Shown here: positions 1 through 64,000 of the stretch, piece by piece
Layout: every line of letters begins with the position of its first letter
Numbering within the stretch: position 1 is the first letter of the stretch
Assembly: GCF_904846225.1 (NCBI RefSeq)
Contig: NZ_CAJGZJ010000010.1
Coordinates: forward strand, 1 to 64,000
Direction: 5' to 3'
Length of the DNA stretch: 64,000 bases
Origin: Psychrobacter immobilis
Lineage (GTDB): Bacteria; Pseudomonadota; Gammaproteobacteria; Pseudomonadales; Moraxellaceae
Position numbers and translations under genes: made by a program
Notes under the pieces: model-generated
What the model was told of the DNA's origin: nothing
The model's database searches: none
What the model saw: only the letters and a program-made list of their open reading frames with translations

Positions 1-87
1 CGCAAATGAACGCAAATGAACGCAAATGAACGCAAATGAACGCAAATGAACGCAAATGAACGCAAATGAACGCAAATGAACGCAAAT
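1..87. repeat. Tandem array of a 10-bp unit
   Basis: Eight perfect copies of CGCAAATGAA are followed by a ninth partial copy ending at 87; the array runs off the left edge, so its full length is unknown. The period is not a multiple of three, and every forward frame through it meets TGA within 30 bases, so it is not coding as it stands. It ends 33 bp before the start codon at 120. Arrays of perfect short units can change copy number by slipped-strand pairing, so an effect on spacing or expression is possible but not shown. Confidence 0.95.
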
Positions 88-119
88 CCCGATATTCTTA
101 CTAGACAACGGACTATCTA

Positions 120-722
120 ATGACTGATGAAAATAAGCTATTAAACTATGACTTGATTGTTCCTAAAGGTGGAAAGATTGATGGTCTAATATTTGAGAAT
201 GAGCATGTTGACATTCCTACGACACTATTCTATAGCATCGAAGTTGAGCTAGAGGAGTTTGAAGTAGATGATGAAATTATAAATACTTCTTTTATTCTAG
301 AATTCATTAATTTCAAGATTGATGATGTACATAAACTTGAGAATCAAACCTTCGATTTTCCAGTGTATCCTGATACAGGCTATATCGATTCTTCGGTTTA
401 TATACTATATACACATCATCCTGTATCTGTATCAAAGATAACTTTTGGAAAGATACAAAACGGTTATATAGCAGTGACCATTGATTATAATATTGAGTAT
501 TTACATTCGAATGTTCAAGACTTAGTTGTTAGAACATTGAGTACCACCCTTAAATTAGACAAACTATCCATTTACTCTGAAATACTAGATCCGACTCAAG
601 ATAATTTTGACAGTGCAGTAAAGCTAATGTCCAATTTCTATAATGTTGAAGGATTGGAGACACCAAGAATTAACTGTAACGAATTTGACGTTAAAAACAT
701 AGTATTCGATATCAAACAATAA
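120..722 (+). CDS. Hypothetical AT-rich 200-aa protein
   Basis: I do not recognise this protein. It is acidic, has no signal peptide or membrane segment, and alternates hydrophobic and polar residues in a way that suggests a mainly beta fold (for example the stretches around residues 38-65 and 105-128). Base composition is clearly richer in A+T than the neighbouring reductase genes, as expected for recently acquired DNA. The ATG at 120 has no convincing ribosome-binding site; the nearest purine run is CGGA about 9 bases upstream. The gene stands alone between the 10-bp array and a convergent terminator. Its size and composition resemble immunity or cargo proteins of accessory regions, but that is only a guess, since the DNA to the left is not visible. 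Confidence 0.7.
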   Translation: MTDENKLLNYDLIVPKGGKIDGLIFENEHVDIPTTLFYSIEVELEEFEVDDEIINTSFILEFINFKIDDVHKLENQTFDFPVYPDTGYIDSSVYILYTHHPVSVSKITFGKIQNGYIAVTIDYNIEYLHSNVQDLVVRTLSTTLKLDKLSIYSEILDPTQDNFDSAVKLMSNFYNVEGLETPRINCNEFDVKNIVFDIKQ

Positions 723-734
723 TCTTTTAAAAAC

Positions 735-767
735 TAAAAAAAGCAGCACCCCAAAAGGAGCGCTGCC
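735..767 (-). terminator. Rho-independent terminator of the acuI-like gene
   Basis: GCAGC (743-747) pairs with GCTGC (762-766), with CC/GG pairs inside. Read on the minus strand the stem is followed by a T run (complement of the A run at 735-742). It lies 35 bp beyond the stop codon of the minus-strand oxidoreductase and may also stop the plus-strand gene ending at 722. Confidence 0.65.
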
Positions 768-801
768 ATCATCCAAAAACCTAACTTCTAAACCAAAAAC
801 C

Positions 802-1806
802 TTAACCCCGCACATTCACCACATAACGACCCACAACTTTATTGGCAATGAAGCGCTCCAGATATTCTAGCGTTTGCTCTAAGGTGATTTCTTCACAGTA
901 TTGCTCAATATCAGGCAGCTTCATATCGGTCGCAACACGTGTCCAAATTTCCTGCTTTTCAGCCAATGGTATCGTCACCGAATCGATGCCCAATAAAGAG
1001 ATGCCGCGAATGATAAACGGCAATACGGTCATCTCAAGCTCTGTTGATGAGGCTAAGCCGCAAGCAGATACTGCGCCGCCTGACTTGGTTTGTTTGAGTA
1101 AGTTTGCCAAGTAGTCGCCGCCCAAGGTATCAATGGCGTTTGCCCATAATTCGCGACCGACAGGTTTACTGCCCACTTCATTGATCGTATCGCGATGACG
1201 CACATCACTTGCACCCAAGTTTTTTAGATGCTCGCTTTGTTCTGGTTTGCCAGAGAAGGCAATGACCTCATAGCCCAACTGCTTCAAAATCGCGATGCTG
1301 ATACTGCCCACGCCGCCAGTCGCGCCCGTGACAGCGACTGGGCCATCGCTTGGTTTTGCGCCTATTTTTTCTAGTTTTTGAATACACAACGCCGCCGTCA
1401 AACCACCGGTGCCGTAGCACATGGCTTCTTTTAAGGTAAGCGATGACGGGCAGGGGAGCGCCCAATTTGCTGGAATTGAAATCATTTGACCCAAACCGCC
1501 CGGCGTTTCCATACCCAAATCATAACCAAATACCAGTATTTCTTGCCCTACCGTAAAAGTCCCTGATTTGTCGCTAATCACGATACCAGCCGCATCAATT
1601 CCAGGAGTATGGGGATAGTTTTTGGTAATCATCTTATTACCAGCGGCTGACATCGCGTCTTTATAGTTGAGGGAGGAGTAATGCACCTCGATTAACAGCT
1701 CATTGTCAGGAAGATCATTTACGTGTCTTTTTTGAATACTTTTGCTAAAGGTGCCATTAGTATTTTCTTCAACCACGAGGGCATTAAACGTTGTGTTATT
1801 CGACAT
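802..1806 (-). CDS. acuI: YhdH/AcuI-family NADPH quinone/acrylyl-CoA reductase
   Basis: Medium-chain dehydrogenase/reductase of the YhdH/YhfP (AcuI) branch, 334 aa, the usual length. The N-terminal catalytic GroES-like half includes NYKDAM (47-52) and HTPGIDAAG (66-74). The Rossmann half has the dinucleotide motif TGATGGVGS (160-168). The C-terminus ends in GRYVV, typical of the family. No structural or catalytic zinc ligands are evident. Family members reduce acryloyl-CoA to propionyl-CoA with NADPH and detoxify reactive enones; the exact substrate here is inferred. The start is ATG 1806 preceded by AGGAAAA. It is transcribed alone, with a terminator downstream and a hairpin repeat just upstream. 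Confidence 0.88.
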   Translation of the reverse strand: MSNNTTFNALVVEENTNGTFSKSIQKRHVNDLPDNELLIEVHYSSLNYKDAMSAAGNKMITKNYPHTPGIDAAGIVISDKSGTFTVGQEILVFGYDLGMETPGGLGQMISIPANWALPCPSSLTLKEAMCYGTGGLTAALCIQKLEKIGAKPSDGPVAVTGATGGVGSISIAILKQLGYEVIAFSGKPEQSEHLKNLGASDVRHRDTINEVGSKPVGRELWANAIDTLGGDYLANLLKQTKSGGAVSACGLASSTELEMTVLPFIIRGISLLGIDSVTIPLAEKQEIWTRVATDMKLPDIEQYCEEITLEQTLEYLERFIANKVVGRYVVNVRG

Positions 1807-1872
1807 GATTATTTTCCTTGTTTGCTTTATTGTTGTGTGGGCAATAATGAGTGATTCTTATAATTATTTTTA

Positions 1873-2012
1873 CTATAGTCAGTGCAAAGTAGTATTGATA
1901 CCTTACGCACTGCTATTATCAATTTTTCTTGCTTGCTGTGCCTGCGCAGACAGAGGCGGCAAAAAATTGATAACAGCAGTACCGTCACATTTTTAAGGTG
2001 TTTTGGCTATAT
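1873..2012 (+). repeat. Intergenic hairpin repeat, copy 1
   Basis: Member of the repeat family found 11 times in this window. The conserved core reads GCTTGCTGTGCC, a 3-base spacer, then GCAGACAGAGGC. The arms at 1909-1927 and 1962-1980 pair over 19 bp with one mismatch. The outer ends are CTATAGTC-like on the left and, read from the opposite strand, TATATAGCC on the right. It lies between two minus-strand oxidoreductase genes. Confidence 0.9.
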
Positions 2013-2106
2013 AAAAACATTGACTCTTGCGGCTAAACCAAAAAAAGCCCATGAAATCATGAGCTTCTTTTATGCAATATCGAAACACTAAAGATTGCTT
2101 AAAACG

Positions 2107-3084
2107 TTAAGGCTTAAGCAATACTTTGCCTTTTTTGGCTGACTGTACTTGTCCAGAGACCGCGGTGGTGATGTCATCCAAACTATAAATGGCTTCAATC
2201 GGTAGTTTTAAATCGCCGTTGGTCGCGCGTTCTAGCAATTCATCAATCAGACGCTGTTTGTTTTCAACATCCATTTCTTGGCTGGTTTTACTGCCCCAGA
2301 AACCTTTGACAACAGCTTGCTTAAAGATGAGGCTGCCCGCGTCCAATGACATGGGTTTGCCTGACATGATACCAAATGAGACCAGCGTGCCATTGCTACC
2401 CAGTAGCGATAGCAGCTCATTACTCGACTCACCACCGACCGAGTCAACGGCAGCTGTTATCTTGTCATCGCCGATGATAGCGCGGACTTGGTCTTTCCAA
2501 TCGTCATCAGCGGTGACGACGTTGTTTTTGATGCCGAGCGCGGTCAGCTCTTCTACTGAGTCTTTGCTACGCACTAGGTTAATGGTTTTCACGCCGCGTG
2601 CCGATGCGAGCATGGCAAGCGTTTTACCCACTGCGCCGTTTGCCGCATTGTGAATGATCCATTGTCCACTATCCACTTCTAAGAATTCTAGCAGCATTAA
2701 GGCAGATAGCGGCATCGCAATCAGCTGCGCCGCCAGCTCATCTTCGATGGCATCAGGGATGACAAATACCATGCTGGCAGGGGCGACAAAATACTCTGCC
2801 CACGTTTCGTGTACACTGGCGCAAGCCACGCGCTGTCCGACACTCAGGTCTGTGACGTCATCGCCCACAGCATCGATAATGCCTAGCGCCTCACTACCAC
2901 CGATGGCTGGCAACTCAGGCTTGTAGCCATATTGACCACTGATCGTCAATAAATCATGGTTGTGAATGGGGGAGAGAATGGTTTTGATACGCACTTCATT
3001 GGCAGCAGGCTGCGGCATAGGACTGTCGCCAATGCTCAATACATCAGCAGGTTTACCAAAGCTTTTATGAATAGCACTACGCAT
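2107..3084 (-). CDS. MECR/ETR-like zinc-independent alcohol dehydrogenase family reductase
   Basis: 325-aa medium-chain dehydrogenase/reductase. The N-terminal GroES-like domain covers about 1-110 and the Rossmann domain carries NAANGAVGK (146-154), the form of glycine-rich motif seen in the 2-enoyl-thioester reductase (MECR/ETR) branch. Other visible landmarks are HNHDLL (41-46), GGSEALG (62-68) and the C-terminal GKVLLKP. It probably uses NADPH to reduce an activated double bond; the substrate cannot be told from sequence. Start ATG 3084 is preceded by AAGGAAATT, a good ribosome-binding site. It is separated from the AcuI-like gene by a hairpin repeat, so the two are probably transcribed independently. 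Confidence 0.8.
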   Translation of the reverse strand: MRSAIHKSFGKPADVLSIGDSPMPQPAANEVRIKTILSPIHNHDLLTISGQYGYKPELPAIGGSEALGIIDAVGDDVTDLSVGQRVACASVHETWAEYFVAPASMVFVIPDAIEDELAAQLIAMPLSALMLLEFLEVDSGQWIIHNAANGAVGKTLAMLASARGVKTINLVRSKDSVEELTALGIKNNVVTADDDWKDQVRAIIGDDKITAAVDSVGGESSNELLSLLGSNGTLVSFGIMSGKPMSLDAGSLIFKQAVVKGFWGSKTSQEMDVENKQRLIDELLERATNGDLKLPIEAIYSLDDITTAVSGQVQSAKKGKVLLKP

Positions 3085-3302
3085 ATGAATTTCCTTTATT
3101 TATTTTTTGATGGAATGATCGTACTTAACAGGTCGACTATTATTAATCAGTTATTATGAGTCGGTTATTATGAATAGATGTTTTGTATAAAAGCGCACAA
3201 TCAGGTCACCACAGTAACAAGTCAGCCTCCCTATTATCAGTACTTATTTGGTTAAATAAGGTTAGCGGTTGCTTACAATCGTGAAGTATCACTCATCTGG
3301 TT

Positions 3303-3917
3303 TTAATTATTATTAATCTGTGCTTCACTTAGATTTGACGGATCAATCACTGCAAACGTCTCGTTAACGAGATTGGTCAAGAGCGGATCACCTTTATCAT
3401 TGACACGGAATAAGCCGTATTGTGCATTTTCGAATGCCTCAGCATGACCTTCTTGAAAGAAAAAAGCATTGGTCGCAAGCTTGACCGAGCCGCTACGCAC
3501 ACGGTAATGAATAGCCATCTCATCAGCGGCTAAAGTGTCAGGCTGATAACGGTCAGCCAAGCGCACAAAACGCCCAACGTCATGCTTATCTAATGCAACG
3601 ATCACATAGCCATCCGCTGCTTTATCAAAGTCGCTCGCTTTTTCAAGCGTGTATAAAATATCACGCTCTAACGCGTAACTGAGCGTCATATAATCCCCTT
3701 GCATAAAACCGCGCGGGTCGACAGGGGCAAGTTGCAATAACACGGGTTCACCACTGGCAAGATGCGTTTCGTATTTTGCGACATTGATGGTCATTATGGC
3801 GATGATTATTATCAAAGCCAATAGCGCAACGCTGATAGTGACCATCCGTTTTTGCCACCATGGTAGCGGTTTGGCTAAGGGTTTTTGCGCTAGCAGTGGG
3901 TCGTTTATATTACTCAT
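3303..3917 (-). CDS. GDYXXLXY domain membrane-anchored protein
   Basis: 204 aa with one N-terminal transmembrane segment (about residues 26-46) and a periplasmic domain carrying the signature GDYMTLSY, which names the GDYXXLXY family. Its function is unknown. It is the last gene of a three-gene operon: its ATG overlaps the stop of the DUF4401 gene by four bases (ATGA), and an AAGGAG ribosome-binding site sits 8 bases upstream, so the two are probably translationally coupled. This protein, a DUF4401 protein and a DUF2157 protein commonly occur as a set, which suggests one envelope complex. Confidence 0.88.
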   Translation of the reverse strand: MSNINDPLLAQKPLAKPLPWWQKRMVTISVALLALIIIIAIMTINVAKYETHLASGEPVLLQLAPVDPRGFMQGDYMTLSYALERDILYTLEKASDFDKAADGYVIVALDKHDVGRFVRLADRYQPDTLAADEMAIHYRVRSGSVKLATNAFFFQEGHAEAFENAQYGLFRVNDKGDPLLTNLVNETFAVIDPSNLSEAQINNN

Positions 3918-5095
3918 GACAAGCGCTCCTTATCATTATCTACCAGTGCTTTTTCATTCCTTTTACTAATCCCAAAATAACGTTTAATCAGCATCCAGCG
4001 CATCAACAGCATGACGATACCGATGAGGAGCATCGAAGCGGACTTCAGTAGCAATGACGTATCAAGCTGATAATAATACCAAAAGATATAGCTCACTAAA
4101 GCGAATATACCGACGCCCAATAGGGTGCGCTGGCTATTAGACATGGCGATGATAATAATCAAACTGGTCACGAGTAATCCTGAGACATAAATCGACGTTA
4201 TACCAAGAACGAGGGTGGCACAGACCATGATAGCGCCATACTTTGAGAGCAATTTAACATCGTAGCGCCTCAGAATCAGATAGAGCGCATATAGGCTCGC
4301 CAATATTAACAGCCCCTGCGCGACGATATAATTATAACGAAACGCCTCGTCGCTATTAAAAAAATCATGACCATATTCGCCCGCAACCACATAAACTGAG
4401 AAGACAAGCAGTATCAGAGCACTGGCATAGGAGAGCGCTTGGCTGATATCAAAAGCGCCTGCCCGCCATTTAACGTTGACGCGTTGCAATATCGAATAAC
4501 GTTGCAAATTGGCCACAATGGTGATGAATGCCAGTAATCCCAAACTAATCTCGGACAGCTGATAATAACTGAGTAAATAAACCACACAGATCAGTGCTGT
4601 CATACTGCTTACTAGACGGTAGATAAAATTGGGCATGACGATCGTCATAAATAACTGTATCAGTAGCAAGATGATGATATTCACAGGCTGTTCAATCTCA
4701 TCAGCCAATAAAGCAAAGGCAATATAACCTTGACCCGCAACAGTAATCGCAAAGGCTAAGCTGTTCCAAAATGGGCTATGACGTAGATGCGCGTTATAAA
4801 ATAAATACCAGCCAATGACGCTCAATATGCCGCCAGTGATTAATAGTCCAGCGGCACTGTCAAAAATCTCAGTCTCAAATAATATTAACGTCAAAAACCC
4901 AATGAATAATAGACTGGCAAATATCCCGCTAAAACCAAAAAGTGCATTGATAAACCAAGGCGTATATTCTACAGATTCGGTCTCTTTTAACAGACCGCTG
5001 TTCACATATTGCTCGTCGATTAACCCGTGCTGTTGTAATAGCAAAAGACTATCATCTTGCTCATGATTGTTGGGGCTATTAAGGTTATGACTCAT
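3914..5095 (-). CDS. DUF4401 polytopic membrane protein
   Basis: 393 aa. After a polar N-terminal region of about 45 residues there are roughly ten to twelve hydrophobic transmembrane segments, ending in a basic cytoplasmic tail (KRYFGISKRNEK). Gene order, topology and length fit the DUF4401 family, which is found beside DUF2157 and GDYXXLXY proteins; no biochemical role is established. The start ATG 5095 lies inside the end of the DUF2157 gene (11-base overlap) and is preceded by GGGGAG. It overlaps the next gene by ATGA, so all three are expected to be made from one transcript. Confidence 0.85.
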   Translation of the reverse strand: MSHNLNSPNNHEQDDSLLLLQQHGLIDEQYVNSGLLKETESVEYTPWFINALFGFSGIFASLLFIGFLTLILFETEIFDSAAGLLITGGILSVIGWYLFYNAHLRHSPFWNSLAFAITVAGQGYIAFALLADEIEQPVNIIILLLIQLFMTIVMPNFIYRLVSSMTALICVVYLLSYYQLSEISLGLLAFITIVANLQRYSILQRVNVKWRAGAFDISQALSYASALILLVFSVYVVAGEYGHDFFNSDEAFRYNYIVAQGLLILASLYALYLILRRYDVKLLSKYGAIMVCATLVLGITSIYVSGLLVTSLIIIIAMSNSQRTLLGVGIFALVSYIFWYYYQLDTSLLLKSASMLLIGIVMLLMRWMLIKRYFGISKRNEKALVDNDKERLS

Positions 5096-6251
5096 TATCG
5101 CTCCCCTTGACTATAGTATGGGGCACATTAGCATGGGGCACATTGTTCTCGTTTTTCATACGGGCGACTTTGCGTAGCCACACAACCGCCGCTGAACTCA
5201 TGCCAATCACTATCAGCCCTAACAATAAGAAACCGCCAGCGTCAAAATTGCTCAGCAGTGATTTTCCTAAAATAAAGACAACAACCGCAATCACCGAGCC
5301 TGATAGGTAAGTCAACATCAGCAAATCAGTCGTACGCTTGCGAAAACGCCAATGCATAAACACACACCAACCTAGCCACAATAACGCGGCGACTAAGAAC
5401 AGCAGCATGTTTTTATTATCAAAAAAAGTGCTGATCGTTAGATAAGTGACGGTATAGGTACTGAGGAGAGCGACAACGTAAGTACTCCAATGCAGACTGG
5501 ATTTGGCGGCAGTGCTGGTGAGATTGAAGGTGTTGGATTGGCGATTGGTAGCAATATCAGCAGTGACGCTAGAAAGGCTTAAATCAGAGAGGGTTAAATT
5601 AGAGAATCTTAAATCAGAAAGCCCTGAATCACGTTTGTCTTCAAAGCAGAGCAGCCATAAGTAAAAAGCGACAAAATTAATGACAGTGATTGCCGTAAAT
5701 TGCCAAAAGTCTTGATATCCAAAGTTCGAAAAACTTGAGGTATTGACATAAAACAAAGTTACCGTATTTAGTAGACCCAACCACAATAACCAAAGCGCAG
5801 GGAAGCGTGCGATGATGACCCAAGGTGTAATCAATAACGCCCATGCAAAAAACAGCTGCCACGTGTCCGCACCCGTCTGATAAATTTGCCCAAGTAAAGC
5901 CAGTAAACTGCCAGTAATCACACTAGCGATGAGCAATAATAACTGGCGAATGAGCTGAAACCGTCGTCTGAAAGACAATGCCACATAAAGCGCGATAGTA
6001 ATGACCAGCGCCCCTTCTACCAACGCGAACTTACCCATTTTCCCCATGCTTTGCCAGTTATAGGCAATAAAAAACACCAGTGATAATACCAATGCGACCA
6101 CGCCGATAATGAGCAGCGCTTTATCAAAAAAGCTCAGCCACGTACGTCTGCTAGGGTAAACTTCTAGATGAGTGGCTGCTGCACCGGCGCGGGTAATGGG
6201 GAGAATACCGCGTTTCAGCAAATGCTCAATAGTGCGTCTTGACTGGCTCAT
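5085..6251 (-). CDS. DUF2157 polytopic membrane protein with a pentapeptide-like insert
   Basis: 388 aa. The soluble N-terminal region (1-40) includes LLKRGILP, typical of DUF2157. It is followed by many transmembrane segments and the family motif GQIYQTGADTWQLF (121-134). Between membrane segments a hydrophilic loop at about 203-250 holds four five-residue units, DSGLS DLRFS NLTLS DLSLS (208-227), coded by a 4 x 15-bp tandem repeat. The function is unknown; it heads the DUF2157-DUF4401-GDYXXLXY operon. The start ATG 6251 follows AGAGAGCG. DUF2157 proteins are usually described only as predicted membrane proteins. Confidence 0.87.
   Translation of the reverse strand: MSQSRRTIEHLLKRGILPITRAGAAATHLEVYPSRRTWLSFFDKALLIIGVVALVLSLVFFIAYNWQSMGKMGKFALVEGALVITIALYVALSFRRRFQLIRQLLLLIASVITGSLLALLGQIYQTGADTWQLFFAWALLITPWVIIARFPALWLLWLGLLNTVTLFYVNTSSFSNFGYQDFWQFTAITVINFVAFYLWLLCFEDKRDSGLSDLRFSNLTLSDLSLSSVTADIATNRQSNTFNLTSTAAKSSLHWSTYVVALLSTYTVTYLTISTFFDNKNMLLFLVAALLWLGWCVFMHWRFRKRTTDLLMLTYLSGSVIAVVVFILGKSLLSNFDAGGFLLLGLIVIGMSSAAVVWLRKVARMKNENNVPHANVPHTIVKGSDNES
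5571..5630. repeat. 4 x 15-bp in-frame tandem repeat within the DUF2157 gene
   Basis: Four diverged 15-bp units, 5571-5585, 5586-5600, 5601-5615 and 5616-5630, share the pattern AGARARNNTTAAATC. They encode four pentapeptides on the minus strand. Confidence 0.8.
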
Positions 6252-7125
6252 AGCACGCTCTCATTAAAAACAGTGTGAAGACTATCTTAGCTGTTTTCAT
6301 GAGGCAGTGATATCTATTATCAATTACCTGTGAGCGCTTCATAAACTTAACGCACCGTCTTACAAAAATAAATCAGCTGAAAAATAAAATAATTGGAGCG
6401 CTGTAAGACAGCTAAAGTTTTTGATCGAGAGCAAAGTATTTACAACAATATTGCATCTCAAAATCGGCTTAAAACTGACACCAAATGATAAGTTGTCAAC
6501 CACAGTTTTATAAGTGCAAGTTATGATTTTTTTAGACCGATTTTCTTGAAAGCCTTGAATTGACTTACTCGGCAATGATAACTAACAACTAAAAAGCAGC
6601 GATTAATAGTCAGCATACAGTTTTTTAATCAGCGGTATTATATTGCTGATGAAAGGCAATAAATAGGTATAAAAATTATAAAGTCATCAAGATTGTATTT
6701 GGTTTTTATCGGCCAAAATGGCTTTGTATGTTCCTTTCCCTCACCTGTTAGTAATAAAAAATTATTGACATTGGTATCAATTTTTATTACTAATGGTTGT
6801 CCAAAATGTTACTAATAGTTATGTAAAGCTATTGGAGCTAACACTACTGAATCTTGATTGTGAGTTTGCAACTCGATGGTTATAAGTCAATAATAGACTA
6901 TTAACTATCAACGATATAAAAATTGAATTTCGATTTGCAATCAGAGTAAGCGACTTGAAGCGTATTCAAGAAAATAACTTCAGTAGTGCCTCGATGCCTT
7001 ATCAACGATTTCCATGATGAGTAATCGGATAAGTAATCGATAGTGTCAATATACGGATATATTAAATCGAATCGCTAGCCATTAGTTGATCCGATCAGCC
7101 ACTTACCAGTCAGGATAGATATTAT
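6252..7125. other. 874-bp intergenic region upstream of oppA
   Basis: No credible gene: a 71-codon minus-strand frame at 6360-6575 has neither a recognisable product nor a good ribosome-binding site. The region is very A+T rich and separates the divergent DUF2157 and opp operons, so it should hold both promoters. A long imperfect palindrome sits at 6749-6792 and contains TTGACA (6765-6770). A 10-base inverted pair, CACTACTGAA near 6841-6850 and TTCAGTAGTG near 6978-6987, is also visible. No specific regulator site is recognised. Confidence 0.6.
6749..6792. promoter_or_regulatory. Long imperfect palindrome upstream of opp
   Basis: TAGTAATAAAAA (6749-6760) is the reverse complement of the right arm at 6781-6792 apart from minor offsets in the centre. 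TTGACA at 6765-6770, inside the palindrome, could be a -35 element. The site is about 330 bp upstream of oppA. It could be an operator or a transcription terminator-like hairpin; neither is proven. Confidence 0.4.
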
Positions 7126-8799
7126 ATGATGCGCACTCCTAATCACCTTTTGACGTCTGTTTTTTTGCCCACCTCTCTAGTACTTGCTATGTTTATGACA
7201 GGCTGTAGTGATAAGTCTGCAACGGATAGCCCTACCAGCAAATCCTCTGATATTGATCCAACGGTATTGGCTGACAAACAAGAATTGGTTGTTAATAACG
7301 CTGCCGAGCCAGAATCGCTGGATCCGCACAAAGTATCAGGCGTGCCGGAAGCGGGTATCGACCGTCAGATGTTTGAGGGTTTGACCAATACTGATGCGGA
7401 TGGCAAAACCATTCCGGGTATGGCGACCAGTTGGGAAAGTCCAGACAATAAAGTCTGGACGTTTAAACTGCGTGATGCCAAGTGGTCAAATGGCGATCCT
7501 GTGACAGCAGAAGATTTCGCTTATAGCCTCCGCCGTCTGGTCGATCCAGAGACCGCGTCCCCTTATTCGAGCTATCTAGTCGATGCCAAAATCGTAGGCG
7601 CTGAGCAAATCGTAGAAGGTAAAGCGGGTATCGACACCCTTGGCGTCAAAGCAATCGATGACAAGACGCTGCAAGTGACCTTATCAGAGCCGGTGCCTTA
7701 TTTTCCAGACATGATGATTCATAACTCGGTCAAACCCGTCAATAAAAAGAACGTCGAAGAATTTGGTGACAAATGGACTGATCCTGCCAATATCGTGGTC
7801 AATGGCCCTTACAAAGTCAGCAAATGGCAAGTCAATGACCAAATCGTCTTGACCCGCAATCCTGAATACTATGATGATGCCAATACCAAAATCGATACCG
7901 TTACGATGCTCGCCATTCCTTCTAGCACCACGGATGTGGCACGCTATCAGGCAGGCGAGATTGACATGACCTACAATGAAATCCCGACTGAGCAATTTGC
8001 GTCTCTCAAAGAGCAGCTTGGTGATGAGCTAACCGTTTCTCCTTATCTGTGTACGTATTATTATGAGTTTAACAACGTCAAACCGCCATTTAATGATGTC
8101 AAAGTACGTCGTGCGCTCGCCTTGGCATTAGATCGTGACACTGTAGTAGATAAAGTCATCGGTCAAGGGCAAACCGCCGCTTATCAGCTGACGCCAGTCG
8201 CGACTAATGGCGGTGTCAAAAATACGCCAGAATGGTCAACGTGGGACAAAGAAAAACGTATCAAAGAAGCCAAAAAGCTGCTGAATGAAGCAGGCTATAA
8301 CGAGCAAAATCCACTGACCTTTGAGCTGCTATACAACACCAATGACAGCCATAAGAAAACAGCACTCGCCGTTGCCTCGTTATGGAAACAAGCGCTTGGC
8401 TTCGTCGATGTCAGCTTGATCAATAAAGAATGGAAAACCTACCTCGATACTCGCCGTAATGGTAACTATCAAATCGCGCGCGCTGGCTGGTGTGGTGATT
8501 ACAACGAAGCATCAACCTTCTTGAACATCTTAAAAACAGGCAATAGTAACAACCACGGCAAATACACCAATGCCAACTTTGACAGCCTAATGGCACAAAC
8601 ACTAAAAGCAGGTACGACGCCTGAGCAGCGTGTCGATTTATACAACAAAGCCGAGGCTCAGCTTGATCAAGACATGCCTTTGTTAAATGTATATCACTAT
8701 GTTAGCCCTCGTTTAATCAAGCCTTATGTCATTGGCTTCCCAATGAAAGATGCCTTGAACAACTGGCAGGCAAAAGATTTGTCCATTGCCAAACACTGA
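7126..8799 (+). CDS. oppA: Oligopeptide-binding lipoprotein OppA
   Basis: 557-aa periplasmic solute-binding protein of the SBP_bac_5 family, the peptide receptor of the Opp ABC importer. The N-terminus is a lipoprotein signal with lipobox MTGC (Cys27), so it is probably membrane-anchored. NNAAEPESLDPHKVSG (about 57-72), the WTFKLRDAKWSNGDPVTAEDF stretch and the C-terminal half with GWCGDYNEASTF match OppA/MppA-type proteins. Tandem ATGs occur at 7126 and 7129, with AGGAT about 9 bases before the first. It heads oppABCDF; a hairpin lies in the 157-bp gap to oppB, which would favour extra OppA over the membrane subunits. Confidence 0.93.
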   Translation: MMRTPNHLLTSVFLPTSLVLAMFMTGCSDKSATDSPTSKSSDIDPTVLADKQELVVNNAAEPESLDPHKVSGVPEAGIDRQMFEGLTNTDADGKTIPGMATSWESPDNKVWTFKLRDAKWSNGDPVTAEDFAYSLRRLVDPETASPYSSYLVDAKIVGAEQIVEGKAGIDTLGVKAIDDKTLQVTLSEPVPYFPDMMIHNSVKPVNKKNVEEFGDKWTDPANIVVNGPYKVSKWQVNDQIVLTRNPEYYDDANTKIDTVTMLAIPSSTTDVARYQAGEIDMTYNEIPTEQFASLKEQLGDELTVSPYLCTYYYEFNNVKPPFNDVKVRRALALALDRDTVVDKVIGQGQTAAYQLTPVATNGGVKNTPEWSTWDKEKRIKEAKKLLNEAGYNEQNPLTFELLYNTNDSHKKTALAVASLWKQALGFVDVSLINKEWKTYLDTRRNGNYQIARAGWCGDYNEASTFLNILKTGNSNNHGKYTNANFDSLMAQTLKAGTTPEQRVDLYNKAEAQLDQDMPLLNVYHYVSPRLIKPYVIGFPMKDALNNWQAKDLSIAKH

Positions 8800-8817
8800 T
8801 AGATCAAGTTTTTGACA

Positions 8818-8862
8818 AGCGAGTGCGGTGCAGGAGGCTTCGGCTGATTCATCGCACTCGCT
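8818..8862 (+). other. Hairpin between oppA and oppB
   Basis: AGCGAGTGCG (8818-8827) pairs perfectly with CGCACTCGCT (8853-8862), and GGC/GCC pairs extend inside the loop. No T run follows, so it is more likely an mRNA-stabilising or attenuating hairpin than a full terminator. Confidence 0.6.
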
Positions 8863-8956
8863 GCTATTGCGAGTAAGCTATTACTGCGTGTTACATCTGT
8901 TGTATCCTTCCCGCTTGAATCAAGCTTAGGAGGGGGCACTTCCATCAAGAGGTATT

Positions 8957-9877
8957 ATGTTAAAACTGATTTTTCGGCGTATTTTAGAGGCCATCCCGAC
9001 CTTATTTGTTTTGATAACTGTCTCCTTTTTTATGATGCGCTTAGCGCCCGGCAATCCTTTCTCCGGCGAGCGTACTTTATCACCAGCGGTATTGGCCAAT
9101 ATTGAAGCCAAGTACAATCTTAACGATCCATTGTGGTTACAGTATATCCATTATCTAGGGCAGCTTGCTGTCGGCGACCTTGGACCGTCCTTTAAATATA
9201 AAGACTACACGGTCAATGAATTATTGTCACAGTCGTTTCCAGTGTCCATGGAGCTTGGGGTTTATGCGTTTATCTTAGCATTGAGCTTGGGGCTGATTTT
9301 TGGAGTATTGGCGGCGCTTAAGCAAAACTCATGGTTGGATTATGTGCTGATGGCGTTTGCGATGACTGGGGTGGTAATTCCAAGCTTTGTCAAAGCACCG
9401 TTACTAGTACTCATCTTTGCGATTATTTTGCACTGGCTACCGGCCGGTGGTTGGAATGATGGCGCGTTACGAAATCTGGTGCTACCCGTCACGGCCTTAG
9501 CGTTGGCCTATACGGCCAGTATCGCGAGGATTATGCGTGGTTCGATGATTGAGGTGATGAATAGCCAATATATTCGAACGGCTAGAGCCAAAGGCTTGCC
9601 GATGCGCCAGATCGTCATGAAGCACGCGCTCAGACCGGCTTTGTTGCCCGTTATTTCCTATTTAGGCCCAGCCTTCGTCGGTATCATTACTGGCTCTATC
9701 GTGATTGAGACCATTTTTGGTTTGCCCGGTATCGGACAGTTATTTGTCAATGGTGCACTCAATCGTGATTATGGTGTGGTGCTGAGTTTGACCATTTTGG
9801 TGGGTGTACTGACTATCGCTTTTAATGCCATTGTCGATATTTTATACGCCATGATTGACCCAAAAATCCAGTACTAA
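8957..9877 (+). CDS. oppB: Oligopeptide ABC transporter permease OppB
   Basis: 306-aa integral membrane subunit with about six transmembrane segments. It has the N-terminal LKLIFRRILEAIPTLFVL start typical of DppB/OppB and the EAA-loop region TARAKGLPMRQIVMKHALRP (about 212-231) that contacts the ATPases. Residues EKYN-like (AKYNLNDPLWLQY) after the first helix are also characteristic. Start ATG 8957 follows AAGAGG. It is the second gene of the opp operon and would pair with OppC to form the peptide channel. Confidence 0.93.
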   Translation: MLKLIFRRILEAIPTLFVLITVSFFMMRLAPGNPFSGERTLSPAVLANIEAKYNLNDPLWLQYIHYLGQLAVGDLGPSFKYKDYTVNELLSQSFPVSMELGVYAFILALSLGLIFGVLAALKQNSWLDYVLMAFAMTGVVIPSFVKAPLLVLIFAIILHWLPAGGWNDGALRNLVLPVTALALAYTASIARIMRGSMIEVMNSQYIRTARAKGLPMRQIVMKHALRPALLPVISYLGPAFVGIITGSIVIETIFGLPGIGQLFVNGALNRDYGVVLSLTILVGVLTIAFNAIVDILYAMIDPKIQY

Positions 9878-9919
9878 TTATTCAGTACTAATCATTCAGC
9901 ATTAACTATTCAGTATTAA
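9878..9919. repeat. 3 x 14-bp tandem repeat after oppB
   Basis: Units TTATTCAGTACTAA (9878-9891), TCATTCAGCATTAA (9892-9905) and CTATTCAGTATTAA (9906-9919) follow directly on the oppB stop codon. The end of oppB itself (CAGTACTAA) matches the unit, so the array probably grew by duplication of the gene's last bases. Confidence 0.8.
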
Positions 9920-9959
9920 ATAGAATGAATTATTTAAGTAGATCATTACAAGGACCACT

Positions 9960-10865
9960 ATGAGCCTTATTGTAGACCAGCCGACCGACTTTATCGTGTC
10001 GCCCGCTAAAGAGATTAAAGGCCGAAGTCTTTGGCAAGATGCATGGCGACGTTTTTATCAAAACAAAGCGGCCGTTGCTAGCTTTTTTATCTTATTGCTC
10101 ATTGGCGCTTTTGTCATATTTGTTCCTTTGTTTGCCCCTTTTGGTTATGCCGAAACTGACTGGAACTTTATGCAAGCGGCACCCTCCATCGAAAACAAGC
10201 ATTACTTTGGTACCGATTCACTTGGCCGAGATTTATTGGTTCGCACCGCCGTTGGTGGCCGTATCTCCTTGATGGTTGGAATCGCTGGTGCAACGGTTGC
10301 CGTGCTTTTCGGTACGGTATACGGCGCGACGTCAGGTTATCTTGGCGGCAAAGTCGATATGATTATGATGCGTTTTTTAGAGATCTTGAGCGCCTTTCCG
10401 TTTATGTTTTTTGTGATTTTATTGGTCACGATATTTGGGCGCAACCTAATCTTAATCTTCGTCGCAATTGGACTGGTTTCTTGGTTGGATGTTGCTCGAA
10501 TCGTCCGTGGTCAAACGCTCAGTCTTAAGAGCCGAGAGTTTATCGAAGCGGCACATGTGGGCGGCGTCTCAGGATTTAATATTATCCTGCGCCATATCGT
10601 CCCTAACGTGCTGGGCGTGGTCGTGATATATGCGTCGCTATTGGTGCCGACGATGATTTTGTTTGAGTCGTTTTTGAGCTTTTTGGGACTGGGTGTGCAA
10701 GAACCGATGACCAGCTGGGGTGCACTACTGCAAGAAGGCTCTCGTACCATGCAAGTAGCGCCTTGGCAGATTTTGATTCCGTCCGCCTTTTTGGTCATTA
10801 CTTTATTTTGCTTTAACTTTATTGGCGATGGTCTACGTGATGCGTTTGACCCTAAAGACCGCTAG
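9960..10865 (+). CDS. oppC: Oligopeptide ABC transporter permease OppC
   Basis: 301 aa. A cytoplasmic N-terminus (GRSLWQDAWRRFYQNKAAV) leads into the first membrane helix, then a periplasmic loop with HYFGTDSLGRDLLVR (about 81-95), a hallmark of DppC/OppC. The EAA loop follows (FIEAAHVGGVSGFNIILRHI, about 193-212). The C-terminus ends GDGLRDAFDPKDR, as usual in this family. Start ATG 9960 follows AAGGACC. It partners OppB in the membrane channel. The next gene begins 12 bp downstream. Confidence 0.93.
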   Translation: MSLIVDQPTDFIVSPAKEIKGRSLWQDAWRRFYQNKAAVASFFILLLIGAFVIFVPLFAPFGYAETDWNFMQAAPSIENKHYFGTDSLGRDLLVRTAVGGRISLMVGIAGATVAVLFGTVYGATSGYLGGKVDMIMMRFLEILSAFPFMFFVILLVTIFGRNLILIFVAIGLVSWLDVARIVRGQTLSLKSREFIEAAHVGGVSGFNIILRHIVPNVLGVVVIYASLLVPTMILFESFLSFLGLGVQEPMTSWGALLQEGSRTMQVAPWQILIPSAFLVITLFCFNFIGDGLRDAFDPKDR

Positions 10866-10877
10866 GAGAGTGACACC

Positions 10878-11948
10878 GTGGTAACTAAGAATTTCAGTAA
10901 CAGTACGAATGACAGTCTCATTATGCCTCCGACCAGTTTGTTGGAAGTCAAAGATTTATCCGTTCAGTTCAAGACTGAGGATGGTCTGGTGACCGCAGTC
11001 AATGGCTTGAATTTTGATCTCCATGAAGGTGAGACATTAGGCATCGTTGGCGAATCAGGATCTGGCAAGTCGCAGACGGCTTTTGCCATTATGGGACTGC
11101 TGGCAAAAAACGGTCACACCAAAGGCTCGGTGCGCTTTCAAGGTAAGGAGCTATTAGGTTTATCGCAAAAGGCGCTGAATAAAATCCGCGCCGAAGAAGT
11201 GGCGATGATCTTCCAAGATCCCATGACCTCGCTCAATCCTTATATGAAGATAGGCGATCAGCTCGCCGAAGTATTGACCTTGCATAAAGGTATGGGTAAA
11301 AAAGAGGCGTGGGCAGAGTCGGTACGCATGCTAGATGCGGTCAAAATCCCAGAGGCCAAAAACCGTATTGGCATGTATCCCCATGAGTTCTCAGGCGGTA
11401 TGCGTCAACGGGTTATGATTGCGATGGCATTACTGTGCCGACCTAAGCTGTTGATCGCTGATGAGCCTACCACGGCACTTGATGTGACGGTTCAGGCACA
11501 AATCATGGTGCTATTGAATGAGCTAAAGCGCGACTTCGGGACGACGATCATCATGATTACTCATGATCTAGGCGTGGTGGCAGGTATCTGTGATCGTGTC
11601 CTAGTGATGTATGCGGGTCGCACGATGGCATATGGAGAGACTGAAGAGATTTTTTATACCCCAAGTCATCCGTATACTATCGGACTATTAAAAGCCATTC
11701 CGCGTCTCGACAACGAGATGGGCAAGCTTGAGACGATTCCGGGCAGCCCACCAAATTTATTGGACTTGCCTGCGGGTTGTCCTTTTTATGAGCGCTGCTC
11801 TCATGCGATGGATATCTGCCGTGATACACCGCCGCCACTTGAGTTTTTGCCGCACAATCGTCAGCGCGCATGTCATTGGCACCCTGAAACAGACACTGAT
11901 ACCTCGGCAGATATCGATGCCAATAATCAATCAGGGATAGAAGGGTAA
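10878..11948 (+). CDS. oppD: Oligopeptide ABC transporter ATPase OppD
   Basis: 356-aa nucleotide-binding subunit. It shows Walker A GESGSGKS (about 59-66), Q-loop [12 protein letters not shown], signature SGGMRQR, Walker [13 protein letters not shown], the H-loop in MITHDLGVV, and the C-terminal oligopeptide domain with Cys motifs ([17 protein letters not shown]) that in the family can bind an Fe-S cluster. The start is GTG 10878 with TAGGAG upstream at about 10-base spacing; the ATG at 10923 is an alternative. It works with OppF as a heterodimer driving peptide uptake. Confidence 0.92.
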
Positions 11949-11951
11949 ACT

Positions 11952-12974
11952 ATGATGACACAGAATTCTTATAGCAGCGATAACGATAATAAAATACCGT
12001 TACTGAAAGTGCGTGACATTCACACCACTTTTAATATCAAACGAAAAGGCGGGTACTTTTGGCAAAAACCAGCCACTTTAAAGGCAGTCAATGGCGTCTC
12101 GTTTGAGATATTTGCTGGCGAGACTTTGGGTGTGGTGGGTGAGTCAGGCTGCGGTAAATCGACGTTAGCTCGTACTATCGTGGGCTTGATAGAAGCCAAT
12201 TCTGGTAGCATCATGTTCAATGATGAAGAACTGGTGGGCGCGTCCAAAAAAACCATGAGAATGAAGCGCAAAGACATTCAAATGATTTTTCAAGACCCGC
12301 TAGCGTCCCTTAACCCACGTATGACAGTGGGAGATATTATTGCCGAACCGTTTCGTACTTACTATCCAAAAATGAAAAAGACTGAGGTGCAAACCGAGGT
12401 ACGCGAGATCATGAAAAAGGTTGGGTTACTACCCAATCAGATTAATAGATATCCGCACGAATTTTCGGGCGGTCAGTGTCAGCGCATCGGTATTGCTCGA
12501 GCCTTGATTCTAAAACCTAAAATCATTATCTGTGATGAGCCAGTCTCTGCTCTTGATGTCTCCATTCAGGCGCAGGTCATTAACTTATTGCAAGATGTCC
12601 AAGAAGAGATGGGACTGGCGCTTATCTTCATCGCTCATGATCTGTCTGTGATTAAGCATATTGCCGATCGGGTACTGGTCATGTATTTGGGTAATGCCGC
12701 TGAGCTTGGGGTCAACAAAGCCGTATATGACAATCCAACTCATCCTTATACCCAAGCATTGATGTCTGCCGTGCCCATACCGGATCCGATTGCGGAGCGC
12801 AATAAAGTCATTCAGCTATTAGAAGGCGATTTGCCAAGCCCAATCAATCCGCCATCAGGTTGCGTGTTTCGAACCCGCTGTCCGCTAGCGGATGAGGAAT
12901 GCGCACAGATTAAACCGGTGCTAGAAGGTAACGCCAATCATCAAGTGGCGTGTCTAAAAAACAAAGTAGCGTAG
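11952..12974 (+). CDS. oppF: Oligopeptide ABC transporter ATPase OppF
   Basis: 340 aa. Walker A GESGCGKS, Q-loop MIFQDPLASLNP, signature SGGQCQR, Walker B IICDEPVSALD and H-loop FIAHDLSVI are all present. The C-terminal oligo_HPY region has SGCVFRTRCPLADEEC. KRKGGYFWQKPATLKAVNGV near the N-terminus is a typical OppF/DppF insertion before the first strand. It starts 3 bp after the oppD stop, with tandem ATGs at 11952 and 11955, so coupling is likely. It is the last gene of the operon and is followed by a strong terminator. Confidence 0.93.
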   Translation: MMTQNSYSSDNDNKIPLLKVRDIHTTFNIKRKGGYFWQKPATLKAVNGVSFEIFAGETLGVVGESGCGKSTLARTIVGLIEANSGSIMFNDEELVGASKKTMRMKRKDIQMIFQDPLASLNPRMTVGDIIAEPFRTYYPKMKKTEVQTEVREIMKKVGLLPNQINRYPHEFSGGQCQRIGIARALILKPKIIICDEPVSALDVSIQAQVINLLQDVQEEMGLALIFIAHDLSVIKHIADRVLVMYLGNAAELGVNKAVYDNPTHPYTQALMSAVPIPDPIAERNKVIQLLEGDLPSPINPPSGCVFRTRCPLADEECAQIKPVLEGNANHQVACLKNKVA

Positions 12975-13061
12975 TAAGGCGGGCTTTGGGACAAGACGGT
13001 CATTCACCTATAAGCAGATGATTGTTTAAAAGTGGGTGGTTGTATTCAGCAATACCAAACT

Positions 13062-13104
13062 AAAAAATACCAAAGGTGATTAAAAATCGTCTTTGGTATT
13101 TTTA
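13062..13104 (+). terminator. Rho-independent terminator after oppF
   Basis: AAAAAATACCAAAG (13062-13075) pairs with CTTTGGTATTTTT (13091-13103). The stem is A/T-flanked on both sides, so it may also serve the convergent minus-strand gene ending at 13135. Confidence 0.85.
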
Positions 13105-13134
13105 TGGATAAGGGTATGTATTGTGATGATCGCT

Positions 13135-13389
13135 TTAATAAAACTCAATGCGACTCAGCACGTGCTCTTGGATTAAATAGGCACAGATATAAGCGCTTGG
13201 CCACGCAAACATAAATGCCAATCCCCACGACTGTAGCAAAGTCATCAAAAATCCATCATGGATGCCTGTTTTTACGGTGATCAATGCCGCTGAGATAATG
13301 AGTGACATCATCATTGCCATCAGACCCGTAAATATGAGTCGATAGTATTTGCGGCGTGTGCGAATTCTGAGCGTAGGGAGGGTTGCCAT
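13135..13389 (-). CDS. DUF2798 small membrane protein
   Basis: 84 aa with two transmembrane segments (about 17-38 and 48-68) after a basic N-terminus, and the short polar C-terminus expected of DUF2798 proteins. The function is unknown. It lies alone between the opp operon (convergent) and a hairpin repeat. The start ATG 13389 has only a weak ribosome-binding site. Confidence 0.7.
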   Translation of the reverse strand: MATLPTLRIRTRRKYYRLIFTGLMAMMMSLIISAALITVKTGIHDGFLMTLLQSWGLAFMFAWPSAYICAYLIQEHVLSRIEFY

Positions 13390-13475
13390 AATTTTCTACT
13401 TAGGTAGTCTTTTTAGATACAGAAATTGAGTGATGAAGAAGGAATAAGTATTAGTGTTGATTAGCGCTGGTTATC

Positions 13476-13616
13476 ATATAGTGATCGAAAAGTTAAATTG
13501 ATACATCAGATACTGCTGGTATAAAGCTTCCTCGCTTGCTGTGCCTAAGCAGACAGAGGCTTCAAAAAATTCATCCCAGCAGTACTGTAGCTAATCTATT
13601 GTTCTTTGACTATAGT
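13476..13616 (+). repeat. Intergenic hairpin repeat, copy 2
   Basis: The core GCTTGCTGTGCC with GCAGACAGAGGC is conserved. The arms TACTGCTGG (13511-13519) and CCAGCAGTA (13576-13584) pair. The outer ends are ATATAGTGATCG on the left and TTGACTATAG on the right. It lies upstream of the racemase gene, in a 445-bp gap that otherwise holds no visible gene. Confidence 0.85.
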
Positions 13617-13834
13617 TTAGCATCGCATTGGTAAATTGTTTATTATTAATTATCGGGGTTGTTATATAGTCGAAGCCAAATAATTTCGATACAAGGAAGC
13701 CATGCACAGATAGTACAAGTGGTACATCAAGCGTGGGTGACGATGTAGCGGATTTATAGGGATCTGATTATAGTTTAACGCGCTAAGATAAGTATATGCA
13801 TACCTATAAAGATAACTATTAAAAAGGCAAAACG

Positions 13835-14584
13835 ATGAGCATGGAAAAAGAAACACCATCACAATCTTCAGAGCAAAAAATCTCTAAGCAAAGAACCTTA
13901 GGTATCATCGGTGGCATGAGCTGGGAGAGTACCGAGAGCTATTATCGTCTGATCAACGAAGGTATAAAAGGTAAGCTTGGTGAGTTACATTCAGCAGATT
14001 TGCTGATTCATAGCGTAGAATTTGGTTTGATTAATGAATTACAAGAGAAAGGTGACTGGGAAGCGTTGGGTGTTCTCATGGCGAATAGTGCCAAACGTTT
14101 ACAAGCCGCTGACGCACAAGGACTAATGATCGCCTCCAATACGATGCACAAGCTGTTTGATGCAGTAAAAGAGGTGACCGATTTACCTTTGATTCATATC
14201 GCTGATGCCACTATTGACGCTATCAAAAAACAAAATATATCTAAAATTGCTTTACTGGGCACTCAGTTTACGATGACGCAGGATTTTTATAAGCAGCGTC
14301 TTATGGATGCAGGTTTACAGGTAGTGATACCAGAAGAAGAGGCGCGTACAGAGGTGCATCGTATTATTAAAAAAGAGCTTTGTGTCGGTCAATTTAAAGA
14401 CAGCTCACGGCATTATTATAGCCAAGTGATTAAAGATTTGGCCGATAAAGGGGCAGAAGGCGTGATATTAGGCTGTACCGAAATCGGATTATTGATAAGC
14501 CAAGCCGATAGTCCAATTCCAGTATTCGATACCACTGCTATTCATGCCGCGGCAGCGGTTGATTTTTTATTAGATAATGCATAG
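13835..14584 (+). CDS. ygeA: Aspartate/glutamate racemase family protein (YgeA-like)
   Basis: 249 aa, closely resembling YgeA-type Asp/Glu racemases: GIIGGMSWEST (23-33), the first active-site segment ASNTMH (100-105), HIADAT (121-126), the second active-site segment GCTEIG (213-218), and FDTTAIHA near the end. Classical aspartate racemases use two Cys; here the position before NTMH is Ser101, while Cys214 is kept. E. coli-type L-Asp/Glu racemases have Thr at the first site, so this is probably an asymmetric, L-specific racemase. A polar extension of about 20 residues precedes the domain. Start ATG 13835 follows AAAGG. Confidence 0.88.
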   Translation: MSMEKETPSQSSEQKISKQRTLGIIGGMSWESTESYYRLINEGIKGKLGELHSADLLIHSVEFGLINELQEKGDWEALGVLMANSAKRLQAADAQGLMIASNTMHKLFDAVKEVTDLPLIHIADATIDAIKKQNISKIALLGTQFTMTQDFYKQRLMDAGLQVVIPEEEARTEVHRIIKKELCVGQFKDSSRHYYSQVIKDLADKGAEGVILGCTEIGLLISQADSPIPVFDTTAIHAAAAVDFLLDNA

Positions 14585-14642
14585 TTTGACTGTTTTGACA
14601 GTACACCCTTAGCTTAGTGAATGCTTCGATACACCAATCTTT

Positions 14643-14708
14643 CTGATATAGTCAATTTTAAATAAAATACGGTCAAATATTATCACGCGCTTTTCAGATA
14701 TTTTGACT
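14643..14708 (+). repeat. Left-end fragment of the hairpin repeat
   Basis: GATATAGTCAATT, then AAATAAAATACGGTCAAATATTATCACGCGC (split across 14646-14690), matches the left outer segment of complete copies such as the one at 25585. The hairpin core is missing. It directly abuts complete copy 3, as if a second copy had inserted into or replaced part of an older one. Confidence 0.6.
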
Positions 14709-14856
14709 ATATAGTCAGTTCGAAATAAAATCGATACGTTAATAGCTACGTACTACTGATATAGATTTTTCTAGCGTGCTGTTCGCAAGCGTGACAGAGG
14801 CTGCAAAAAATCTATACCAGCAGCACTGTACCGGATTTAAAGTGAATCGACTATAT
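14709..14856 (+). repeat. Intergenic hairpin repeat, copy 3
   Basis: The outer ends are ATAGTCAGTTCG and TCGACTATATC. The core has drifted (GTGCTGTTCGCAAGCGTGACAG) but still folds. The arms TACTGATATAGATTTTT and AAAAAATCTATACCAGCA pair with two G-T-compatible differences. It lies between the convergent racemase and MATE genes. Confidence 0.82.
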
Positions 14857-14963
14857 CATCGAATTTAGATATGCGGTAATAAGCAGGTCTTACGAACAGT
14901 TTACTTGCCATATCAATGAACAAAGCCGTCAAGCCAAGCGTGTATATATGAACCACGCGATTG

Positions 14964-16526
14964 TCATTTATTGGTCTTTATTAGACGGCGTCTATAAAGT
15001 CGTCTTTGAAGTCGTCGATGTAATATTGTGATACGGCGTAAAGGTAATAGTTTCCACACAGTCGTCGGTGCAATATCACGACACGATGCAGAGGTGCCGC
15101 CGTGCACGCGATAGCCCTCACTCCCTTGCGCAGCCTCTTCTGCGACCAATTTTTTACCCTTGCGCCATCCGCCATGCAGATACAATCCTGCTCCCATCAG
15201 CGCAGTGGCTACCATGCCTGCTGGAAATGACAACCAAAGCGCATCTTCTCCCAGCAATGGATAAAGCCCAAAAGCAAATCCAAGGCGCACTGGATACATC
15301 GAAATCACCATGACGATTAGCGGCCAAATCACATAGCCGTTTGCACGCATGGTGCCAAACAGCACTTGCGCGATCCCAAAAAAGACAAAGCCCCATGTCG
15401 CCATTGACTGAATATGTTGTCCGATTGGTACCGCTTTACTATCACTACCCAGAAAAAGGCTCAGAATGGTTCCATCAAAAATGGTTAGTATCGCGATAAT
15501 AAACCCTGTCAGTATCACGTTAAAAATGAGTCCCCATCGTGTGATACCCGCGACCCTGCTCCATTGATCGGCACCGATATTTTGTGCGACCATCGCACTG
15601 GCTGCGGCACTTAGCGCCATTGCAGGCATCTGCACGTATGTCCAAAGCTGCTGAGTTGCGCTATAAGCGGCTGTCGTCTGTACACCCTCGCGGTTGATCA
15701 GTGACAGCATCGTCAACGCCGCCGAAGAGATGACGATCATCTGCAGGCCCATCGGCAAGCCTTTTGAGAACATCGACTTTAGGATTTCTCGATCTGCGCG
15801 TAAGAAGTGAAGCTCTGGCAACCTGAGTGTCAGCACCGAGCCACGCAGGTACATAGTGACGACCATGCCAATAAGCGCTAGCGTATTGGCAATGGCGGTT
15901 GCAAAGGCTGCACCAAATATACCCCATTCGGGAAAGGGTCCCAAACCCAAAATCAGCGTCGGTGTCAAAATCAGATCAAGAGCCACCGATATAATGATAA
16001 ACCAAAGCGGCGTCGTAGAATCGCCCGTTCCGCGTAGTGCCATCATTATCAGCGTAAACGTCAGTGTGACAGGCATCGCAACAAAAATCATCCGCAGATA
16101 GGTCAGGGCAAGGTCTACTGCACTTGGCGGTGTGCCCAGCAGATCAAGTAGCATCGGACCACATATCCACCCAGCTGCCGACACCAGTATACTGATCGGA
16201 ATAATGCTACCGAGCGCCGTTCCCATGGTTTTCTTAACCATGGCGTCGTCACGGCGGCCCATGGCCTGACCAATCAAAATAGTAGACGCCATACCGAAAC
16301 CGAAAACGAAGGAGATCAGTATAAACATCAAGATGTTACCGTTCGCCGTCGCTGCCAGCGCTTCTTCACCCAAAAACCGGCCTACCCAAACGGCATTGAT
16401 CGACCCGTTTAACGACTGTAGTGCCGATGATCCAAGTGTTGGCAATGCAAACAGCAGCATCGTTTTGGCAATCGACCCTTCGGTGAGGTCGCGCCGTTTA
16501 TCAGTGGAAGTAGTGGTGTCGCTCAA
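14964..16526 (-). CDS. MATE family efflux transporter
   Basis: Twelve-helix multidrug/toxin exporter coupled to H+ or Na+. The N-terminus DLTEGSIAKTMLLFALPTLG, the VGRFLGEEALAATA segment and the internal GLPMGLQM repeat are typical MATE landmarks. No ATG lies upstream of the conserved region. TTG 16526 is chosen because AGAAGGA sits 6 bases before it; TTG 16550 is the longer alternative. The last ~55 residues after GGWRKGKK are unlike MATE proteins: very Arg-rich, and coded by DNA holding a diverged 52-bp-period duplication, so the frame probably reads through former intergenic DNA. It is monocistronic. Confidence 0.87.
   Translation of the reverse strand: MSDTTTSTDKRRDLTEGSIAKTMLLFALPTLGSSALQSLNGSINAVWVGRFLGEEALAATANGNILMFILISFVFGFGMASTILIGQAMGRRDDAMVKKTMGTALGSIIPISILVSAAGWICGPMLLDLLGTPPSAVDLALTYLRMIFVAMPVTLTFTLIMMALRGTGDSTTPLWFIIISVALDLILTPTLILGLGPFPEWGIFGAAFATAIANTLALIGMVVTMYLRGSVLTLRLPELHFLRADREILKSMFSKGLPMGLQMIVISSAALTMLSLINREGVQTTAAYSATQQLWTYVQMPAMALSAAASAMVAQNIGADQWSRVAGITRWGLIFNVILTGFIIAILTIFDGTILSLFLGSDSKAVPIGQHIQSMATWGFVFFGIAQVLFGTMRANGYVIWPLIVMVISMYPVRLGFAFGLYPLLGEDALWLSFPAGMVATALMGAGLYLHGGWRKGKKLVAEEAAQGSEGYRVHGGTSASCRDIAPTTVWKLLPLRRITILHRRLQRRLYRRRLIKTNK
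15009..15094. repeat. Diverged 34-bp direct repeat (52-bp period) at the 3' end of the MATE gene
   Basis: 15009-15042 and 15061-15094 align over 34 bases without gaps (shared GTCGTC, ATATT and the spacing between them). Because 52 is not a multiple of three, the two copies are read in different frames. Confidence 0.65.
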
Positions 16527-16550
16527 TGTCTTTCCTTCTACGCCATTCAA

Positions 16551-16924
16551 ATGGGCTTCGGTTGATGGTAGAAATGCGTCCTACGAAAGAGGGTAGATAA
16601 CTAACTTAGGATTAATGCAGTAATGTTTAATGAGATAAAAATACCTATTATAAATCAGAATGCTCGTGCCATCTTTATTAGAGTGGTAATCAAATAAAGT
16701 ACCGACATAATCTGTTGTCGTTACTAAGTGCGCTGATCACTCACTTGCCTATCATGGCTTTACTCATGCAATATCTTGTTCCGCTCATGGTGATAGAGAC
16801 GCCACAACGTCATTTTTTCCAGTATTTTTTCACATCGTGGCGGTCATGGTTTACGCTTGAAATGAGCGGGTACTAGGATTATGATTTTGAATTTATTCCG
16901 CCAGATATTATTGAGGAACGTTTG
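16551..16924. other. Intergenic region between divergent MATE and esterase genes
   Basis: About 370 bp holding both promoters. I see no gene, repeat copy or recognisable operator. Confidence 0.6.
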
Positions 16925-17875
16925 ATGCTATTAAAACGCTTAGGCTTAGCTACTCTGCTAAGTCTTTCTGTCGTAGGCTGTACCACCGCGCCCAATAAGC
17001 TTGCGGTGAATACCACTCAAAAGCTCGTGCAGTACGAGCGCAATAAAGCAGACCTTGAGACCAAAGCACTTATGTTAGCTTCAGGCGATACATTGGTTTA
17101 TACCGAAAATGCTAATATAACAGGCGAGCCTTTATTATTGATTCATGGTTTTGGCGGTGATAAGGATAACTTCACCCGCATTGCCAATCAATTAAAAGAC
17201 TACCATTTGATCATCCCTGATTTGCTTGGCTTCGGTAATTCTAGTAAGCCAATGGAGGCAGATTATCGTGCGGATGCGCAAGCCACGCGCTTACATGAGT
17301 TAATGCAAGCTAAAGGGTTGGCAGCAAGCGTTCATGTCGGTGGTAACTCGATGGGTGGCGCTATTGGTGTGGCTTATGCGGCAAAATATCCGCAAGATGT
17401 CAAAAGCTTGTGGCTAGTCGATAGTGCTGGATTTTGGTCAGCGGGTCTTCCTAAGTCATTAGAAGGCGCAACGCTAGAGAATAATCCGCTACTTATTAAT
17501 AATAAAGAAGACTTTTATAACTTGTACGATTTTGTCATGTACAAGCCGCCTTATGCCCCTAAGTCAGTAAAAGCGGTGTTTGCACAAGAGAGACTCAATA
17601 ATAAAGTATTAGACGCCAAAGTTTTGGAACAAATCGTCACTGATAATGTCGAGGAACGTGCCAACGTTATTGCTGAATACAAGATTCCAACGCTAGTAGT
17701 GTGGGGAGATAAGGATCAAGTTATCAAGCCTGAAACGACTGAGCTGATCAAAGAAATCATCCCGCAAGCACAAGTTATCATGATGGATGACGTCGGTCAC
17801 GTACCGATGATAGAAGCGGTAGATCAGACGGCGAAAGATTATAAAAAGTTTCGGGCAACGCTTAAAAATAAGTAA
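16925..17875 (+). CDS. Alpha/beta-hydrolase lipoprotein (Moraxella Lip3-like esterase)
   Basis: Lipoprotein signal with lipobox VVGC (Cys19 from ATG 16925), then an alpha/beta-hydrolase fold. The oxyanion region is LLLIHGFGGD, the nucleophile elbow GNSMGG (Ser142), the acid Asp264 in WGDKDQV and the base His292 in VGHVPM. The sequence resembles the cold-active Moraxella/Psychrobacter lipase Lip3 and carboxylic-ester hydrolases. It probably acts on short-chain esters at the cell envelope; the true substrate is unknown. ATG 16925 is preferred over TTG 16922 because GAGGA ends 7 bases upstream. It is convergent with the next gene, with stop codons 4 bp apart. Confidence 0.88.
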   Translation: MLLKRLGLATLLSLSVVGCTTAPNKLAVNTTQKLVQYERNKADLETKALMLASGDTLVYTENANITGEPLLLIHGFGGDKDNFTRIANQLKDYHLIIPDLLGFGNSSKPMEADYRADAQATRLHELMQAKGLAASVHVGGNSMGGAIGVAYAAKYPQDVKSLWLVDSAGFWSAGLPKSLEGATLENNPLLINNKEDFYNLYDFVMYKPPYAPKSVKAVFAQERLNNKVLDAKVLEQIVTDNVEERANVIAEYKIPTLVVWGDKDQVIKPETTELIKEIIPQAQVIMMDDVGHVPMIEAVDQTAKDYKKFRATLKNK

Positions 17876-17879
17876 GTGA

Positions 17880-18920
17880 CTATTCTTTTACAAGACGCTT
17901 TAGTAATGCAAGTGTATCCTCGTTTCTCACTAAAGCGACGCCTTGTCCTACCCACAAGGATAAATGCTCCGCATCGTCATTTTTCGCAGCGTGGGCGCGC
18001 ATAAACGTAGTCATAGCGTTTAACTGCGGGTAGGGCGGTAATTCATGCGCGCTTTCAAATTGCGCAAAGTCATGCAAATATCCATTTAATAAACCACGCG
18101 CAAGCTTGCCTGAAAACAGTCGCGTTAAGCGCGTCTCGCTACTGCGTTTGCCTTGACTGGCATCAAGTAACGCCTGTTTATAAGTGTCATTGATACCGCA
18201 TTGGTCGGTGGTCAAAAACGCTGTCCCCATTTGCGCCAGCTCAGCACCAGCGGTCTGCACGGCCTTGATGTCCTGTGCCGTCATGATGCCACCAGCGGCA
18301 ATCAAAGGAATGTCAGTGCAAGCGCGTGTTTGGCTAATCAGCGTTAACAATCCCAATGGATCGCTTTCACTTTGTGACAACCAGCCACCGCGATGACCGC
18401 CCGCTTCAACCCCTTGTACACAGACGGCATCTGCGCCAATATCGCTCCATGCTTTCGCTTCCAACGGATGATTGGCCGTACCGATGACGCGTGTGCCTAC
18501 ACTTTGCAGATGCTGAACGTGCTCGGCACTGATAATGCCAAAGGTAAAACTAGCGACAGGAACAGGATTGTCATAGAGCATTTGTAGCTGATCTACGAAG
18601 CTCTGTGCAGGGCGCTCGGGTAGCGAAAATTTTATATTTTGCTCGTCATAATACTCAGTTAGCCAATTGGGTATGTCGGTATCAAAGGTACTAGAGTCAT
18701 ACTCAGACAACACCATTAGATTGATCATAAAGGGTCGATCAGTCAGGGTTTTAATCGTATTGATTTGGCTATCCAATACGTTTGGCGTGGTCATACCAGA
18801 ACCTAATGAACCGAGTCCACCAAAATTACTCACCGTCGCCGCCAGCTCAGGGGTGGTGGCTCCTGCCATTGGCGCTTGGATAATGGGGTAGGTTAAGTTG
18901 AGAGTGTTAAGTAATGTCAT
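17880..18920 (-). CDS. Nitronate monooxygenase-like FMN oxidoreductase
   Basis: 346-aa TIM-barrel flavoprotein of the NPD/NMO (2-nitropropane dioxygenase) family. Landmarks are PIIQAPMAG (12-20), FGGLGSLGSG (33-42), the phosphate-binding VEAGGHRGG (about 171-179), IPLIAAGGIM and AQMGTAFLTT. These define FMN binding, and the histidine in GGHRGG is the usual catalytic base region. The family oxidises alkyl nitronates such as propionate-3-nitronate; some members are instead NADH:quinone reductases, so the activity is uncertain. Start ATG 18920 follows AGGAAG. No terminator is evident between this gene and the convergent esterase. Confidence 0.85.
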   Translation of the reverse strand: MTLLNTLNLTYPIIQAPMAGATTPELAATVSNFGGLGSLGSGMTTPNVLDSQINTIKTLTDRPFMINLMVLSEYDSSTFDTDIPNWLTEYYDEQNIKFSLPERPAQSFVDQLQMLYDNPVPVASFTFGIISAEHVQHLQSVGTRVIGTANHPLEAKAWSDIGADAVCVQGVEAGGHRGGWLSQSESDPLGLLTLISQTRACTDIPLIAAGGIMTAQDIKAVQTAGAELAQMGTAFLTTDQCGINDTYKQALLDASQGKRSSETRLTRLFSGKLARGLLNGYLHDFAQFESAHELPPYPQLNAMTTFMRAHAAKNDDAEHLSLWVGQGVALVRNEDTLALLKRLVKE

Positions 18921-19026
18921 AACGAGCTTCCTGTTTATTAGGATATTTGCATGACTTACTTTAACAGAGGTAGGCGGTGCGCGTGTTGGATAGTGTTTAT
19001 TTAGTTGCTGAATAGGAGAGGTGGGT

Positions 19027-19072
19027 TTTGACTACGAAGTTGTAGTTAAAATATTTGACTACGGTTTTGTAG
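19027..19072. repeat. Two direct 19-bp repeats
   Basis: TTTGACTACGAAGTTGTAG (19027-19045) and TTTGACTACGGTTTTGTAG (19054-19072) differ at three bases, with a 27-bp period. Each has CTAC/GTAG dyad symmetry. They lie just beyond the 3' end of the coiled-coil membrane gene. Confidence 0.7.
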
Positions 19073-19098
19073 CTAAGTAGGTATAGTTTATGAAAAGA

Positions 19099-20193
19099 CT
19101 ACTCTTTAGGGTCAGTAAAAGGGAGTTTATTAGCAGTTTTATCGAAGATACCAATTAGAGGAGCATTATCACCATGCTTTTTATCTAACGTATTTGAAGC
19201 GTTCATAGATATAGTTTCAATAGCAGCAGCTAAAAGTTTTTCTAGTAAAGGTTCTTTGTTTTCACTATCAAGTTCTTCTATCTGAAGCTTAAAGCTCTGA
19301 TAGGACTTAGCCAAAGCTTCCTTATGTGCGTATTCTTGTTTTAGTCTCTCCGCCTCACTTCTTCTTTTAGAAGCAAATATCGCAAACCAGATAATAGGTA
19401 GAACAATAGGTAAGCGTTGAAGTAAAAACACGCCTATATCATTGAAAAAATTACGACCATCAGCATTTGATGAAAAATCAGTCAAAAGTAAACTATGTAT
19501 GGTCAAGGAACCTGATACAAGTAAAAGAAGAAAAAGAGAGACAGTAAAATATTTGGAATATTTTTCTATAGGTTCGTTGAAAGATATACTTAATTCATGA
19601 TAAGCACTTGCTAATCCAGCACTTGTAGCGCCAGGCAACAGACTTTCAATATTAGATTTTATAACTTTGTATTGATCTGTCTGAGTGGTGATTAAAGAAT
19701 CTAAGTTATTTTTTCTTTCATTAATTTCAAATTTGAGACCATCTTCTATGTCACCCTCTGCATTAGGTTCCCCAAAAACTTTGTTATGAAAGTCGTCTAA
19801 TTCATTAAGCTTTATGGATAAATCATCTCGAATTTTTTGGACTTCTATATTTGCAGTAGTTATTAGCTCTTGAGCTTCTTCTATTTTAGACTGTATTGAG
19901 CCTTCATCTATCAAAAGAGAACTATAAAAGGCGTCTATCTTAGAGCGTTGTTCGTCGATAGATTCTTCCAGACCTTTCATCTTTGCCTGCAGTGAAGGTT
20001 CTTCGTCTGTGCCTACTAAAAACTCATTATGTAACTTCGAAATACTATTTTTATACTCAAGCAATTCATCATTAATCTTTGAAGCAGTACTTACCTTTCC
20101 TTTAAGGTGCTTTACTAAATCATTGTTTTTCTCTTTATAAGTCTCGATCTGATTTGTGATATATTTAGTATATTGATTGAAAGCGGGCTTCAT
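19099..20193 (-). CDS. Coiled-coil, two-helix membrane protein of unknown function
   Basis: 364 aa. Residues about 15-185 are rich in E, K and Q with heptad spacing and should form long coiled coils. Then comes LLPGATSAGLASAYHE, a motif I associate with uncharacterised membrane proteins of accessory regions. Two transmembrane segments follow (about 216-236 and 255-275), then a second coiled region (278-320) and a polar tail. I cannot assign a function. The DNA is much richer in A+T than the flanks, suggesting acquisition. It follows the 118-aa gene by 14 bp, so the two probably form one operon. Confidence 0.72.
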   Translation of the reverse strand: MKPAFNQYTKYITNQIETYKEKNNDLVKHLKGKVSTASKINDELLEYKNSISKLHNEFLVGTDEEPSLQAKMKGLEESIDEQRSKIDAFYSSLLIDEGSIQSKIEEAQELITTANIEVQKIRDDLSIKLNELDDFHNKVFGEPNAEGDIEDGLKFEINERKNNLDSLITTQTDQYKVIKSNIESLLPGATSAGLASAYHELSISFNEPIEKYSKYFTVSLFLLLLVSGSLTIHSLLLTDFSSNADGRNFFNDIGVFLLQRLPIVLPIIWFAIFASKRRSEAERLKQEYAHKEALAKSYQSFKLQIEELDSENKEPLLEKLLAAAIETISMNASNTLDKKHGDNAPLIGIFDKTANKLPFTDPKE

Positions 20194-20207
20194 CGCTTTA
20201 ATTTTAG

Positions 20208-20564
20208 CTAAAGAATCTTGAAAGTAGGGACCAGTTTAGAAAGTAATACATCTACTGAGTTATTAGCTGTTAGAACAGTCGCTTCAGTTTGGTTATTGAT
20301 AGCTTCTTCGACACTGGCTTTGCAGCTTATACAATGATTTTTACATTCGCTCCATAAGGTTAAAGGAACAAGTTCACTATCAATACTCTTTATAGTCTCA
20401 TCTATATAAGTTATAACTTTTAATAATCGGGCAAATTCTTGAGTAGGATCAGTTGATTCATTATCGGTATCTACTATAGGCACATCGCAAATTTTATTTA
20501 CTAACTCTTGCCACTCATTCAAGAAGCTTTCATATTCACTATTTCTATTAGTCATAAAATTCAC
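20208..20564 (-). CDS. Small Cys-containing hypothetical protein
   Basis: 118 aa, acidic and mostly helical by composition, with a cysteine cluster CKNHCISC (a C-x3-C-x2-C pattern) near residue 74. It has no signal or membrane segment and is unrecognised. The longest frame begins with GTG 20564; an in-frame ATG lies at 20555; neither has a strong ribosome-binding site. It is the first gene of a two-gene AT-rich unit with the coiled-coil membrane protein, so it may act as its partner or regulator. The pair resembles cargo of a small defence or stress island, by inference only. Confidence 0.62.
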   Translation of the reverse strand: MNFMTNRNSEYESFLNEWQELVNKICDVPIVDTDNESTDPTQEFARLLKVITYIDETIKSIDSELVPLTLWSECKNHCISCKASVEEAINNQTEATVLTANNSVDVLLSKLVPTFKIL

Positions 20565-20642
20565 GCTTATTGAAGCATATAAGTTAATATAACATTAGCA
20601 TACTAAAGTTTATATATTTAAGTTTGTATTGCTTTGCATGAA

Positions 20643-20692
20643 ATAAAAAAGTCGGTTTTCCAAATGTTCAAAAAGATAATTAAGAAAACCAA
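20643..20692 (-). terminator. Terminator of the thioesterase gene
   Basis: On the minus strand GGTTTTC (complement of 20684-20690) pairs with GAAAACC (complement of 20654-20660) and is followed by GACTTTTTT. The loop is long (about 23 bases). Confidence 0.5.
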
Positions 20693-20723
20693 CCCATTCA
20701 TCTAATCTTGAAAAAAACTAATA

Positions 20724-21266
20724 TTAACCCTCCGGCGGCCACGGACGACCAGCATCACTCTCAATCCATTCTGCCACATAACCAGTCGGTGGCAACGCCC
20801 ACTCAGACTGATCCAAAGCCGCCAGCACGCGTGACGTATCGATGACTCTGCCACCTTCGGTAACGCCAGTGCGCAGGATGGCAGAAGAGCACGGCTCACC
20901 CTTGACCCACATCGATTGCTCGATATACATCCAACGCGCATCAATGCCGACGATTTTGGTCTTTAGCGTGAGCTTTTCAAAAGCGCGAATACGCTTGCGG
21001 TATTGGATAGTACTGCCAGCGACGACCAACCCCCAACGCTGTTTTAAAAGCTGCTTGCCAAGCCCCGTACGTACTGCAAAATCCATACGCCCCAAATCAT
21101 ACAGTGTGAAGACGCGACCATTATTCATCTCCAAGAAGTTATCGATATCCGTCAGGCGACAGCGAAACCGAATCTCACTGGTCTCTTTCAGCGTTAAGGT
21201 ATTGCCCTTTTTTACTTGCAGCGCGGCATGAGCGATGGTGCTGGCATAACGAATAAATGGATACAT
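20724..21266 (-). CDS. Acyl-CoA thioesterase family protein (4HBT, THEM6-like)
   Basis: 180 aa with a hotdog-fold pattern: FRCRLTDIDNFLEMNNGRVFTLYDLGRMDF (about 34-63, split by the active-site region around the Asp/Asn residues) and GLVVAGSTIQYRKRIRAFEKL (about 79-99), as in 4HBT_2/THEM6-type thioesterases. These hydrolyse acyl-CoA or similar thioesters, but the substrate is unknown for this subgroup. No signal peptide is seen. The gene lies 43 bp downstream of yheT on the same strand, so co-transcription is likely; a terminator follows. Confidence 0.78.
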   Translation of the reverse strand: MYPFIRYASTIAHAALQVKKGNTLTLKETSEIRFRCRLTDIDNFLEMNNGRVFTLYDLGRMDFAVRTGLGKQLLKQRWGLVVAGSTIQYRKRIRAFEKLTLKTKIVGIDARWMYIEQSMWVKGEPCSSAILRTGVTEGGRVIDTSRVLAALDQSEWALPPTGYVAEWIESDAGRPWPPEG

Positions 21267-21309
21267 AGAGTCGTCTCAAAAGTTGAAAAGTAGAGTTTGG
21301 CTTGCCAGA

Positions 21310-22368
21310 TTATTCATGATTAAAACCAACACCAATAGCTTCAAAATACGCACTGACGGTTTCGGGTATCCAATTGATATCAAATCTTGATTTTTTACCG
21401 TTATTTTTATTTGTGTTAATTGGTCTTTTCGTTGAAGAGTAGCGCAGATAACCGATATGCCCGCCGTGTTCTGTGTCGATGATGGTAACGCTAGTGGACA
21501 CATCATTTGGCGTTGCGGTAAAGCCGATAAAAGGGTCATCTTTGGCACTGATTAATAATAAAGGCTTGGTCACTTTAATCAAATAAGGGAGGGCAGAGGA
21601 AGATTGATAATAGTGATTGTTAGAGCGGTAGCCATGGCGCGGCGCGGTAAAGATATCATCAAAATCGCTAATACGATTGACCGCTTTGATAGCAGCGATT
21701 TCTTCTTTGGTAATGTCATTGGCCAGTGCTTTTTTGATAATAGGATTGAGCAAGTACGGCGTGTAGATGCGATGACTTAAAAAACCATGCATATTGAGCG
21801 CGGCCGATGACATATCGACGGGCGCAGAGATCACCGCAGCGCCTTTGCAAATGGCTTTGTCCCCATATTCGCCCATATATTTTGCCAACGCATTGCCACC
21901 CAGCGACACCCCAACTGCATATATATTGGCGTATTGCTGACTTAGATTCTGTAACGCGTGATGCACTTCATCGGTATCACCCGCGTTATAAAAAACTCGA
22001 CCATTAGCAGGAATGCCGCCACAACTGCGAAAATGCGCCACCACAAAGTGCCAGCCCTGAGCGTGCATTTGATAAGCCAACACCCGCGCATAATGACTGT
22101 CGCTACTGCCTTCCATACCATGAAACAATACGATTAAGGGCGTCTGTTCAAGCTCATCATTTCCTTCTGATTTGATAGGATGCGCATCATAAAAGTCATA
22201 AGCAATATCAGTCTCACCCAATGAGTCTTGCCTCACCATACGACGATAGGTGGGTGCGATTGGTGCAAAAAACTTAGGCAAGATGCTTTGTAGATGCGGA
22301 TTGGTCAGCCAAAAAGGCGGTTTAAAAGGTTTAGGTTCGAAATGGTTCGGCAGATTGTAGGTTTGCAT
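21310..22368 (-). CDS. yheT: YheT family alpha/beta hydrolase
   Basis: 352 aa of the YheT/ABHD1-3 group. It has the N-terminal FKPPFWLTNPHLQSILP signature, FHGMEGSS (oxyanion loop), HFRSCGG, nucleophile elbow GVSLGGNALAKYMGE (Ser in GVSLGG), acid Asp in SAKDDPFIG, and His in EHGGHIGYL. These are the normal triad positions for the family. The role in bacteria is poorly defined; an esterase activity is assumed. A Lys/Asn-rich insert (about 315-327, KRPINTNKNNGKK) precedes the final helix. Start ATG 22368. It is probably co-transcribed with the thioesterase gene. Confidence 0.88.
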   Translation of the reverse strand: MQTYNLPNHFEPKPFKPPFWLTNPHLQSILPKFFAPIAPTYRRMVRQDSLGETDIAYDFYDAHPIKSEGNDELEQTPLIVLFHGMEGSSDSHYARVLAYQMHAQGWHFVVAHFRSCGGIPANGRVFYNAGDTDEVHHALQNLSQQYANIYAVGVSLGGNALAKYMGEYGDKAICKGAAVISAPVDMSSAALNMHGFLSHRIYTPYLLNPIIKKALANDITKEEIAAIKAVNRISDFDDIFTAPRHGYRSNNHYYQSSSALPYLIKVTKPLLLISAKDDPFIGFTATPNDVSTSVTIIDTEHGGHIGYLRYSSTKRPINTNKNNGKKSRFDINWIPETVSAYFEAIGVGFNHE

Positions 22369-22486
22369 GGCGTGTTCTTATCGTTAGTTTTAAGAATGAG
22401 ATTATGATACCGATAGATATAGGGAAAGCCAAAGACTTTCAGTGAACGACTGGTTGCTCAGAATTTTTGATGATTTAAGGGTAAAG

Positions 22487-23083
22487 TTAAGATTCATCTA
22501 ACACCCGTCCATCCATCGCAAGGCGTTCTTTTAAGCTGTCGACATCTGCCTCAGCAAGCGTTGCGGTAAGCGTAACTTGCTTACTATAAGTAACGTCATC
22601 AATCTTGCCGTGTAGACTCTCGACCACATAGCGGCATTGCGCTTCAGTGGCAAACTCAGCGAGTATCTGCACTTGCGCCATCGGTACATAAGGACTTAAT
22701 GTCATTTCATCAACCGCTGCTTGTGCCGAGCCTGCATAAGCACGGGTCAGACCACCAGCGCCCAGTTTGATACCGCCAAAGTAACGCACCACGATGATAA
22801 TGACATTGCCGATAGATTTGTGCTGCAAGACATTGAGTATGGGCTTGCCTGCCGTTCCATTTGGCTCGCCATCGTCATCGAAGCCCGCACTGGTGGTGTT
22901 ATTGGGATCGCCAATGATGTATGCCCAGCAGTGATGACGGGCATCGGCATATTGTTCGCGCAGCTGTTCCACGTGAAACATTGCCTCTTCACGTGAGGCG
23001 ACTGGATACGAGTAAGCAATAAACTCAGATTTCTTAATCGTTAAGCGCGCAGTGACCGTACGTTTTAGCGTTTGATAGCTCAT
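22487..23083 (-). CDS. yigZ: YigZ/IMPACT family protein
   Basis: 198 aa, the usual length. The conserved N-terminal UPF0029 domain includes IKKSEFIAY (17-25), HHCWAY (50-55), DDGEPNGTAGKP (74-85) and VVRYFGGIKLGAGGLTRAY (98-116), and a smaller DUF1949 domain follows. In E. coli the protein has been linked to proline-peptidase-like co-purification artefacts and to translation control in eukaryotic relatives; its function is unsettled. A perfect parS consensus site is embedded in the gene, coding within the EQLREQ region. It is divergent from rsuA. Confidence 0.9.
   Translation of the reverse strand: MSYQTLKRTVTARLTIKKSEFIAYSYPVASREEAMFHVEQLREQYADARHHCWAYIIGDPNNTTSAGFDDDGEPNGTAGKPILNVLQHKSIGNVIIIVVRYFGGIKLGAGGLTRAYAGSAQAAVDEMTLSPYVPMAQVQILAEFATEAQCRYVVESLHGKIDDVTYSKQVTLTATLAEADVDSLKERLAMDGRVLDES
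22965..22980. promoter_or_regulatory. parS: parS-like ParB-binding site
   Basis: TGTTCCACGTGAAACA matches the conserved bacterial parS consensus TGTTNCACGTGAAACA at every fixed position. It lies inside the yigZ coding sequence. ParB binding is inferred from sequence only. Confidence 0.78.
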
Positions 23084-23280
23084 ATTTCATCAGGTCTAGG
23101 TTGAATATGGTAAACTTGTCTCACTTTCACTGTTGTCCGTATTTGGCGCAGTGTTTATTTTATTTTTTATTATAATACCACTTCTCACCATTGAATATAA
23201 CGTACAAGCTAGGTGTGATTGCTTGTGACGTTGGACTTTGAGGTAGAGTTGGTATCATAAAACGGATGGTAGTTAATAGT

Positions 23281-23985
23281 ATGCGTCTAGACAAATTTAT
23301 TAGTAAAGCCACTGAGCTGTCGCGCAAAGAATCGAAAAAGATTATGCACGCAGGTGAAATCACAGTGAACGAGCAAGTCGTCAAAGATCCAGGTCTACAT
23401 GTCGATATCGTCAATGACGAGGTGATGTGGGCAGGTGAGCCACTGTCAGTCGCGGCTGGCAATCGCTATATCTTATTGCATAAGCCTGAAGGGTTTGAAT
23501 GTACCTTAAAAGCCAAAGAATACCCAATCGTCACTGAGCTGATTGCAGTACCAGAGCTCGGTAGCTTACGTATTGCAGGACGCCTTGATGTCGATACGAC
23601 TGGGGCGCTCCTTATCAGTGATGATGGCGGCTGGCTACACCGTGTCACCAGCCCCAAGCATGAACATGCAAAAATTTATGAGCTGACTTTAGCCGATGCG
23701 ATGGATAGCGATGCGCAGGCAAATGCGGTAAAAGAAGTGGCTGAAGGCATCTTATTAGAAGGCGATCACGAAGAAACCAAGCCAGCGATTCTTGAGTTCA
23801 TCGATGACACGCATGCCCGTTTGACGTTGGAGCAAGGTAAGTATCATCAAGTAAAACGTATGATGGGATATTTTGGTAATAGAGTGACTGAGCTGCACCG
23901 CGCTAGCATTGGTCATATTAGCTTAGAAGGTTTAGAAAAAGGCGATAGTCGTTTCTTAACTGCCGATGAAGTTGCCAAATTCTAA
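23281..23985 (+). CDS. rsuA: 16S rRNA pseudouridine(516) synthase RsuA
   Basis: RsuA-family pseudouridine synthase. An N-terminal S4 RNA-binding domain (MRLDKFISKA to about 60) is followed by the catalytic domain with LLHKPEGF, the active-site GRLDVDTTGALL (catalytic Asp in GRLD), and the C-terminal GKYHQVKRMMGYFGNRVTEL. RsuA modifies U516 in the small subunit. ATG 23281 is preferred to ATG 23266 because the family begins MRLDKF; neither has a strong ribosome-binding site. It is monocistronic with a terminator. Confidence 0.9.
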   Translation: MRLDKFISKATELSRKESKKIMHAGEITVNEQVVKDPGLHVDIVNDEVMWAGEPLSVAAGNRYILLHKPEGFECTLKAKEYPIVTELIAVPELGSLRIAGRLDVDTTGALLISDDGGWLHRVTSPKHEHAKIYELTLADAMDSDAQANAVKEVAEGILLEGDHEETKPAILEFIDDTHARLTLEQGKYHQVKRMMGYFGNRVTELHRASIGHISLEGLEKGDSRFLTADEVAKF

Positions 23986-24036
23986 GTACTCATCTTATTA
24001 AGATTATGGTTTAAAAATAGTCTATTGAATACCATT

Positions 24037-24065
24037 AGCAGCGCACCAAAAGTTCGCTGCTTTTT
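24037..24065 (+). terminator. Terminator after rsuA
   Basis: AGCAGCG (24037-24043) pairs with CGCTGC (24055-24060), followed by TTTTT. Confidence 0.8.
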
Positions 24066-24204
24066 GCTGCTCGCTATTTTTGTTAGCTGTCTGTGTTGCC
24101 TGTCTCTTAAAGCTGAGTAGCAGTTTTGCAAAATTCAGGCTTTACGCCTTTGCAAGATTCCTTTGCATGCTAAAGTCTGTTTGTCTTTTAAATATATATA
24201 CTCA

Positions 24205-24340
24205 AATTATCTTAAAAAAATTATGGTACTAATGATATCAGTTTTTTGCAGCCTCTGTCTGCAACGGCACAGCAAGCAAGAAAAACTGATATCAGTAGTG
24301 CATGATGTATCGGCATTACTTTGCTCAGGCTATATTTTTA
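24205..24340 (-). repeat. Intergenic hairpin repeat, copy 4
   Basis: Reverse orientation (GCCTCTGTCTGC then GGCACAGCAAGC). The arms ACTAATGATATCAG (24228-24241) and CTGATATCAGTAGT (24286-24299) pair with one mismatch; the arm sequence differs from most copies yet stays complementary. The outer ends are degenerate. It lies between rsuA and the DsbC-like gene. Confidence 0.82.
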
Positions 24341-24414
24341 ACTAATACATTTATTTTTATAATAATTTTTATGATCAGAAATGATCATTATTAAAATCAG
24401 ATAGGACTGTCTCT

Positions 24415-25488
24415 GTGAAACTCCCTTTATTGAAATCGGCTAGCTCGATTGGCATCTTGGTACTGGCAACGACGGCCTGTGCTCAGCCTAACGCCACTGA
24501 CGTTATCAGTAAAAACGCGGGTCAAAGTGCTCATAGCGCCGAAAATACGCAAGTGGTTGACACGGTCAGCGCGTCTGTCGACAAGCGGTTGCGCCAAGTT
24601 TTAGCGCAAGCAGGCATCAAAACACAAATCACCTCTATCGTGGCATCAAACTTACCCAATATGTATCAGGTTAATTTGGCTGGGCAGTTGCCACTACATA
24701 TGACTGAAGACGGTAAATACGTCATTCAAGGCGAGCTACAAAAAAACCCAAGCAAGCGGGTAGTGACTAAAACGCTGCAACGTAGTAATAGTGAGCAAAT
24801 AGGTCAACCCGTTAGTGCGGCGGTTAAATCGGCTATGCTTGCCAATATGGGCGCGCTCAAAAACATGAGTGCCAAAACACCGCTTTTTTACACCGCAGTA
24901 CCGGGCGTTATTTGGGGTGCAACATTAGAAGGCGTGCCTTTCTTATTATCAGATGATGCCCAGTATATAACTGATGGCGAGATCTCAGTTATCGAAAATG
25001 GTCAATTTATGGGTCTCGACACAGCATTTGAAAGCCGCAAAAATCAGTCGGTATTTGCTACTTTAGATGATAATCAGCTGATTAATTATCCAGCCACCAC
25101 GCCTGAAAAAGCCGTTATATACGTGGCTGACGATGTGAACTGTCCCTATTGCCGTAGACTTCATCAACAACTACCGATGCTGAATGCAAAAGGCGTGACG
25201 GTCAAGGTTATTGCCTATCCGATATATGAGCAGTCACCCGAGCAAATGCGGGGTATCTGGTGTCAAGGCTCCGATGCCAGTCGCCGCAAGGCTTTTGATA
25301 AAGCCATGCTAAAAGGTGAGATGACACCTGCGCCAGCCAGTTGTAAGGTCGATCCCATCACGCCTAATCGCGACAAGGCTGCTGGCCTCGCGGTGATTGC
25401 GACACCCGCTATTTATCGTGAAGATGGTGTACTGTATCAAGCCAGTTTTGAGAGTCCTGAATTTTTAGAGTTTTTAGGTATCGAATAG
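24415..25488 (+). CDS. dsbC: DsbC-like thiol:disulfide isomerase lipoprotein, duplicated N-domain
   Basis: 357 aa, far longer than the ~216-residue mature E. coli DsbC. A lipoprotein signal (TTAC, Cys22) suggests anchoring. Two DsbC-N-like segments occur in tandem: about 66-109 (NMYQVNLAGQLPLHMTEDGK) and about 157-195 (VIWGATLEGVPFLLSDDAQY). The thioredoxin-fold domain then carries CPYC (243-246), the structural pair Cys283/Cys310 and cis-Pro in ATPA (329-332). It should shuffle wrong disulfides in the periplasm. The start is GTG 24415 with AGGAC upstream; it is monocistronic. The second N-domain is what makes it unusual. Confidence 0.85.
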   Translation: MKLPLLKSASSIGILVLATTACAQPNATDVISKNAGQSAHSAENTQVVDTVSASVDKRLRQVLAQAGIKTQITSIVASNLPNMYQVNLAGQLPLHMTEDGKYVIQGELQKNPSKRVVTKTLQRSNSEQIGQPVSAAVKSAMLANMGALKNMSAKTPLFYTAVPGVIWGATLEGVPFLLSDDAQYITDGEISVIENGQFMGLDTAFESRKNQSVFATLDDNQLINYPATTPEKAVIYVADDVNCPYCRRLHQQLPMLNAKGVTVKVIAYPIYEQSPEQMRGIWCQGSDASRRKAFDKAMLKGEMTPAPASCKVDPITPNRDKAAGLAVIATPAIYREDGVLYQASFESPEFLEFLGIE

Positions 25489-25531
25489 TCAAATTAACGC
25501 AGCCCAGTGTTGTTATTTATTGGGCAGATTA

Positions 25532-25584
25532 CTAGGGCGTGTCCTCATTTTTATTACCATTTTTAAAATGAGAACACGCCCTAG
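25532..25584. repeat. 53-bp palindrome with IS5-like ends
   Basis: CTAGGGCGTGTCCTCATTTT (25532-25551) is almost the exact reverse complement of the right arm ending CACGCCCTAG at 25584. The same CTAGGGCGTGTYNTCA end occurs on the 176-bp element at 46742-46917. It looks like two transposon ends placed back to back with no interior. It abuts repeat copy 5 and may also act as a weak terminator for the upstream gene. Confidence 0.7.
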
Positions 25585-25719
25585 CCTAAATAAGAAAGGG
25601 TCAAATATTATCGCGTACTACTGTGATAAATTTTTCTTGCTTGCTGTGCCGTTGCAGACAGAGGCTTCGCAAAATTTATTCCAGTAGCACTGTACCTTTT
25701 TATAGAGGATCCGTTATAG
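25585..25719 (+). repeat. Intergenic hairpin repeat, copy 5
   Basis: The arms starting CTACTGTGATAAATTTT (25618 onward) and ending in CCAGTAG (25687) pair, with a core of GCTTGCTGTGCC/GCAGACAGAGGC. The left outer end lacks the TATAGTCAGT segment and begins directly after the CTAG of the neighbouring palindrome. Confidence 0.85.
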
Positions 25720-25726
25720 ATTCAGC

Positions 25727-25772
25727 AAAAAAAACCGCTTTATGAACATGGCTCATAAAACGGTTTTTTATT
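25727..25772 (-). terminator. Bidirectional-looking terminator near the DUF2939 gene
   Basis: An A-run followed by CCG.TTTATGA (25727-25745) pairs with TCATAAAACGGTTTTTT (25753-25769). T runs follow on both strands. It lies about 50 bp beyond the stop of the minus-strand DUF2939 gene. Confidence 0.8.
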
Positions 25773-25820
25773 CAGGTTAATAAAGATTAATAGCAAGGCT
25801 TTGACTATTAGAAGTAGAGG

Positions 25821-26471
25821 TTAAGGCAGAACGATGTTAACGATTTTCCAGCCAATCAAACCCTCGCGCTGCATCTCTATGGTAAGAGGATAGCCTTTAA
25901 CTTGACCGCTGATGTTAAAGCAATTCATCCCGCAATAGCTCAGCTTTGGTTTGTCACTGTCCGAGCCTTGCGCGGCTTGTTGCTCAAGTTCAGCCGCTTG
26001 TTTTTTCATGATTTGCTTCATTTGGCTTTGAACCACGGCATTCACGTCACCGCGCTGGATGATTAAACTTTGAATGAGGTTTTTTAAGTCAACTTGATTG
26101 CTCGCGATTGCCCATGCGGCGGCCAGCTCTTTGGTGGCTGTATTGGCTTGACCTTGGGTATTGATTACTTTTTCGATGTTTTGTGGCGTAATGGCGCCAT
26201 CGACGGCTTTTACGATAAAGTCATTGGCCGCTTGGGTCAATGGCTCGCCGCCCAGCTCAGCAACTAAAGGATATTTACCCATCGTCGCCGTAAACTGGCT
26301 GGTCAATTGGTTTTGAATGCTAGGCCTTACTTGGTCATAGTCGATAGCTGCTGCGATAGTGGCACCATCTTTGGCATCATAAGCATTTTTGAGCTGATAA
26401 GCGCTGTAATAAGGCGAACCTGCAAAGACTGCCACGGCAATGACAATCAATAAAACAATCAGCTTCTTCAT
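25821..26471 (-). CDS. DUF2939 family secreted/anchored protein
   Basis: 216 aa with an N-terminal hydrophobic segment (residues 3-17, then SPYYSAYQLKNAYDAKD), the start typical of DUF2939. The body is helical, with a Gln-rich stretch (KQAAELEQQAAQ) and two cysteines close together (YCGMNCFN) that could form a disulfide outside the cytoplasm. It ends in a short beta segment (IEMQREGLIGWKIVNIVLP). The function is unknown. Start ATG 26471 is preceded by AAGGGATCG. It is monocistronic. Confidence 0.82.
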   Translation of the reverse strand: MKKLIVLLIVIAVAVFAGSPYYSAYQLKNAYDAKDGATIAAAIDYDQVRPSIQNQLTSQFTATMGKYPLVAELGGEPLTQAANDFIVKAVDGAITPQNIEKVINTQGQANTATKELAAAWAIASNQVDLKNLIQSLIIQRGDVNAVVQSQMKQIMKKQAAELEQQAAQGSDSDKPKLSYCGMNCFNISGQVKGYPLTIEMQREGLIGWKIVNIVLP

Positions 26472-26912
26472 AACAATCGATCCCTTATCACAAAATTAAT
26501 GGCTTTGAATATAAATAACCATATTTTAATCTAAGTGTTTAAATAAACACAAATATGGCGATAAATACTAGCATGGCTGATGATTATTACGGTATGAAAA
26601 CCTTTGTGTATTTCTTAATCAAACCTTTTTGTGCAGAAGAAACCCTCCGGACTCATACTTTCACTTCCTAAGCGCTTGATAAATCATCACACCATCTCCA
26701 TAAACAGCGCAAACTTTTAATAATTAATTTGGCTAAGCAGCATCCTGCCGTATTCGCTTATAAGATTCATATAATTATCTGCTCGTTCCGTTTGTCATCT
26801 ACTATGTTTCATGTGAAACCTTTGAGTGCGATGATGGTCGGAATTTAGAAGATAATTGGCTCAAGTTAATGAATCGACTGGCCGGTAGACTGTAAAGACG
26901 ATAGGAGAGCCC
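26472..26912. other. Intergenic region upstream of dnaJ
   Basis: 441 bp between divergent DUF2939 and dnaJ genes, with no gene visible. It contains a degenerate parS-like palindrome at 26805-26820. No heat-shock promoter could be assigned with confidence. Confidence 0.6.
26805..26820. promoter_or_regulatory. Degenerate parS-like palindrome upstream of dnaJ
   Basis: TGTTTCATGTGAAACC differs from TGTTNCACGTGAAACA at the central CG and the last base. The same GTTTCAYRTGAAACCTTTGRG string recurs in the terminator after dnaJ (28268-28288). Confidence 0.35.
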
Positions 26913-28049
26913 ATGAGTAAGCGCGATTTTTATGAAGTATTAGGTGTCAGTAAGACCGCTGACAACAAGGAAGTGAAGCGAGCTTACCGCAAGCTGGCGA
27001 TGAAATACCATCCAGATCGTAACTCCGATGACCCTGATGCCGAAGATAAATTTAAAGAAGCGTCAATGGCTTATGAAGTATTGAGCGATGCAGAAAAGCG
27101 TTCAGCTTATGACCGTATGGGCCACTCTGCCTTTGAGAATGGTATGGGCGGTGGCGGTTTTGGTGGCGGCGGTAATGGTAATTTCCAGGACATCTTTGGC
27201 GATATCTTTGGTAACTTTGGCGATATCTTTGGTCAGTCACGCGGTGGCGGCGGTGGTCGTTCGCGCCGTGGTTCAGATCTGCGTTACGTGATTGAGTTGA
27301 CTTTAGAAGAAGCGGTACGTGGCTGCAAAAAAGAAATCAGCTTTACGGCTCCTGCACCTTGCGATACGTGCCATGGGAAAGGCGCAAAAGACGCCTCTGA
27401 TGTCGTGACTTGCCAGATGTGTCATGGTCAAGGCCAAGTGCGTATGCAGCAAGGGTTTTTTGCCGTGCAGCAAGCTTGCCCGCAGTGTGGCGGCTCTGGT
27501 AAACAAATCAAAAATCCTTGTCCTGATTGTCACGGTAATGGCGTTAAAGACAAGTCACGCACGCTAGAGGTTTCTATCCCAGCGGGTGTCGATGATGGTG
27601 ATCGCGTCCGTCTAGCAGGCGAGGGTGAAGCGGGCGGTGCTGGCGTGCAAAACGGCGATCTATACGTAGAAGTGCGTGTCAAATCACACAACGTTTTCAC
27701 CCGTCAAGGTGCCGATCTTTATATGGATGTGCCAGTCAGCATAACTGATGCAGCACTTGGTAAAGAAGTCGAAATCCCAACCTTAGATGGCAAAGTAAAA
27801 ATCAAGGTGGCTGAAGGCACGCAAAGTGGCAAACTGCTACGTGTACGCGGCAAAGGTGTGACGCCAGTACGCACGACCATGAAAGGTGATTTAATCTGCC
27901 GTGTGGTCATCGAGACGCCAGTGAATTTGACGCGCGAGCAAAAAGATCTGCTGCGTGAATTCCAAGATACCTTGGATGGTGATAGTAAGCATCAGCAGTC
28001 GCCGCATAAAAAATCTTTCTTCAAAAAGATTGGCGACTTGTTTGACTAA
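26913..28049 (+). CDS. dnaJ: Chaperone DnaJ
   Basis: 378-aa class I J-protein. The J domain has HPD at 33-35 in KYHPDRN. The Gly/Phe region (about 75-120) holds [10 protein letters not shown]. Four zinc-finger repeats follow: [24 protein letters not shown] and CPDCHGNG. The client-binding C-terminal domains come next, with a short tail [10 protein letters not shown]. It stimulates DnaK ATPase and delivers unfolded proteins. The AGGAGAG ribosome-binding site before ATG 26913 is strong. In many relatives dnaK lies just upstream; here the upstream gene is an unrelated DUF2939, so dnaJ is separate. Confidence 0.97.
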
Positions 28050-28104
28050 TAGCTTTGACTAATAGCGTTTAAAAAAGTCGTTTATGCGTCAAGTTATTTA
28101 TGTT

Positions 28105-28251
28105 TAAAGTCGATCCACTATAAAGTAGATAAAGTGCTACTGGGGTAATTTTTGCGCCGCCTCTGTCTGCGAAGGCACAGCAAGCAAGGAAAATTTATCT
28201 CAGTAGCGCGTGATAATAGTGGTATCTCTTTTATCTAGGACTGACTATATC
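28105..28251 (-). repeat. Intergenic hairpin repeat, copy 6
   Basis: 147 bp, reverse orientation, complete with both outer ends (TAAAGTCGATCCACTATAAAG and CTAGGACTGACTATATC). The arms span 28136-28207. It is almost identical, in inverted orientation, to copy 7 at 33095-33241. Confidence 0.92.
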
Positions 28252-28258
28252 TAAATTT

Positions 28259-28295
28259 AGCCCAAAAGTTTCACATGAAACCTTTGGGCTTTTTA
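28259..28295 (+). terminator. Terminator after dnaJ
   Basis: AGCCCAAAAGTTTCA pairs with TGAAACCTTTGGGCT across a four-base loop, followed by TTTTT. The upper stem contains a parS-like GTTTCACATGAAAC. Confidence 0.88.
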
Positions 28296-28412
28296 TTGGC
28301 TGTATAAAAAACCATTGCTCGATGATATTTGCTAAACTTAGGACAAATAGAACTCAAAAATCAGTTTTACTAAAAGTAGCTCCATTAAAAATAAGACCTC
28401 TAGGATAAAGAT

Positions 28413-29267
28413 ATGAGTCAATCAACAAACGACCAAACCAACGAACAGACAAATAAAGCAACCATCGCTGTCGGTGTGATTGGGGCAGGCGGGCGGATGG
28501 GTCGTATGCTCATCGAAGCAGTCAAAGACAATTCGCAGACGACGCTCAATGCAGCAATCGAGCGTCAAGGATCGAGCCTTGTTGGCGCAGATGCGGGCGA
28601 AGTTGCGGCTATCGGTCGCTTGGATATAGCGATTGTTGATGATCTAATATCCGTAATCAATGATATCGATGTCTTGATTGACTTTAGCTTGCCGGATGCG
28701 ACTGAACAAAACATGAAAATCTGTGCCGCGCACAATGTCGCCATGGTCATCGGCACCACAGGATTTAATGAGCAGCAAGAGCAAGTATTGGCCAAAGTGA
28801 GTGAGCAAGTTGCGATCGTTTATGCTGGTAACTATTCTACAGGCGTCAACTTATCATTGAAATTGTTAGCAATGGCGGCTAAAGCATTTGGCAATGATGC
28901 AGATGTCGAAGTCATCGAAGCCCATCACAAACATAAAATCGATGCACCATCAGGTACGGCGTATATGATGGCAGAAGCAGTGGCCGAAGCACGCGGACAG
29001 AATCTAAAAGACGTTGCTGTCTATGGCCGTGAAGGTCAAACGGGCGAGCGCGAGGCGGGAACTATTGGTATTCATGCCATTCGCGGTGGTGAAATCATTG
29101 GCGATCATACGGTCATGTTCATTGCTGATGGTGAAGTCGTCGAGATTACCCATCGTGCCCGCGCCCGCATGACCTTTGCTGCTGGTGCGGTACGCGCAGC
29201 GACTTGGGTCATGCAGCAGTCAGCTGGACAATATAATATGCAAGATGTCTTGGGTTTAAATGAGTAG
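28413..29267 (+). CDS. dapB: 4-hydroxy-tetrahydrodipicolinate reductase
   Basis: 284 aa. NAD(P)H-binding GAGGRMGRML (residues 25-34) follows a polar N-terminal extension of about 18 residues. GTTGF, the substrate-binding EAHHKHKIDAPSGTA and GREGQTGEREAGTIGIHAIRGG are the DapB hallmarks, and the catalytic His and Lys lie in HHKHK. It makes tetrahydrodipicolinate for lysine and meso-diaminopimelate, the same diaminopimelate that Mpl (33.3 kb) recycles. The AGGATAAAG ribosome-binding site precedes ATG 28413. Confidence 0.96.
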   Translation: MSQSTNDQTNEQTNKATIAVGVIGAGGRMGRMLIEAVKDNSQTTLNAAIERQGSSLVGADAGEVAAIGRLDIAIVDDLISVINDIDVLIDFSLPDATEQNMKICAAHNVAMVIGTTGFNEQQEQVLAKVSEQVAIVYAGNYSTGVNLSLKLLAMAAKAFGNDADVEVIEAHHKHKIDAPSGTAYMMAEAVAEARGQNLKDVAVYGREGQTGEREAGTIGIHAIRGGEIIGDHTVMFIADGEVVEITHRARARMTFAAGAVRAATWVMQQSAGQYNMQDVLGLNE

Positions 29268-29316
29268 TATTTTTTGATTGTTACTCGGTTGGCTTGCTCA
29301 CCATTAGGAGTGGAAC

Positions 29317-30243
29317 GTGGATAAGTTTAGAGATAACCTGATAGCAACGCTTGGTAGTACGATTAGCGCTATCAAGAGTGCGAGTTATGCGTGCCAAACA
29401 GCGTTTATGCTAGGTTTGGTTGTCTTGCCAATCATGGTGCACGCTGATAGTGCTCAGAGCCATTACAAAACCTATGTCATCGATACCTACGGTGGTGAGG
29501 CACTACTACCAGCGGTGCGTCAGCAACTGAATACTAGTCGTGACGGTGGCACGGTTGGCACTTATCAAGGCAAACTGATATTGCAGACGACTGCCGCTAA
29601 TTATCAGACAGTACAACAGCTATTGGCGCAAATTGATCGTCAGCCGCAAGCGCTAATCGTCACTGTGCAAGTGGGTAATAATAGCAGCAGCCAAAGCAAT
29701 ATTCAGCAAGGCCAGATTATTATCAATAATCGAGGCATTAAAGGGTCGGGCATTATCAATCAGAGTAATAGCCAGCAGCAGAGCAATAGCTCATATCAAG
29801 TGCAAACCTTGTCCGGTAGCGCCGCCAGCATTAGTACAGGGACGCTTTACTCTTTAACGCAAACTTATAATGGCACCAATTATCCAAATTATAATCGCAC
29901 CAATTATCCAAATTATAATCGTCCATCAGGACAAATTATTATTCAACAGCAGGTATTGCTGCCAACGACTCAAGGCATTAGCGTGACGCCAAGACTATTG
30001 GCGAATGGTCAAATCGAAGTGCAATTATCACAAGTTGAAGAGAGACTGGTGCGATCCAATTCGTCCTACAATGAAAATAGCTTTGGTAACAATAGCATCC
30101 AAGGTCAAAGACTGAGTAGCACACTCATTGTGCCACGAGGGCAGTGGACAACTATCGGACAAATCTCTCAAGACTCAGCCAGTAGTGGCAATAGGGCTGT
30201 TAATAGTAATCGCTATGTGCCTATTTCATTGTTGATTCAGTAA
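29317..30243 (+). CDS. Secreted protein with secretin N-domain-like region and Asn/Gln-rich repeats
   Basis: 308 aa. The signal peptide is internal to a 45-residue N-terminus (hydrophobic AFMLGLVVLPIMVHA). Residues about 48-110 (HYKTYVIDTYGGEALLPAVR, then QLLAQIDRQPQALIVTVQV) have the shape of secretin N0/N1 subdomains. An N/Q/S-rich middle includes two copies of NYPNYNR. A beta-rich end (STLIVPRGQWTTIGQI) resembles the start of a secretin beta-domain, but no membrane-spanning secretin core is present. The start is GTG 29317 with TAGGAG. Function unknown; it could be a truncated secretin or an accessory protein. It may be co-transcribed with dapB (49-bp gap). Confidence 0.75.
   Translation: MDKFRDNLIATLGSTISAIKSASYACQTAFMLGLVVLPIMVHADSAQSHYKTYVIDTYGGEALLPAVRQQLNTSRDGGTVGTYQGKLILQTTAANYQTVQQLLAQIDRQPQALIVTVQVGNNSSSQSNIQQGQIIINNRGIKGSGIINQSNSQQQSNSSYQVQTLSGSAASISTGTLYSLTQTYNGTNYPNYNRTNYPNYNRPSGQIIIQQQVLLPTTQGISVTPRLLANGQIEVQLSQVEERLVRSNSSYNENSFGNNSIQGQRLSSTLIVPRGQWTTIGQISQDSASSGNRAVNSNRYVPISLLIQ
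29875..29922. repeat. 2 x 24-bp in-frame tandem repeat
   Basis: 29875-29898 and 29899-29922 differ only in the last base. They code for two copies of TNYPNYNR in the secreted protein, with an incomplete TNYPNYNRT start upstream. Confidence 0.85.
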
Positions 30244-30267
30244 TCAAACAATCAATCAGTTAAGCAT

Positions 30268-30310
30268 AAAAAAGCGCGACACTGATGATACCAGTGTCGC
30301 GCTTTTTTAT
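30268..30310. terminator. Bidirectional terminator
   Basis: AAAAAAGCGCGACACTG (30268-30284) pairs with CAGTGTCGCGCTTTTTT (30292-30308). It is a 17-bp perfect stem flanked by A and T runs, serving both the plus-strand secreted-protein gene and the minus-strand decarboxylase. Confidence 0.95.
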
Positions 30311-30348
30311 TTATAACCAGTTATTAAAAATCAATCAATGATTGAAAA

Positions 30349-31530
30349 CTAGTCAACGTAAACCACTTCTAATGGCGGAAAACCATTGAACTCAATTGAC
30401 GAATAAGAGTTGGTATAAGCGCCAGTGGTCAGCCAAAAGATTTTATCACCAATCTCCAGCTCTTGTGGTAGCTGATAACCCGCTTCTTCATACATGATAT
30501 CGGTCGAGTCACATGTTGGACCTGCCAATACTACCGTACCTTCGCTGGTTGAGGTTTCCATTTTTGGTGTATAAACAGGATACTTGATGGCCTCACCCAA
30601 GGTTTCTATTAAGCCTTGGAACAATCCCACATCGGTATATACCCAGCGCGTCAAATCCGTATTTGATTTACGAGAAATCAATACCACGTCACTGACTAGC
30701 ACGCCTGAACCACCGACCAACGACCGACCCGGCTCAAGAATAATCTCAGGCATGTCTTCGGCATGATAGTCATCCGTCAGATAACGATTGATTTCTTCTG
30801 CATAGACTTTTATGGGGTTCACTTCACTGATATAGTTGGCTGGAAAACCGCCACCCAAGTTAATCATTTGTAGCTTAAGGTTTTCTTCATTTTTCATCCA
30901 GTCAAACATATATTTGACCTTGGCTAACGCATCATCCCACGCGGCAACGTCTTTTTGCTGACTGCCCACATGGAACGAGATGCCGTAAGGCACCAAGCCC
31001 AAATCACGGGCTTGAATCAATAGCTCAATCGCCATATCAGGATGGCAACCAAATTTGCGAGACAATGGCCATTCAGCAGTATCTGACCCTTGTACCAAGA
31101 TACGTACAAATATTTTTGAACCGGGCGCGTATTTTGCGATGTTTTTTAAATCTGCTTCTGAATCGGTCGCATACAGATCAATGCCTTTCTCAAACGCATA
31201 TTTGACGTGTTCGGCTTTTTTGATGGTGTTGCCATAAGAAATACGAGATGGCTCAACGCCGCAGTCTAGTACGCGATCAAGCTCATAAATCGAGGCGCAA
31301 TCAAAGTTTGAGCCAAGATCAGCCAATAGATCGATGACTTCGACAGCAGGACTGGCCTTCATCGCATAATGAATTTTGGCATTCGGAAAAAAACCAACCA
31401 TTTCATGATATTTCGTTTTAATACGGCTTAGGTCTACCACCAAAAGTGGTGTCTCGCGGCCTTCAGCTGCTTTGGTGAATTTCTGCCAGCCGGCAGGGTC
31501 AAAATATTGGTCGATTTTGATCATGGACAT
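30349..31530 (-). CDS. Ornithine/lysine decarboxylase (alanine-racemase fold, PLP)
   Basis: 393-aa fold-type III decarboxylase like eukaryotic ornithine decarboxylase. The PLP lysine is Lys58 in HYAMKASP, with HVGSQ (187-191), GGGFP (226-230) and EPGR (266-269) around the cofactor phosphate, and the dimer-contributed catalytic Cys340 in GPTCDSTD. It forms putrescine and/or cadaverine; Vibrio relatives use both ornithine and lysine, and the residues seen do not settle which. Start ATG 31530 is preceded by AAAGG. It shares a bidirectional terminator with the gene to the left and is monocistronic. Confidence 0.9.
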   Translation of the reverse strand: MSMIKIDQYFDPAGWQKFTKAAEGRETPLLVVDLSRIKTKYHEMVGFFPNAKIHYAMKASPAVEVIDLLADLGSNFDCASIYELDRVLDCGVEPSRISYGNTIKKAEHVKYAFEKGIDLYATDSEADLKNIAKYAPGSKIFVRILVQGSDTAEWPLSRKFGCHPDMAIELLIQARDLGLVPYGISFHVGSQQKDVAAWDDALAKVKYMFDWMKNEENLKLQMINLGGGFPANYISEVNPIKVYAEEINRYLTDDYHAEDMPEIILEPGRSLVGGSGVLVSDVVLISRKSNTDLTRWVYTDVGLFQGLIETLGEAIKYPVYTPKMETSTSEGTVVLAGPTCDSTDIMYEEAGYQLPQELEIGDKIFWLTTGAYTNSYSSIEFNGFPPLEVVYVD

Positions 31531-31643
31531 GGTAGTAAACCTTTAATAAAAATATATGTTAGAGAATACAAGCTTGCGTCATAGCCCTATTTTAGCGTCA
31601 GATCGTTACCATAGTGCGTCATAAAGCTATGGAAACTAAGTTT

Positions 31644-31707
31644 ATGCGATGATCGGCTTATGCAATGATCGGCTCATGTGACAATCGGTTTATGTAACGC
31701 TCGGATT
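31644..31707. repeat. 4 x 16-bp decaying tandem repeat
   Basis: Units begin at 31644, 31660, 31676 and 31692 and share the pattern ATGYRAYGATCGGCTT, with divergence rising toward the right. It lies between def and the decarboxylase gene. Confidence 0.8.
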
Positions 31708-31721
31708 AAAAGCTAAGCACA

Positions 31722-32276
31722 TTAAGAATTGGTTGGCTGCGGCTGCTTATCAGCAGATTGTTCGCCTTGTTTTTCACGTATTTTGATGACTTTACGCACT
31801 TTGTCGCGAGCACGAGTTTGTTTCAAATGTGATAAATAATCGACGAATATAACCCCATTTAGATGATCCATCTCATGCTGAATACATACTGCTAGTAAGC
31901 CTTCAACGACTTCATCAATTTTTTCACCATTCTCATCTAACGCCTCGATACGCACTTTATTAGGACGTTCAACCTTATCGTAGACATCAGGTACCGATAA
32001 ACAGCCTTCTTCGTAAGCCTGTTTTTCTTCTACCAACGGTGTCACTTTTGGGTTAATAAAAACCCTTGGACTGTCTTTATCTTCAGATAAATCCATGACA
32101 ATGAGCTGAATGTGACGGTCAACCTGACTGGCAGCCAAACCGATGCCTTGTGCATCATACATGGTCTCAATCATATCAGCGATTAAGGTTTTGATTTCAG
32201 CAGTCACTTCCTTGACAGGCCTTGCAATGGTGCGCAGGCGCGGGTCTGGATAATTTAAAATAGGGAGTAATGCCAT
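31722..32276 (-). CDS. def: Peptide deformylase
   Basis: Metalloenzyme removing the N-formyl group from new proteins. All three motifs are present: GIGLAASQ (motif 1), EEGCLSVP (motif 2, metal Cys) and QHEMDHLNG (motif 3, two metal His and the catalytic Glu). A Lys/Gln-rich tail ([18 protein letters not shown]) extends past the usual C-terminus. ATG 32276 is preferred to GTG 32285 because GAGGTG lies 8 bases upstream. Unlike many gammaproteobacteria, fmt is not adjacent. Confidence 0.95.
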
Positions 32277-32410
32277 AATGCTCACCTCAATGATAAGGAT
32301 AAAATAGGGTTGGTATTATAAGATAAATGGGGACAAAAGTAATGCTTATCAATACTTTCCCCTCTATATCAGTTGATGACTTTGAAATATTGCGATTATC
32401 AGTTTTGGCC

Positions 32411-32444
32411 AAAAAACAAAAAAGCCCTGCTATTTGCAAGGCTT
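32411..32444 (-). terminator. Terminator of the GlsB-type gene
   Basis: AAGCC-TGC / GCA-GGCTT stem (32422-32444) with one mismatch. On the minus strand it is followed by a T-rich run, the complement of 32411-32422. Confidence 0.7.
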
Positions 32445-32478
32445 CCTCTCTTTTGAATCAGATATGGCTCATAAGCAA

Positions 32479-32733
32479 TTATACGCGACGTTTGCTCATA
32501 ATCATCTCATATAAGAAGAGCAATATGATGGCACCGATCACTGAGAATATCAGACCGGTAAAGCCGCCATCAGCGTTGATACCGACAATACTAGCAATAA
32601 AGCCACCAAGCATCGCACCAACGATACCCAATACAATCGTCATAATCCAGCCCATAGGGTCACTGCCAGGCTTAATAGCACGAGCTAGTAGACCAGCAAC
32701 CAAACCTACGATAATCATCCAAATAAAGCTCAT
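32479..32733 (-). CDS. GlsB/YeaQ/YmgE family stress-response membrane protein
   Basis: About 84 aa with three hydrophobic helices. The pattern IWMIIVGLVAGLLARAIKPG, then GWIMTIVLGIVGAMLGG and a C-terminal GLIFSVIGAIILLFLYEMI, matches the transglycosylase-associated (GlsB/YeaQ) family. The role is unclear, though such proteins are often stress-induced. ATG 32733 is chosen over ATG 32757 because TTGGAGA lies 7 bases before it and the shorter form matches family length. It is monocistronic. Confidence 0.88.
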   Translation of the reverse strand: MSFIWMIIVGLVAGLLARAIKPGSDPMGWIMTIVLGIVGAMLGGFIASIVGINADGGFTGLIFSVIGAIILLFLYEMIMSKRRV

Positions 32734-32928
32734 TTCATTCTCCAAATTTACTGTCATTTATAATGGTTTAGTCATTTAATCATGTACTAATTTTTATAAC
32801 TTCATTGTATGCATTGCATAGAAGTAAAGGTAAGCACGAAATGTTACCAGTGTATGAGCTATGTGAGAAAAAGCAGGGATTTGCTAATATGGAGAGAGGA
32901 TAGGTAAATGAAAGGTTACAAAGGTAGC

Positions 32929-32964
32929 AAAGTCGCAAATAAAGTCGCAAATAAAGTCGTGATT
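32929..32964. repeat. 3 x 12-bp tandem repeat
   Basis: AAAGTCGCAAAT occurs twice (32929-32940, 32941-32952), followed by AAAGTCGTGATT (32953-32964), in the gap upstream of the GlsB-type gene. Confidence 0.8.
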
Positions 32965-32976
32965 AATGTCTTGATG

Positions 32977-33039
32977 GATATAGTCAAAATATCCTAAAAA
33001 CCCTATGGTAATGCTGATATTAATTTTCACTGACTATAG
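32977..33039. repeat. Core-less derivative of the hairpin repeat
   Basis: 63 bp bounded by GATATAGTCA and TGACTATAG, the outer ends of the hairpin repeat, with part of one arm (GGTAATGCTGATATTAATTTT split across 33007-33027) but no GCTTGCTGTGCC core. It lies 55 bp from complete copy 7. Confidence 0.6.
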
Positions 33040-33094
33040 CCTTTTTAAATAGCAATCGACTGCGAAAATTTGGAAATAAAAAGCGTCGCTCATT

Positions 33095-33241
33095 GATATA
33101 GTCAGTCCTAGATAAAAGAGATACCACTATTACCACGCGCTACTGAGATAAATTTTCCTTGCTTGCTGTGCCTTCGCAGACAGAGGCGGCGCAAAAATTA
33201 TCCCAGTAGCACTGTATCTACTTTATAGTGGATCGACTTTA
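33095..33241 (+). repeat. Intergenic hairpin repeat, copy 7
   Basis: 147 bp, complete. The outer ends are GATATAGTCAGTCCTAG and TATAGTGGATCGACTTTA. The arms GCTACTGAGATAA and TTATCCCAGTAGC pair with one mismatch around the core. It differs from copy 6 at only about four positions. Confidence 0.92.
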
Positions 33242-33296
33242 ACAAGGCGACGCTATTATTTAAAAATGTTTGGCTTTTATTTGACTAAATTATCGG

Positions 33297-34805
33297 CTAT
33301 TTGCTACGTAAGGTCGTCAATAAACGCTGATGAATCCCTTCAAATCCGCCATTAGACATAATGACAATCGCATCACCTGCTTGTGCATGGATGCTGATAT
33401 GTTCAATAATCGCATCGACACTAGAGAGGACTTGTTGGTTGTCGATATTAGAGTTGGTAGCATTGGCATTATCAATGACTTCTCTTAAACCCCATTCTAG
33501 ACCAGTAGGCTCATACCATAAAGTGTCGTCAGCGAGGGCGGCAGACTCGGCTAAGCTGTCTTGGTGAATACCCATTTTCATGGTGTTACTACGAGGTTCA
33601 ATGATTGCCCAAATGCGTCGGTTACTTAGCTTCTTTTTGGCACCATCTAATGTCGTGCTAATGGCAGTGGGATGATGAGCAAAATCATCAAACACTAAAA
33701 TATCATTGATATCACCGATTAGCTCCATGCGGCGCTTTATGCCAGCAAAAGCAGATAACGCTGCGCAAGCAGTAGAAACGCTGACCCCAACGTCATAGGC
33801 TGCCGCTACCGCCACCAAGGCGTTATTCACATTGTGCATACCGCTCATCGACCAATCTACGATGGCTGTTTCATTATCACCAGCAGTGAAAGTTACTTTA
33901 AACTGACCACCGTCTTTACGAATAAGCTCCGCTTGCCAATCGCTGCTATCTTTTGGAACGCTATCTTCTGTATCAGCCTTAGCTACCGCAGAATCGATGA
34001 CACTGGTACGCCAAATAGGGGTCCAAACGCCTTTCGCTAACGTATCTTCTAAGCTTGCGGTCGCGGCTGGCATGATGATCCTACCAGTACTTGGAATCAT
34101 GCGTACCATGTGATGAAACTGAGTCTGAATAGCATTGAGATCAGCGAAAATATCCGCGTGATCGAATTCAAGATTGTTTAAGATAGCGGTACGCGGGCGG
34201 TAATGAACGAACTTTGAACGTTTATCAAAAAATGCAGAGTCGTATTCATCCGCCTCAATAACAAAATAACCGGTTTTTGAGCGCTCGCTGCTGTTTTTTT
34301 CTGCGCCCAAGCTGTTTACTTCTACACCCAAATAGCTGCTATGGGCAAATACTTGCTGCAAATGCTCATCAGTAGTATCCACCAAGGGTACGCCGCCGAT
34401 CAAAAACCCAGTATCGATGCCAGCGTAATGCAGTATCCAAGCGAGCATCGTGGTCGTCGTCGTTTTACCGTGTGTACCGGCAACGGCTATTACATGGCGC
34501 GATTGCAGCACTTGTTCAGATAAAAACTGCGGTCCTGAGGTATAGCGAAGACCCGTATCCAGCATATATTCGATGACATCCATGCCACGTTTCATCGCAT
34601 TACCAACGACGACCAAATCTGGCGCTGGCTGCAAATGTTCTATCAGATAGCCCGCTTGGATAGTGACGCCCGCCTCCTCAAGTTGGGTGGACATAGGAGG
34701 ATAAACATTGGCATCTGAACCTGTGACGGTATGCCCAAGCGCCCGCGCCAGTAGCGCCAGCGAACCCATAAAAGTACCACAAATACCAAGAATATGAATG
34801 TGCAT
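33297..34805 (-). CDS. mpl: UDP-MurNAc:L-Ala-D-Glu-meso-DAP ligase (murein recycling)
   Basis: Mur-ligase family enzyme, ~502 aa. It has the N-terminal HIHILGICGTFMGSLALLAR, the ATP P-loop GTHGKTTTT, EADEYDSAFFDKRSKF, and the C-terminal domain with DDFAHHPTAI and EPRSNTMK. Mpl reattaches the recycled murein tripeptide to UDP-MurNAc in the cytoplasm. A low-complexity acidic insertion (AVAKADTEDSVPKDSSDW) sits in the central domain. ATG 34805 is chosen because GGAACG lies 6 bases upstream; TTG 34820 is the longer frame. It is monocistronic, between two hairpin repeats. Confidence 0.95.
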   Translation of the reverse strand: MHIHILGICGTFMGSLALLARALGHTVTGSDANVYPPMSTQLEEAGVTIQAGYLIEHLQPAPDLVVVGNAMKRGMDVIEYMLDTGLRYTSGPQFLSEQVLQSRHVIAVAGTHGKTTTTTMLAWILHYAGIDTGFLIGGVPLVDTTDEHLQQVFAHSSYLGVEVNSLGAEKNSSERSKTGYFVIEADEYDSAFFDKRSKFVHYRPRTAILNNLEFDHADIFADLNAIQTQFHHMVRMIPSTGRIIMPAATASLEDTLAKGVWTPIWRTSVIDSAVAKADTEDSVPKDSSDWQAELIRKDGGQFKVTFTAGDNETAIVDWSMSGMHNVNNALVAVAAAYDVGVSVSTACAALSAFAGIKRRMELIGDINDILVFDDFAHHPTAISTTLDGAKKKLSNRRIWAIIEPRSNTMKMGIHQDSLAESAALADDTLWYEPTGLEWGLREVIDNANATNSNIDNQQVLSSVDAIIEHISIHAQAGDAIVIMSNGGFEGIHQRLLTTLRSK

Positions 34806-34884
34806 AGACGTTCCGTACAAATTTAAATGAAAGGAATAAATGGTGGAGCTACCATAAGGTCAGCGGCGTTCAATGGCTGCTGGT

Positions 34885-35028
34885 TATATAGTCAATCCAC
34901 TATAAAATATATATAGCAATACAGGCGTAAATTTTACGTAGCCTCTGTCTGCGCAGGCACAGCAAGCAAGGAACATATACGCCTGTATTGCTATATTTGT
35001 CTCTCTTTTACTGAGGACTGACGATATC
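34885..35028 (-). repeat. Intergenic hairpin repeat, copy 8 (divergent arms)
   Basis: The arms at 34911-34929 and 34978-34996 are a perfect 19-bp inverted repeat of sequence ATATAGCAATACAGGCGTA, quite unlike the arms of other copies, although the core (GCCTCTGTCTGC, GGCACAGCAAGC) and outer ends (TATAGTCAATCCACTATAAA, GAGGACTGACGATATC) are conserved. This is the clearest case of kept pairing with changed sequence. Confidence 0.92.
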
Positions 35029-35076
35029 TGCGTGACTCATAGCCGTTCATTGTAAAGTAAACGTCATTAGATGACC

Positions 35077-35103
35077 AATAAAAAACGCCTATCAAGTAGG
35101 CGC
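35077..35103 (-). terminator. Terminator downstream of the NlpE-like gene
   Basis: CGCCTA/TAGGCG stem (35086-35102). On the minus strand it is followed by TTTTTT. It is about 200 bp past the stop at 35302, so a long 3' untranslated region would be needed. Confidence 0.65.
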
Positions 35104-35301
35104 TATTTAGCATCTTTATTTGGATTATCGAACATTATTAAATATGTAATGTTATTGAGTCATTATCATTAAATGATCAGTATTCACAATATTTTTCGAT
35201 GGTTTATCATAGAATCAGTTTGGTAACATTTATTGTTATTTATATGATGACTAGTTATTTATATGCTGACTAGTTGCGCGCTTTCTTATTTGCATGTTTT
35301 A

Positions 35302-35940
35302 TTATTGACGCGACAAAACATAGTCGTTATTAAGATTTTTTTCCTCATCTATCAAAATAAGATGATTGTCTTGAATATGATACGTCTCAATATTTTTGTC
35401 TGTGTAGACAATCGTAATCGTATTATTGTCTTGACGATAAACGCCCGACTCACGTAGCGGTGCCTGAGGTTTTTTAGGGTTATGATAAATACTGGTTTTT
35501 GAGACTGAGCCATCAGCAAATAAGTTTAAAGTGACATTGGTACAGTCACAAAAATCACATGGCACCATGCCACCATAATCGCCCATTAATGTGGCTTGTA
35601 ACGTGCTGCTACCCTCAGGCCCTGAACTTAGCATCGCTGGCTTCATATCATTGTCTGATTGAGCGGCTGCAATTAGTGATTGCCCTCCGGCTTCTTTATC
35701 CAAATTATCACTATCTGACTGCTGCTGACTGTTGTTTTGCGCACTTTTTGAGGTATTTTGCCCGTCAGAATCGCCTGCATCACTAGCAGGTGCGAATTGA
35801 GTCGTCACGCCTTGGTCATCATTGGAGGAGGCACTGTCACAACCGATGAGCAGCACACACAGTGGCAATAGTAGTAGAGAGCGACCAAAGCGCCTAACCA
35901 TAGGAAATACGGTAGAGCAAACAGGCGCAAAATATATCAT
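35302..35940 (-). CDS. NlpE-like lipoprotein
   Basis: About 212 aa. It has a lipoprotein signal with lipobox LIGC, a ~75-residue Ser/Asp/Gln-rich linker, and a C-terminal domain with the NlpE-N signature around MGDYGGMVPCDFCDCTNVTL. In NlpE this domain holds a CxxC and senses surface adhesion or envelope stress; here the cysteines read CDFCDC. It probably sits in the outer membrane, and the signalling role is inferred. ATG 35940 with GGAG five bases upstream is chosen; ATG 35901 would give a shorter, more standard signal peptide. Confidence 0.78.
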   Translation of the reverse strand: MIYFAPVCSTVFPMVRRFGRSLLLLPLCVLLIGCDSASSNDDQGVTTQFAPASDAGDSDGQNTSKSAQNNSQQQSDSDNLDKEAGGQSLIAAAQSDNDMKPAMLSSGPEGSSTLQATLMGDYGGMVPCDFCDCTNVTLNLFADGSVSKTSIYHNPKKPQAPLRESGVYRQDNNTITIVYTDKNIETYHIQDNHLILIDEEKNLNNDYVLSRQ

Positions 35941-35946
35941 GATCAC

Positions 35947-36430
35947 TCCAAAAACGGTTTATCAAACAGTGTTTCTAAAGATTGCCTATGCTATCGGCAA
36001 CTTAATACGGTTGTCAAAAATGAAAGACAATAGGAAGTATGGTTATTTTAAAAACAAAAGAGTGTAAACCTAATAATATTATTTAGGTTTTAGCACCAAG
36101 AATACATTATCTGTAACGTGTCTTTTTTTAAATAAAAATGACAGATATCTACACATATTGTTCGATTAAGAAATACAATCAATCGTGTCAAGATATCAAA
36201 AGTTAAAATTATTTCTGTGGACTTTTTGTTATGACGATCATTTCTAAAAGTTAATGGAGGCCAGTTAAGTCAGCATAAACGTGACTGTTAAAGACTATTG
36301 GAGGGGTTCTAATATGGCATATTTCTAAACAGACATTAAACCATTTTCTAGAAAGGCATAAATAGCAGAGTATTTATGCCTTTTTAGATGAGAAATTATA
36401 ATGGAGTGTAATAAAGATTTGAAAATTTTA
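35947..36430. other. Intergenic region with an orphan Shine-Dalgarno and hairpin
   Basis: 484 bp, very A+T rich. A strong ribosome-binding site GGAGGGG (36300-36306) precedes ATG GCA TAT TTC TAA (four codons, from 36314). It is followed by the hairpin AAAGGCATAAATA (36352-36364) / TATTTATGCC (36371-36380), then TTTTT. The hairpin may simply terminate dsbB from the other strand; otherwise it marks the end of a short plus-strand transcript. Confidence 0.45.
36352..36386. terminator. Terminator-like hairpin near dsbB
   Basis: GGCATAAATA/TATTTATGCC stem with a six-base loop. There is a TTTTT run on the plus strand and TTTC on the minus strand. It lies 45 bp beyond the dsbB stop. Confidence 0.7.
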
Positions 36431-36958
36431 CTAAGCAAGACGATTATGCACGGTAGGTCGCACGATACGCAATAATATCAATGCATGCACCACCAATAGT
36501 ACGCTAGATAAAATCAGAGCCTGCTCAGCAATACTCATTCCCATAAATGTCCAATCGACAACGGCACATTCACCAGAACCTGTAAACACCTCTTTGAAAA
36601 CTTGCAAAATGGGCAAGGTATCTAACCAATAGTCCAAACCAGGACCACATGACGGTACTTGATCGGCAGGCAAATGCTGTATCCAAACTTGGCGAGCCGC
36701 TACCACAGCTGCCCAGCCAATACCTGCTAAGCTACCAAGCCACAATATCAATCTCATCGCCTTGGATTTGGGATTGAACAGCGCTGCTGTCAAAGCGAAG
36801 CCACCCATTGTAATTAAACCAACACGTTGAAAAATACAAAGCGGGCAAGGAGTAAGGCCCAAATAGCGCTGCAAAAAAAACAACGCAAAACTCATACCTA
36901 TCACTGCCATTATTACTAAAAATACTTGTAGATTGCGGTAAGTCGTCAGCTGTAGCAT
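36431..36958 (-). CDS. dsbB: Disulfide bond formation protein B
   Basis: 175 aa, four transmembrane helices. The redox pair CPLC lies in LTPCPLCIFQR after helix one. The second periplasmic loop holds SCGPGLDYWLDTLP and GSGECA, the Cys pair that exchanges with DsbA. The conserved QR of the quinone-binding region is present. DsbB reoxidises DsbA using quinone. The start ATG 36958 is preceded by a weak GAGTAA. It lies 56 bp downstream of gshA on the same strand, so partial co-transcription is possible. Confidence 0.95.
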   Translation of the reverse strand: MLQLTTYRNLQVFLVIMAVIGMSFALFFLQRYLGLTPCPLCIFQRVGLITMGGFALTAALFNPKSKAMRLILWLGSLAGIGWAAVVAARQVWIQHLPADQVPSCGPGLDYWLDTLPILQVFKEVFTGSGECAVVDWTFMGMSIAEQALILSSVLLVVHALILLRIVRPTVHNRLA

Positions 36959-37014
36959 CGGTTGGTTACTCTTGTAAAGTTAGTGACCTATAAACATAAG
37001 ATAGTCCATAAGGC

Positions 37015-38598
37015 TTAGCGATATTGCTGCAAAAATTCCATGAAGTCTTCTGTTTCGGCTGTTTCAATCTCAGCTTGTTGTAGTATTGATTTTTCTGCCA
37101 GTACTTCATACTTGGCTTGGGTATTTGGACTAAGCGTTTGCTGTAACAAAGACGCACGATGCTGCTCGGCTAACGTAAAACCAAGCTGCCATAAGCTGCC
37201 CAAACGCTTACTGTCAGAGTTGACTTGTGCTGAAATCGTCGATTCAGGATGTCCTGCTTTGCCTTGCATTAACGCAACTGCCGCACGATAGTCATTGCCG
37301 CCATAATGCGCGTCAAGTAATGCTGCAAGCGGTCGCATACGCTCTAAATGCATGAGCATCCAGCTCTCAAGTAATTTTTCTTCCCCATTGTCTAAGATAT
37401 GCAAGCCGTCGCGGCGACCTTCGTTTACCACACGCTCAAGATTGATGGCCAGCATTTCTTCTTCTTCAGGTAGCAAATCAGGTGAGTCGCTTAGCAGGCA
37501 GTACAGTGCCATAACTTCCAAGAAACAGGCACTAGAGAGGCGGATACCAACATCACTATAAGGGTCGAGATCAATCGCACGAAACTCAACGTAGGCGATA
37601 CCACGGCGCTCAAGCGCTTCCGTTGGCGTCTCGCCACTCATCGCGATTTGTTTTGGGCGAATAGGGCTATAGTATTCATTTTCTATTTGTAGAATATGAT
37701 TATTGATCTGAATAGGGTTACCATCGGCGTCATCTAAGCCAAGCTTTGTAAAGCTTTCATGCGGCGTTTGAATCGCACGGCGCAGACCATCGACATACTC
37801 TGGCAAATAATTATAGCGAATATCAAGATGCTCTTGTACGCTATTGGTATAACCAAGCTTGCCCATACGTAGGCTGGTTGCGGTAGGCTTGTAGTAAGTT
37901 GAGTCATTTAGCAGCTCTAAATCATGCTCACGACCTGCTATGAAACAAGGACAAACGCTTGGACTGGCACCAAGTAAATAAAGGATGAGGCTGGTCAAAC
38001 GTTTAAAATTACGGATAAGCGCCAGATACTTTTCGTTTTTAAATTCTGTCGGCGTTTGGCTCTGTGATGCTGGTGTTTGTGCTTGCCACGCTTCAAACAA
38101 TCCATCACCAAAAGATAAATTGTAGTGTAAACCCGCAATGGTCTGCATGCGGCGGCCATAACGAATACCAAGCCCACTACGATATAAGGTTTTTAGTTTG
38201 CCAGTATTAGAGCTGCCATAATCAGCCAAAGGAATATCTTCATCCTTAGACGACAACATACAAGGCATAGATAGCGGCCACATCAGCTCACCCTCAGGTA
38301 TCCCTTGATACACTAATACGTGCAACTGACGCAGCATATTGAGGGTTTCTTTTGGCGAGGTTTTTGGATCAGTAATCAGCTCAAGCAAACTTTCTGAATA
38401 ATCCGTGGTAATAAAAGGATGGGTAAGTTTTGACCCAAGCTTGGTTGGATGCGGTGTTTGCGCCAAGTAACCATCAGGCTTTACGCGCAGGCCTTCCTTT
38501 TCGATACCACGTAGCATACCCGTTAAGAGTTTGGTGTCAAACCAGTTAGGGATTTCAAAATTGACAAAGCTACTCGTAAAATTACTCATAATAGTCAT
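37015..38598 (-). CDS. gshA: Glutamate-cysteine ligase
   Basis: 527 aa, type 1 (gammaproteobacterial) GshA: GIEKEGLRV (about 31-39), PFITTDYSESLLELIT, AGLHYNLSFGD, LYLLGASPSVCPCF, and GIAYVEFRAIDLDPYSDVGI. These are the ATP/metal- and substrate-binding signatures. It makes gamma-glutamylcysteine, the first step of glutathione synthesis. ATGs at 38598 and 38589 are both possible and neither has a good ribosome-binding site. It lies upstream of dsbB on the same strand. Confidence 0.95.
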   Translation of the reverse strand: MTIMSNFTSSFVNFEIPNWFDTKLLTGMLRGIEKEGLRVKPDGYLAQTPHPTKLGSKLTHPFITTDYSESLLELITDPKTSPKETLNMLRQLHVLVYQGIPEGELMWPLSMPCMLSSKDEDIPLADYGSSNTGKLKTLYRSGLGIRYGRRMQTIAGLHYNLSFGDGLFEAWQAQTPASQSQTPTEFKNEKYLALIRNFKRLTSLILYLLGASPSVCPCFIAGREHDLELLNDSTYYKPTATSLRMGKLGYTNSVQEHLDIRYNYLPEYVDGLRRAIQTPHESFTKLGLDDADGNPIQINNHILQIENEYYSPIRPKQIAMSGETPTEALERRGIAYVEFRAIDLDPYSDVGIRLSSACFLEVMALYCLLSDSPDLLPEEEEMLAINLERVVNEGRRDGLHILDNGEEKLLESWMLMHLERMRPLAALLDAHYGGNDYRAAVALMQGKAGHPESTISAQVNSDSKRLGSLWQLGFTLAEQHRASLLQQTLSPNTQAKYEVLAEKSILQQAEIETAETEDFMEFLQQYR

Positions 38599-38811
38599 CT
38601 ATTGTTATTTATTATGGTGGCTCAAAACACGATTGGCGTTTGACCATAAAAGAGGTAGATATTGGATTTAGAATTCCGTCAGTTTAGCTCAAAGCTGCCT
38701 TGAAAACCACGAACAATTACAAATACGATAAGCTTAACAAGGGTTCAACTGCCTAGACTTCTGCGGATATTTAGATTAAAAATTTTGTAAATAGTGCTTT
38801 ATGATTGCTCT

Positions 38812-38847
38812 ATAAAATAAAAAGCATCTACCTATTAGATAGATGCT
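38812..38847 (-). terminator. Terminator downstream of erpA
   Basis: AGCATCTA/TAGATGCT stem (38823-38847) with an internal CTA/TAG pair. On the minus strand it is followed by TTTTTATTTTAT. It lies about 100 bp past the erpA stop. The remainder of the 347-bp gap to gshA holds nothing else recognisable. Confidence 0.75.
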
Positions 38848-38945
38848 CTGAACGCGCTACATAAAGCCAAAGATCATAGCATCAGCTAACTATTAAAGGA
38901 TTAGGCTAAAAAAGCACCGCTCCACTTATTAAATAGAGAAATAAG

Positions 38946-39326
38946 TTAAATAGAGAAAGAAGAGCCACAACCGCAAGTAGTCGTGGCATTTGGGTTGGTC
39001 ACGATAAAGCGCGCGCCTTCCAATCCTTCCGTATAATCTACGGTAGAGCCTTGCAAGTATTGATAGCTTAGCGAATCTACGACCAGCGTCACATCGCCAT
39101 TATCAAAGTTGGCATCATCTTCATTTAAGTCATTGGCAAAGTTAAAGCCATAAGAAAAACCTGAACAGCCGCCGCCAGTCACGTATACGCGTAGCATAAG
39201 GTCACTGTCACCTTCTTCTTCACGTAAGCGGCGCACCTTTTGTGCTGCACTGTCAGTGAGGCTTAAGATCGTTGGGTCTACTGGTTGGCTTGAGCTTGGG
39301 TTAAATTGGTTGGCTGATTCGTTCAT
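38946..39326 (-). CDS. erpA: Iron-sulfur cluster insertion protein ErpA
   Basis: About 126 aa, A-type Fe-S carrier. The three cluster-ligating cysteines are in [11 protein letters not shown] and [10 protein letters not shown] at the C-terminus. An N-terminal Asn/Ser/Pro-rich extension of about 20 residues precedes [11 protein letters not shown]. ErpA passes clusters to apo-enzymes such as those of isoprenoid synthesis. ATG 39326 is chosen because GAGGTAG lies 4-5 bases upstream; the longer frame starts with TTG. It is monocistronic. Confidence 0.93.
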
Positions 39327-39350
39327 ATCTACCTCAGTGGCTAGGATCAA

Positions 39351-39786
39351 AAGCGGTCGTCATCCTGTTTGGGTTTGCAACGAATAGGTTGCAAATAAAG
39401 ATACGCACGGCGTTTGATTCGATTGGGTGCTGTCATTATGGCAATGCTGTCAGGACATTATAAATATGATATGAAAGCCATCACAACGGTTTCGTTGATT
39501 AAGGACACATATCTTGTAGCAGTATATCATAATGGGGATGGCGATTCGTTTGTCAAGCGTGTGATGACCAACCAAGTTTAGCGTGCTGAATTTGGCTTTT
39601 ATTGTGCTGATAAATGCCTATAACGCTGAGCATTTTTTACCCCAATAAATACTTAGTTTTGAAATAGTTATTTAATCGTTTGCCTATGGGTCAAGCGTTT
39701 GAAATAATAGCCGCCAATTAACACGCCCTATGTGTGTTTTTCTTATTGCCTTATACTTTATATTACTGTTGAGATGAAGAAATTAT
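39351..39786. other. Intergenic region between divergent erpA and ABC-F genes
   Basis: 436 bp expected to hold both promoters. No gene, repeat copy or operator was recognised. Confidence 0.55.
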
Positions 39787-41808
39787 ATGATCGAATTTAA
39801 AGACGTTGGTGTTCGCCGTGATGGTCGTGAATTGTTTGCAGGTGCAAGCTTCCAGCTCCATCCGGGCCACAAAGTTGGCTTAACGGGCAATAACGGCACG
39901 GGCAAATCTACCTTGTTTGCCTTACTATTGACTCGAATGGGAACAGGCGATACCGAGGTCACGCTTGATAAAGGTGAAGTCAGTATTCCTGATAGCTGGC
40001 ATGTGGCGCATATGGCACAGGAAGTCGGCGCTACGACACAGACGGCGATTGATTATGTTCTCAGCGGGGATGAGCAGTGGTATGAGATCAATGCTTCTTT
40101 GAATGATTTGAGTAGCGTGAGCGACGAGCAGATTGGCGTATTGCATCAGCAGTTCGATGAGATTGATGGCTACCGTACGCCCACCAAAGCGGCACAAATT
40201 ATGGCAGGTCTTGGTTTTAAGACCAGTCAGCATGAGCTGCCAGTAGAAGGGTTTTCGGGTGGTTGGCGCATGCGTTTGAATCTTGCCAAAACGTTGATGA
40301 GCCGCGCTGATTTAATGTTACTCGATGAGCCAACCAACCATTTGGATTTGGATGCTATCTTGTGGCTTGAGACTTGGATCAATGCTTTTACTGGTTTGGT
40401 CATCGTCATCTCGCATGACCAAGCATTCTTAGATGCAACCGTTGGTCATATCTTGCATGTCGAACAACAAAAAATCACCCTTTATACGGGTAATTATCAG
40501 CAGTTTATTCGCACCCGTCATGAGCGCATGGCGCAGCAGCAGCAAGCGTTTGAAAAACAAGAAGCGACTAAGGCACATTTGGACGACTTTATTCGCCGTT
40601 TCCGTGCCAAAGCCAGTAAGGCCAAACAAGCCCAAAGCCGCATCAAGCAGCTTGAGCGTATGGCTGAGCTGTCACCAATGATGGCGGACAATCCTTTTTC
40701 TTTCCGCTTTTACGAGCCAGCAAATATGAGCTCACCGCTGATTGAGCTGACAAAAGCAGATATTGGCTATAGCGATACCCCGCTTTTATATAATGCCAAT
40801 GTGCAAGTGACCCCTGATACACGTCTTGGTTTACTGGGCATGAATGGCGCAGGTAAATCAACGCTGATCAAAGCCTTGGTTGGTGAGCTTGGGGTGTTAT
40901 CAGGGACGTACCGAGTTTCTGATACCATTAAACTGGGTTACTTCAACCAGCATCAAATGGACGTACTGGATGCTGCTGCGACGCCCTTACAAATGATGCG
41001 CCGCTTGGCTGGAAAAACCTCAGATGCCGAGCTGCGTTCATTCTTGGGCAGTTTTGACTTTCGCGGTGATCGAATTGATACGCCCAGTGAGTTGTTTTCT
41101 GGTGGCGAACGCGCGCGTTTGACCTTGGCCTTGATTGTTTGGCAACGTCCAAACGTTTTGGTGCTCGATGAGCCAACCAACCATTTAGACTTACAGATGC
41201 GCCAAGCATTGACCATCGCCTTGCAAGGATTTCAAGGGGCGGTGGTATTGGTTTCGCATGATCGCGAGCTGATTGCCAATGTCTGTGACGAGCTGTTTTT
41301 GGTGCATGATGGTCAAATCGATGAGTTTGATGGTGACATTAGCGACTATGGTAAGTGGCTGGCAGAAAAGCGCAAACAAGAGAATTCGACAGATAAAAGT
41401 AGCAGTAAGAAAAAGAACAAAAAAGAGAGTAAGAAGTTTGTTTCACGTGAAACAACGGACACTCATGCGAGCAACCAAGCGTCTACTGCATCATCGAAAA
41501 AAAACACCACTGAGTCTACTCTGAGCAAAGAAGATCAGCGTAAACAGGCAGCAGAACAACGCAAATTAACGGCACCTGTTCGCCGTGACATCGAGAATAC
41601 AGAAAAAACCTTGGCTAAGATTGCGGAGAAACTGACCGCACTTGAAGAAAAGCTTGCTAATACGAGTCTATACGAAGAAAGTCGTAAATCTGACTTGATG
41701 GTCCTACTGAATGAGCAGACAGCATTACAGCAGCAGCATAGCGAGAATGAAGAAGGGTTATTGCAATCGATGACGACGTTAGAAGAAATGGAAGCAAAAA
41801 TTGGATAG
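39787..41808 (+). CDS. yheS: ABC-F family ATPase (YheS-like)
   Basis: 673 aa with two ABC domains and no membrane domain: Walker A GNNGTGKS and GMNGAGKS, signatures FSGGWRMR and FSGGERAR, and Walker B LLLDEPTNHLDLDA and LVLDEPTNHLDLQM. The interdomain linker is FEKQEATKAHLDDFIRRFRAKA. A Lys/Ser-rich spacer (about 540-600) leads to a C-terminal coiled coil (about 600-672). ABC-F proteins act on the ribosome; YheS is less studied than EttA or Uup. A canonical parS site is built into the codons of the spacer (FVSRET). Confidence 0.93.
   Translation: MIEFKDVGVRRDGRELFAGASFQLHPGHKVGLTGNNGTGKSTLFALLLTRMGTGDTEVTLDKGEVSIPDSWHVAHMAQEVGATTQTAIDYVLSGDEQWYEINASLNDLSSVSDEQIGVLHQQFDEIDGYRTPTKAAQIMAGLGFKTSQHELPVEGFSGGWRMRLNLAKTLMSRADLMLLDEPTNHLDLDAILWLETWINAFTGLVIVISHDQAFLDATVGHILHVEQQKITLYTGNYQQFIRTRHERMAQQQQAFEKQEATKAHLDDFIRRFRAKASKAKQAQSRIKQLERMAELSPMMADNPFSFRFYEPANMSSPLIELTKADIGYSDTPLLYNANVQVTPDTRLGLLGMNGAGKSTLIKALVGELGVLSGTYRVSDTIKLGYFNQHQMDVLDAAATPLQMMRRLAGKTSDAELRSFLGSFDFRGDRIDTPSELFSGGERARLTLALIVWQRPNVLVLDEPTNHLDLQMRQALTIALQGFQGAVVLVSHDRELIANVCDELFLVHDGQIDEFDGDISDYGKWLAEKRKQENSTDKSSSKKKNKKESKKFVSRETTDTHASNQASTASSKKNTTESTLSKEDQRKQAAEQRKLTAPVRRDIENTEKTLAKIAEKLTALEEKLANTSLYEESRKSDLMVLLNEQTALQQQHSENEEGLLQSMTTLEEMEAKIG
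41439..41454. promoter_or_regulatory. parS: Canonical parS ParB-binding site
   Basis: TGTTTCACGTGAAACA, a perfect 16-bp palindrome equal to the best-known bacterial parS, extended by one more complementary base on each side. It is located within the ABC-F coding sequence, in the low-complexity spacer where codon constraint is low. Confidence 0.88.
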
Positions 41809-41876
41809 GGAAAACTCAATCAGGTCTTGAGTGTTTATTAATGTCGCAATGGCTTATTTTATCTACCTTAAATGAC

Positions 41877-41905
41877 AAAAGGGAGGGCTTATGCCCTCCC
41901 TTTTT
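41877..41905. terminator. Bidirectional terminator
   Basis: AAAAGGGAGGGC (41877-41888) pairs with GCCCTCCCTTTT (41893-41904) across TTAT. It serves the plus-strand ABC-F gene and the convergent RlpA-like gene. Confidence 0.93.
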
Positions 41906-41911
41906 ATTATA

Positions 41912-42274
41912 TTATTTTCTCCGGTATTTACCATCACCGTAAGAGAGTACATTCATCGTAGTCGTGCAAAGCTCACAGCTTATTTTACTCGCAGCAGCTT
42001 TCGATAGATCCAGAATTCGACCGCCAATATAGGGGCCTCTATCCGTAATTTTTACGATTACGCTTTCATTGGTCTTGTTATTGGTCACTTTCACCCTCGA
42101 ACCAAACGGCAGGGTTTTATGAGCAGCGGTCATGGCATTCATATTAAAAATACTGCCACTTGCTGTGCGCTTACCATGGAACTTACTACCGTAATAACTG
42201 GTATTTGCAGCAAAAACGGTGGTACTTAATAGCAGTGATAACGCGACAACCAAAGACTTGATAAAATAAGACAT
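41912..42274 (-). CDS. RlpA-like double-psi beta-barrel secreted protein
   Basis: 120 aa: a signal peptide (cleavage after VFA, about residue 22), then a compact RlpA-like domain. ASYYG-like (TSYYGSKFHGKRTASG), AMTAAHKTLPFGSRVKVTN and ITDRGPYIGGRILDLSKAAA are the family signatures, and the conserved His and Asp of the septal-ring lytic transglycosylase site are present. The SPOR domain of full RlpA is missing, so this is a minimal form. Two extra cysteines (CELC) occur near the end. It probably acts on periplasmic peptidoglycan; function inferred. Confidence 0.87.
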   Translation of the reverse strand: MSYFIKSLVVALSLLLSTTVFAANTSYYGSKFHGKRTASGSIFNMNAMTAAHKTLPFGSRVKVTNNKTNESVIVKITDRGPYIGGRILDLSKAAASKISCELCTTTMNVLSYGDGKYRRK

Positions 42275-42759
42275 TTAATACCTGTTGACGATTAATGAAA
42301 TAGACAGATACGCTTGCCTATGCTATCCATATTCCCTATGAGTATGAATAATCGAGATATTTTACAATAAAGAGCTTGTCGAATTCTTACAGACGTGTAA
42401 AAAACTCTCGCGTTCAAATAACTCTTTTATGAATTTAGGATTATAAAGATGGCGTATTTATGAGCTCAGAGTTCGGCCGTTCGGCGCGCTCCCCACATCA
42501 TCAACTCATTATTTCTCCATTTTTGTGCTTAAATGATTCAGTAAAAATTATCAAAACCTATCTATTTTTATTAATTTAAAGAGTTTAGCAATCTCATTTT
42601 TCAACGTATAAGACAAGTTCAGACTACTAATTCTAGGTAATAAATGAGAAATATTGATTTATATTTACAATATAGAAATATTTTTATAAATTTAGTTACA
42701 AAATTGTTGCATTAGGAAAGCTTTAAGATTACTATCCTTCTCCGAACAAATATTAACTA
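42275..42759. other. Intergenic region upstream of the Bor-like genes
   Basis: 485 bp of A+T-rich DNA between divergent genes. A short G+C-rich patch (GGCCGTTCGGCGCGC) at about 42474-42488 stands out. No gene or repeat copy was found. Confidence 0.5.
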
Positions 42760-42771
42760 ATGGAGTCACAT

Positions 42772-43071
42772 ATGAAGAAAGTTATTGCGGTGGCATTACT
42801 GGCTATTCTGACATCAGGATGCGCGACGCAAAACTATTTGGTTTCGTCACAAGTTGCGCCAAGTACTACTATTGAAGCCGATGCAAGCAAAATGCAGACG
42901 TTTTTTGTGAGTGGATTGGGTCAAGAGCAAGAAATCGATGCTGCCCAAGTGTGTGAAGGCAAAGACAACGTTGCCAGTATTCAAACTAAAAGCAACTTTG
43001 TAAACGTTGTATTGGGCCTTGTTTCATATGGCATTTATACTCCTCGTCAAATAAGTGTTTATTGCAAATAA
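42772..43071 (+). CDS. Bor/Iss-like lipoprotein, copy 1
   Basis: About 99 aa: lipoprotein signal with lipobox TSGC, then a small domain with QTFFVSGLGQEQEIDAAQVC and the ending YGIYTPRQISVYCK, the pattern of the lambda Bor/Iss family. Two Cys frame the domain and probably form a disulfide. In coliphages Bor adds serum resistance; the role in this organism is unknown. ATG 42772 follows GGAG; the longer frame at 42760 overlaps that ribosome-binding site. It is followed 12 bp later by a paralogue. Confidence 0.82.
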   Translation: MKKVIAVALLAILTSGCATQNYLVSSQVAPSTTIEADASKMQTFFVSGLGQEQEIDAAQVCEGKDNVASIQTKSNFVNVVLGLVSYGIYTPRQISVYCK

Positions 43072-43083
43072 AGGGCTAATATT

Positions 43084-43377
43084 ATGAAAAAACTAATAAC
43101 AGCAGCATTGATAGGTTCGGTATTATTAGCATCAGGTTGTGCCACGCAGACGGCTCTTATTCAGCCAACTCAACAAGTCACTCCAACGTATTCTAAATCA
43201 CAGACTTTCTTCATATCAGGTATTGGACAGACGCAGTCTGTTAATGCAGCTGAAGTTTGTGGCGGCGCGGCAAATGTCGCTAAAGTACAAACCATCCAAG
43301 CCCCTACAGACGTGGCCTTAAGTGTGGTTACTTTTGGCATTTATACGCCTCGTACCGCCAAAGTTTTCTGTAAATAA
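43084..43377 (+). CDS. Bor/Iss-like lipoprotein, copy 2
   Basis: 97 aa and clearly paralogous to the preceding gene: lipobox ASGC, QTFFISGIGQTQSVNAAEVC and a C-terminal FGIYTPRTAKVFCK. It shares the operon and ends at a terminator. The two proteins have diverged most in the linker after the lipid-bearing Cys. No other phage gene is near, so this is a chromosomal family member rather than part of a prophage. Confidence 0.82.
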   Translation: MKKLITAALIGSVLLASGCATQTALIQPTQQVTPTYSKSQTFFISGIGQTQSVNAAEVCGGAANVAKVQTIQAPTDVALSVVTFGIYTPRTAKVFCK

Positions 43378-43418
43378 TAAAGTACTTTATACCTTAAAGG
43401 TATTAAAACTATTTGACC

Positions 43419-43453
43419 AAAAAGAGTAAACAGCGACTGTTTGCTCTTTTTTT
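43419..43453 (+). terminator. Terminator after the Bor-like pair
   Basis: AAAGAGTAAACAG pairs with CTGTTTGCTCTTT across a CGA loop, followed by TTTTTT. Confidence 0.9.
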
Positions 43454-43666
43454 GTGCCTGTATTAAAAGCACGACCCATTTATTAGCATCCGCCCCAAGA
43501 TATGACGGTAATATTTATATCACTGTATTGGTTTTTTTATTGCTATCATGATGAGTAGCGTATAGTCATCACTGGTTAAGTCGCGGACCATCATGTCTCC
43601 ATACCATATCGTTTAGAATTGGCAAACCGATATCACTAATATGTTTTTATTTTGAGGAAAAATACC

Positions 43667-44686
43667 ATGGCAGAGAAAAACTACTATGACATTTTAGGGG
43701 TTAAAAAAGACGCCTCAGACGCTGATATCAAAAAGAAATACCGTAAGCTCGTTCGTCAGTATCACCCTGATGTTAGCGATCATCCAGACGCGGATAATAA
43801 GATTGCCGAAATTAACAACGCTTATGAGACCATCAGAGATAAAGACAAGCGTGCTGAATATGATGCCCTATTAAATAATCCGTTTGCAGGACAAAGTGGT
43901 GCGGGTGGTTTTGGTGGACAGGCTGGCGCCGGACAAAGCGGTTTTCGCTGGGAAGATATGAAAGATCAGTTCGGTGATGGTGAGGCATTTGGTGAAGGTG
44001 GTTTCCGTTTCGATGATATTTTTTCAGCGTTTGGTCGCGGTGCCCGAGGATCAACCAATGGGCAAGCAGGTGGACAATCACAGCGTGGCGGCTTTGATCA
44101 ATTTGGTGGTGGTTTTGGCACGCAAGACAGCAAAGGTCAAGATCAACATGCAGAGATTACGGTTGATTTGGCCTCAGTCTATAATGGCGATGACTATAGT
44201 ATTAAACTAAATGTGCCAGTTCGTCAGATTAATGGCGGCGTAGAATATGACAACAAAACACTTAAAATTAAAATTCCTAAAGGTATCACTGACGGTAAAC
44301 AAATACGCTTGACTGGACAAGGTGCGGCGGGCAGTGGCGGTGGTAAAAACGGCGATTTATTCTTAAAGGTAAAAATCAGCCACGCCAATAACATCCGTAT
44401 CGAAGGTGCTGATGTTTATCAAACGGTGAATATAGCACCATGGGAAGCGGCACTGGGTGAAAAAATTAATCTGAGTACGCCAGCAGGTACGCTTGGTGTG
44501 ACTATTCCTAAAAACAGTAAATCTGGTAGCAACTTACGCTTAAAAGGTAAGGGAATCCCTGCCAAGCAAGCGGGTGATTTGTATTTAACCTTGAACATTG
44601 TTAACCCTGATATCAGTACCGAGGCGGCTACCCAAGCATATGAGCAGCTCAAACAAGCTTTTGCTGATACTAATATTGATCGTTAA
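43667..44686 (+). CDS. cbpA: CbpA-type J-protein (curved DNA-binding protein)
   Basis: About 339 aa. The J domain NYYDILGVKKDASDADIKKKY has HPD in QYHPDVS. A Gly/Phe/Gln-rich linker (about 75-150) follows, then two DnaJ C-terminal domains, with no zinc-finger Cys. This is class II, as in CbpA. It is a co-chaperone of DnaK that also binds DNA in stationary phase. ATG 43667 is preferred; the TTG at 43652 overlaps the GAGGA ribosome-binding site. It is followed 114 bp later by the gene for its modulator CbpM. Confidence 0.93.
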   Translation: MAEKNYYDILGVKKDASDADIKKKYRKLVRQYHPDVSDHPDADNKIAEINNAYETIRDKDKRAEYDALLNNPFAGQSGAGGFGGQAGAGQSGFRWEDMKDQFGDGEAFGEGGFRFDDIFSAFGRGARGSTNGQAGGQSQRGGFDQFGGGFGTQDSKGQDQHAEITVDLASVYNGDDYSIKLNVPVRQINGGVEYDNKTLKIKIPKGITDGKQIRLTGQGAAGSGGGKNGDLFLKVKISHANNIRIEGADVYQTVNIAPWEAALGEKINLSTPAGTLGVTIPKNSKSGSNLRLKGKGIPAKQAGDLYLTLNIVNPDISTEAATQAYEQLKQAFADTNIDR

Positions 44687-44800
44687 TGGCTATCCTTACT
44701 TAATCACCGCAATAGCTATTAAGCACAGCCAGAAACCACTGTAATAGAGATGAAGACCATACGATAACGATGAAATAAAGCGCAAACGAGGATAATAGTT

Positions 44801-45121
44801 ATGAAACACTCGCCAGAATTTACCGACATTATCATGAGCTTAGATGAGCTAGTATCTACCTGTGGCCAAGAGCGTCAATGGGTCATCGAATTAATTGAAG
44901 AAAATATTATTGAATACGATGTACCAGAGCGTGAGCAGTTCACTGGCTATCAGCTGACGACCGTGCGCCGTGCTTCACGACTCAGTCGCGACTTTGATGC
45001 CAGCGTCCCAGCGATTGGTTTGATACTTGAGTTATTAGATGAGCTCGAACAGTTACGCCAACTTAAACGCCAGCTCGACCAAAAAACACCAGTGATTGAA
45101 GTAGATATTCACAGTTTGTAA
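44801..45121 (+). CDS. cbpM: Chaperone modulator CbpM
   Basis: 106 aa, MerR-like fold. SLDELVSTCGQERQWVIELIEENII (about 13-37) is the winged-helix-like first half, and LTTVRRASRLSRDFDASVPAIGL followed by a C-terminal helix (LELLDELEQLRQLKRQL) completes the family pattern. CbpM binds the J domain of CbpA and blocks both its co-chaperone and DNA-binding activity. The adjacency to cbpA supports this. The AGGATAA ribosome-binding site precedes ATG 44801. A hairpin repeat begins directly at the stop codon. Confidence 0.93.
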   Translation: MKHSPEFTDIIMSLDELVSTCGQERQWVIELIEENIIEYDVPEREQFTGYQLTTVRRASRLSRDFDASVPAIGLILELLDELEQLRQLKRQLDQKTPVIEVDIHSL

Positions 45122-45261
45122 TGTAGTCAGTGAAAAGTAGTATCGATACATCACGCACTGCTGAAATCAATTTTCTTGCTGGCTGTTGTGTCTGCGCAGA
45201 CAGAGGCGGCAAAAATTGATTTCAGCATTACTGTAGTGCTTTTAAGAGTTTTTGACTATAG
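45122..45261 (+). repeat. Intergenic hairpin repeat, copy 9
   Basis: It starts at the base after the cbpM stop codon. The arms TGCTGAAATCAATTTT (45159-45174) and AAAATTGATTTCAGCA (45212-45227) are a perfect 16-bp inverted repeat. The outer ends are TGTAGTCAGTG and TTTGACTATAG. Confidence 0.9.
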
Positions 45262-45287
45262 CCAAATAATGACAGAGGACAGACAAT

Positions 45288-45313
45288 AAAAAAGAGCCAA
45301 GTGGCTCTTTTTT
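45288..45313. terminator. Bidirectional terminator between cbpM and the MFS gene
   Basis: AAAAAAGAGCCA (45288-45299) pairs with TGGCTCTTTTTT (45302-45313), with A and T runs on both sides. Confidence 0.93.
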
Positions 45314-45396
45314 ATGTTGATAAATGACCAAAAATAACTGATCTACGTTGATACTTAAGCGAGTGTATTCGCCTTTAGGTCGTAGCGTTTCGATTC

Positions 45397-46584
45397 TTAG
45401 CTCGAAACAAACCCATTTTTTTTAGCTGACCACACTATTGACAGCCCTAATAATGCAAGCGCAAGTACTGCCCACGGAAATGATACCGCTCCAATGCGGT
45501 GCAATAGTATCGCACCTGCCACCCCACCACCGGCTATCGCTAGGTTAAATATGGTCACAAACATAGACTGTGCAACATCAGTGTTATCGCCGGCGGCTCC
45601 TGCAAGCGCCGTTTGTAGCAGTATTGGTGCACCGCCAAAGGTAAGTCCCCATATGGCTATGCCCACTAGAACGATAGCTGTGGAACCACCAGAGAAACCC
45701 AATACTAACGCGGCTATCGCAAACGCACTCAGACTTATCAAAGCCATTAATCGTAGCCAGTTGTCTACTAACAGCCCCGTCAGCCAAATTCCTACTATGG
45801 CAGCAATGCCGAACAACAGTAATACAGCATCCACTCGCTGTGCCAGCCCGACCGATGCCAAAAAGGGCTCGATGTAAGTATAAAGAAGGTTGTGAGCAGT
45901 TATCCAAACGAATAAGGTTAGCAATACGGGGCGAATACCTGGTATCAAAAAAATGTGCCGGAGTGACAGGCGCTGTTTTTCGGACTGACCGCTAAAGTCC
46001 GGTACCGCCAGACGCACCCAGATTAACAATAGCAATGTTAACGCTGATATGATCCAAAATACCCCGCGCCAGTCAAATAATAGACCTAACCATGTGCCTA
46101 AAGGGACGCCAACGGCCAGCGCAATCGGCTGACCCACGCCCGTTATTGCTAATGCGCGTCCCCGCATATTGTCTGCCACCATGCGCAAGGTATAGCCGGG
46201 TAGTAATCCCCATATCACGCCAGCTGCCATTCCTGCCGCAAAGCGTGCCACTATAATGATTTCGTAGCTGCTCGACAAGGCGGTAATAACATTGAACACC
46301 AATAGGCTACCGACTGCCAATAAGAATAATCGGCGGCGATTCCAACTACGAGTGGAAGCAATAATTGGGATAACGGCTAATACAGCGCCTAGCGCATAAA
46401 AAGTGATCAACTGGCCTGCTAGCGCTTTAGAAACGCCTAAGGCCTCGCTAATTTGTGGTAGCAAACCAGCTGGCATGGTTTCGGTCATGATAGCGAGGAA
46501 GCCTGCTAATGTGAATGCCAGCAGCTGCCAAATAGGTAGACTTGAGGTATTAAGCTCAGATTTTTTAGATTCGTCGATGTTCAT
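45397..46584 (-). CDS. MFS transporter, DHA1 sugar/drug efflux type
   Basis: 395 aa with twelve predicted helices. FLAIMTETMPAGLLPQISEALGVS (about 34-57) is the start typical of the AraJ/YdhP/SotB-like DHA1 group, and RGRALAITGVGQPIALAVGVPLGTWLG (about 141-167) contains the antiporter motif C region. It probably exports a small molecule by proton antiport; the substrate is unknown. Start ATG 46584 has a weak ribosome-binding site. It is monocistronic, with a terminator at 45288-45313. Confidence 0.87.
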   Translation of the reverse strand: MNIDESKKSELNTSSLPIWQLLAFTLAGFLAIMTETMPAGLLPQISEALGVSKALAGQLITFYALGAVLAVIPIIASTRSWNRRRLFLLAVGSLLVFNVITALSSSYEIIIVARFAAGMAAGVIWGLLPGYTLRMVADNMRGRALAITGVGQPIALAVGVPLGTWLGLLFDWRGVFWIISALTLLLLIWVRLAVPDFSGQSEKQRLSLRHIFLIPGIRPVLLTLFVWITAHNLLYTYIEPFLASVGLAQRVDAVLLLFGIAAIVGIWLTGLLVDNWLRLMALISLSAFAIAALVLGFSGGSTAIVLVGIAIWGLTFGGAPILLQTALAGAAGDNTDVAQSMFVTIFNLAIAGGGVAGAILLHRIGAVSFPWAVLALALLGLSIVWSAKKNGFVSS

Positions 46585-46741
46585 ATTAATTTCTTTTAAT
46601 AATAGGTAAAACCCCTGTCCATAAATGGCTAGGGTATTCTTGTATTTTGAGTATTTATCGATAGATGCGGTTAAGCACCAAAACTGATGGTGAAAAAGTT
46701 AAGGCTACAAAGGTGACTGTGAAATAGATCGAGTGGTGCAA

Positions 46742-46917
46742 CTAGGCTCTGTCATCAATTAGCACACTTAATCATTTAGTGGTCTTAAAATGGCTAAATT
46801 TTGCCAAACATCGTCAAATAATTGGTTAATATCTCGATATTATCTGCGTTATTTTCCTTGTTTGACGGCAATTTATCTCATTCTAAGCCTCACAATCTAA
46901 ATGATGACACGCCCTAG
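46742..46917. mobile_element. 176-bp MITE-like remnant with IS5-type ends
   Basis: The left end CTAGGCTCTGTCATCAATTAG and the right end (read inward) CTAGGGCGTGTCATCATTTAG are imperfect terminal inverted repeats of about 20 bp. Both ends carry CTAG, a target favoured by the IS427 group of the IS5 family. There is no open frame inside, so it is a non-autonomous or decayed element. The same end appears in the palindrome at 25532-25584. Confidence 0.65.
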
Positions 46918-47044
46918 ATTCTAAAAGAGATGTGCAGTATAACTGTGTTTTTAAAGCATGCTTATGATGCTATGTACCGTTTTGTTAAGCTCAAAATTTT
47001 TAATGAAACCGCAATTTACACCAGTGCTATCTGATTATTGATGT

Positions 47045-47071
47045 ATCGATTTAACTTTTCACTGACTATAT
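47045..47071. repeat. Outer-end fragment of the hairpin repeat
   Basis: TTTTCACTGACTATATTATC matches one outer end of the repeat family; no core or arms are present. Confidence 0.4.
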
Positions 47072-47131
47072 TATCAAATGGTCATTGACTCAATCATATT
47101 TCAAGAATAGACGGGCAAATTTTGGACACAT

Positions 47132-47156
47132 AAAAAGGGCAACGATTGCCCTTTTT
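47132..47156 (-). terminator. Terminator after sstT
   Basis: AAAAAGGGCAA (47132-47142) pairs with TTGCCCTTTTT (47146-47156) across a CGA loop, 23 bp beyond the sstT stop. Confidence 0.92.
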
Positions 47157-47178
47157 GTTTATGAAGTTTTTTTAACCA

Positions 47179-48381
47179 TTAACGCGAATACTTGGGATCC
47201 GCTGCTGCCGTGAATAACACATCCGTCGATGAGTTCAGAGCAGTTTCTGCTGAGTCTTGAATCACACCGATGATAAAGCCAATTGCGACCACTTGCATGG
47301 CGATGTCGTTTGGAATATTAAACAGACTAGCGGCAAGAGGGATTAGCAGCAATGAACCGCCAGCAACACCAGAGGCACCGCACGCACTAATTGTTGCAAC
47401 CAGACTCAATAACAGTGCTGACGCAAAGGTCACTTCGATACCAAGCGTATGTGCTGCGGCAAGCGTCAACACGTTAATAGTGATTGCCGCGCCCGCCATA
47501 TTAATCGTCGCACCCAGTGGAATCGTTACCGAATATGTGTCTTCATGTAGACCCAGTTTGCGAGCAAGGTTCATGTTGACGGGAATGTTGGCTGCCGAAC
47601 TACGGGTAAAAAATGCCGTAATCCCTGATTCACGCAAACATCTGAATACCAATGGATAAGGGTTTTTGCCTGTTTTGACAAGGACAATGATAGGATTGGC
47701 GACTAAAGCGATAAACAGCATACAACCGATCAGTACCATCAAAATCCGCGCATAACCAGCTAAAGACGCAAAGCCTGTCTCAGCCACCGTATTGGCGACC
47801 AACCCCAAGATACCGAAAGGCGCTAAGGCAATAACCCATTTCACTACTTGTGAGATCGCATCAGAAAAGTCACTGACCACCGTACGCGCCGTGTCGCTGG
47901 CCTGACGCAGGGCAAAACCGATGATGATTGCCCACGCCAAAATACCAATATAGTTGGCTTCAGCGATTGCATTGACAGGGTTTGCGACCAGATTCATCAG
48001 TAAGTTGGTCAACACTTCTTTTAGGCCTGCTGGTGGTACTTGCTCAATCGTAGCGTTTACTAGCACCAACTCGGTTGGGAACAAAGAGCTTGCCATGACT
48101 GCGGTGAGTGCGGCCAAAAAAGTGCCGAACATATACATAATCAGCACTGGTTTGACATAAACTTCATTGCCACTGCGGTGTTGACTAATGGCTGCCATGA
48201 CCAAAACAAAGACCAATACTGGGGCAACTGCTTTTAAGGCACCCACAAATAGCGTCCCTAATAAACCCAATGCAATACCGATGCTTGGTGCGAGCCAACC
48301 AATCAACACGCCCAATATTAAACCGATAATAATTAGTGGCACCAGTCCTATACGCTGATACATCGCAATCAATGAACGCAT
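47179..48381 (-). CDS. sstT: Serine/threonine:Na+ symporter SstT
   Basis: 400 aa of the DAACS (dicarboxylate/amino acid:cation symporter) family. The N-terminus [20 protein letters not shown], the hairpin region with [16 protein letters not shown] (about 265-280), [10 protein letters not shown] and the C-terminal [19 protein letters not shown] closely match SstT. It imports serine and threonine with Na+. Start ATG 48381 follows GAAGG. It is monocistronic with a terminator. Confidence 0.94.
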
Positions 48382-48590
48382 CTATACACCTTCGACTTAG
48401 TTAGTAAATGACATTTGTAATGAAAACAAAAAAACAATCGAAGGATAGTAGCATTTTTTAGGATGAGCGCCTACCTTTAAACCACCTCTATATGGGCTCA
48501 TAGGGCGAAGAGAAATGCGCAATATTAAAAAAAACAAGATTAGGAAGGTTAGCAGGTTTTTTATCGCTAGAAATCAAGAATGTTTATGGA

Positions 48591-49061
48591 TTAGACGTTA
48601 AAGTGGGTTAACTCATAGCCCAATTGTTGATAGCTTTTATACTTATGACGACCTTGTTGCACGCTGTTAGAGTCAGGTTTGATTGGCTCAAGAATCCGAG
48701 TAGGTTGTGCGTTATTGGTCGCTGCCATAAAGTGAGTAACAGGATGTGAGGTAGTATTAATAACAATACCTTTAAAATCGGCTGGCATATAACTGCCGAG
48801 CAAGACAGGTGCCGCCACTTCATTATTAATAGGATGAGTGGCAACGTCAGTGCCAGCGCCCAAAAGGCGTTGATGCGGTATAAAGCTGACGGCCTCTTGT
48901 GCCCATAGTGCCTCATCAAACGTCGACAGCAATGCCTCATCTTCAATGAGAATCAGCACTGACTGTGTGCTTTTGTTGAGCGCCGTTTGGGTCAGCTGAC
49001 AAATAAAGCCCAAGAAATCTTGGGCTTTACTTTCGCTTAAAACATAAAAGCTAATATTCAT
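48591..49061 (-). CDS. holC: DNA polymerase III subunit chi
   Basis: 156 aa. FYVLSESKAQDFLGFICQLTQTAL (about 5-28), then LIEDEALLSTFDEALWAQEAVSFIPH, matches the chi fold seen in HolC, although overall conservation in this family is low. Chi joins the clamp loader to SSB. It lies 54 bp downstream of pepA on the same strand, the standard gammaproteobacterial order pepA-holC (valS is not next here). Start ATG 49061. Confidence 0.87.
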   Translation of the reverse strand: MNISFYVLSESKAQDFLGFICQLTQTALNKSTQSVLILIEDEALLSTFDEALWAQEAVSFIPHQRLLGAGTDVATHPINNEVAAPVLLGSYMPADFKGIVINTTSHPVTHFMAATNNAQPTRILEPIKPDSNSVQQGRHKYKSYQQLGYELTHFNV

Positions 49062-49097
49062 AAATTGATATTCATAAATGGGTTTTTTATCAACAAA

Positions 49098-49133
49098 CTA
49101 TGTCATATCTGCGCTCTATGTCATATCTGCGCT
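49098..49133. repeat. 2 x 18-bp perfect tandem repeat over the pepA stop
   Basis: 49098-49115 and 49116-49133 are identical (CTATGTCATATCTGCGCT). The right unit codes for the last residues and stop codon of PepA; the left unit is an untranslated copy. Confidence 0.95.
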
Positions 49134-50774
49134 GTTTTTTAGATATTGCATAAATAGCGGTACCGGACGACCAGTTGCTGCTTTGTCTGAACCTGAACTC
49201 CATGCTGTGCCAGCGATGTCTAGATGCGCCCAAGCTTGACCTTCTTCGATGAAGCGAGACAAGAAGCATGCGGCCGTTATAGATCCTCCCGCTTTACCAC
49301 CAATGTTTTGCAGATCAGCGATAGGCGATTCTATCTGCGATTGGTACTCGTCATCCATCGGCATATGCCAGATGAGATCGCCTGATAGATTGCTGGCATT
49401 TTCAAGATCAAACAATACATCTTCGTCATTACTATAAACGGCTGAACGTATATGACCCAAAGCAACCACACAAGCACCCGTCAATGTTGCCACATCAATA
49501 ATGGCTTTTGGCTGATAACGCTTCACGTAGCATAGGGTATCTGCCAATACTAAACGACCTTCAGCATCCGTGTTCAAGATTTCAACTGACATGCCGTTCA
49601 TGGCTTTGACGATATCGCCAGGACGAGTGGCATCACCTGATGGCATGTTTTCGGCGCAAGCAAGCGCACCAACGACGTTGATCGGCAGACGCGATTCACA
49701 TAATGCTTTAATCGTACCCAATACTGAGGCTGAACCGCCCATATCAAACTTCATCTCATCCATCGCCGCACCGGGCTTGATTGAGATACCGCCTGAGTCA
49801 AAGGTCACACCTTTACCCACTAAGACGATAGGCGCGTCAGCATTAGCAACTTGGCTAGTGGCATCGCTATTTTTGCTATTCTTTTTAGCCGATTTTTTAT
49901 TCGGTAGCTTATCAGCCAGCGCTTTTAGACCACCCGTTACTTTTGCGCTATTGGTAGTCGCTTTATTAGCGTCCGTATTGGCACTGAATGCTGATTTGCC
50001 TTGATATTCCATTAGCACCAGCTTACCTTCTTTGGTAGAGCCTTGCGAGACAGACAAGAAACAACCCATACCCAGCGCTGACATCTCGTCTTCGCCCAAT
50101 ACGGTAACTTTCAATAGGTCAGGATAGGCTTTTGCCAGCGTCTGCGCTTGTTCTGCCATATAAGCTGGGAAACAAATATTACCCGGCTCGTTAGCGACAT
50201 CACGAGTGAGGCTTTGACCAGAAAATACTGCTTGAGCAAATACTAATGACTCTTGCAACGATTCGTCAGCAAGTAAGTAAATATCGGTTAATACCGGCGT
50301 TTTTTGTTCAGACTTATATTTATCAAAACGATAACTTGCCGCCAATAGATTAAGGGCAAACTGACTAAATTGACTCTCTTCTAACGCATCACTCAAAGCA
50401 ACGGTAATAGAATCGACACGTTTTTGCGTGCTTTGATAAATGGTATTAGCAATTTTCTGTAAGACGCTATGGCTAAGCTTATCAAGGTTACCAACACCCA
50501 CTAACAGCAATTGTACTGGGTTTTGCTTGGTGGTTTTTTTATCGCCTGCCAAAGCATAATCAGCCACAGTTTCACAAGCACTGCCTTTAAAATGTGACAC
50601 TTCGATCAATTGTTCGATGCGCGTTTGGTAATCGCTCAAGGCCGACTCGGCTACGATGTTTTTCTTATCATCGATCAAAACGACAAGGCATGCCGCATCT
50701 TTGCTTTTGGCTTCTTTTTTGAGTATTTTTTTCGTATGCGTCTCTGGTAAATTTTGTGTTAATTTAATATTCAT
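49116..50774 (-). CDS. pepA: Leucyl aminopeptidase PepA
   Basis: 552 aa, M17 family. VLVGKGVTFDSGGISIKP and NTDAEGRL carry the two-metal site and catalytic residues; DEMKFDMGG, ENMPSGDATRPGD and SDKAATGRP are also typical. A low-complexity insert of about 45 residues rich in Lys, Asn, Ser and Ala lies just before the catalytic domain (after LMEYQGKSA), explaining the length over the usual ~500. It cleaves N-terminal residues from peptides, including those brought in by Opp; PepA of E. coli also binds DNA in dimer resolution. Start ATG 50774 follows AAGGA. Confidence 0.95.
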   Translation of the reverse strand: MNIKLTQNLPETHTKKILKKEAKSKDAACLVVLIDDKKNIVAESALSDYQTRIEQLIEVSHFKGSACETVADYALAGDKKTTKQNPVQLLLVGVGNLDKLSHSVLQKIANTIYQSTQKRVDSITVALSDALEESQFSQFALNLLAASYRFDKYKSEQKTPVLTDIYLLADESLQESLVFAQAVFSGQSLTRDVANEPGNICFPAYMAEQAQTLAKAYPDLLKVTVLGEDEMSALGMGCFLSVSQGSTKEGKLVLMEYQGKSAFSANTDANKATTNSAKVTGGLKALADKLPNKKSAKKNSKNSDATSQVANADAPIVLVGKGVTFDSGGISIKPGAAMDEMKFDMGGSASVLGTIKALCESRLPINVVGALACAENMPSGDATRPGDIVKAMNGMSVEILNTDAEGRLVLADTLCYVKRYQPKAIIDVATLTGACVVALGHIRSAVYSNDEDVLFDLENASNLSGDLIWHMPMDDEYQSQIESPIADLQNIGGKAGGSITAACFLSRFIEEGQAWAHLDIAGTAWSSGSDKAATGRPVPLFMQYLKNSADMT

Positions 50775-51030
50775 ATAATTATCCTTATTAGAGTTATGAA
50801 ATCAGGTCATAAAAAATGCAGCGTTTATTTAATTAATTATGCCCATTAAATCCTTTGGACTATTACGCCACCGCAATAGTGTAGCATATTGCGAGATGAG
50901 TGCGCAGTGAGCAAGGCTTAGGTAATGTGTTCGAACAAGTTTGCTAAGCCAGTTTACGTTTAACGGCGTGATTAAGTGTTAGTTTTTTATTATATCGTTC
51001 ATGGATGCAAAGAATGATGAGGCTAATAAA

Positions 51031-51648
51031 TTAGCCATTAACTAATGCATCGGTGGATACCAAGGCGGCAAATCTGTCTTGTAGCGCTGCCATCGCTGTA
51101 TCATGCATAACTTCAGCGCTTATCGCTTCTTTATTAGCATTTGGTAAATCGCGAGTAGCACACGCGTCATGGCAGACAAAACTCTCAAAGCCCAAGTCAA
51201 AGGCAGCTCGAACACTTGAGCTGACACACATATGGCTCATAAAGCCTGCAAAAATAATCTGCTGCTTTTGTGTTTTTGAAATAAGCGCTTGAAGCTCGGT
51301 ATCATAAAAGGCGTTGGGATGCTGTTTGACGATGACGGTTTCACCATTATTCGGCTTTAACTGCTCGACAATCTCAACATTGGGAGATAAAGGATCGAAA
51401 ACATTGCCATTCTCTGCGCCATGATGCGCCATATGAAAAATAGGAATTTTTTGCTGACGAGCCTTGTTCAGTAGTAGGCGCGCATTTTCAATCGCTTTAG
51501 CACCTGCTTGTCCTAAAGGCATCGCACCGTTGACGTATTCATTTTGATAGTCAATAAAAACGATGGCGCAGTTTGACCAATCAAGCGCATCGAATTCGCC
51601 ACCAGCGAGTTCGAGTAGGGTAGAGGGCGTAGACGTGAGTGTATTCAT
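51031..51648 (-). CDS. Isochorismatase-family cysteine hydrolase
   Basis: About 205 aa. The catalytic triad of the family is visible: Asp in FIDYQNEY, Lys in VIVKQHPNAF and Cys in SHMCVSSSV, with a cis-peptide region just before the Cys. Members hydrolyse amides or vinyl ethers (nicotinamidase, isochorismatase and similar); the sequence does not settle the substrate. ATG 51648 is preferred over TTG 51651 because CGGAGA lies upstream. It sits between divergently arranged pepA and lptF, as an extra gene in an otherwise conserved neighbourhood. Confidence 0.85.
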   Translation of the reverse strand: MNTLTSTPSTLLELAGGEFDALDWSNCAIVFIDYQNEYVNGAMPLGQAGAKAIENARLLLNKARQQKIPIFHMAHHGAENGNVFDPLSPNVEIVEQLKPNNGETVIVKQHPNAFYDTELQALISKTQKQQIIFAGFMSHMCVSSSVRAAFDLGFESFVCHDACATRDLPNANKEAISAEVMHDTAMAALQDRFAALVSTDALVNG

Positions 51649-51651
51649 CAA

Positions 51652-52194
51652 TCGTATTCTCCGTTGAGGGATAGAGTTATAAATATAATGTTATAAACAT
51701 ACTTTTGAATGATGCTTTTGAATTTTTGATATGCTTTAGTCTAGCAATTAATACTTAAGATACATGGCTCATGATACGAATGACAAACAAACCTTTCTAA
51801 ATGATATAACTCAAAAACGTAATGAAAGAAATACGCTAAACTTGATGCAGTTGTACGGGTAATTGGCACTTTATACGTTTTTTATTGTATCTGTAACACC
51901 CAATAATACTGCGCTATGCGTAAGGTTAAAACAATTTTTTCAAACACATTCCACAGCTATTTTTGACCAAAATATGCTAGGATTAGCGGTTATCTTTATC
52001 GCCAATATTTATAGAGTGTAGCTAATAAGTGACACGGTTGTCTTTATGCCTCTTTGAGTGTTTATTTGAACTGTGCTGTGTCTCTAATACTTATCCGTTA
52101 TGCCTGAATCTGTCGTGCTTGAATCTGTGCATAGCCTATTTATAAGCATGCGATAAATTGTGCGAATACCAACCTTTTTTTAAGAGTGCCTATT
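51652..52194. other. Intergenic region upstream of lptF
   Basis: About 540 bp, A+T rich, between divergent genes. I see no open frame with a ribosome-binding site, no repeat copy and no known operator; it should contain the lptFG promoter. Confidence 0.5.
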
Positions 52195-53469
52195 GTGATA
52201 TTACGCCGCTATATGACCCAACAAGTTGCCTCAACCACCGCTTTGGTATTGGGGTTTTTAGTGGTGATGATGCTGGGCGGTCGTTTGATCCGTTACTTTG
52301 GCATTGCGGCCGAAGGCAATCTAGACATCAGCTTGTTGTTTACCATCATTGGTTATAACTTGCCGTATTTTTTAGAGCTCATTCTGCCATTAGCTTTTTT
52401 TATTGCATTGATGCTCGTGTTCGGACGTTTATATGTCGATCAAGAGATGGCAGTAATCAATGCCAGTGGTATATCGCGAGGTAGGCTGGCGCGGTTGACG
52501 ATTCCATTAATATTGGCATTGTTTGTGGGCGAAGCTGCATTGTCAGTTGTCGGCAAACCTTGGGGTGTGCGTTCATCCGAGCGTGTTTGGGAACAGCAAG
52601 CATTGACCAGTGCGTTTGATTTAATTCGGCCCAATCAATTTATCAGTAGCGGCAATTATCATTTGTACGTGGGTAGCTTGAGTGATGATAAAAAACAATT
52701 ACAAGATGTGATACTCATCCAGTCTGAACCTCAAGCAAAAGGCAGCGCTGCCAAAAATGCGGCGACTGATGTCGATAATAATATTGATGCAAAAACTGCT
52801 GAGCAATTGAACATTCCAAATCTGCCAAACGCACTCGTCAAGAATAGCGATATCAGTAAAGACACCATTACCTTAGCCAAACGCGCTGAACAAGTAGACA
52901 CCGGCAATAGCGGCGTGACCCAATTGGATTTATTTCAAGGTCGTCGTTATGAAGTCGGTGCGGGTAGTCTAAAATACAATCAAGTGGGCTTTGATCGCTA
53001 CCGTATTACGTTGACTGAATCCTCCAAAGAAATTATTACCGAAGACAATATCGAAACCCAAGCGATTGGCCCGCTATGGCAAGCCGCTACTGGTAGCGGC
53101 AATGCGTTGCGTGCCGCACAAGGTGAGCTGGGTTATCGTTTGGCATTACCTTGGTTAATGATTATCGCGCCTATGCTGGCGGTGCCGCTCGCGCAAGTGG
53201 GACCTCGCCAAGGTCGTTGGCTGCGTCTGTTTCCCTCTATTTTATTATTCGTTAGCTGTGCGCTGGGTATTATCTCGCTCAAAAGTGCGGTGAGTAAAGG
53301 CAGTGTTAGCGTGTGGTCATATGCGTGGTTTATTTTAGGATTTATGGCATTGGCGCTTTATATGAATTGGGGTAGCCGTGTGCAACATCGACTGCGCTTT
53401 CGCAAACAAGAAAATGAGCTTTTAACAGCTGATAGTCAAGGTACTGGTTCACAAGGAGGGCAGTCTTAA
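52195..53469 (+). CDS. lptF: LPS export permease LptF
   Basis: About 424 aa of the YjgP/YjgQ family. ILRRYMTQQVASTTALVLGFLV opens a set of three N-terminal helices, then a large periplasmic beta-jellyroll domain (about 115-290) and three C-terminal helices (RLALPWLMIIAPMLAVPLAQ). With LptG it forms the inner-membrane channel pulling lipopolysaccharide out, driven by LptB. The start is GTG; 52195 is preferred to GTG 52186 because AAGAG fits its spacing. It overlaps lptG by one base (TAATG). An Asp/Asn/Ala-rich stretch (about 185-215) enlarges the periplasmic domain. Confidence 0.94.
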   Translation: MILRRYMTQQVASTTALVLGFLVVMMLGGRLIRYFGIAAEGNLDISLLFTIIGYNLPYFLELILPLAFFIALMLVFGRLYVDQEMAVINASGISRGRLARLTIPLILALFVGEAALSVVGKPWGVRSSERVWEQQALTSAFDLIRPNQFISSGNYHLYVGSLSDDKKQLQDVILIQSEPQAKGSAAKNAATDVDNNIDAKTAEQLNIPNLPNALVKNSDISKDTITLAKRAEQVDTGNSGVTQLDLFQGRRYEVGAGSLKYNQVGFDRYRITLTESSKEIITEDNIETQAIGPLWQAATGSGNALRAAQGELGYRLALPWLMIIAPMLAVPLAQVGPRQGRWLRLFPSILLFVSCALGIISLKSAVSKGSVSVWSYAWFILGFMALALYMNWGSRVQHRLRFRKQENELLTADSQGTGSQGGQS

Positions 53470-54677
53470 TGCGTTCCTTATTCTCAAAATTTTCAGCCAC
53501 TGAGCAACTGGCGCAAAAGCCGAGTAATTTAAAAGTGCTCAGTCGTTATGTCAAACTTAATGCGCTGCTGGCTATCATTGGGGCGGTTATAGGTCTGTGG
53601 GCGTTACAGCTGGTTTTCTCTTATTTGTCAGAGCTTGATTCGTTAGATGACAATTATACGGTGGGTCAGGCGCTCAAGTATATTTTTTATCGTTCACCTT
53701 ATTTTTTAGAGCAATTTGTGCCAACGGGTGCGCTACTTGGCGCGGTAGTAGGTTTGGGCTTGCTGGCTAATAAAAGCGAGCTGGTGGTGATGCGTGCTGC
53801 TGGAGTGAGCGTTTATCGCATCGTCGGCTGGGTATTACAGCCCGCCTTAATCTTTGTGCTATTAGCCTTAGCTATCAATCAGTTTGTCTTACCCTATTCT
53901 AATCAATTAGCGAAAGAGATTAACGCAGAAGACAGCACTTCATTGGTCACCTCGGTGCGTGGGTATTGGACATTACAACCGCGTTTTGAGAGTTCAGAAG
54001 ATGGTAAGACCAAACCTGATGGTAGCGATATTTTGTATATCGATTATGCGGATGTCAAAGGTAATATTGGTGAGGTAAAGCGTTGGCATTTGGATAATAA
54101 CGGAAATTTGCAAACCGCGATTCATGCTGAAGGTGGACAGTATATCGGCCGTGAGCCTCTCGATGCGAATGAGGATCAACCGAGCGAGCAGTATCGTTAC
54201 GAGTGGCAGCTGAACAATATGACCAAATTGAATATCAGCCAAGGTTTTGAGAGTAGCCAAGCCATCTCACCGTCTGATACGTTAAGCTTACCATTTGCTC
54301 CTGAATCCGTGTATTTGCTTACCCGTAAGGCAGAAGACTTGTCATTGACTCAGTTGTATGAGCATCGCCAATTTATGCGCAAACAGGGTCAGCGCTCTTT
54401 GAGTCATGAGTTGGCATTTTGGCAAAAATTGCTGTCGCCATTGTCTATTTTATCGTTGGTGATTGTGGCTTGCTCATTCGTTTTTGGCTCGCTGCGGACG
54501 CATAGTTTGGGCTTACGTATTGTCGTGGCATTATTATTTGGTTTGCTGTTCAGTTACGTTCAGGATTTGGTAGGTTTCGTCTCGCTTGCCACTGGATTTT
54601 CGCCGTTACTTATGGTGTTATTACCGATTATCGCCAGTGCAGCATTGGGCGGGTATCTACTCAAGCGGCAAATGTAA
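53469..54677 (+). CDS. lptG: LPS export permease LptG
   Basis: 402 aa. A cytoplasmic N-terminal extension of about 25 residues precedes VLSRYVKLNALLAIIGAVIG. FYRSPYFLEQFVPTGALLGAVVGLG and NKSELVVMRAAGVSVYRI (the coupling helix contacting LptB) are diagnostic. The periplasmic domain (about 135-290) and the C-terminal helices, with LGLRIVVALLFGLLFSYVQDL, follow. It forms the LptFG heterodimer. ATG 53469 overlaps the lptF stop and a GGAGGGCAG ribosome-binding site is inside lptF. Confidence 0.95.
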   Translation: MRSLFSKFSATEQLAQKPSNLKVLSRYVKLNALLAIIGAVIGLWALQLVFSYLSELDSLDDNYTVGQALKYIFYRSPYFLEQFVPTGALLGAVVGLGLLANKSELVVMRAAGVSVYRIVGWVLQPALIFVLLALAINQFVLPYSNQLAKEINAEDSTSLVTSVRGYWTLQPRFESSEDGKTKPDGSDILYIDYADVKGNIGEVKRWHLDNNGNLQTAIHAEGGQYIGREPLDANEDQPSEQYRYEWQLNNMTKLNISQGFESSQAISPSDTLSLPFAPESVYLLTRKAEDLSLTQLYEHRQFMRKQGQRSLSHELAFWQKLLSPLSILSLVIVACSFVFGSLRTHSLGLRIVVALLFGLLFSYVQDLVGFVSLATGFSPLLMVLLPIIASAALGGYLLKRQM

Positions 54678-54695
54678 GTCAGAATATTCAATGTT

Positions 54696-54735
54696 AAAAA
54701 AGCCCGCCAAAACAGTGACGTTTTGGCGGGCTTTT
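54696..54735. terminator. Bidirectional terminator after lptG
   Basis: AAAAAAGCCCGCCAAAAC pairs with GTTTTGGCGGGCTTTT across AGTGAC. It lies between convergent lptG and the methyltransferase gene. Confidence 0.95.
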
Positions 54736-54771
54736 GATTATGCAACGTTTAAAACTTAAGCCTTTAAAAAC

Positions 54772-55380
54772 TTAGTCTTTGGTCGCCATGGTAATCGTAT
54801 ACGTCTTACCTTGTTTGACTTTATCGCTATTGCCAAAAACTTCGGTAAATGAGCGTTTCACAAATTGGCGTAAACCATTGATGGTCACCACATAAAAACG
54901 TCCACCTTGACGCATGCGTGCATAAGCATCAAGGAAGTACAGATAATGCTGCTCTTTGCCGACTTTGGCGGGCAAGTTCGACATTACCAAGCTAAAGTCT
55001 TTGTCTTTTGCCACGTGATTAAAGCCATTCGATAAATGCACATCGACATTTTTCAGACCGTTTTTTTCACAGTTCAGGCGCGCATATTCTACTGCCATAA
55101 AGTCTTTATCAATCAAGGTATGCAAACCATTTGGACATTCACGCGCTGCGGTCATGCCAAGCACCCCGTAGCCACAGCCCAAATCTATCGAGTCATCATC
55201 GGCTTGAAAATCCACGTAATCGAGCAGCATCAAGCTACCATCATCAAGTTTTTGTGGTGAAAAGATGCCCCACGTCGTCGCAAAATCAAATGGCTTGCCC
55301 AACACGTCTTGGCGGAAATTAATGTCTTCGCGCCAATGTCGGGCATTTTTTAATAAGTCAGCAGGCGGTTTATGGCTCAT
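54772..55380 (-). CDS. RsmC/YbxB-like small-domain methyltransferase
   Basis: 202 aa with the MTS (methyltransferase small) fold. The SAM-binding motif is DLGCGYGVLGMTAA (about 66-79), the acidic loop is LIDKDFMAVEYARLN, and the motif IV position reads SNLPAKVGKE where most relatives have NPPF or NPPI. The rest (GGRFYVVTINGLRQFVKRSF) follows the family. It may act on rRNA guanine N2, but the changed motif IV makes substrate assignment uncertain. It stands alone, sharing a terminator with lptG. Confidence 0.8.
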   Translation of the reverse strand: MSHKPPADLLKNARHWREDINFRQDVLGKPFDFATTWGIFSPQKLDDGSLMLLDYVDFQADDDSIDLGCGYGVLGMTAARECPNGLHTLIDKDFMAVEYARLNCEKNGLKNVDVHLSNGFNHVAKDKDFSLVMSNLPAKVGKEQHYLYFLDAYARMRQGGRFYVVTINGLRQFVKRSFTEVFGNSDKVKQGKTYTITMATKD

Positions 55381-55549
55381 GGGATTCTCGGATAATGGAT
55401 AGGTAAGGAGTAATAATTGATGATGGGTATTGTAACGAGAAAAGAGTGAGTTTGCAGCATCGTATTAATTCGATAGGCAAAAAACCTAGGCTACATGCTA
55501 ATTTTGTAGTGTAAGATTAGTTTATAAAAGCATAGCCTATGAGATCATC

Positions 55550-56800
55550 ATGAATACAACGGAAAAAGGCGATAAGTTTGAGGAAGTGATATATGAATTA
55601 TTTCTAAAAGATATTAAGGATAATAAAACTACAATAAACTCTAGATCCCATATCAAAGCATTCAGAAAGAAAAAATATTACTCGAGGTACAGAGAAAAAT
55701 ATATCGAGTTTGATATAGCTATAGAGGTGTATCAAGACGTTGAGCTACCTAATATGTCCAATTTATTACTAATAGAATGTAAAGACTACAAAGGTGCAGT
55801 AGGTATAGATCAACTAGGTAAGTTTCTAGATGATATTAGAGATATTTCAGAAGGCGAGCTGACTTATAAAATCCGCCCAATAATGGCAATTAGCTCTAGT
55901 CTTGCTGAAGGAGCTTTCAATAAAGCAAAAAATAGAGGTGTGGGACTCGTAAAGTTAAACAGTGAAAAAACGCTGACACATATACTAAATCGTAAATATA
56001 GATATCAAGATGTGGATAATAAATACGATGTGGAAGGTATCTTTGTTAAAGGAGAGCTTCCTAATTTAAGTAATCTCTCTTATATGATGTATGCACAAAA
56101 TCAATGGTTTTTTGGTATAGAAGACTACATTAAATTCTTGATAGGACAACCATTTAATAACTCTAATCAAAAAGTAGATTTCATTCCTAAAGTGGGCCTA
56201 GAAAATTTAGCTGAAAGCTTATTGATTGAGATTGACTATTCGGATGGTTCAGTCAATTTAGATGAAATAGCGCTACTTGATGCTTTATCTCATATAAAGA
56301 TTATCAAAGATATAACAGATCACGACCACCGATTACTTGGAAAAATAGATTTTATTCAGCAAGAAATTTATTTGTATAAACAGAGCGATGATAACTTGCA
56401 TAGAAATAGGTTTACATTAGCGCACGAGCTTTCTCATATATTGTTAGATCATGGTAAATACTTGATAAAAGATGTTTTTTTGACTGAAGACCTGAATGGA
56501 GAAAGTAGAAATAAAAACGAATTTATTAAACAGTTAGAGTTTCAAGCAAATTATTTGGCGGCTTGTATTCTTATGCCTAAGACGTATTTTTTAGAACGTT
56601 TTCTAGAGATTTATAACAAATTAAGTCTAACGCCTAGGGGAAAAGTATTTCTATACAATGATAAGCAAGAATGTAATAAAATTATGGTGAATAACGTACT
56701 GGTAGGACTCTCTAGATATTTTAATGTATCAAAAACAGCAGTTGAAATCAGGCTAAAAGACTTAGACATACTGTTTGATGAATCCAACTTTACAAAATAA
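55550..56800 (+). CDS. PD-(D/E)XK nuclease-like / ImmA-IrrE metallopeptidase fusion
   Basis: 416 aa. The N-terminal part (about 1-150) looks like an Mrr-type restriction endonuclease fold: GDKFEEVIYELF (7-18), Asp55 in FDIAIEV, Glu76 and Lys78 in LIECKDY and Gln88 just after. The C-terminal part (about 230-345) is an ImmA/IrrE (DUF955) metallopeptidase: FTLAHELSHILLDH with HExxH at 292-296, then LEFQANYLAACILMP, where Glu330 would be the third zinc ligand. The last 30 residues (FNVSKTAVEIRLKDLDIL) are helical, as in IrrE-type proteins. The DNA is A+T rich and the gene sits alone beside xerD. A defence or stress role is inferred, not shown. Confidence 0.75.
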   Translation: MNTTEKGDKFEEVIYELFLKDIKDNKTTINSRSHIKAFRKKKYYSRYREKYIEFDIAIEVYQDVELPNMSNLLLIECKDYKGAVGIDQLGKFLDDIRDISEGELTYKIRPIMAISSSLAEGAFNKAKNRGVGLVKLNSEKTLTHILNRKYRYQDVDNKYDVEGIFVKGELPNLSNLSYMMYAQNQWFFGIEDYIKFLIGQPFNNSNQKVDFIPKVGLENLAESLLIEIDYSDGSVNLDEIALLDALSHIKIIKDITDHDHRLLGKIDFIQQEIYLYKQSDDNLHRNRFTLAHELSHILLDHGKYLIKDVFLTEDLNGESRNKNEFIKQLEFQANYLAACILMPKTYFLERFLEIYNKLSLTPRGKVFLYNDKQECNKIMVNNVLVGLSRYFNVSKTAVEIRLKDLDILFDESNFTK

Positions 56801-56805
56801 AAACC

Positions 56806-57744
56806 CTAACCTCTCGGATGATGCTCAGCATGCAATTTCTGCAATCTTGCCGTCGCCACATGCGTATAGATTTGCGTCGTTGATAAGTCGCTATGTCCAA
56901 GCAAGAGCTGTACGCTACGCAAGTCTGCGCCATGATTGAGCAAATGCGTGGCAAAAGCATGACGTAGCGTGTGCGGTGATAACTCTTTATCAATACTGGC
57001 AATTTGAGCATATTTCTTCAGCAAATACCAAAAGTTCTGCCGCGTCATATAGCCGCCTTGCGCGGTCAAAAACACCGCTTGGCAATTACCTGATTTTAGA
57101 TGCGCAATCAAATCGCCACGCGCATGCGTTAGATAATCTTCCAGCGCCTCTGACGCATATTCCCCTAGTGGCACCAATCGCGTTTTATTACCTTTACCCG
57201 TGATTTGTAACCAGCCAGAATTCAGATTCACTTGCTCAAGTGACAGATTAATCAACTCGCTCACACGCAGACCGCAGGCATAGAGTACCTCGAGCATGGC
57301 TTTATCACGCAGTCCAAGCGACGTGCTGGTATCAGGCGCGGTAAGTAATTTATCAACATCCGCCTCGGCCAAATCCTTTGGTAGTGGACGACCAAGTTTT
57401 GGGCTTTTGATACGCTCACAGGGATTGTCCTCACGCAGATTACTGGCGATCATCCATAGATAGAACTGGCGCAGGCTGGAGAGCATACGTGCTTGAGTGC
57501 GCGGTGTTTTTTCATCTTGGGAGAGGAGAGAGAGACAGTGCTGCACATCGTCAGGCTGCCAGCGTGTCAGGGCGATAGGATTGGTCAACTCACAAGAACG
57601 CAGATCACGGACATAAGCATTGCGAGTGCGCGTTGCCAAACCACGAGCCAGCATTGCTTGACGAAACTCAGTCATATAAGTTGGCTCATCATCGACTGCC
57701 AATGCTTTAGGCTGCCTTTGCTGCACGGCACGATCACGGCTCAT
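56806..57744 (-). CDS. xerD: Site-specific tyrosine recombinase XerD
   Basis: 312 aa. The core-binding domain covers about 20-115, then the catalytic domain carries Arg in ACGLRVSEL, Lys in GKGNKTRLVPLG, His/Arg in SPHTLRHAFATHLLNHGAD, His in LLGHSDLSTTQIYTH and the nucleophile Tyr in IYTH. The C-terminal QKLHAEHHPRG matches XerD rather than XerC. XerCD resolve chromosome dimers at dif. An N-terminal extension of about 18 polar residues is present. It ends 5 bp from the convergent nuclease-peptidase gene, with no terminator between. Confidence 0.93.
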   Translation of the reverse strand: MSRDRAVQQRQPKALAVDDEPTYMTEFRQAMLARGLATRTRNAYVRDLRSCELTNPIALTRWQPDDVQHCLSLLSQDEKTPRTQARMLSSLRQFYLWMIASNLREDNPCERIKSPKLGRPLPKDLAEADVDKLLTAPDTSTSLGLRDKAMLEVLYACGLRVSELINLSLEQVNLNSGWLQITGKGNKTRLVPLGEYASEALEDYLTHARGDLIAHLKSGNCQAVFLTAQGGYMTRQNFWYLLKKYAQIASIDKELSPHTLRHAFATHLLNHGADLRSVQLLLGHSDLSTTQIYTHVATARLQKLHAEHHPRG

Positions 57745-57815
57745 AAGACAAGACTCAGTAAGTGATTAAAGTAAAGCATACCTCTAAGATTTATAATAAA
57801 CCAATGTCCGAAAGT

Positions 57816-58160
57816 TTACGCGCTTTTCTTTTTTACCAAATAACGATAAAGCGTCACGCTAGTAGCCGTGGCATCATCGCTATCGATGGTGATTTCATCA
57901 GGGTCGATATCTAAGCTCACACTTTCAGCCAGTGTTTCTTGACCCAATAGCTCGTGACCCAAATGACGACAAAAATTAGGAATGTCACGAGTAGTGGCGG
58001 GATCAGTCGCGAGTATTTCAATCACATCACCGCCATCCGCTTGACGAATGGTGCGATGTAGCATCATCAATGGCTCAGGACAGATTAATCCTTGGGTGTC
58101 TAAATGATGATTGATAGCCGTTTGCGTGATAGAAGTGGTCATATGAGTAGTTTGCATCAA
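57816..58160 (-). CDS. tusA: TusA-like sulfurtransferase
   Basis: About 114 aa. The TusA/SirA domain has [21 protein letters not shown] (the sulfur-carrying Cys in CPxP) and [26 protein letters not shown]. TusA relays sulfur from IscS for 2-thiouridine in tRNA. The C-terminal acidic segment ([15 protein letters not shown]) followed by YRYLVKKK is longer than in E. coli. The start is uncertain: ATG 58157 (first ATG, after a TTG) or ATG 58142. It is followed by xerD on the same strand, 71 bp away. Confidence 0.9.
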
Positions 58161-58239
58161 TAAAGTAAGTGTAAAATAAAAGGATGAAGTCTAAAAAGCG
58201 TTCTGCTGGTATAAATGTTCTTCGCGTCGTTTATGCCTC

Positions 58240-58710
58240 TCAGGCAATCTCAGGTTCTTCTTCTATTTCTAAATAGTCAAAAAATCGCTTAAAAGTAACT
58301 TTGAATAAAAACGCCACGCCAAGCCAACAGGACAACCCTAACCATGCGGTATCGGCAAATAATAAGCCACCAATCAATATGATGGTCGATACGCCAATAC
58401 TCATGGCAATCATCGATGGTTGGTTTAAACGATAGCGATAAATAACCAAAGCATCATAGAGGGTAATGGGAATCGTAAGGGTAACTAAGGCATAAGGCAA
58501 ATTATAAAACAATTGATAAAGCAGCTGATTGTCATGAAATGCTTTAATACTGGCAATCGTGCCAAAGACCACAAAGGCGAGGATAGCAGCATAAATCAGA
58601 TAAATTGCTATTTGATTTGCACGCTGAGCGCCTTTGATACGAGCGATGGCAAGCGGCGCAAAACCATGCTGCGAATTATGTTGCAAAACTTGATCTGAGA
58701 CAGTGGTCAT
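58240..58710 (-). CDS. Four-helix hypothetical membrane protein
   Basis: About 156 aa. A polar N-terminus is followed by about four transmembrane segments (roughly 36-56, 68-90, 100-117, 121-140) and a short acidic tail (EIEEEPEIA). I recognise no family. The first in-frame codon of the long frame is TTG; ATG 58710 is taken as the start. Base composition matches the neighbours, so it does not look foreign. It lies between ruvX and tusA on the same strand. Confidence 0.68.
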   Translation of the reverse strand: MTTVSDQVLQHNSQHGFAPLAIARIKGAQRANQIAIYLIYAAILAFVVFGTIASIKAFHDNQLLYQLFYNLPYALVTLTIPITLYDALVIYRYRLNQPSMIAMSIGVSTIILIGGLLFADTAWLGLSCWLGVAFLFKVTFKRFFDYLEIEEEPEIA

Positions 58711-58766
58711 AGTAATCAATCATGTATCCGTTTAGAGTTACGATATATCAGAGAGCCGCTGTGTTC

Positions 58767-58789
58767 TTTTTATAGTGCATCGACTATAG
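58767..58789. repeat. Outer-end fragment of the hairpin repeat
   Basis: CTTTTTATAGTGCATCGACTATAG resembles the right outer end of complete copies (TATAGTGGATCGACTTTA); no core is present. Confidence 0.45.
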
Positions 58790-58818
58790 CATTGCTTTAA
58801 AACGACCTAAGCACTCAA

Positions 58819-59349
58819 CTAGTCTGCTTTGATAGCATCAATGGCGAGACTGCTAGTAGGATCTGCAAAATAGGTCGACATCAAGATGCAGGCAGAGATG
58901 TCATCAATCGGGGCGCGCTCATGTTTAATCCAGCCGTTTTCCCACGCGATTTCTCGTGCGGCGACTGAGGTTAAACGCTCGTCACATAAACAAACAGTCA
59001 CTGGCAAATGCTGTTCCATGACTCTATGCGCTAGGCGACGGGCAAATTTGTGCGCACGCTTAGAGAGCATGGAGCTGCTACCATCCATATTCAGGGGTAA
59101 ACCGACGACCACTTTTGTGACACCCCAAACTTTGATAATGCCCAGTAGGTTGTCCCAATCAGGTTGGCCATTATCCATCGCTAAGATGTCAAAAGCCCGC
59201 GCTGTTTCGGTAATGGTATTACCCAGCGCCATGCCCATCTTTTTGACGCCATAATCTAGCGCCAAGATCAGATGTGGTTTAACGACAAGCTCAGCGATGC
59301 CATTGTCCACCGCATCCTCGCTCTCTGTTGTAAGCGTGTGATCTACCAT
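58819..59349 (-). CDS. ruvX: Holliday-junction resolvase-like protein RuvX/YqgF
   Basis: 176 aa, RNase H-like fold. LALDYGVKKMGMALGN, VVVGLPLNMDG and CLCDERLTSVAA carry the acidic active-site positions (Asp in DYG, Glu in DERLT, Asp in APIDDISACILM). The family processes 16S rRNA 5' ends and may cut junctions. An N-terminal extension of about 20 residues is present. AGAGGA lies 9 bases before ATG 59349. It lies directly downstream of algH, the conserved order. Confidence 0.93.
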   Translation of the reverse strand: MVDHTLTTESEDAVDNGIAELVVKPHLILALDYGVKKMGMALGNTITETARAFDILAMDNGQPDWDNLLGIIKVWGVTKVVVGLPLNMDGSSSMLSKRAHKFARRLAHRVMEQHLPVTVCLCDERLTSVAAREIAWENGWIKHERAPIDDISACILMSTYFADPTSSLAIDAIKAD

Positions 59350-59399
59350 TGTAATGACTATCCTCTATAAGGGTTTCTGTATTTGTAGCGCGTACGATA

Positions 59400-59963
59400 T
59401 CATGCGTGCCCGATATCGCTGCTAAGATAGTCAAAATTAACCCCAATCTTGTCAGCCGCAATTTGCCAGCGTTCTTCGAAGGGCGTATCAAACAATAAAT
59501 TTAAATCGGCTGGACACACCAACCAGTCGCCATTATTAAGTTCTTGCTCTAGCTGTTTTTTATTCCAACTGGCATGTCCCAAGCAGAGCTGATAATGACC
59601 CACACCTTGACCGGCCGCGATACGTTTGAGGATATCTTGGCTCGTCGTAATACAGACGTTTTCTGAAATGGCAAAAGAAGAGGCCCATTCTGGCTGGCCT
59701 GTGTGCAATACAAAGCCAACCTCAGGATACATCGGGCCGCCCTCTAGTGCCAAGTCCTCCATTACCTGTGAGTCAGTCACCTCAATATCCAAATCTTCTA
59801 GGAGTTTACCGACGCGAGCTTGCCCTAGCGGACGATTGACCATGAGACCTAATGCCCCATGTTTATCATGACGACAAATATAGATCAAAGCCTGTTCAAA
59901 CCTTGGGTCTGATAGCTCTGGCGCTGCGATTAAGAAGTGATGGGTCAAATTGGCTTTAGACAT
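59400..59963 (-). CDS. algH: YqgE/AlgH family protein
   Basis: About 187 aa. [43 protein letters not shown] is the family's signature N-terminus (spread over the first 45 residues), with [15 protein letters not shown] and [15 protein letters not shown] later. The molecular function is unsettled; AlgH was named for alginate regulation in Pseudomonas. ATG 59963 (MSKANLTHH) is chosen since the upstream GTG extension (60014) is not family-like. It forms an operon with ruvX, 50 bp downstream. Confidence 0.9.
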
Positions 59964-60064
59964 AGAGAAAAATACAACCTGATAATCAAGGTGAATTAAG
60001 GCGATAAGTACCACTATATGGCGATAATGAGTAGAAAATCAACTAAAGCAAATATCTATCAGCG

Positions 60065-60195
60065 ATTAGGGAGTTTCTTACTGCTACTGAGATAAATGTT
60101 GCGCCGCCTCTATCTGCGCAGGCACAGCCAGCAAGGAAAATTTATCTCAATAGCGCGTGACAATATTTGACCTTCTTTCATTTAGGACTGACTAA
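60065..60195 (-). repeat. Intergenic hairpin repeat, copy 10
   Basis: The arms GCTACTGAGATAAAT (60083-60097) and ATTTATCTCAATAGC (60140-60154) pair with one mismatch around GCCTCTATCTGC/GGCACAGCCAGC. The right end (TTAGGACTGACTA) is intact but the left outer end is not recognisable. It lies between recN and algH. Confidence 0.85.
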
Positions 60196-60229
60196 ATGTG
60201 TCCTCGATAACGATATGCTCAACCGATTT

Positions 60230-61909
60230 TTATTTAACATCGGTTAACAAACTACGGGCATGGTCACGAGTAACGTCAGTAATAGTCACGCCGCCTGACA
60301 TACGTGCCAGCTCATCGACTTGCGCCGTATCGGTCAATATCAACAGCTCGCTTTCGGTCTGCTCCTGATGGTGCTTCTGTACCAAGATATGCTGATGTGC
60401 TTGTGCCGCTACTTGTGCTTGGTGCGTAATGGCCAGTAATTGCTGCGTTTGTCCAAGCTCGCGTAACAGCTCACCGACCACTTGCGCAGTACCGCCACTG
60501 ATACCGACATCCACCTCATCAAATACTAGCATAGGTTTGGCCGCATTATTATCAGCATTGGTTGCTTGTAGTACTTGCATCACCAGCGCCATGCGTGACA
60601 ACTCGCCACCTGATGCGATTTTATGTAGTGGCTGCATCGGCATGCCCACATTGGCACTAAACAATAAGTCAATATCAAAGCAACCTTGCGCATTATACAG
60701 GCTCGTTTCTGCTTTTTTGGTAAAGACGAATTCACAGCGCGCATTGGGCAAGGCAAGAGGTTGTAATTGTTTGATGAGCTGTTCGGTGACTACTGGCGCC
60801 GCTTTTGAGCGCGCCTTATTCAATTGTGTGGCAAATGCTACATACTCTTGCCACGCTTGCTCGATTTGTACCGCCATCGCGTCACTGCTTGGCTCGTTCT
60901 CTAACTGCTCTAGTTGTTCTTGCCAGCCTTTTGCTTCGGTCACCAAATCACCAGCTGGCAAGTTATGCTTGCGTGATAATCGATGGCCTAGGCTGATTAA
61001 GCTGTCTAATGATTGCAGACGCTCAGGATCGGGCAGTTGCTGCTCTGCATAATCTGACAGTAATCCGGTCACCTCAGTGATTTGCTGTTGCGCTAAATGC
61101 AGTTGTTCAGAGGCTTGCTCAAAGGTTTGGCTGACACCTACTTGATGATCACAGAGCTTGATTGCTTGTCCTAGTAGCGTCATGACATCTGGCTCATCGG
61201 TATCATTGTCGAGCAGATGCAAACCATGACTGGCCTCCGTCATCAGCGCTTCGATGTTCGACAGCTCTTCGTGTTCTGATTCGACATCTGCATAGTTGAC
61301 GGCGAGCAGTGGCGTAATGTCTGCCAGTTGATTTTGCAACAGTAGGATACGATCTTGACGCTGCGCTTCACGGCTGGCAATGTCATCAGCCCGGCGTTTT
61401 AGCTGTTGATACTGCTGATAGCTACTGGCTGTTTGTGTGGCAAGTGGGGTTATCTGCGCCATCTCATCAAGCCATTGCACCACAAACTGTGGTTTAAGCA
61501 GTGCTTGCTGAGCATGTTGGCTATGAATATTGACCAGCAATGCCCCTAAGCCTTTTAGTTCAGCCAAACTGACAGGCGTTCCATTTAACCACGCTTTAGA
61601 GCGACCAGTATTGCTCAATTGACGACGAATCAGCACTTCTGGTTCTTCTAGCGGCCGCTCATTTCTTGCGAACCAATCAGCGACGACGGGGTTATTTTCT
61701 ACCTCAAACTGCGCATAAATATCTGCATGCGCCGCCCCGTGTCTGACCATCGCACTGTCCGCGCGTTCGCCCACACATAAGGATAGCGCATCAAGTAATA
61801 ACGACTTTCCTGCGCCCGTTTCACCAGTGATGACATTAAAGCCAGCCGCAACGTTCAGCTCGTGCTGAGCGATCAACGCAAACTGATGTAAAGTGAGTGA
61901 TACTAGCAT
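60230..61909 (-). CDS. recN: DNA repair protein RecN
   Basis: About 559 aa SMC-like ATPase. N-terminal LVSLTLHQFALIAQHELN and Walker A GETGAGKSLLLDAL (about 30-43) are followed by a coiled-coil middle (about 160-360). The C-terminal half has the signature SGGELSRMALVMQVL, Walker B PMLVFDEVDVGISG and the D/H-loop LAITHQAQVAAQAHQH. RecN organises double-strand break repair. ATG 61909 follows GAGAGG, so TTG 61912 is not used. It is usually LexA-controlled; I could not identify a clear SOS box upstream. Confidence 0.95.
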   Translation of the reverse strand: MLVSLTLHQFALIAQHELNVAAGFNVITGETGAGKSLLLDALSLCVGERADSAMVRHGAAHADIYAQFEVENNPVVADWFARNERPLEEPEVLIRRQLSNTGRSKAWLNGTPVSLAELKGLGALLVNIHSQHAQQALLKPQFVVQWLDEMAQITPLATQTASSYQQYQQLKRRADDIASREAQRQDRILLLQNQLADITPLLAVNYADVESEHEELSNIEALMTEASHGLHLLDNDTDEPDVMTLLGQAIKLCDHQVGVSQTFEQASEQLHLAQQQITEVTGLLSDYAEQQLPDPERLQSLDSLISLGHRLSRKHNLPAGDLVTEAKGWQEQLEQLENEPSSDAMAVQIEQAWQEYVAFATQLNKARSKAAPVVTEQLIKQLQPLALPNARCEFVFTKKAETSLYNAQGCFDIDLLFSANVGMPMQPLHKIASGGELSRMALVMQVLQATNADNNAAKPMLVFDEVDVGISGGTAQVVGELLRELGQTQQLLAITHQAQVAAQAHQHILVQKHHQEQTESELLILTDTAQVDELARMSGGVTITDVTRDHARSLLTDVK

Positions 61910-62141
61910 CAACGCCTCTCATGACAGACAATGAACCTCACCTATTAGGCTAGGAGGTCATATCTAAAATAGGATGTATAAAGAAATGAAACGGTTCAGT
62001 TACTCGTACTAATAAATAAATGAGGTTGGCAAATATTATGGTGTTAAATACGTTTAAATACAAATAGTAAAGACAATGAATCCTATAAATTGATTCAACA
62101 CGTCCCAAATAAAACCATTAAAAACTGACGGTTAATGGATA

Positions 62142-62290
62142 CTATAGTCAGGTCAATATAGAAAAGAGACAACGGGGCTGGGATGAATTTTTTGTTGCCT
62201 CTGTCTGCGCAGGCACAGCAAGCAAGAAAAATTTACCCCAGTCACGCAGGGTAGTATCGTGTATCCATTTTATTCAGTATCGACTATATC
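62142..62290 (-). repeat. Intergenic hairpin repeat, copy 11
   Basis: The outer ends CTATAGTCAGG and TATCGACTATATC are intact. The arms CTGGGATGAATTTTT (62178 onward) and AAAAATTTACCCCAG (ending 62241) pair with G-T-type differences around the core. It lies in the 845-bp gap between divergent recN and ppnP. Confidence 0.88.
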
Positions 62291-62539
62291 ATGACATCAA
62301 TATCAATGATAAAAGTGAGTCAGTCAGCTAAAATAAAACCGATCAGGGCGCACTCAAGTCACGATAAAAAACGACCTTAAACATTTATAAGTAAAAAGTG
62401 GCAAGCGTCATATCAGATAGCGTTTACTGGTCGCTGTAACAAATTTTATAGATATAATGTGGTAGCATAATCTCACATAATGATAAACTCTTACCATTAG
62501 TTTTACACATCCTCCTACATGACAACGAGTCATCATCTC

Positions 62540-62754
62540 GTAAAATTAGAGATATAGAGTAGGAAGCGTATGCAAATCAGTTATGATGTCAGAACATTTT
62601 TATAGAACCTGTCCCTATATTTAGAGCGCAGGCATCTAACCTAAAAGAATGCATCTCTATCGTAGAGTGCTTCTTCAGAAACGCACACTCTAGCTGACTT
62701 AAATCAGTTACTTATTTTTTAGTTTTGCAATAATTATTTGATAAGGAAGCCACT
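62540..62754 (+). promoter_or_regulatory. Possible ppnP leader with mini-ORF and hairpin
   Basis: AGTAGGAAGCG precedes an 11-codon frame (MQISYDVRTFL, starting ATG 62571 and ending with TAG at about 62606). Downstream the hairpin TAGAGTGC/GCACACTCTA lies at about 62663-62693, then an A+T-rich stretch to the ppnP start at 62755. The rest of the gap upstream to recN holds repeat copy 11 and nothing else recognisable. A regulatory role is a guess. Confidence 0.35.
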
Positions 62755-63090
62755 ATGACAGCGGCGCAATTTACCAATGTAACAGTCAACGCCCAAGCGA
62801 CAGTATCTTATGATGGTCGTTGTTCAAGCCATACCATTATGTTCGAGGATGGTCGCCATAAAACACTAGGCGTTATTTTGCCCTGTGATAATTTGGTCGA
62901 GCATTATCACTTTAGTACCAATACCTCTGAGCGTATTGAAATTATTAGTGGAGAATGTGAAGTCAAAATAAATGGCGATGAAGAGTTCAGCTATTATCGT
63001 GCTGGTCAATCATTCGTGGTCGAAGGTAATAGCGGATTTAATCTACGTACTGAAGAAATCGTGCAGTATGTTTGCCACTTAGAAGGTTAG
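62755..63090 (+). CDS. ppnP: Pyrimidine/purine nucleoside phosphorylase PpnP
   Basis: 111 aa cupin-fold enzyme (formerly YaiE). KTLGVILPCDNLVEHYHFSTNTSERIEIISGECEVKI (spread over about 42-77) and YRAGQSFVVEGNSGFNLRTEEIVQYVCHL match the family, including the Glu of SERIEIISG and the short double-stranded beta-helix pattern. It splits nucleosides with phosphate, giving free bases and (deoxy)ribose-1-phosphate. The AAGGAAGCC ribosome-binding site precedes ATG 62755. It is monocistronic with a terminator. Confidence 0.92.
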   Translation: MTAAQFTNVTVNAQATVSYDGRCSSHTIMFEDGRHKTLGVILPCDNLVEHYHFSTNTSERIEIISGECEVKINGDEEFSYYRAGQSFVVEGNSGFNLRTEEIVQYVCHLEG

Positions 63091-63120
63091 TTTGATTGCC
63101 ACTTAGAATGCTAACTTGAT
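63073..63120. repeat. Two diverged ~24-bp direct repeats at the ppnP 3' end
   Basis: TGCCACTTAGAA followed by a similar GTTAGTTTGAT/GCTAACTTGAT occurs twice with a period of about 24 bases, the second copy lying past the stop codon. Confidence 0.7.
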
Positions 63121-63183
63121 GGCCGGCACGAAAAGTTAAAATCATAACGTAGTGCGCTACCACATCAAACGTGAATGACTCAA

Positions 63184-63227
63184 AAAAATAAACAATATCA
63201 AAGTGGTATTGTTTATTTCTTTTTTTG
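63184..63227 (+). terminator. Terminator after ppnP
   Basis: AAATAAACAATA pairs with TATTGTTTATTT, followed by CTTTTTTTG. Confidence 0.88.
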
Positions 63228-63334
63228 ATCTAGATTATTGACAACCAGTCATCGATTAGTTGCTACAATTACACCAACACCTCTTTTTTATTCTATCGCA
63301 TTACGCGATACCACTTATATTCAATAGGCCTATT

Positions 63335-64000
63335 ATGGCAAAACCCATTTATTTTTATGGCATTCATGCGATTGATGCCTTACTTGAACATCGTCCTCTT
63401 GATGGGCTTAGCTTATTTGTACAGCAAGGACGCGAGAGCGATGGTCACGTAAAAACCATCATGGCGCAAGCGGACGCCAATGGTATCAGCATTCAAGCGG
63501 CGCAAAAAGATAAGCTAACGCAACTGTGTGGTAGCCCGCAACATCAAGGTGTTGTGCTACATGCTCGACCGTTAGGCTTCGCTGATGAAGGATTGCTTGA
63601 TACGATTGCTGGGCGTGAGCAGTGCTTATTATTGGTACTCGATCAAATCACCGATGCGCATAATTTTGGTGCTTGTTTGCGTACGGCAGTGGCGATGGGC
63701 GTTGATGCGGTGGTTTGTCCAAAACATCATGCAGCCAGCCTCACACCAACCGTTGCCAAAGTCTCAGTTGGCGCGGCAGAAATGATGCCAATTATCAGCG
63801 TCACCAATTTGGCACGTGCGCTCTCACAAATCAAAAGCGCAGGCGTATTTGTCTTTGGGACGGCGCTTGATGCAGATGCCAAACCGATACATGCTGCTGA
63901 TTTGACTGGCAAGACGGCGATTATCATGGGCTCAGAAGGAGAGGGAATGCGCCGCTTGACCACAGAGAGCTGTGATGAGCTGGTTTATATTCCGATGTCA
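63335..64000 (+). CDS. rlmB: 23S rRNA (Gm2251) 2'-O-methyltransferase RlmB, partial
   Basis: The reading frame is open from ATG 63335 to the window edge (222 codons, no stop). The N-terminal substrate-binding domain starts AKPIYFYGIHAIDALLEHRP. The SPOUT/TrmH domain shows LDQITDAHNFGACLRTA (motif 1), HHAASLTPTVAKVSVGAAE and the SAM-binding knot IIMGSEGEGMRRLT then CDELVYIPMS. RlmB methylates the ribosomal P-loop G2251. Only the last ~25 residues (C-terminal end of motif 3) are missing. TAGGCC lies just before the ATG. Confidence 0.94.
   Translation, partial: MAKPIYFYGIHAIDALLEHRPLDGLSLFVQQGRESDGHVKTIMAQADANGISIQAAQKDKLTQLCGSPQHQGVVLHARPLGFADEGLLDTIAGREQCLLLVLDQITDAHNFGACLRTAVAMGVDAVVCPKHHAASLTPTVAKVSVGAAEMMPIISVTNLARALSQIKSAGVFVFGTALDADAKPIHAADLTGKTAIIMGSEGEGMRRLTTESCDELVYIPMS

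Follow-up and report, generated by a model that had tools for sequence, protein, structure and literature searches.

The closest described analogue of the repeat analysed here, a short intergenic element of Psychrobacter, is the Correia element (CREE/NEMIS) of Neisseria. In the available part of its description, CREE is mostly 104-108 or 153-157 bp long, has inverted-repeat ends and a conserved core, is often inserted at TA, and forms in transcripts a stem-loop that binds RNase III (PMC2649163). On that account, the Psychrobacter element resembles CREE in size range, inverted-repeat ends, conserved core, TA insertion and stem-loop, but its hairpin arises from an inner covarying stem, whereas that of CREE arises from the terminal repeats. 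CREE hosts belong to a different class of bacteria. The end motifs of the CREE core, CCGGTACGG and TCAGGACAA, occurred in 0 and 1 of 278 Psychrobacter fragments, so membership in the Correia family was rejected. RUP of Streptococcus pneumoniae, a 107-bp repeat, is described as having ends like those of a resident IS630 element, IS630-Spn1 (PMC3049150), a trait that the Psychrobacter element shares; the excerpt of the RUP description at hand includes neither an inner covarying stem nor an invariant core. REP/BIME sequences with RAYT are likewise high-copy intergenic hairpins, but their ends differ and no matching RAYT was found in the nine Psychrobacter genomes searched. A RAYT/REP assignment was rejected because no Y1 gene was flanked by cores on both sides at any of 13 loci.

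The element was predicted from a window of 64,000 nucleotides of Psychrobacter immobilis (contig NZ_CAJGZJ010000010.1, positions 1 to 64,000), where eleven copies had been proposed. A covariance model (R1), derived from 57 copies, recovered all eleven as full-length matches of 111-159 bits, and pattern scans and a repeat finder agreed on the same copies. The best match in the window that did not overlap them scored 31.6 bits, the other 17 matches being either weak (at most 31.6 bits) or produced when the same palindromes are read on the opposite strand. The forward strand carries copy 1 (1874..2011, 156.3 bits, ends TATAGTC/GGCTATA), copy 2 (13477..13614, 140.7 bits, family D type), copy 3 (14710..14855, 119.8 bits), copy 5 (25569..25738 by model bounds, 118.6 bits, outer ends degraded with no clear end), copy 7 (33097..33241, 158.9 bits, ends TATAGTC/GACTTTA) and copy 9 (45122..45260, 125.5 bits, perfect 16-bp stem). 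On the reverse strand lie copy 4 (24197..24334, 142.4 bits), copy 6 (28105..28249, 155.3 bits), copy 8 (34887..35026, 136.1 bits, divergent arms with a perfect 19-bp run), copy 10 (60037..60202 by model bounds, 111 bits, one end degraded) and copy 11 (62143..62288, 154.5 bits, family B type). The nine copies with both ends measure 138-146 bp. In general, the interior of the element holds an 18-21 bp stem and the conserved core. In copy 1, the core lies between arms at 1909-1927 and 1962-1980, which form 18 Watson-Crick pairs and one A.C; in copy 3 (stem 14750-14770/14806-14826), three pairs are G.U solely on the opposite strand. Two core 12-mers had been described as common to all copies: both were exact in eight of the eleven, and the copies predicted at 14709, 45122 and 60065 showed differences. 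Partial copies at 32979-33038 and 46979-47076 are among the weak model matches. The former is a 60-bp deletion derivative (32979..33038, reverse strand, identified by sequence, 30.1 bits) that keeps both TATAGTC ends and lacks the core and one arm. A lone left end lies directly 5' of copy 3 (14647..14700, forward strand, end-pattern match at 14647-14668, repeat family D10). Searching the window against Rfam gave no match at gathering level, so a known Rfam family was rejected; one other copy gave four matches far below the gathering scores (E 0.12-2.7).

The ends and the target site identify the element as an IS630-type MITE, bearing out the suggestion of a MITE-like element. The genome from which the window was taken contains five DDE_3 (PF13358) matches at four places, and its IS630-family genes consist of two overlapping frames (HTH_Tnp_IS630, PF01710, and DDE_3; NF033545). 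The left end of the IS, TATAGTCAATCCAGAATAAAAGAGATACAA, and the end of family A MITE copies, TATAGTCAGTCCTAGATAAAAGAGATACAA, have matching termini, and the TATAGTC...GATACA form also terminates IS copies of several further Psychrobacter genomes. Accordingly, about 30 bp at each end of the element is an IS630 terminal repeat and the ~75 bp inside are stem and core. IS and MITE share these terminal ~30 bp and differ otherwise: the IS has a transposase and lacks the core, which was absent from all 15 IS loci checked (13 distinct places), whereas the MITE has the core and is short, high-copy and non-coding, with coding capacity judged by length alone. Comparing orthologous loci for empty sites, as had been proposed, yielded one exact case, in which the empty locus L174 reads ...CTCC TA GCAG... 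and the filled locus L190 reads ...CTCC TA[TAGTC...GACTA]TA GCAG..., giving a TA duplication. L015 and L089 form a second consistent empty/filled pair, and for 46 copies one or more relatives had both flanks with no copy found between them. Among the matches listed, there were also 26 candidate orthologous pairs, many of which reflect separate insertions, by different subfamilies, into one intergenic site; at least one (L072/L079) is a chance match outside the genus. Orthologous copies were on the whole uninformative, as the two pairs with more than 90% element identity showed few stem changes. A related IS630 transposase was detected in 41 of 60 genomes of the genus (E<=1e-30), although two genomes, G033 and G018, carry copies without an IS630 match at this threshold. 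Our searches of open-licence PMC papers, partly limited to the best-listed matches, yielded no MITE family of Psychrobacter; to the extent of these searches, the element is a new IS630-type MITE family.

The core pattern, allowing up to two mismatches, matched 172 times in the 3.34-Mb genome (63 contigs) and its reversed control not once, which excludes chance, and the covariance model gave at least 150 matches genome-wide. Named database records with the core were nearly all from Psychrobacter. Under stricter filters, model matches were found in 40 of 149 genomes drawn from the bacterial family, 39 belonging to Psychrobacter and the remaining one to a different genus, and weak matches occurred in four plasmid records (three Psychrobacter, one Acinetobacter). 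The element is thus nearly confined to the genus. The sample comprised 278 fragments, of which 247 were assigned to four families (A, B, C and D) and 31 stayed unassigned; the trees described below comprise 243 copies, leaving aside the unassigned fragments, some of which are chance matches outside the genus, and four copies with inverted cores. Relative to called ORFs, 193 of the 243 copies could be placed, the remaining 50 having no called gene on one side: four lie inside an ORF, 15 lie far away and 174 were classified. The latter comprise 45 convergent, 20 divergent, and 60 versus 49 tandem copies in the two orientations, so that no significant strand preference relative to genes was seen (p=0.34). 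Nor was a replication-strand bias found when element strand was compared between the replichore halves of genome G122, with the origin assumed at coordinate 1 (p=0.11), a comparison that leaves room for a weak bias.

The original prediction held that both arms change together, each copy having its own matching partner. Among the five quoted arms, this is literally true of copy 9 and of the 19-nt arm of copy 8, whereas the quoted arms of copies 7 and 1 contain one A.C mismatch each and those of copy 4 one C.T. Across the sample, 141 of 200 copies had arms more complementary to each other than to those of their neighbours, the other 78 of the 278 fragments being omitted for want of neighbours. 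In alignment A1 (57 copies), 87.5% of cells were paired as compared to 82.6% after shuffling, and cells changed on both sides numbered 111 as compared to 47.7 (sd 7.5) in shuffles and 19-36 with slid partners, raw cell counts of this kind being inflated by shared descent. In the main stem helix, 11 of the 12 pairs had undergone double changes. Counting all pairs that show at least one double change gave an unexceptional 14 versus 10.9 shuffled; 33 of 500 shuffles reached 14 and one slid version gave 16. Among 113 closest pairs of copies, two-sided pair changes numbered 95 against 53.9 expected, beyond the maximum of 77 in 5000 permutations, and in 56 of the 95 both copies were Watson-Crick. 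On trees built without the stem columns, with the expectation drawn from non-partner columns, partners changed on the same branch 112 times as compared to 46 expected. This excess was carried by families A (42 vs 16) and C (48 vs 15), at about four standard deviations each, with the proviso that, in every family, a part of the 2000 permutations attained the value observed; families B (21 vs 13) and D (1 vs 2) showed no clear excess. Most stem changes were unpaired, the 669 one-sided changes comprising 498 that break a pair, 123 that restore one and 48 that do neither. According to these data, the view that structure is selected or continually regenerated is supported by own-versus-neighbour arms, close pairs, shuffles and trees, and the null expectation set beforehand, that paired changes are no more frequent than phylogeny gives, fails for families A and C and stays tenable for B and D.

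When a stem pair is broken, a G.T may result on the strand bearing GCTTGCTGTGCC or on its complement, and the two outcomes were unequal. Of the pair-breaking events on the trees, 217 left a wobble on the opposite strand and 100 on the same strand, with opposite-to-same ratios of 65:27, 51:34, 82:34 and 19:5 in families A to D; in family B, the skew was carried by two pairs. Equal substitution classes in the outer arms were balanced (509 vs 521; Fisher p=3e-9), and the inner core hairpin showed no wobble bias (13 opposite-strand and 17 same-strand among 1482 cells). The skew was strong at A-T and mismatched-consensus pairs (141 vs 49) and weak at G-C pairs (76 vs 51). It was smaller when all stem transitions were pooled (305 vs 234), and distinct pair-and-type wobbles numbered 65 versus 45. 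Consistent with this polarity, RNA of the opposite strand was predicted to be the more stable of the two in 180 of the 243 copies and the less stable in 62, with a higher mean stability in all four families and an overall mean of -30.6 kcal/mol for the complement as compared to -27.6 kcal/mol for the GCTTGCTGTGCC strand. Unrelated flanks showed no strand difference in folding (p=0.68). Within the window, the opposite strand was more stable in just seven of the eleven copies, the segment of copy 7 including outer ends. The strand specificity of the wobbles, together with the folding, favours the structured RNA named in the original prediction. A mutation bias confined to the stem is a possible other source of the skew.

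Stem changes can be followed within a single genome in G122, a complete genome of one contig (2,650,701 bases), where 137 of the best 150 listed matches differ by at most seven changes from one reference. Stem pair +3 occurred as C-G in 37 copies, C.A in 84, T-A in 16 and T.G in none, and pair +5 as A-T in 35, A.C in 72, G-C in 28 and G.T in 2. Read on the opposite strand, both pairs pass through G-C, G.U and A-U and almost never A.C. A sequence with the commonest +3/+5 state was predicted to fold at -35.4 kcal/mol as the complement and at -23.5 kcal/mol as the core strand. A third mismatch, C.A at +12, persists in 135 of the 137 copies and is matched in two. Singletons affected 1 in 33 core sites as compared to 27 in 105 other sites, a comparison that is biased because it uses the 150 best-scoring matches. 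Genome G158 contains a burst of its own, in which the core is unchanged but the arms differ, as seen in 30 of its 150 listed copies. On its own, the G122 burst cannot tell selection from arm copying, since template correction of C.A would likewise never give T.G; the genus-wide wobble bias favours selection.

Arm copying, the conversion option of the original prediction, would keep the arms paired mainly by mutation, through a replication template switch or quasi-palindrome correction that at times inverts the loop. As far as the available text of one study goes, a compensatory change accompanied by loop inversion would be the best possible evidence of template switching; such cases were found to be extremely rare (PMC8794818). 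In four of the 247 assigned copies, the stem is intact but the core runs in the opposite sense relative to the outer arms (L009 and L248 in the genome of the window, L039 and L054 in other genomes), which suggests that arm copying plays a part. L160 and L248 seemed to differ by a core inversion in place, but this case was set aside, since the orientation of the core to the flanks is identical in both. Double changes were not enriched in transitions (48 vs 39 transversions), contrary to what a pure wobble route would predict, and transversions made up 39 of 87 double changes as compared to 181 of 498 single pair-breaking changes (p=0.15); this share and the inverted cores led us to retain arm copying as a contributor. 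Likewise, T-run and A-run lengths go together in 48 of the 50 parsable family C copies (of 102), and each of the two variable G122 pairs is found in its two matched forms as well as half-matched, on at least two outer backgrounds. However, founder copies spread by transposition could yield this G122 pattern, whose changes may have run in either direction, the +12 mismatch was so seldom matched, and arm copying predicts equal numbers of the two wobble types rather than a twofold skew. As the main cause of pairing, we consider it rather unlikely.

Shared descent alone, by which a few matched-arm subfamilies were amplified and nothing maintains them now, would fit the G122 and G158 bursts, each with its own arms, the preponderance of one-sided over same-branch two-sided changes, and families B and D. 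It is very improbable in view of the tree co-changes in A and C relative to non-partner columns and the excess among close copy pairs. The near-invariance and dyad symmetry (CTGT...ACAG) of the core would suit a double-stranded protein-binding site with the arms as cruciform or spacer, but a cruciform constrains both strands equally and predicts no wobble bias, which makes this reading quite improbable. Y1_Tnp genes in seven of the nine genomes searched raise the question of whether the hairpin, like REP, serves a Y1 (RAYT or IS200) transposase as a single-stranded substrate. We regard this as scarcely credible, because G013 and G033 are copy-rich yet without Y1_Tnp genes, the exact core occurred at three of 13 Y1 loci and each time on one side of the gene alone, and the ends and TA duplication are of IS630 type.

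Taken together, we lean towards the explanation that the element is a MITE with ends matching resident IS630 elements and that its arms are kept by selection for a hairpin RNA of the opposite strand; our confidence is reduced because the wobble bias comes mainly from A-T pairs. Resident IS630 transposases likely moved the MITE copies in trans. The strand opposite GCTTGCTGTGCC would be transcribed, and selection would act on an RNA of the form 5'-stem-GCAGCCTCTGTCTGCGTAGGCACAGCAAGCAAG-stem-3', with G.U intermediates allowing the arms to drift together between subfamilies around a constant loop. If Correia elements are a guide, the double-stranded stem would likely be recognized by RNase III or a different RNA-binding protein in transcripts crossing the element, and occasional arm-to-arm copying at replication probably adds paired and loop-inverting changes. 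Any function beyond a folded one-strand RNA is something that we infer. In a bolder and distinctly tentative form, about which we are doubtful, this would be a transposon family in which an RNA gene replaces the protein gene: its sole payload would be a structured RNA, specific to one strand and invariant in its loop, and Psychrobacter species would burst with their own stem versions, kept folded via G.U intermediates and at times by arm copying.

The novelty of the family lies in its strand-specific, covarying interior. MITEs are usually seen as pairs of ends with neutral filling, whereas in this element nothing is more conserved than the filling, which looks like a folded RNA of one strand. 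The element thereby bears on the old question of whether compensatory changes proceed stepwise under selection, via G.U intermediates, or result from template switching, for which the G122 burst, with 137 near-identical copies and three wobble-route states of two pairs, provides a natural test bed. In Psychrobacter, a selfish repeat may thus harbour a functional RNA.

At loci L009 and L248 of the window's own genome, the core is flipped relative to the outer arms with stem pairing intact, and its orientation is likewise reversed against the outer arms at L039 and L054, where the stem is still paired. The L049 core (at 1501) sits in a perfect 15-bp stem of unrelated sequence (GTGTGCCTGCAATAA), and clear TATAGTC ends were not found around it. 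In G122, the Psychrobacter genome with a burst of 137 near-identical copies, the left outer arm shows CAACA-type length variation at loci L318, L347, L352, L355, L391 and L393, as well as at L399, L411 and L414-L416. These variants occur on several stem backgrounds, and slippage is probably their source.

The window opens, at the beginning of the contig, with a tandem array of the 10-mer CGCAAATGAA (1-90). Window 60037-60202 and L107 represent one shared intergenic site holding different subfamilies in different species, and window 24177-24340 and L255/L256 share another that different subfamilies occupy across species, as if insertion sites were reused. At L263 (1379-1408 and 2323-2340), an IS630 element appears to have inserted within an inverted repeat with a T-run after it, possibly a terminator. 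Together with the excess of convergent sites, between genes facing each other, among element copies, this arrangement hints at 3'-end targeting.
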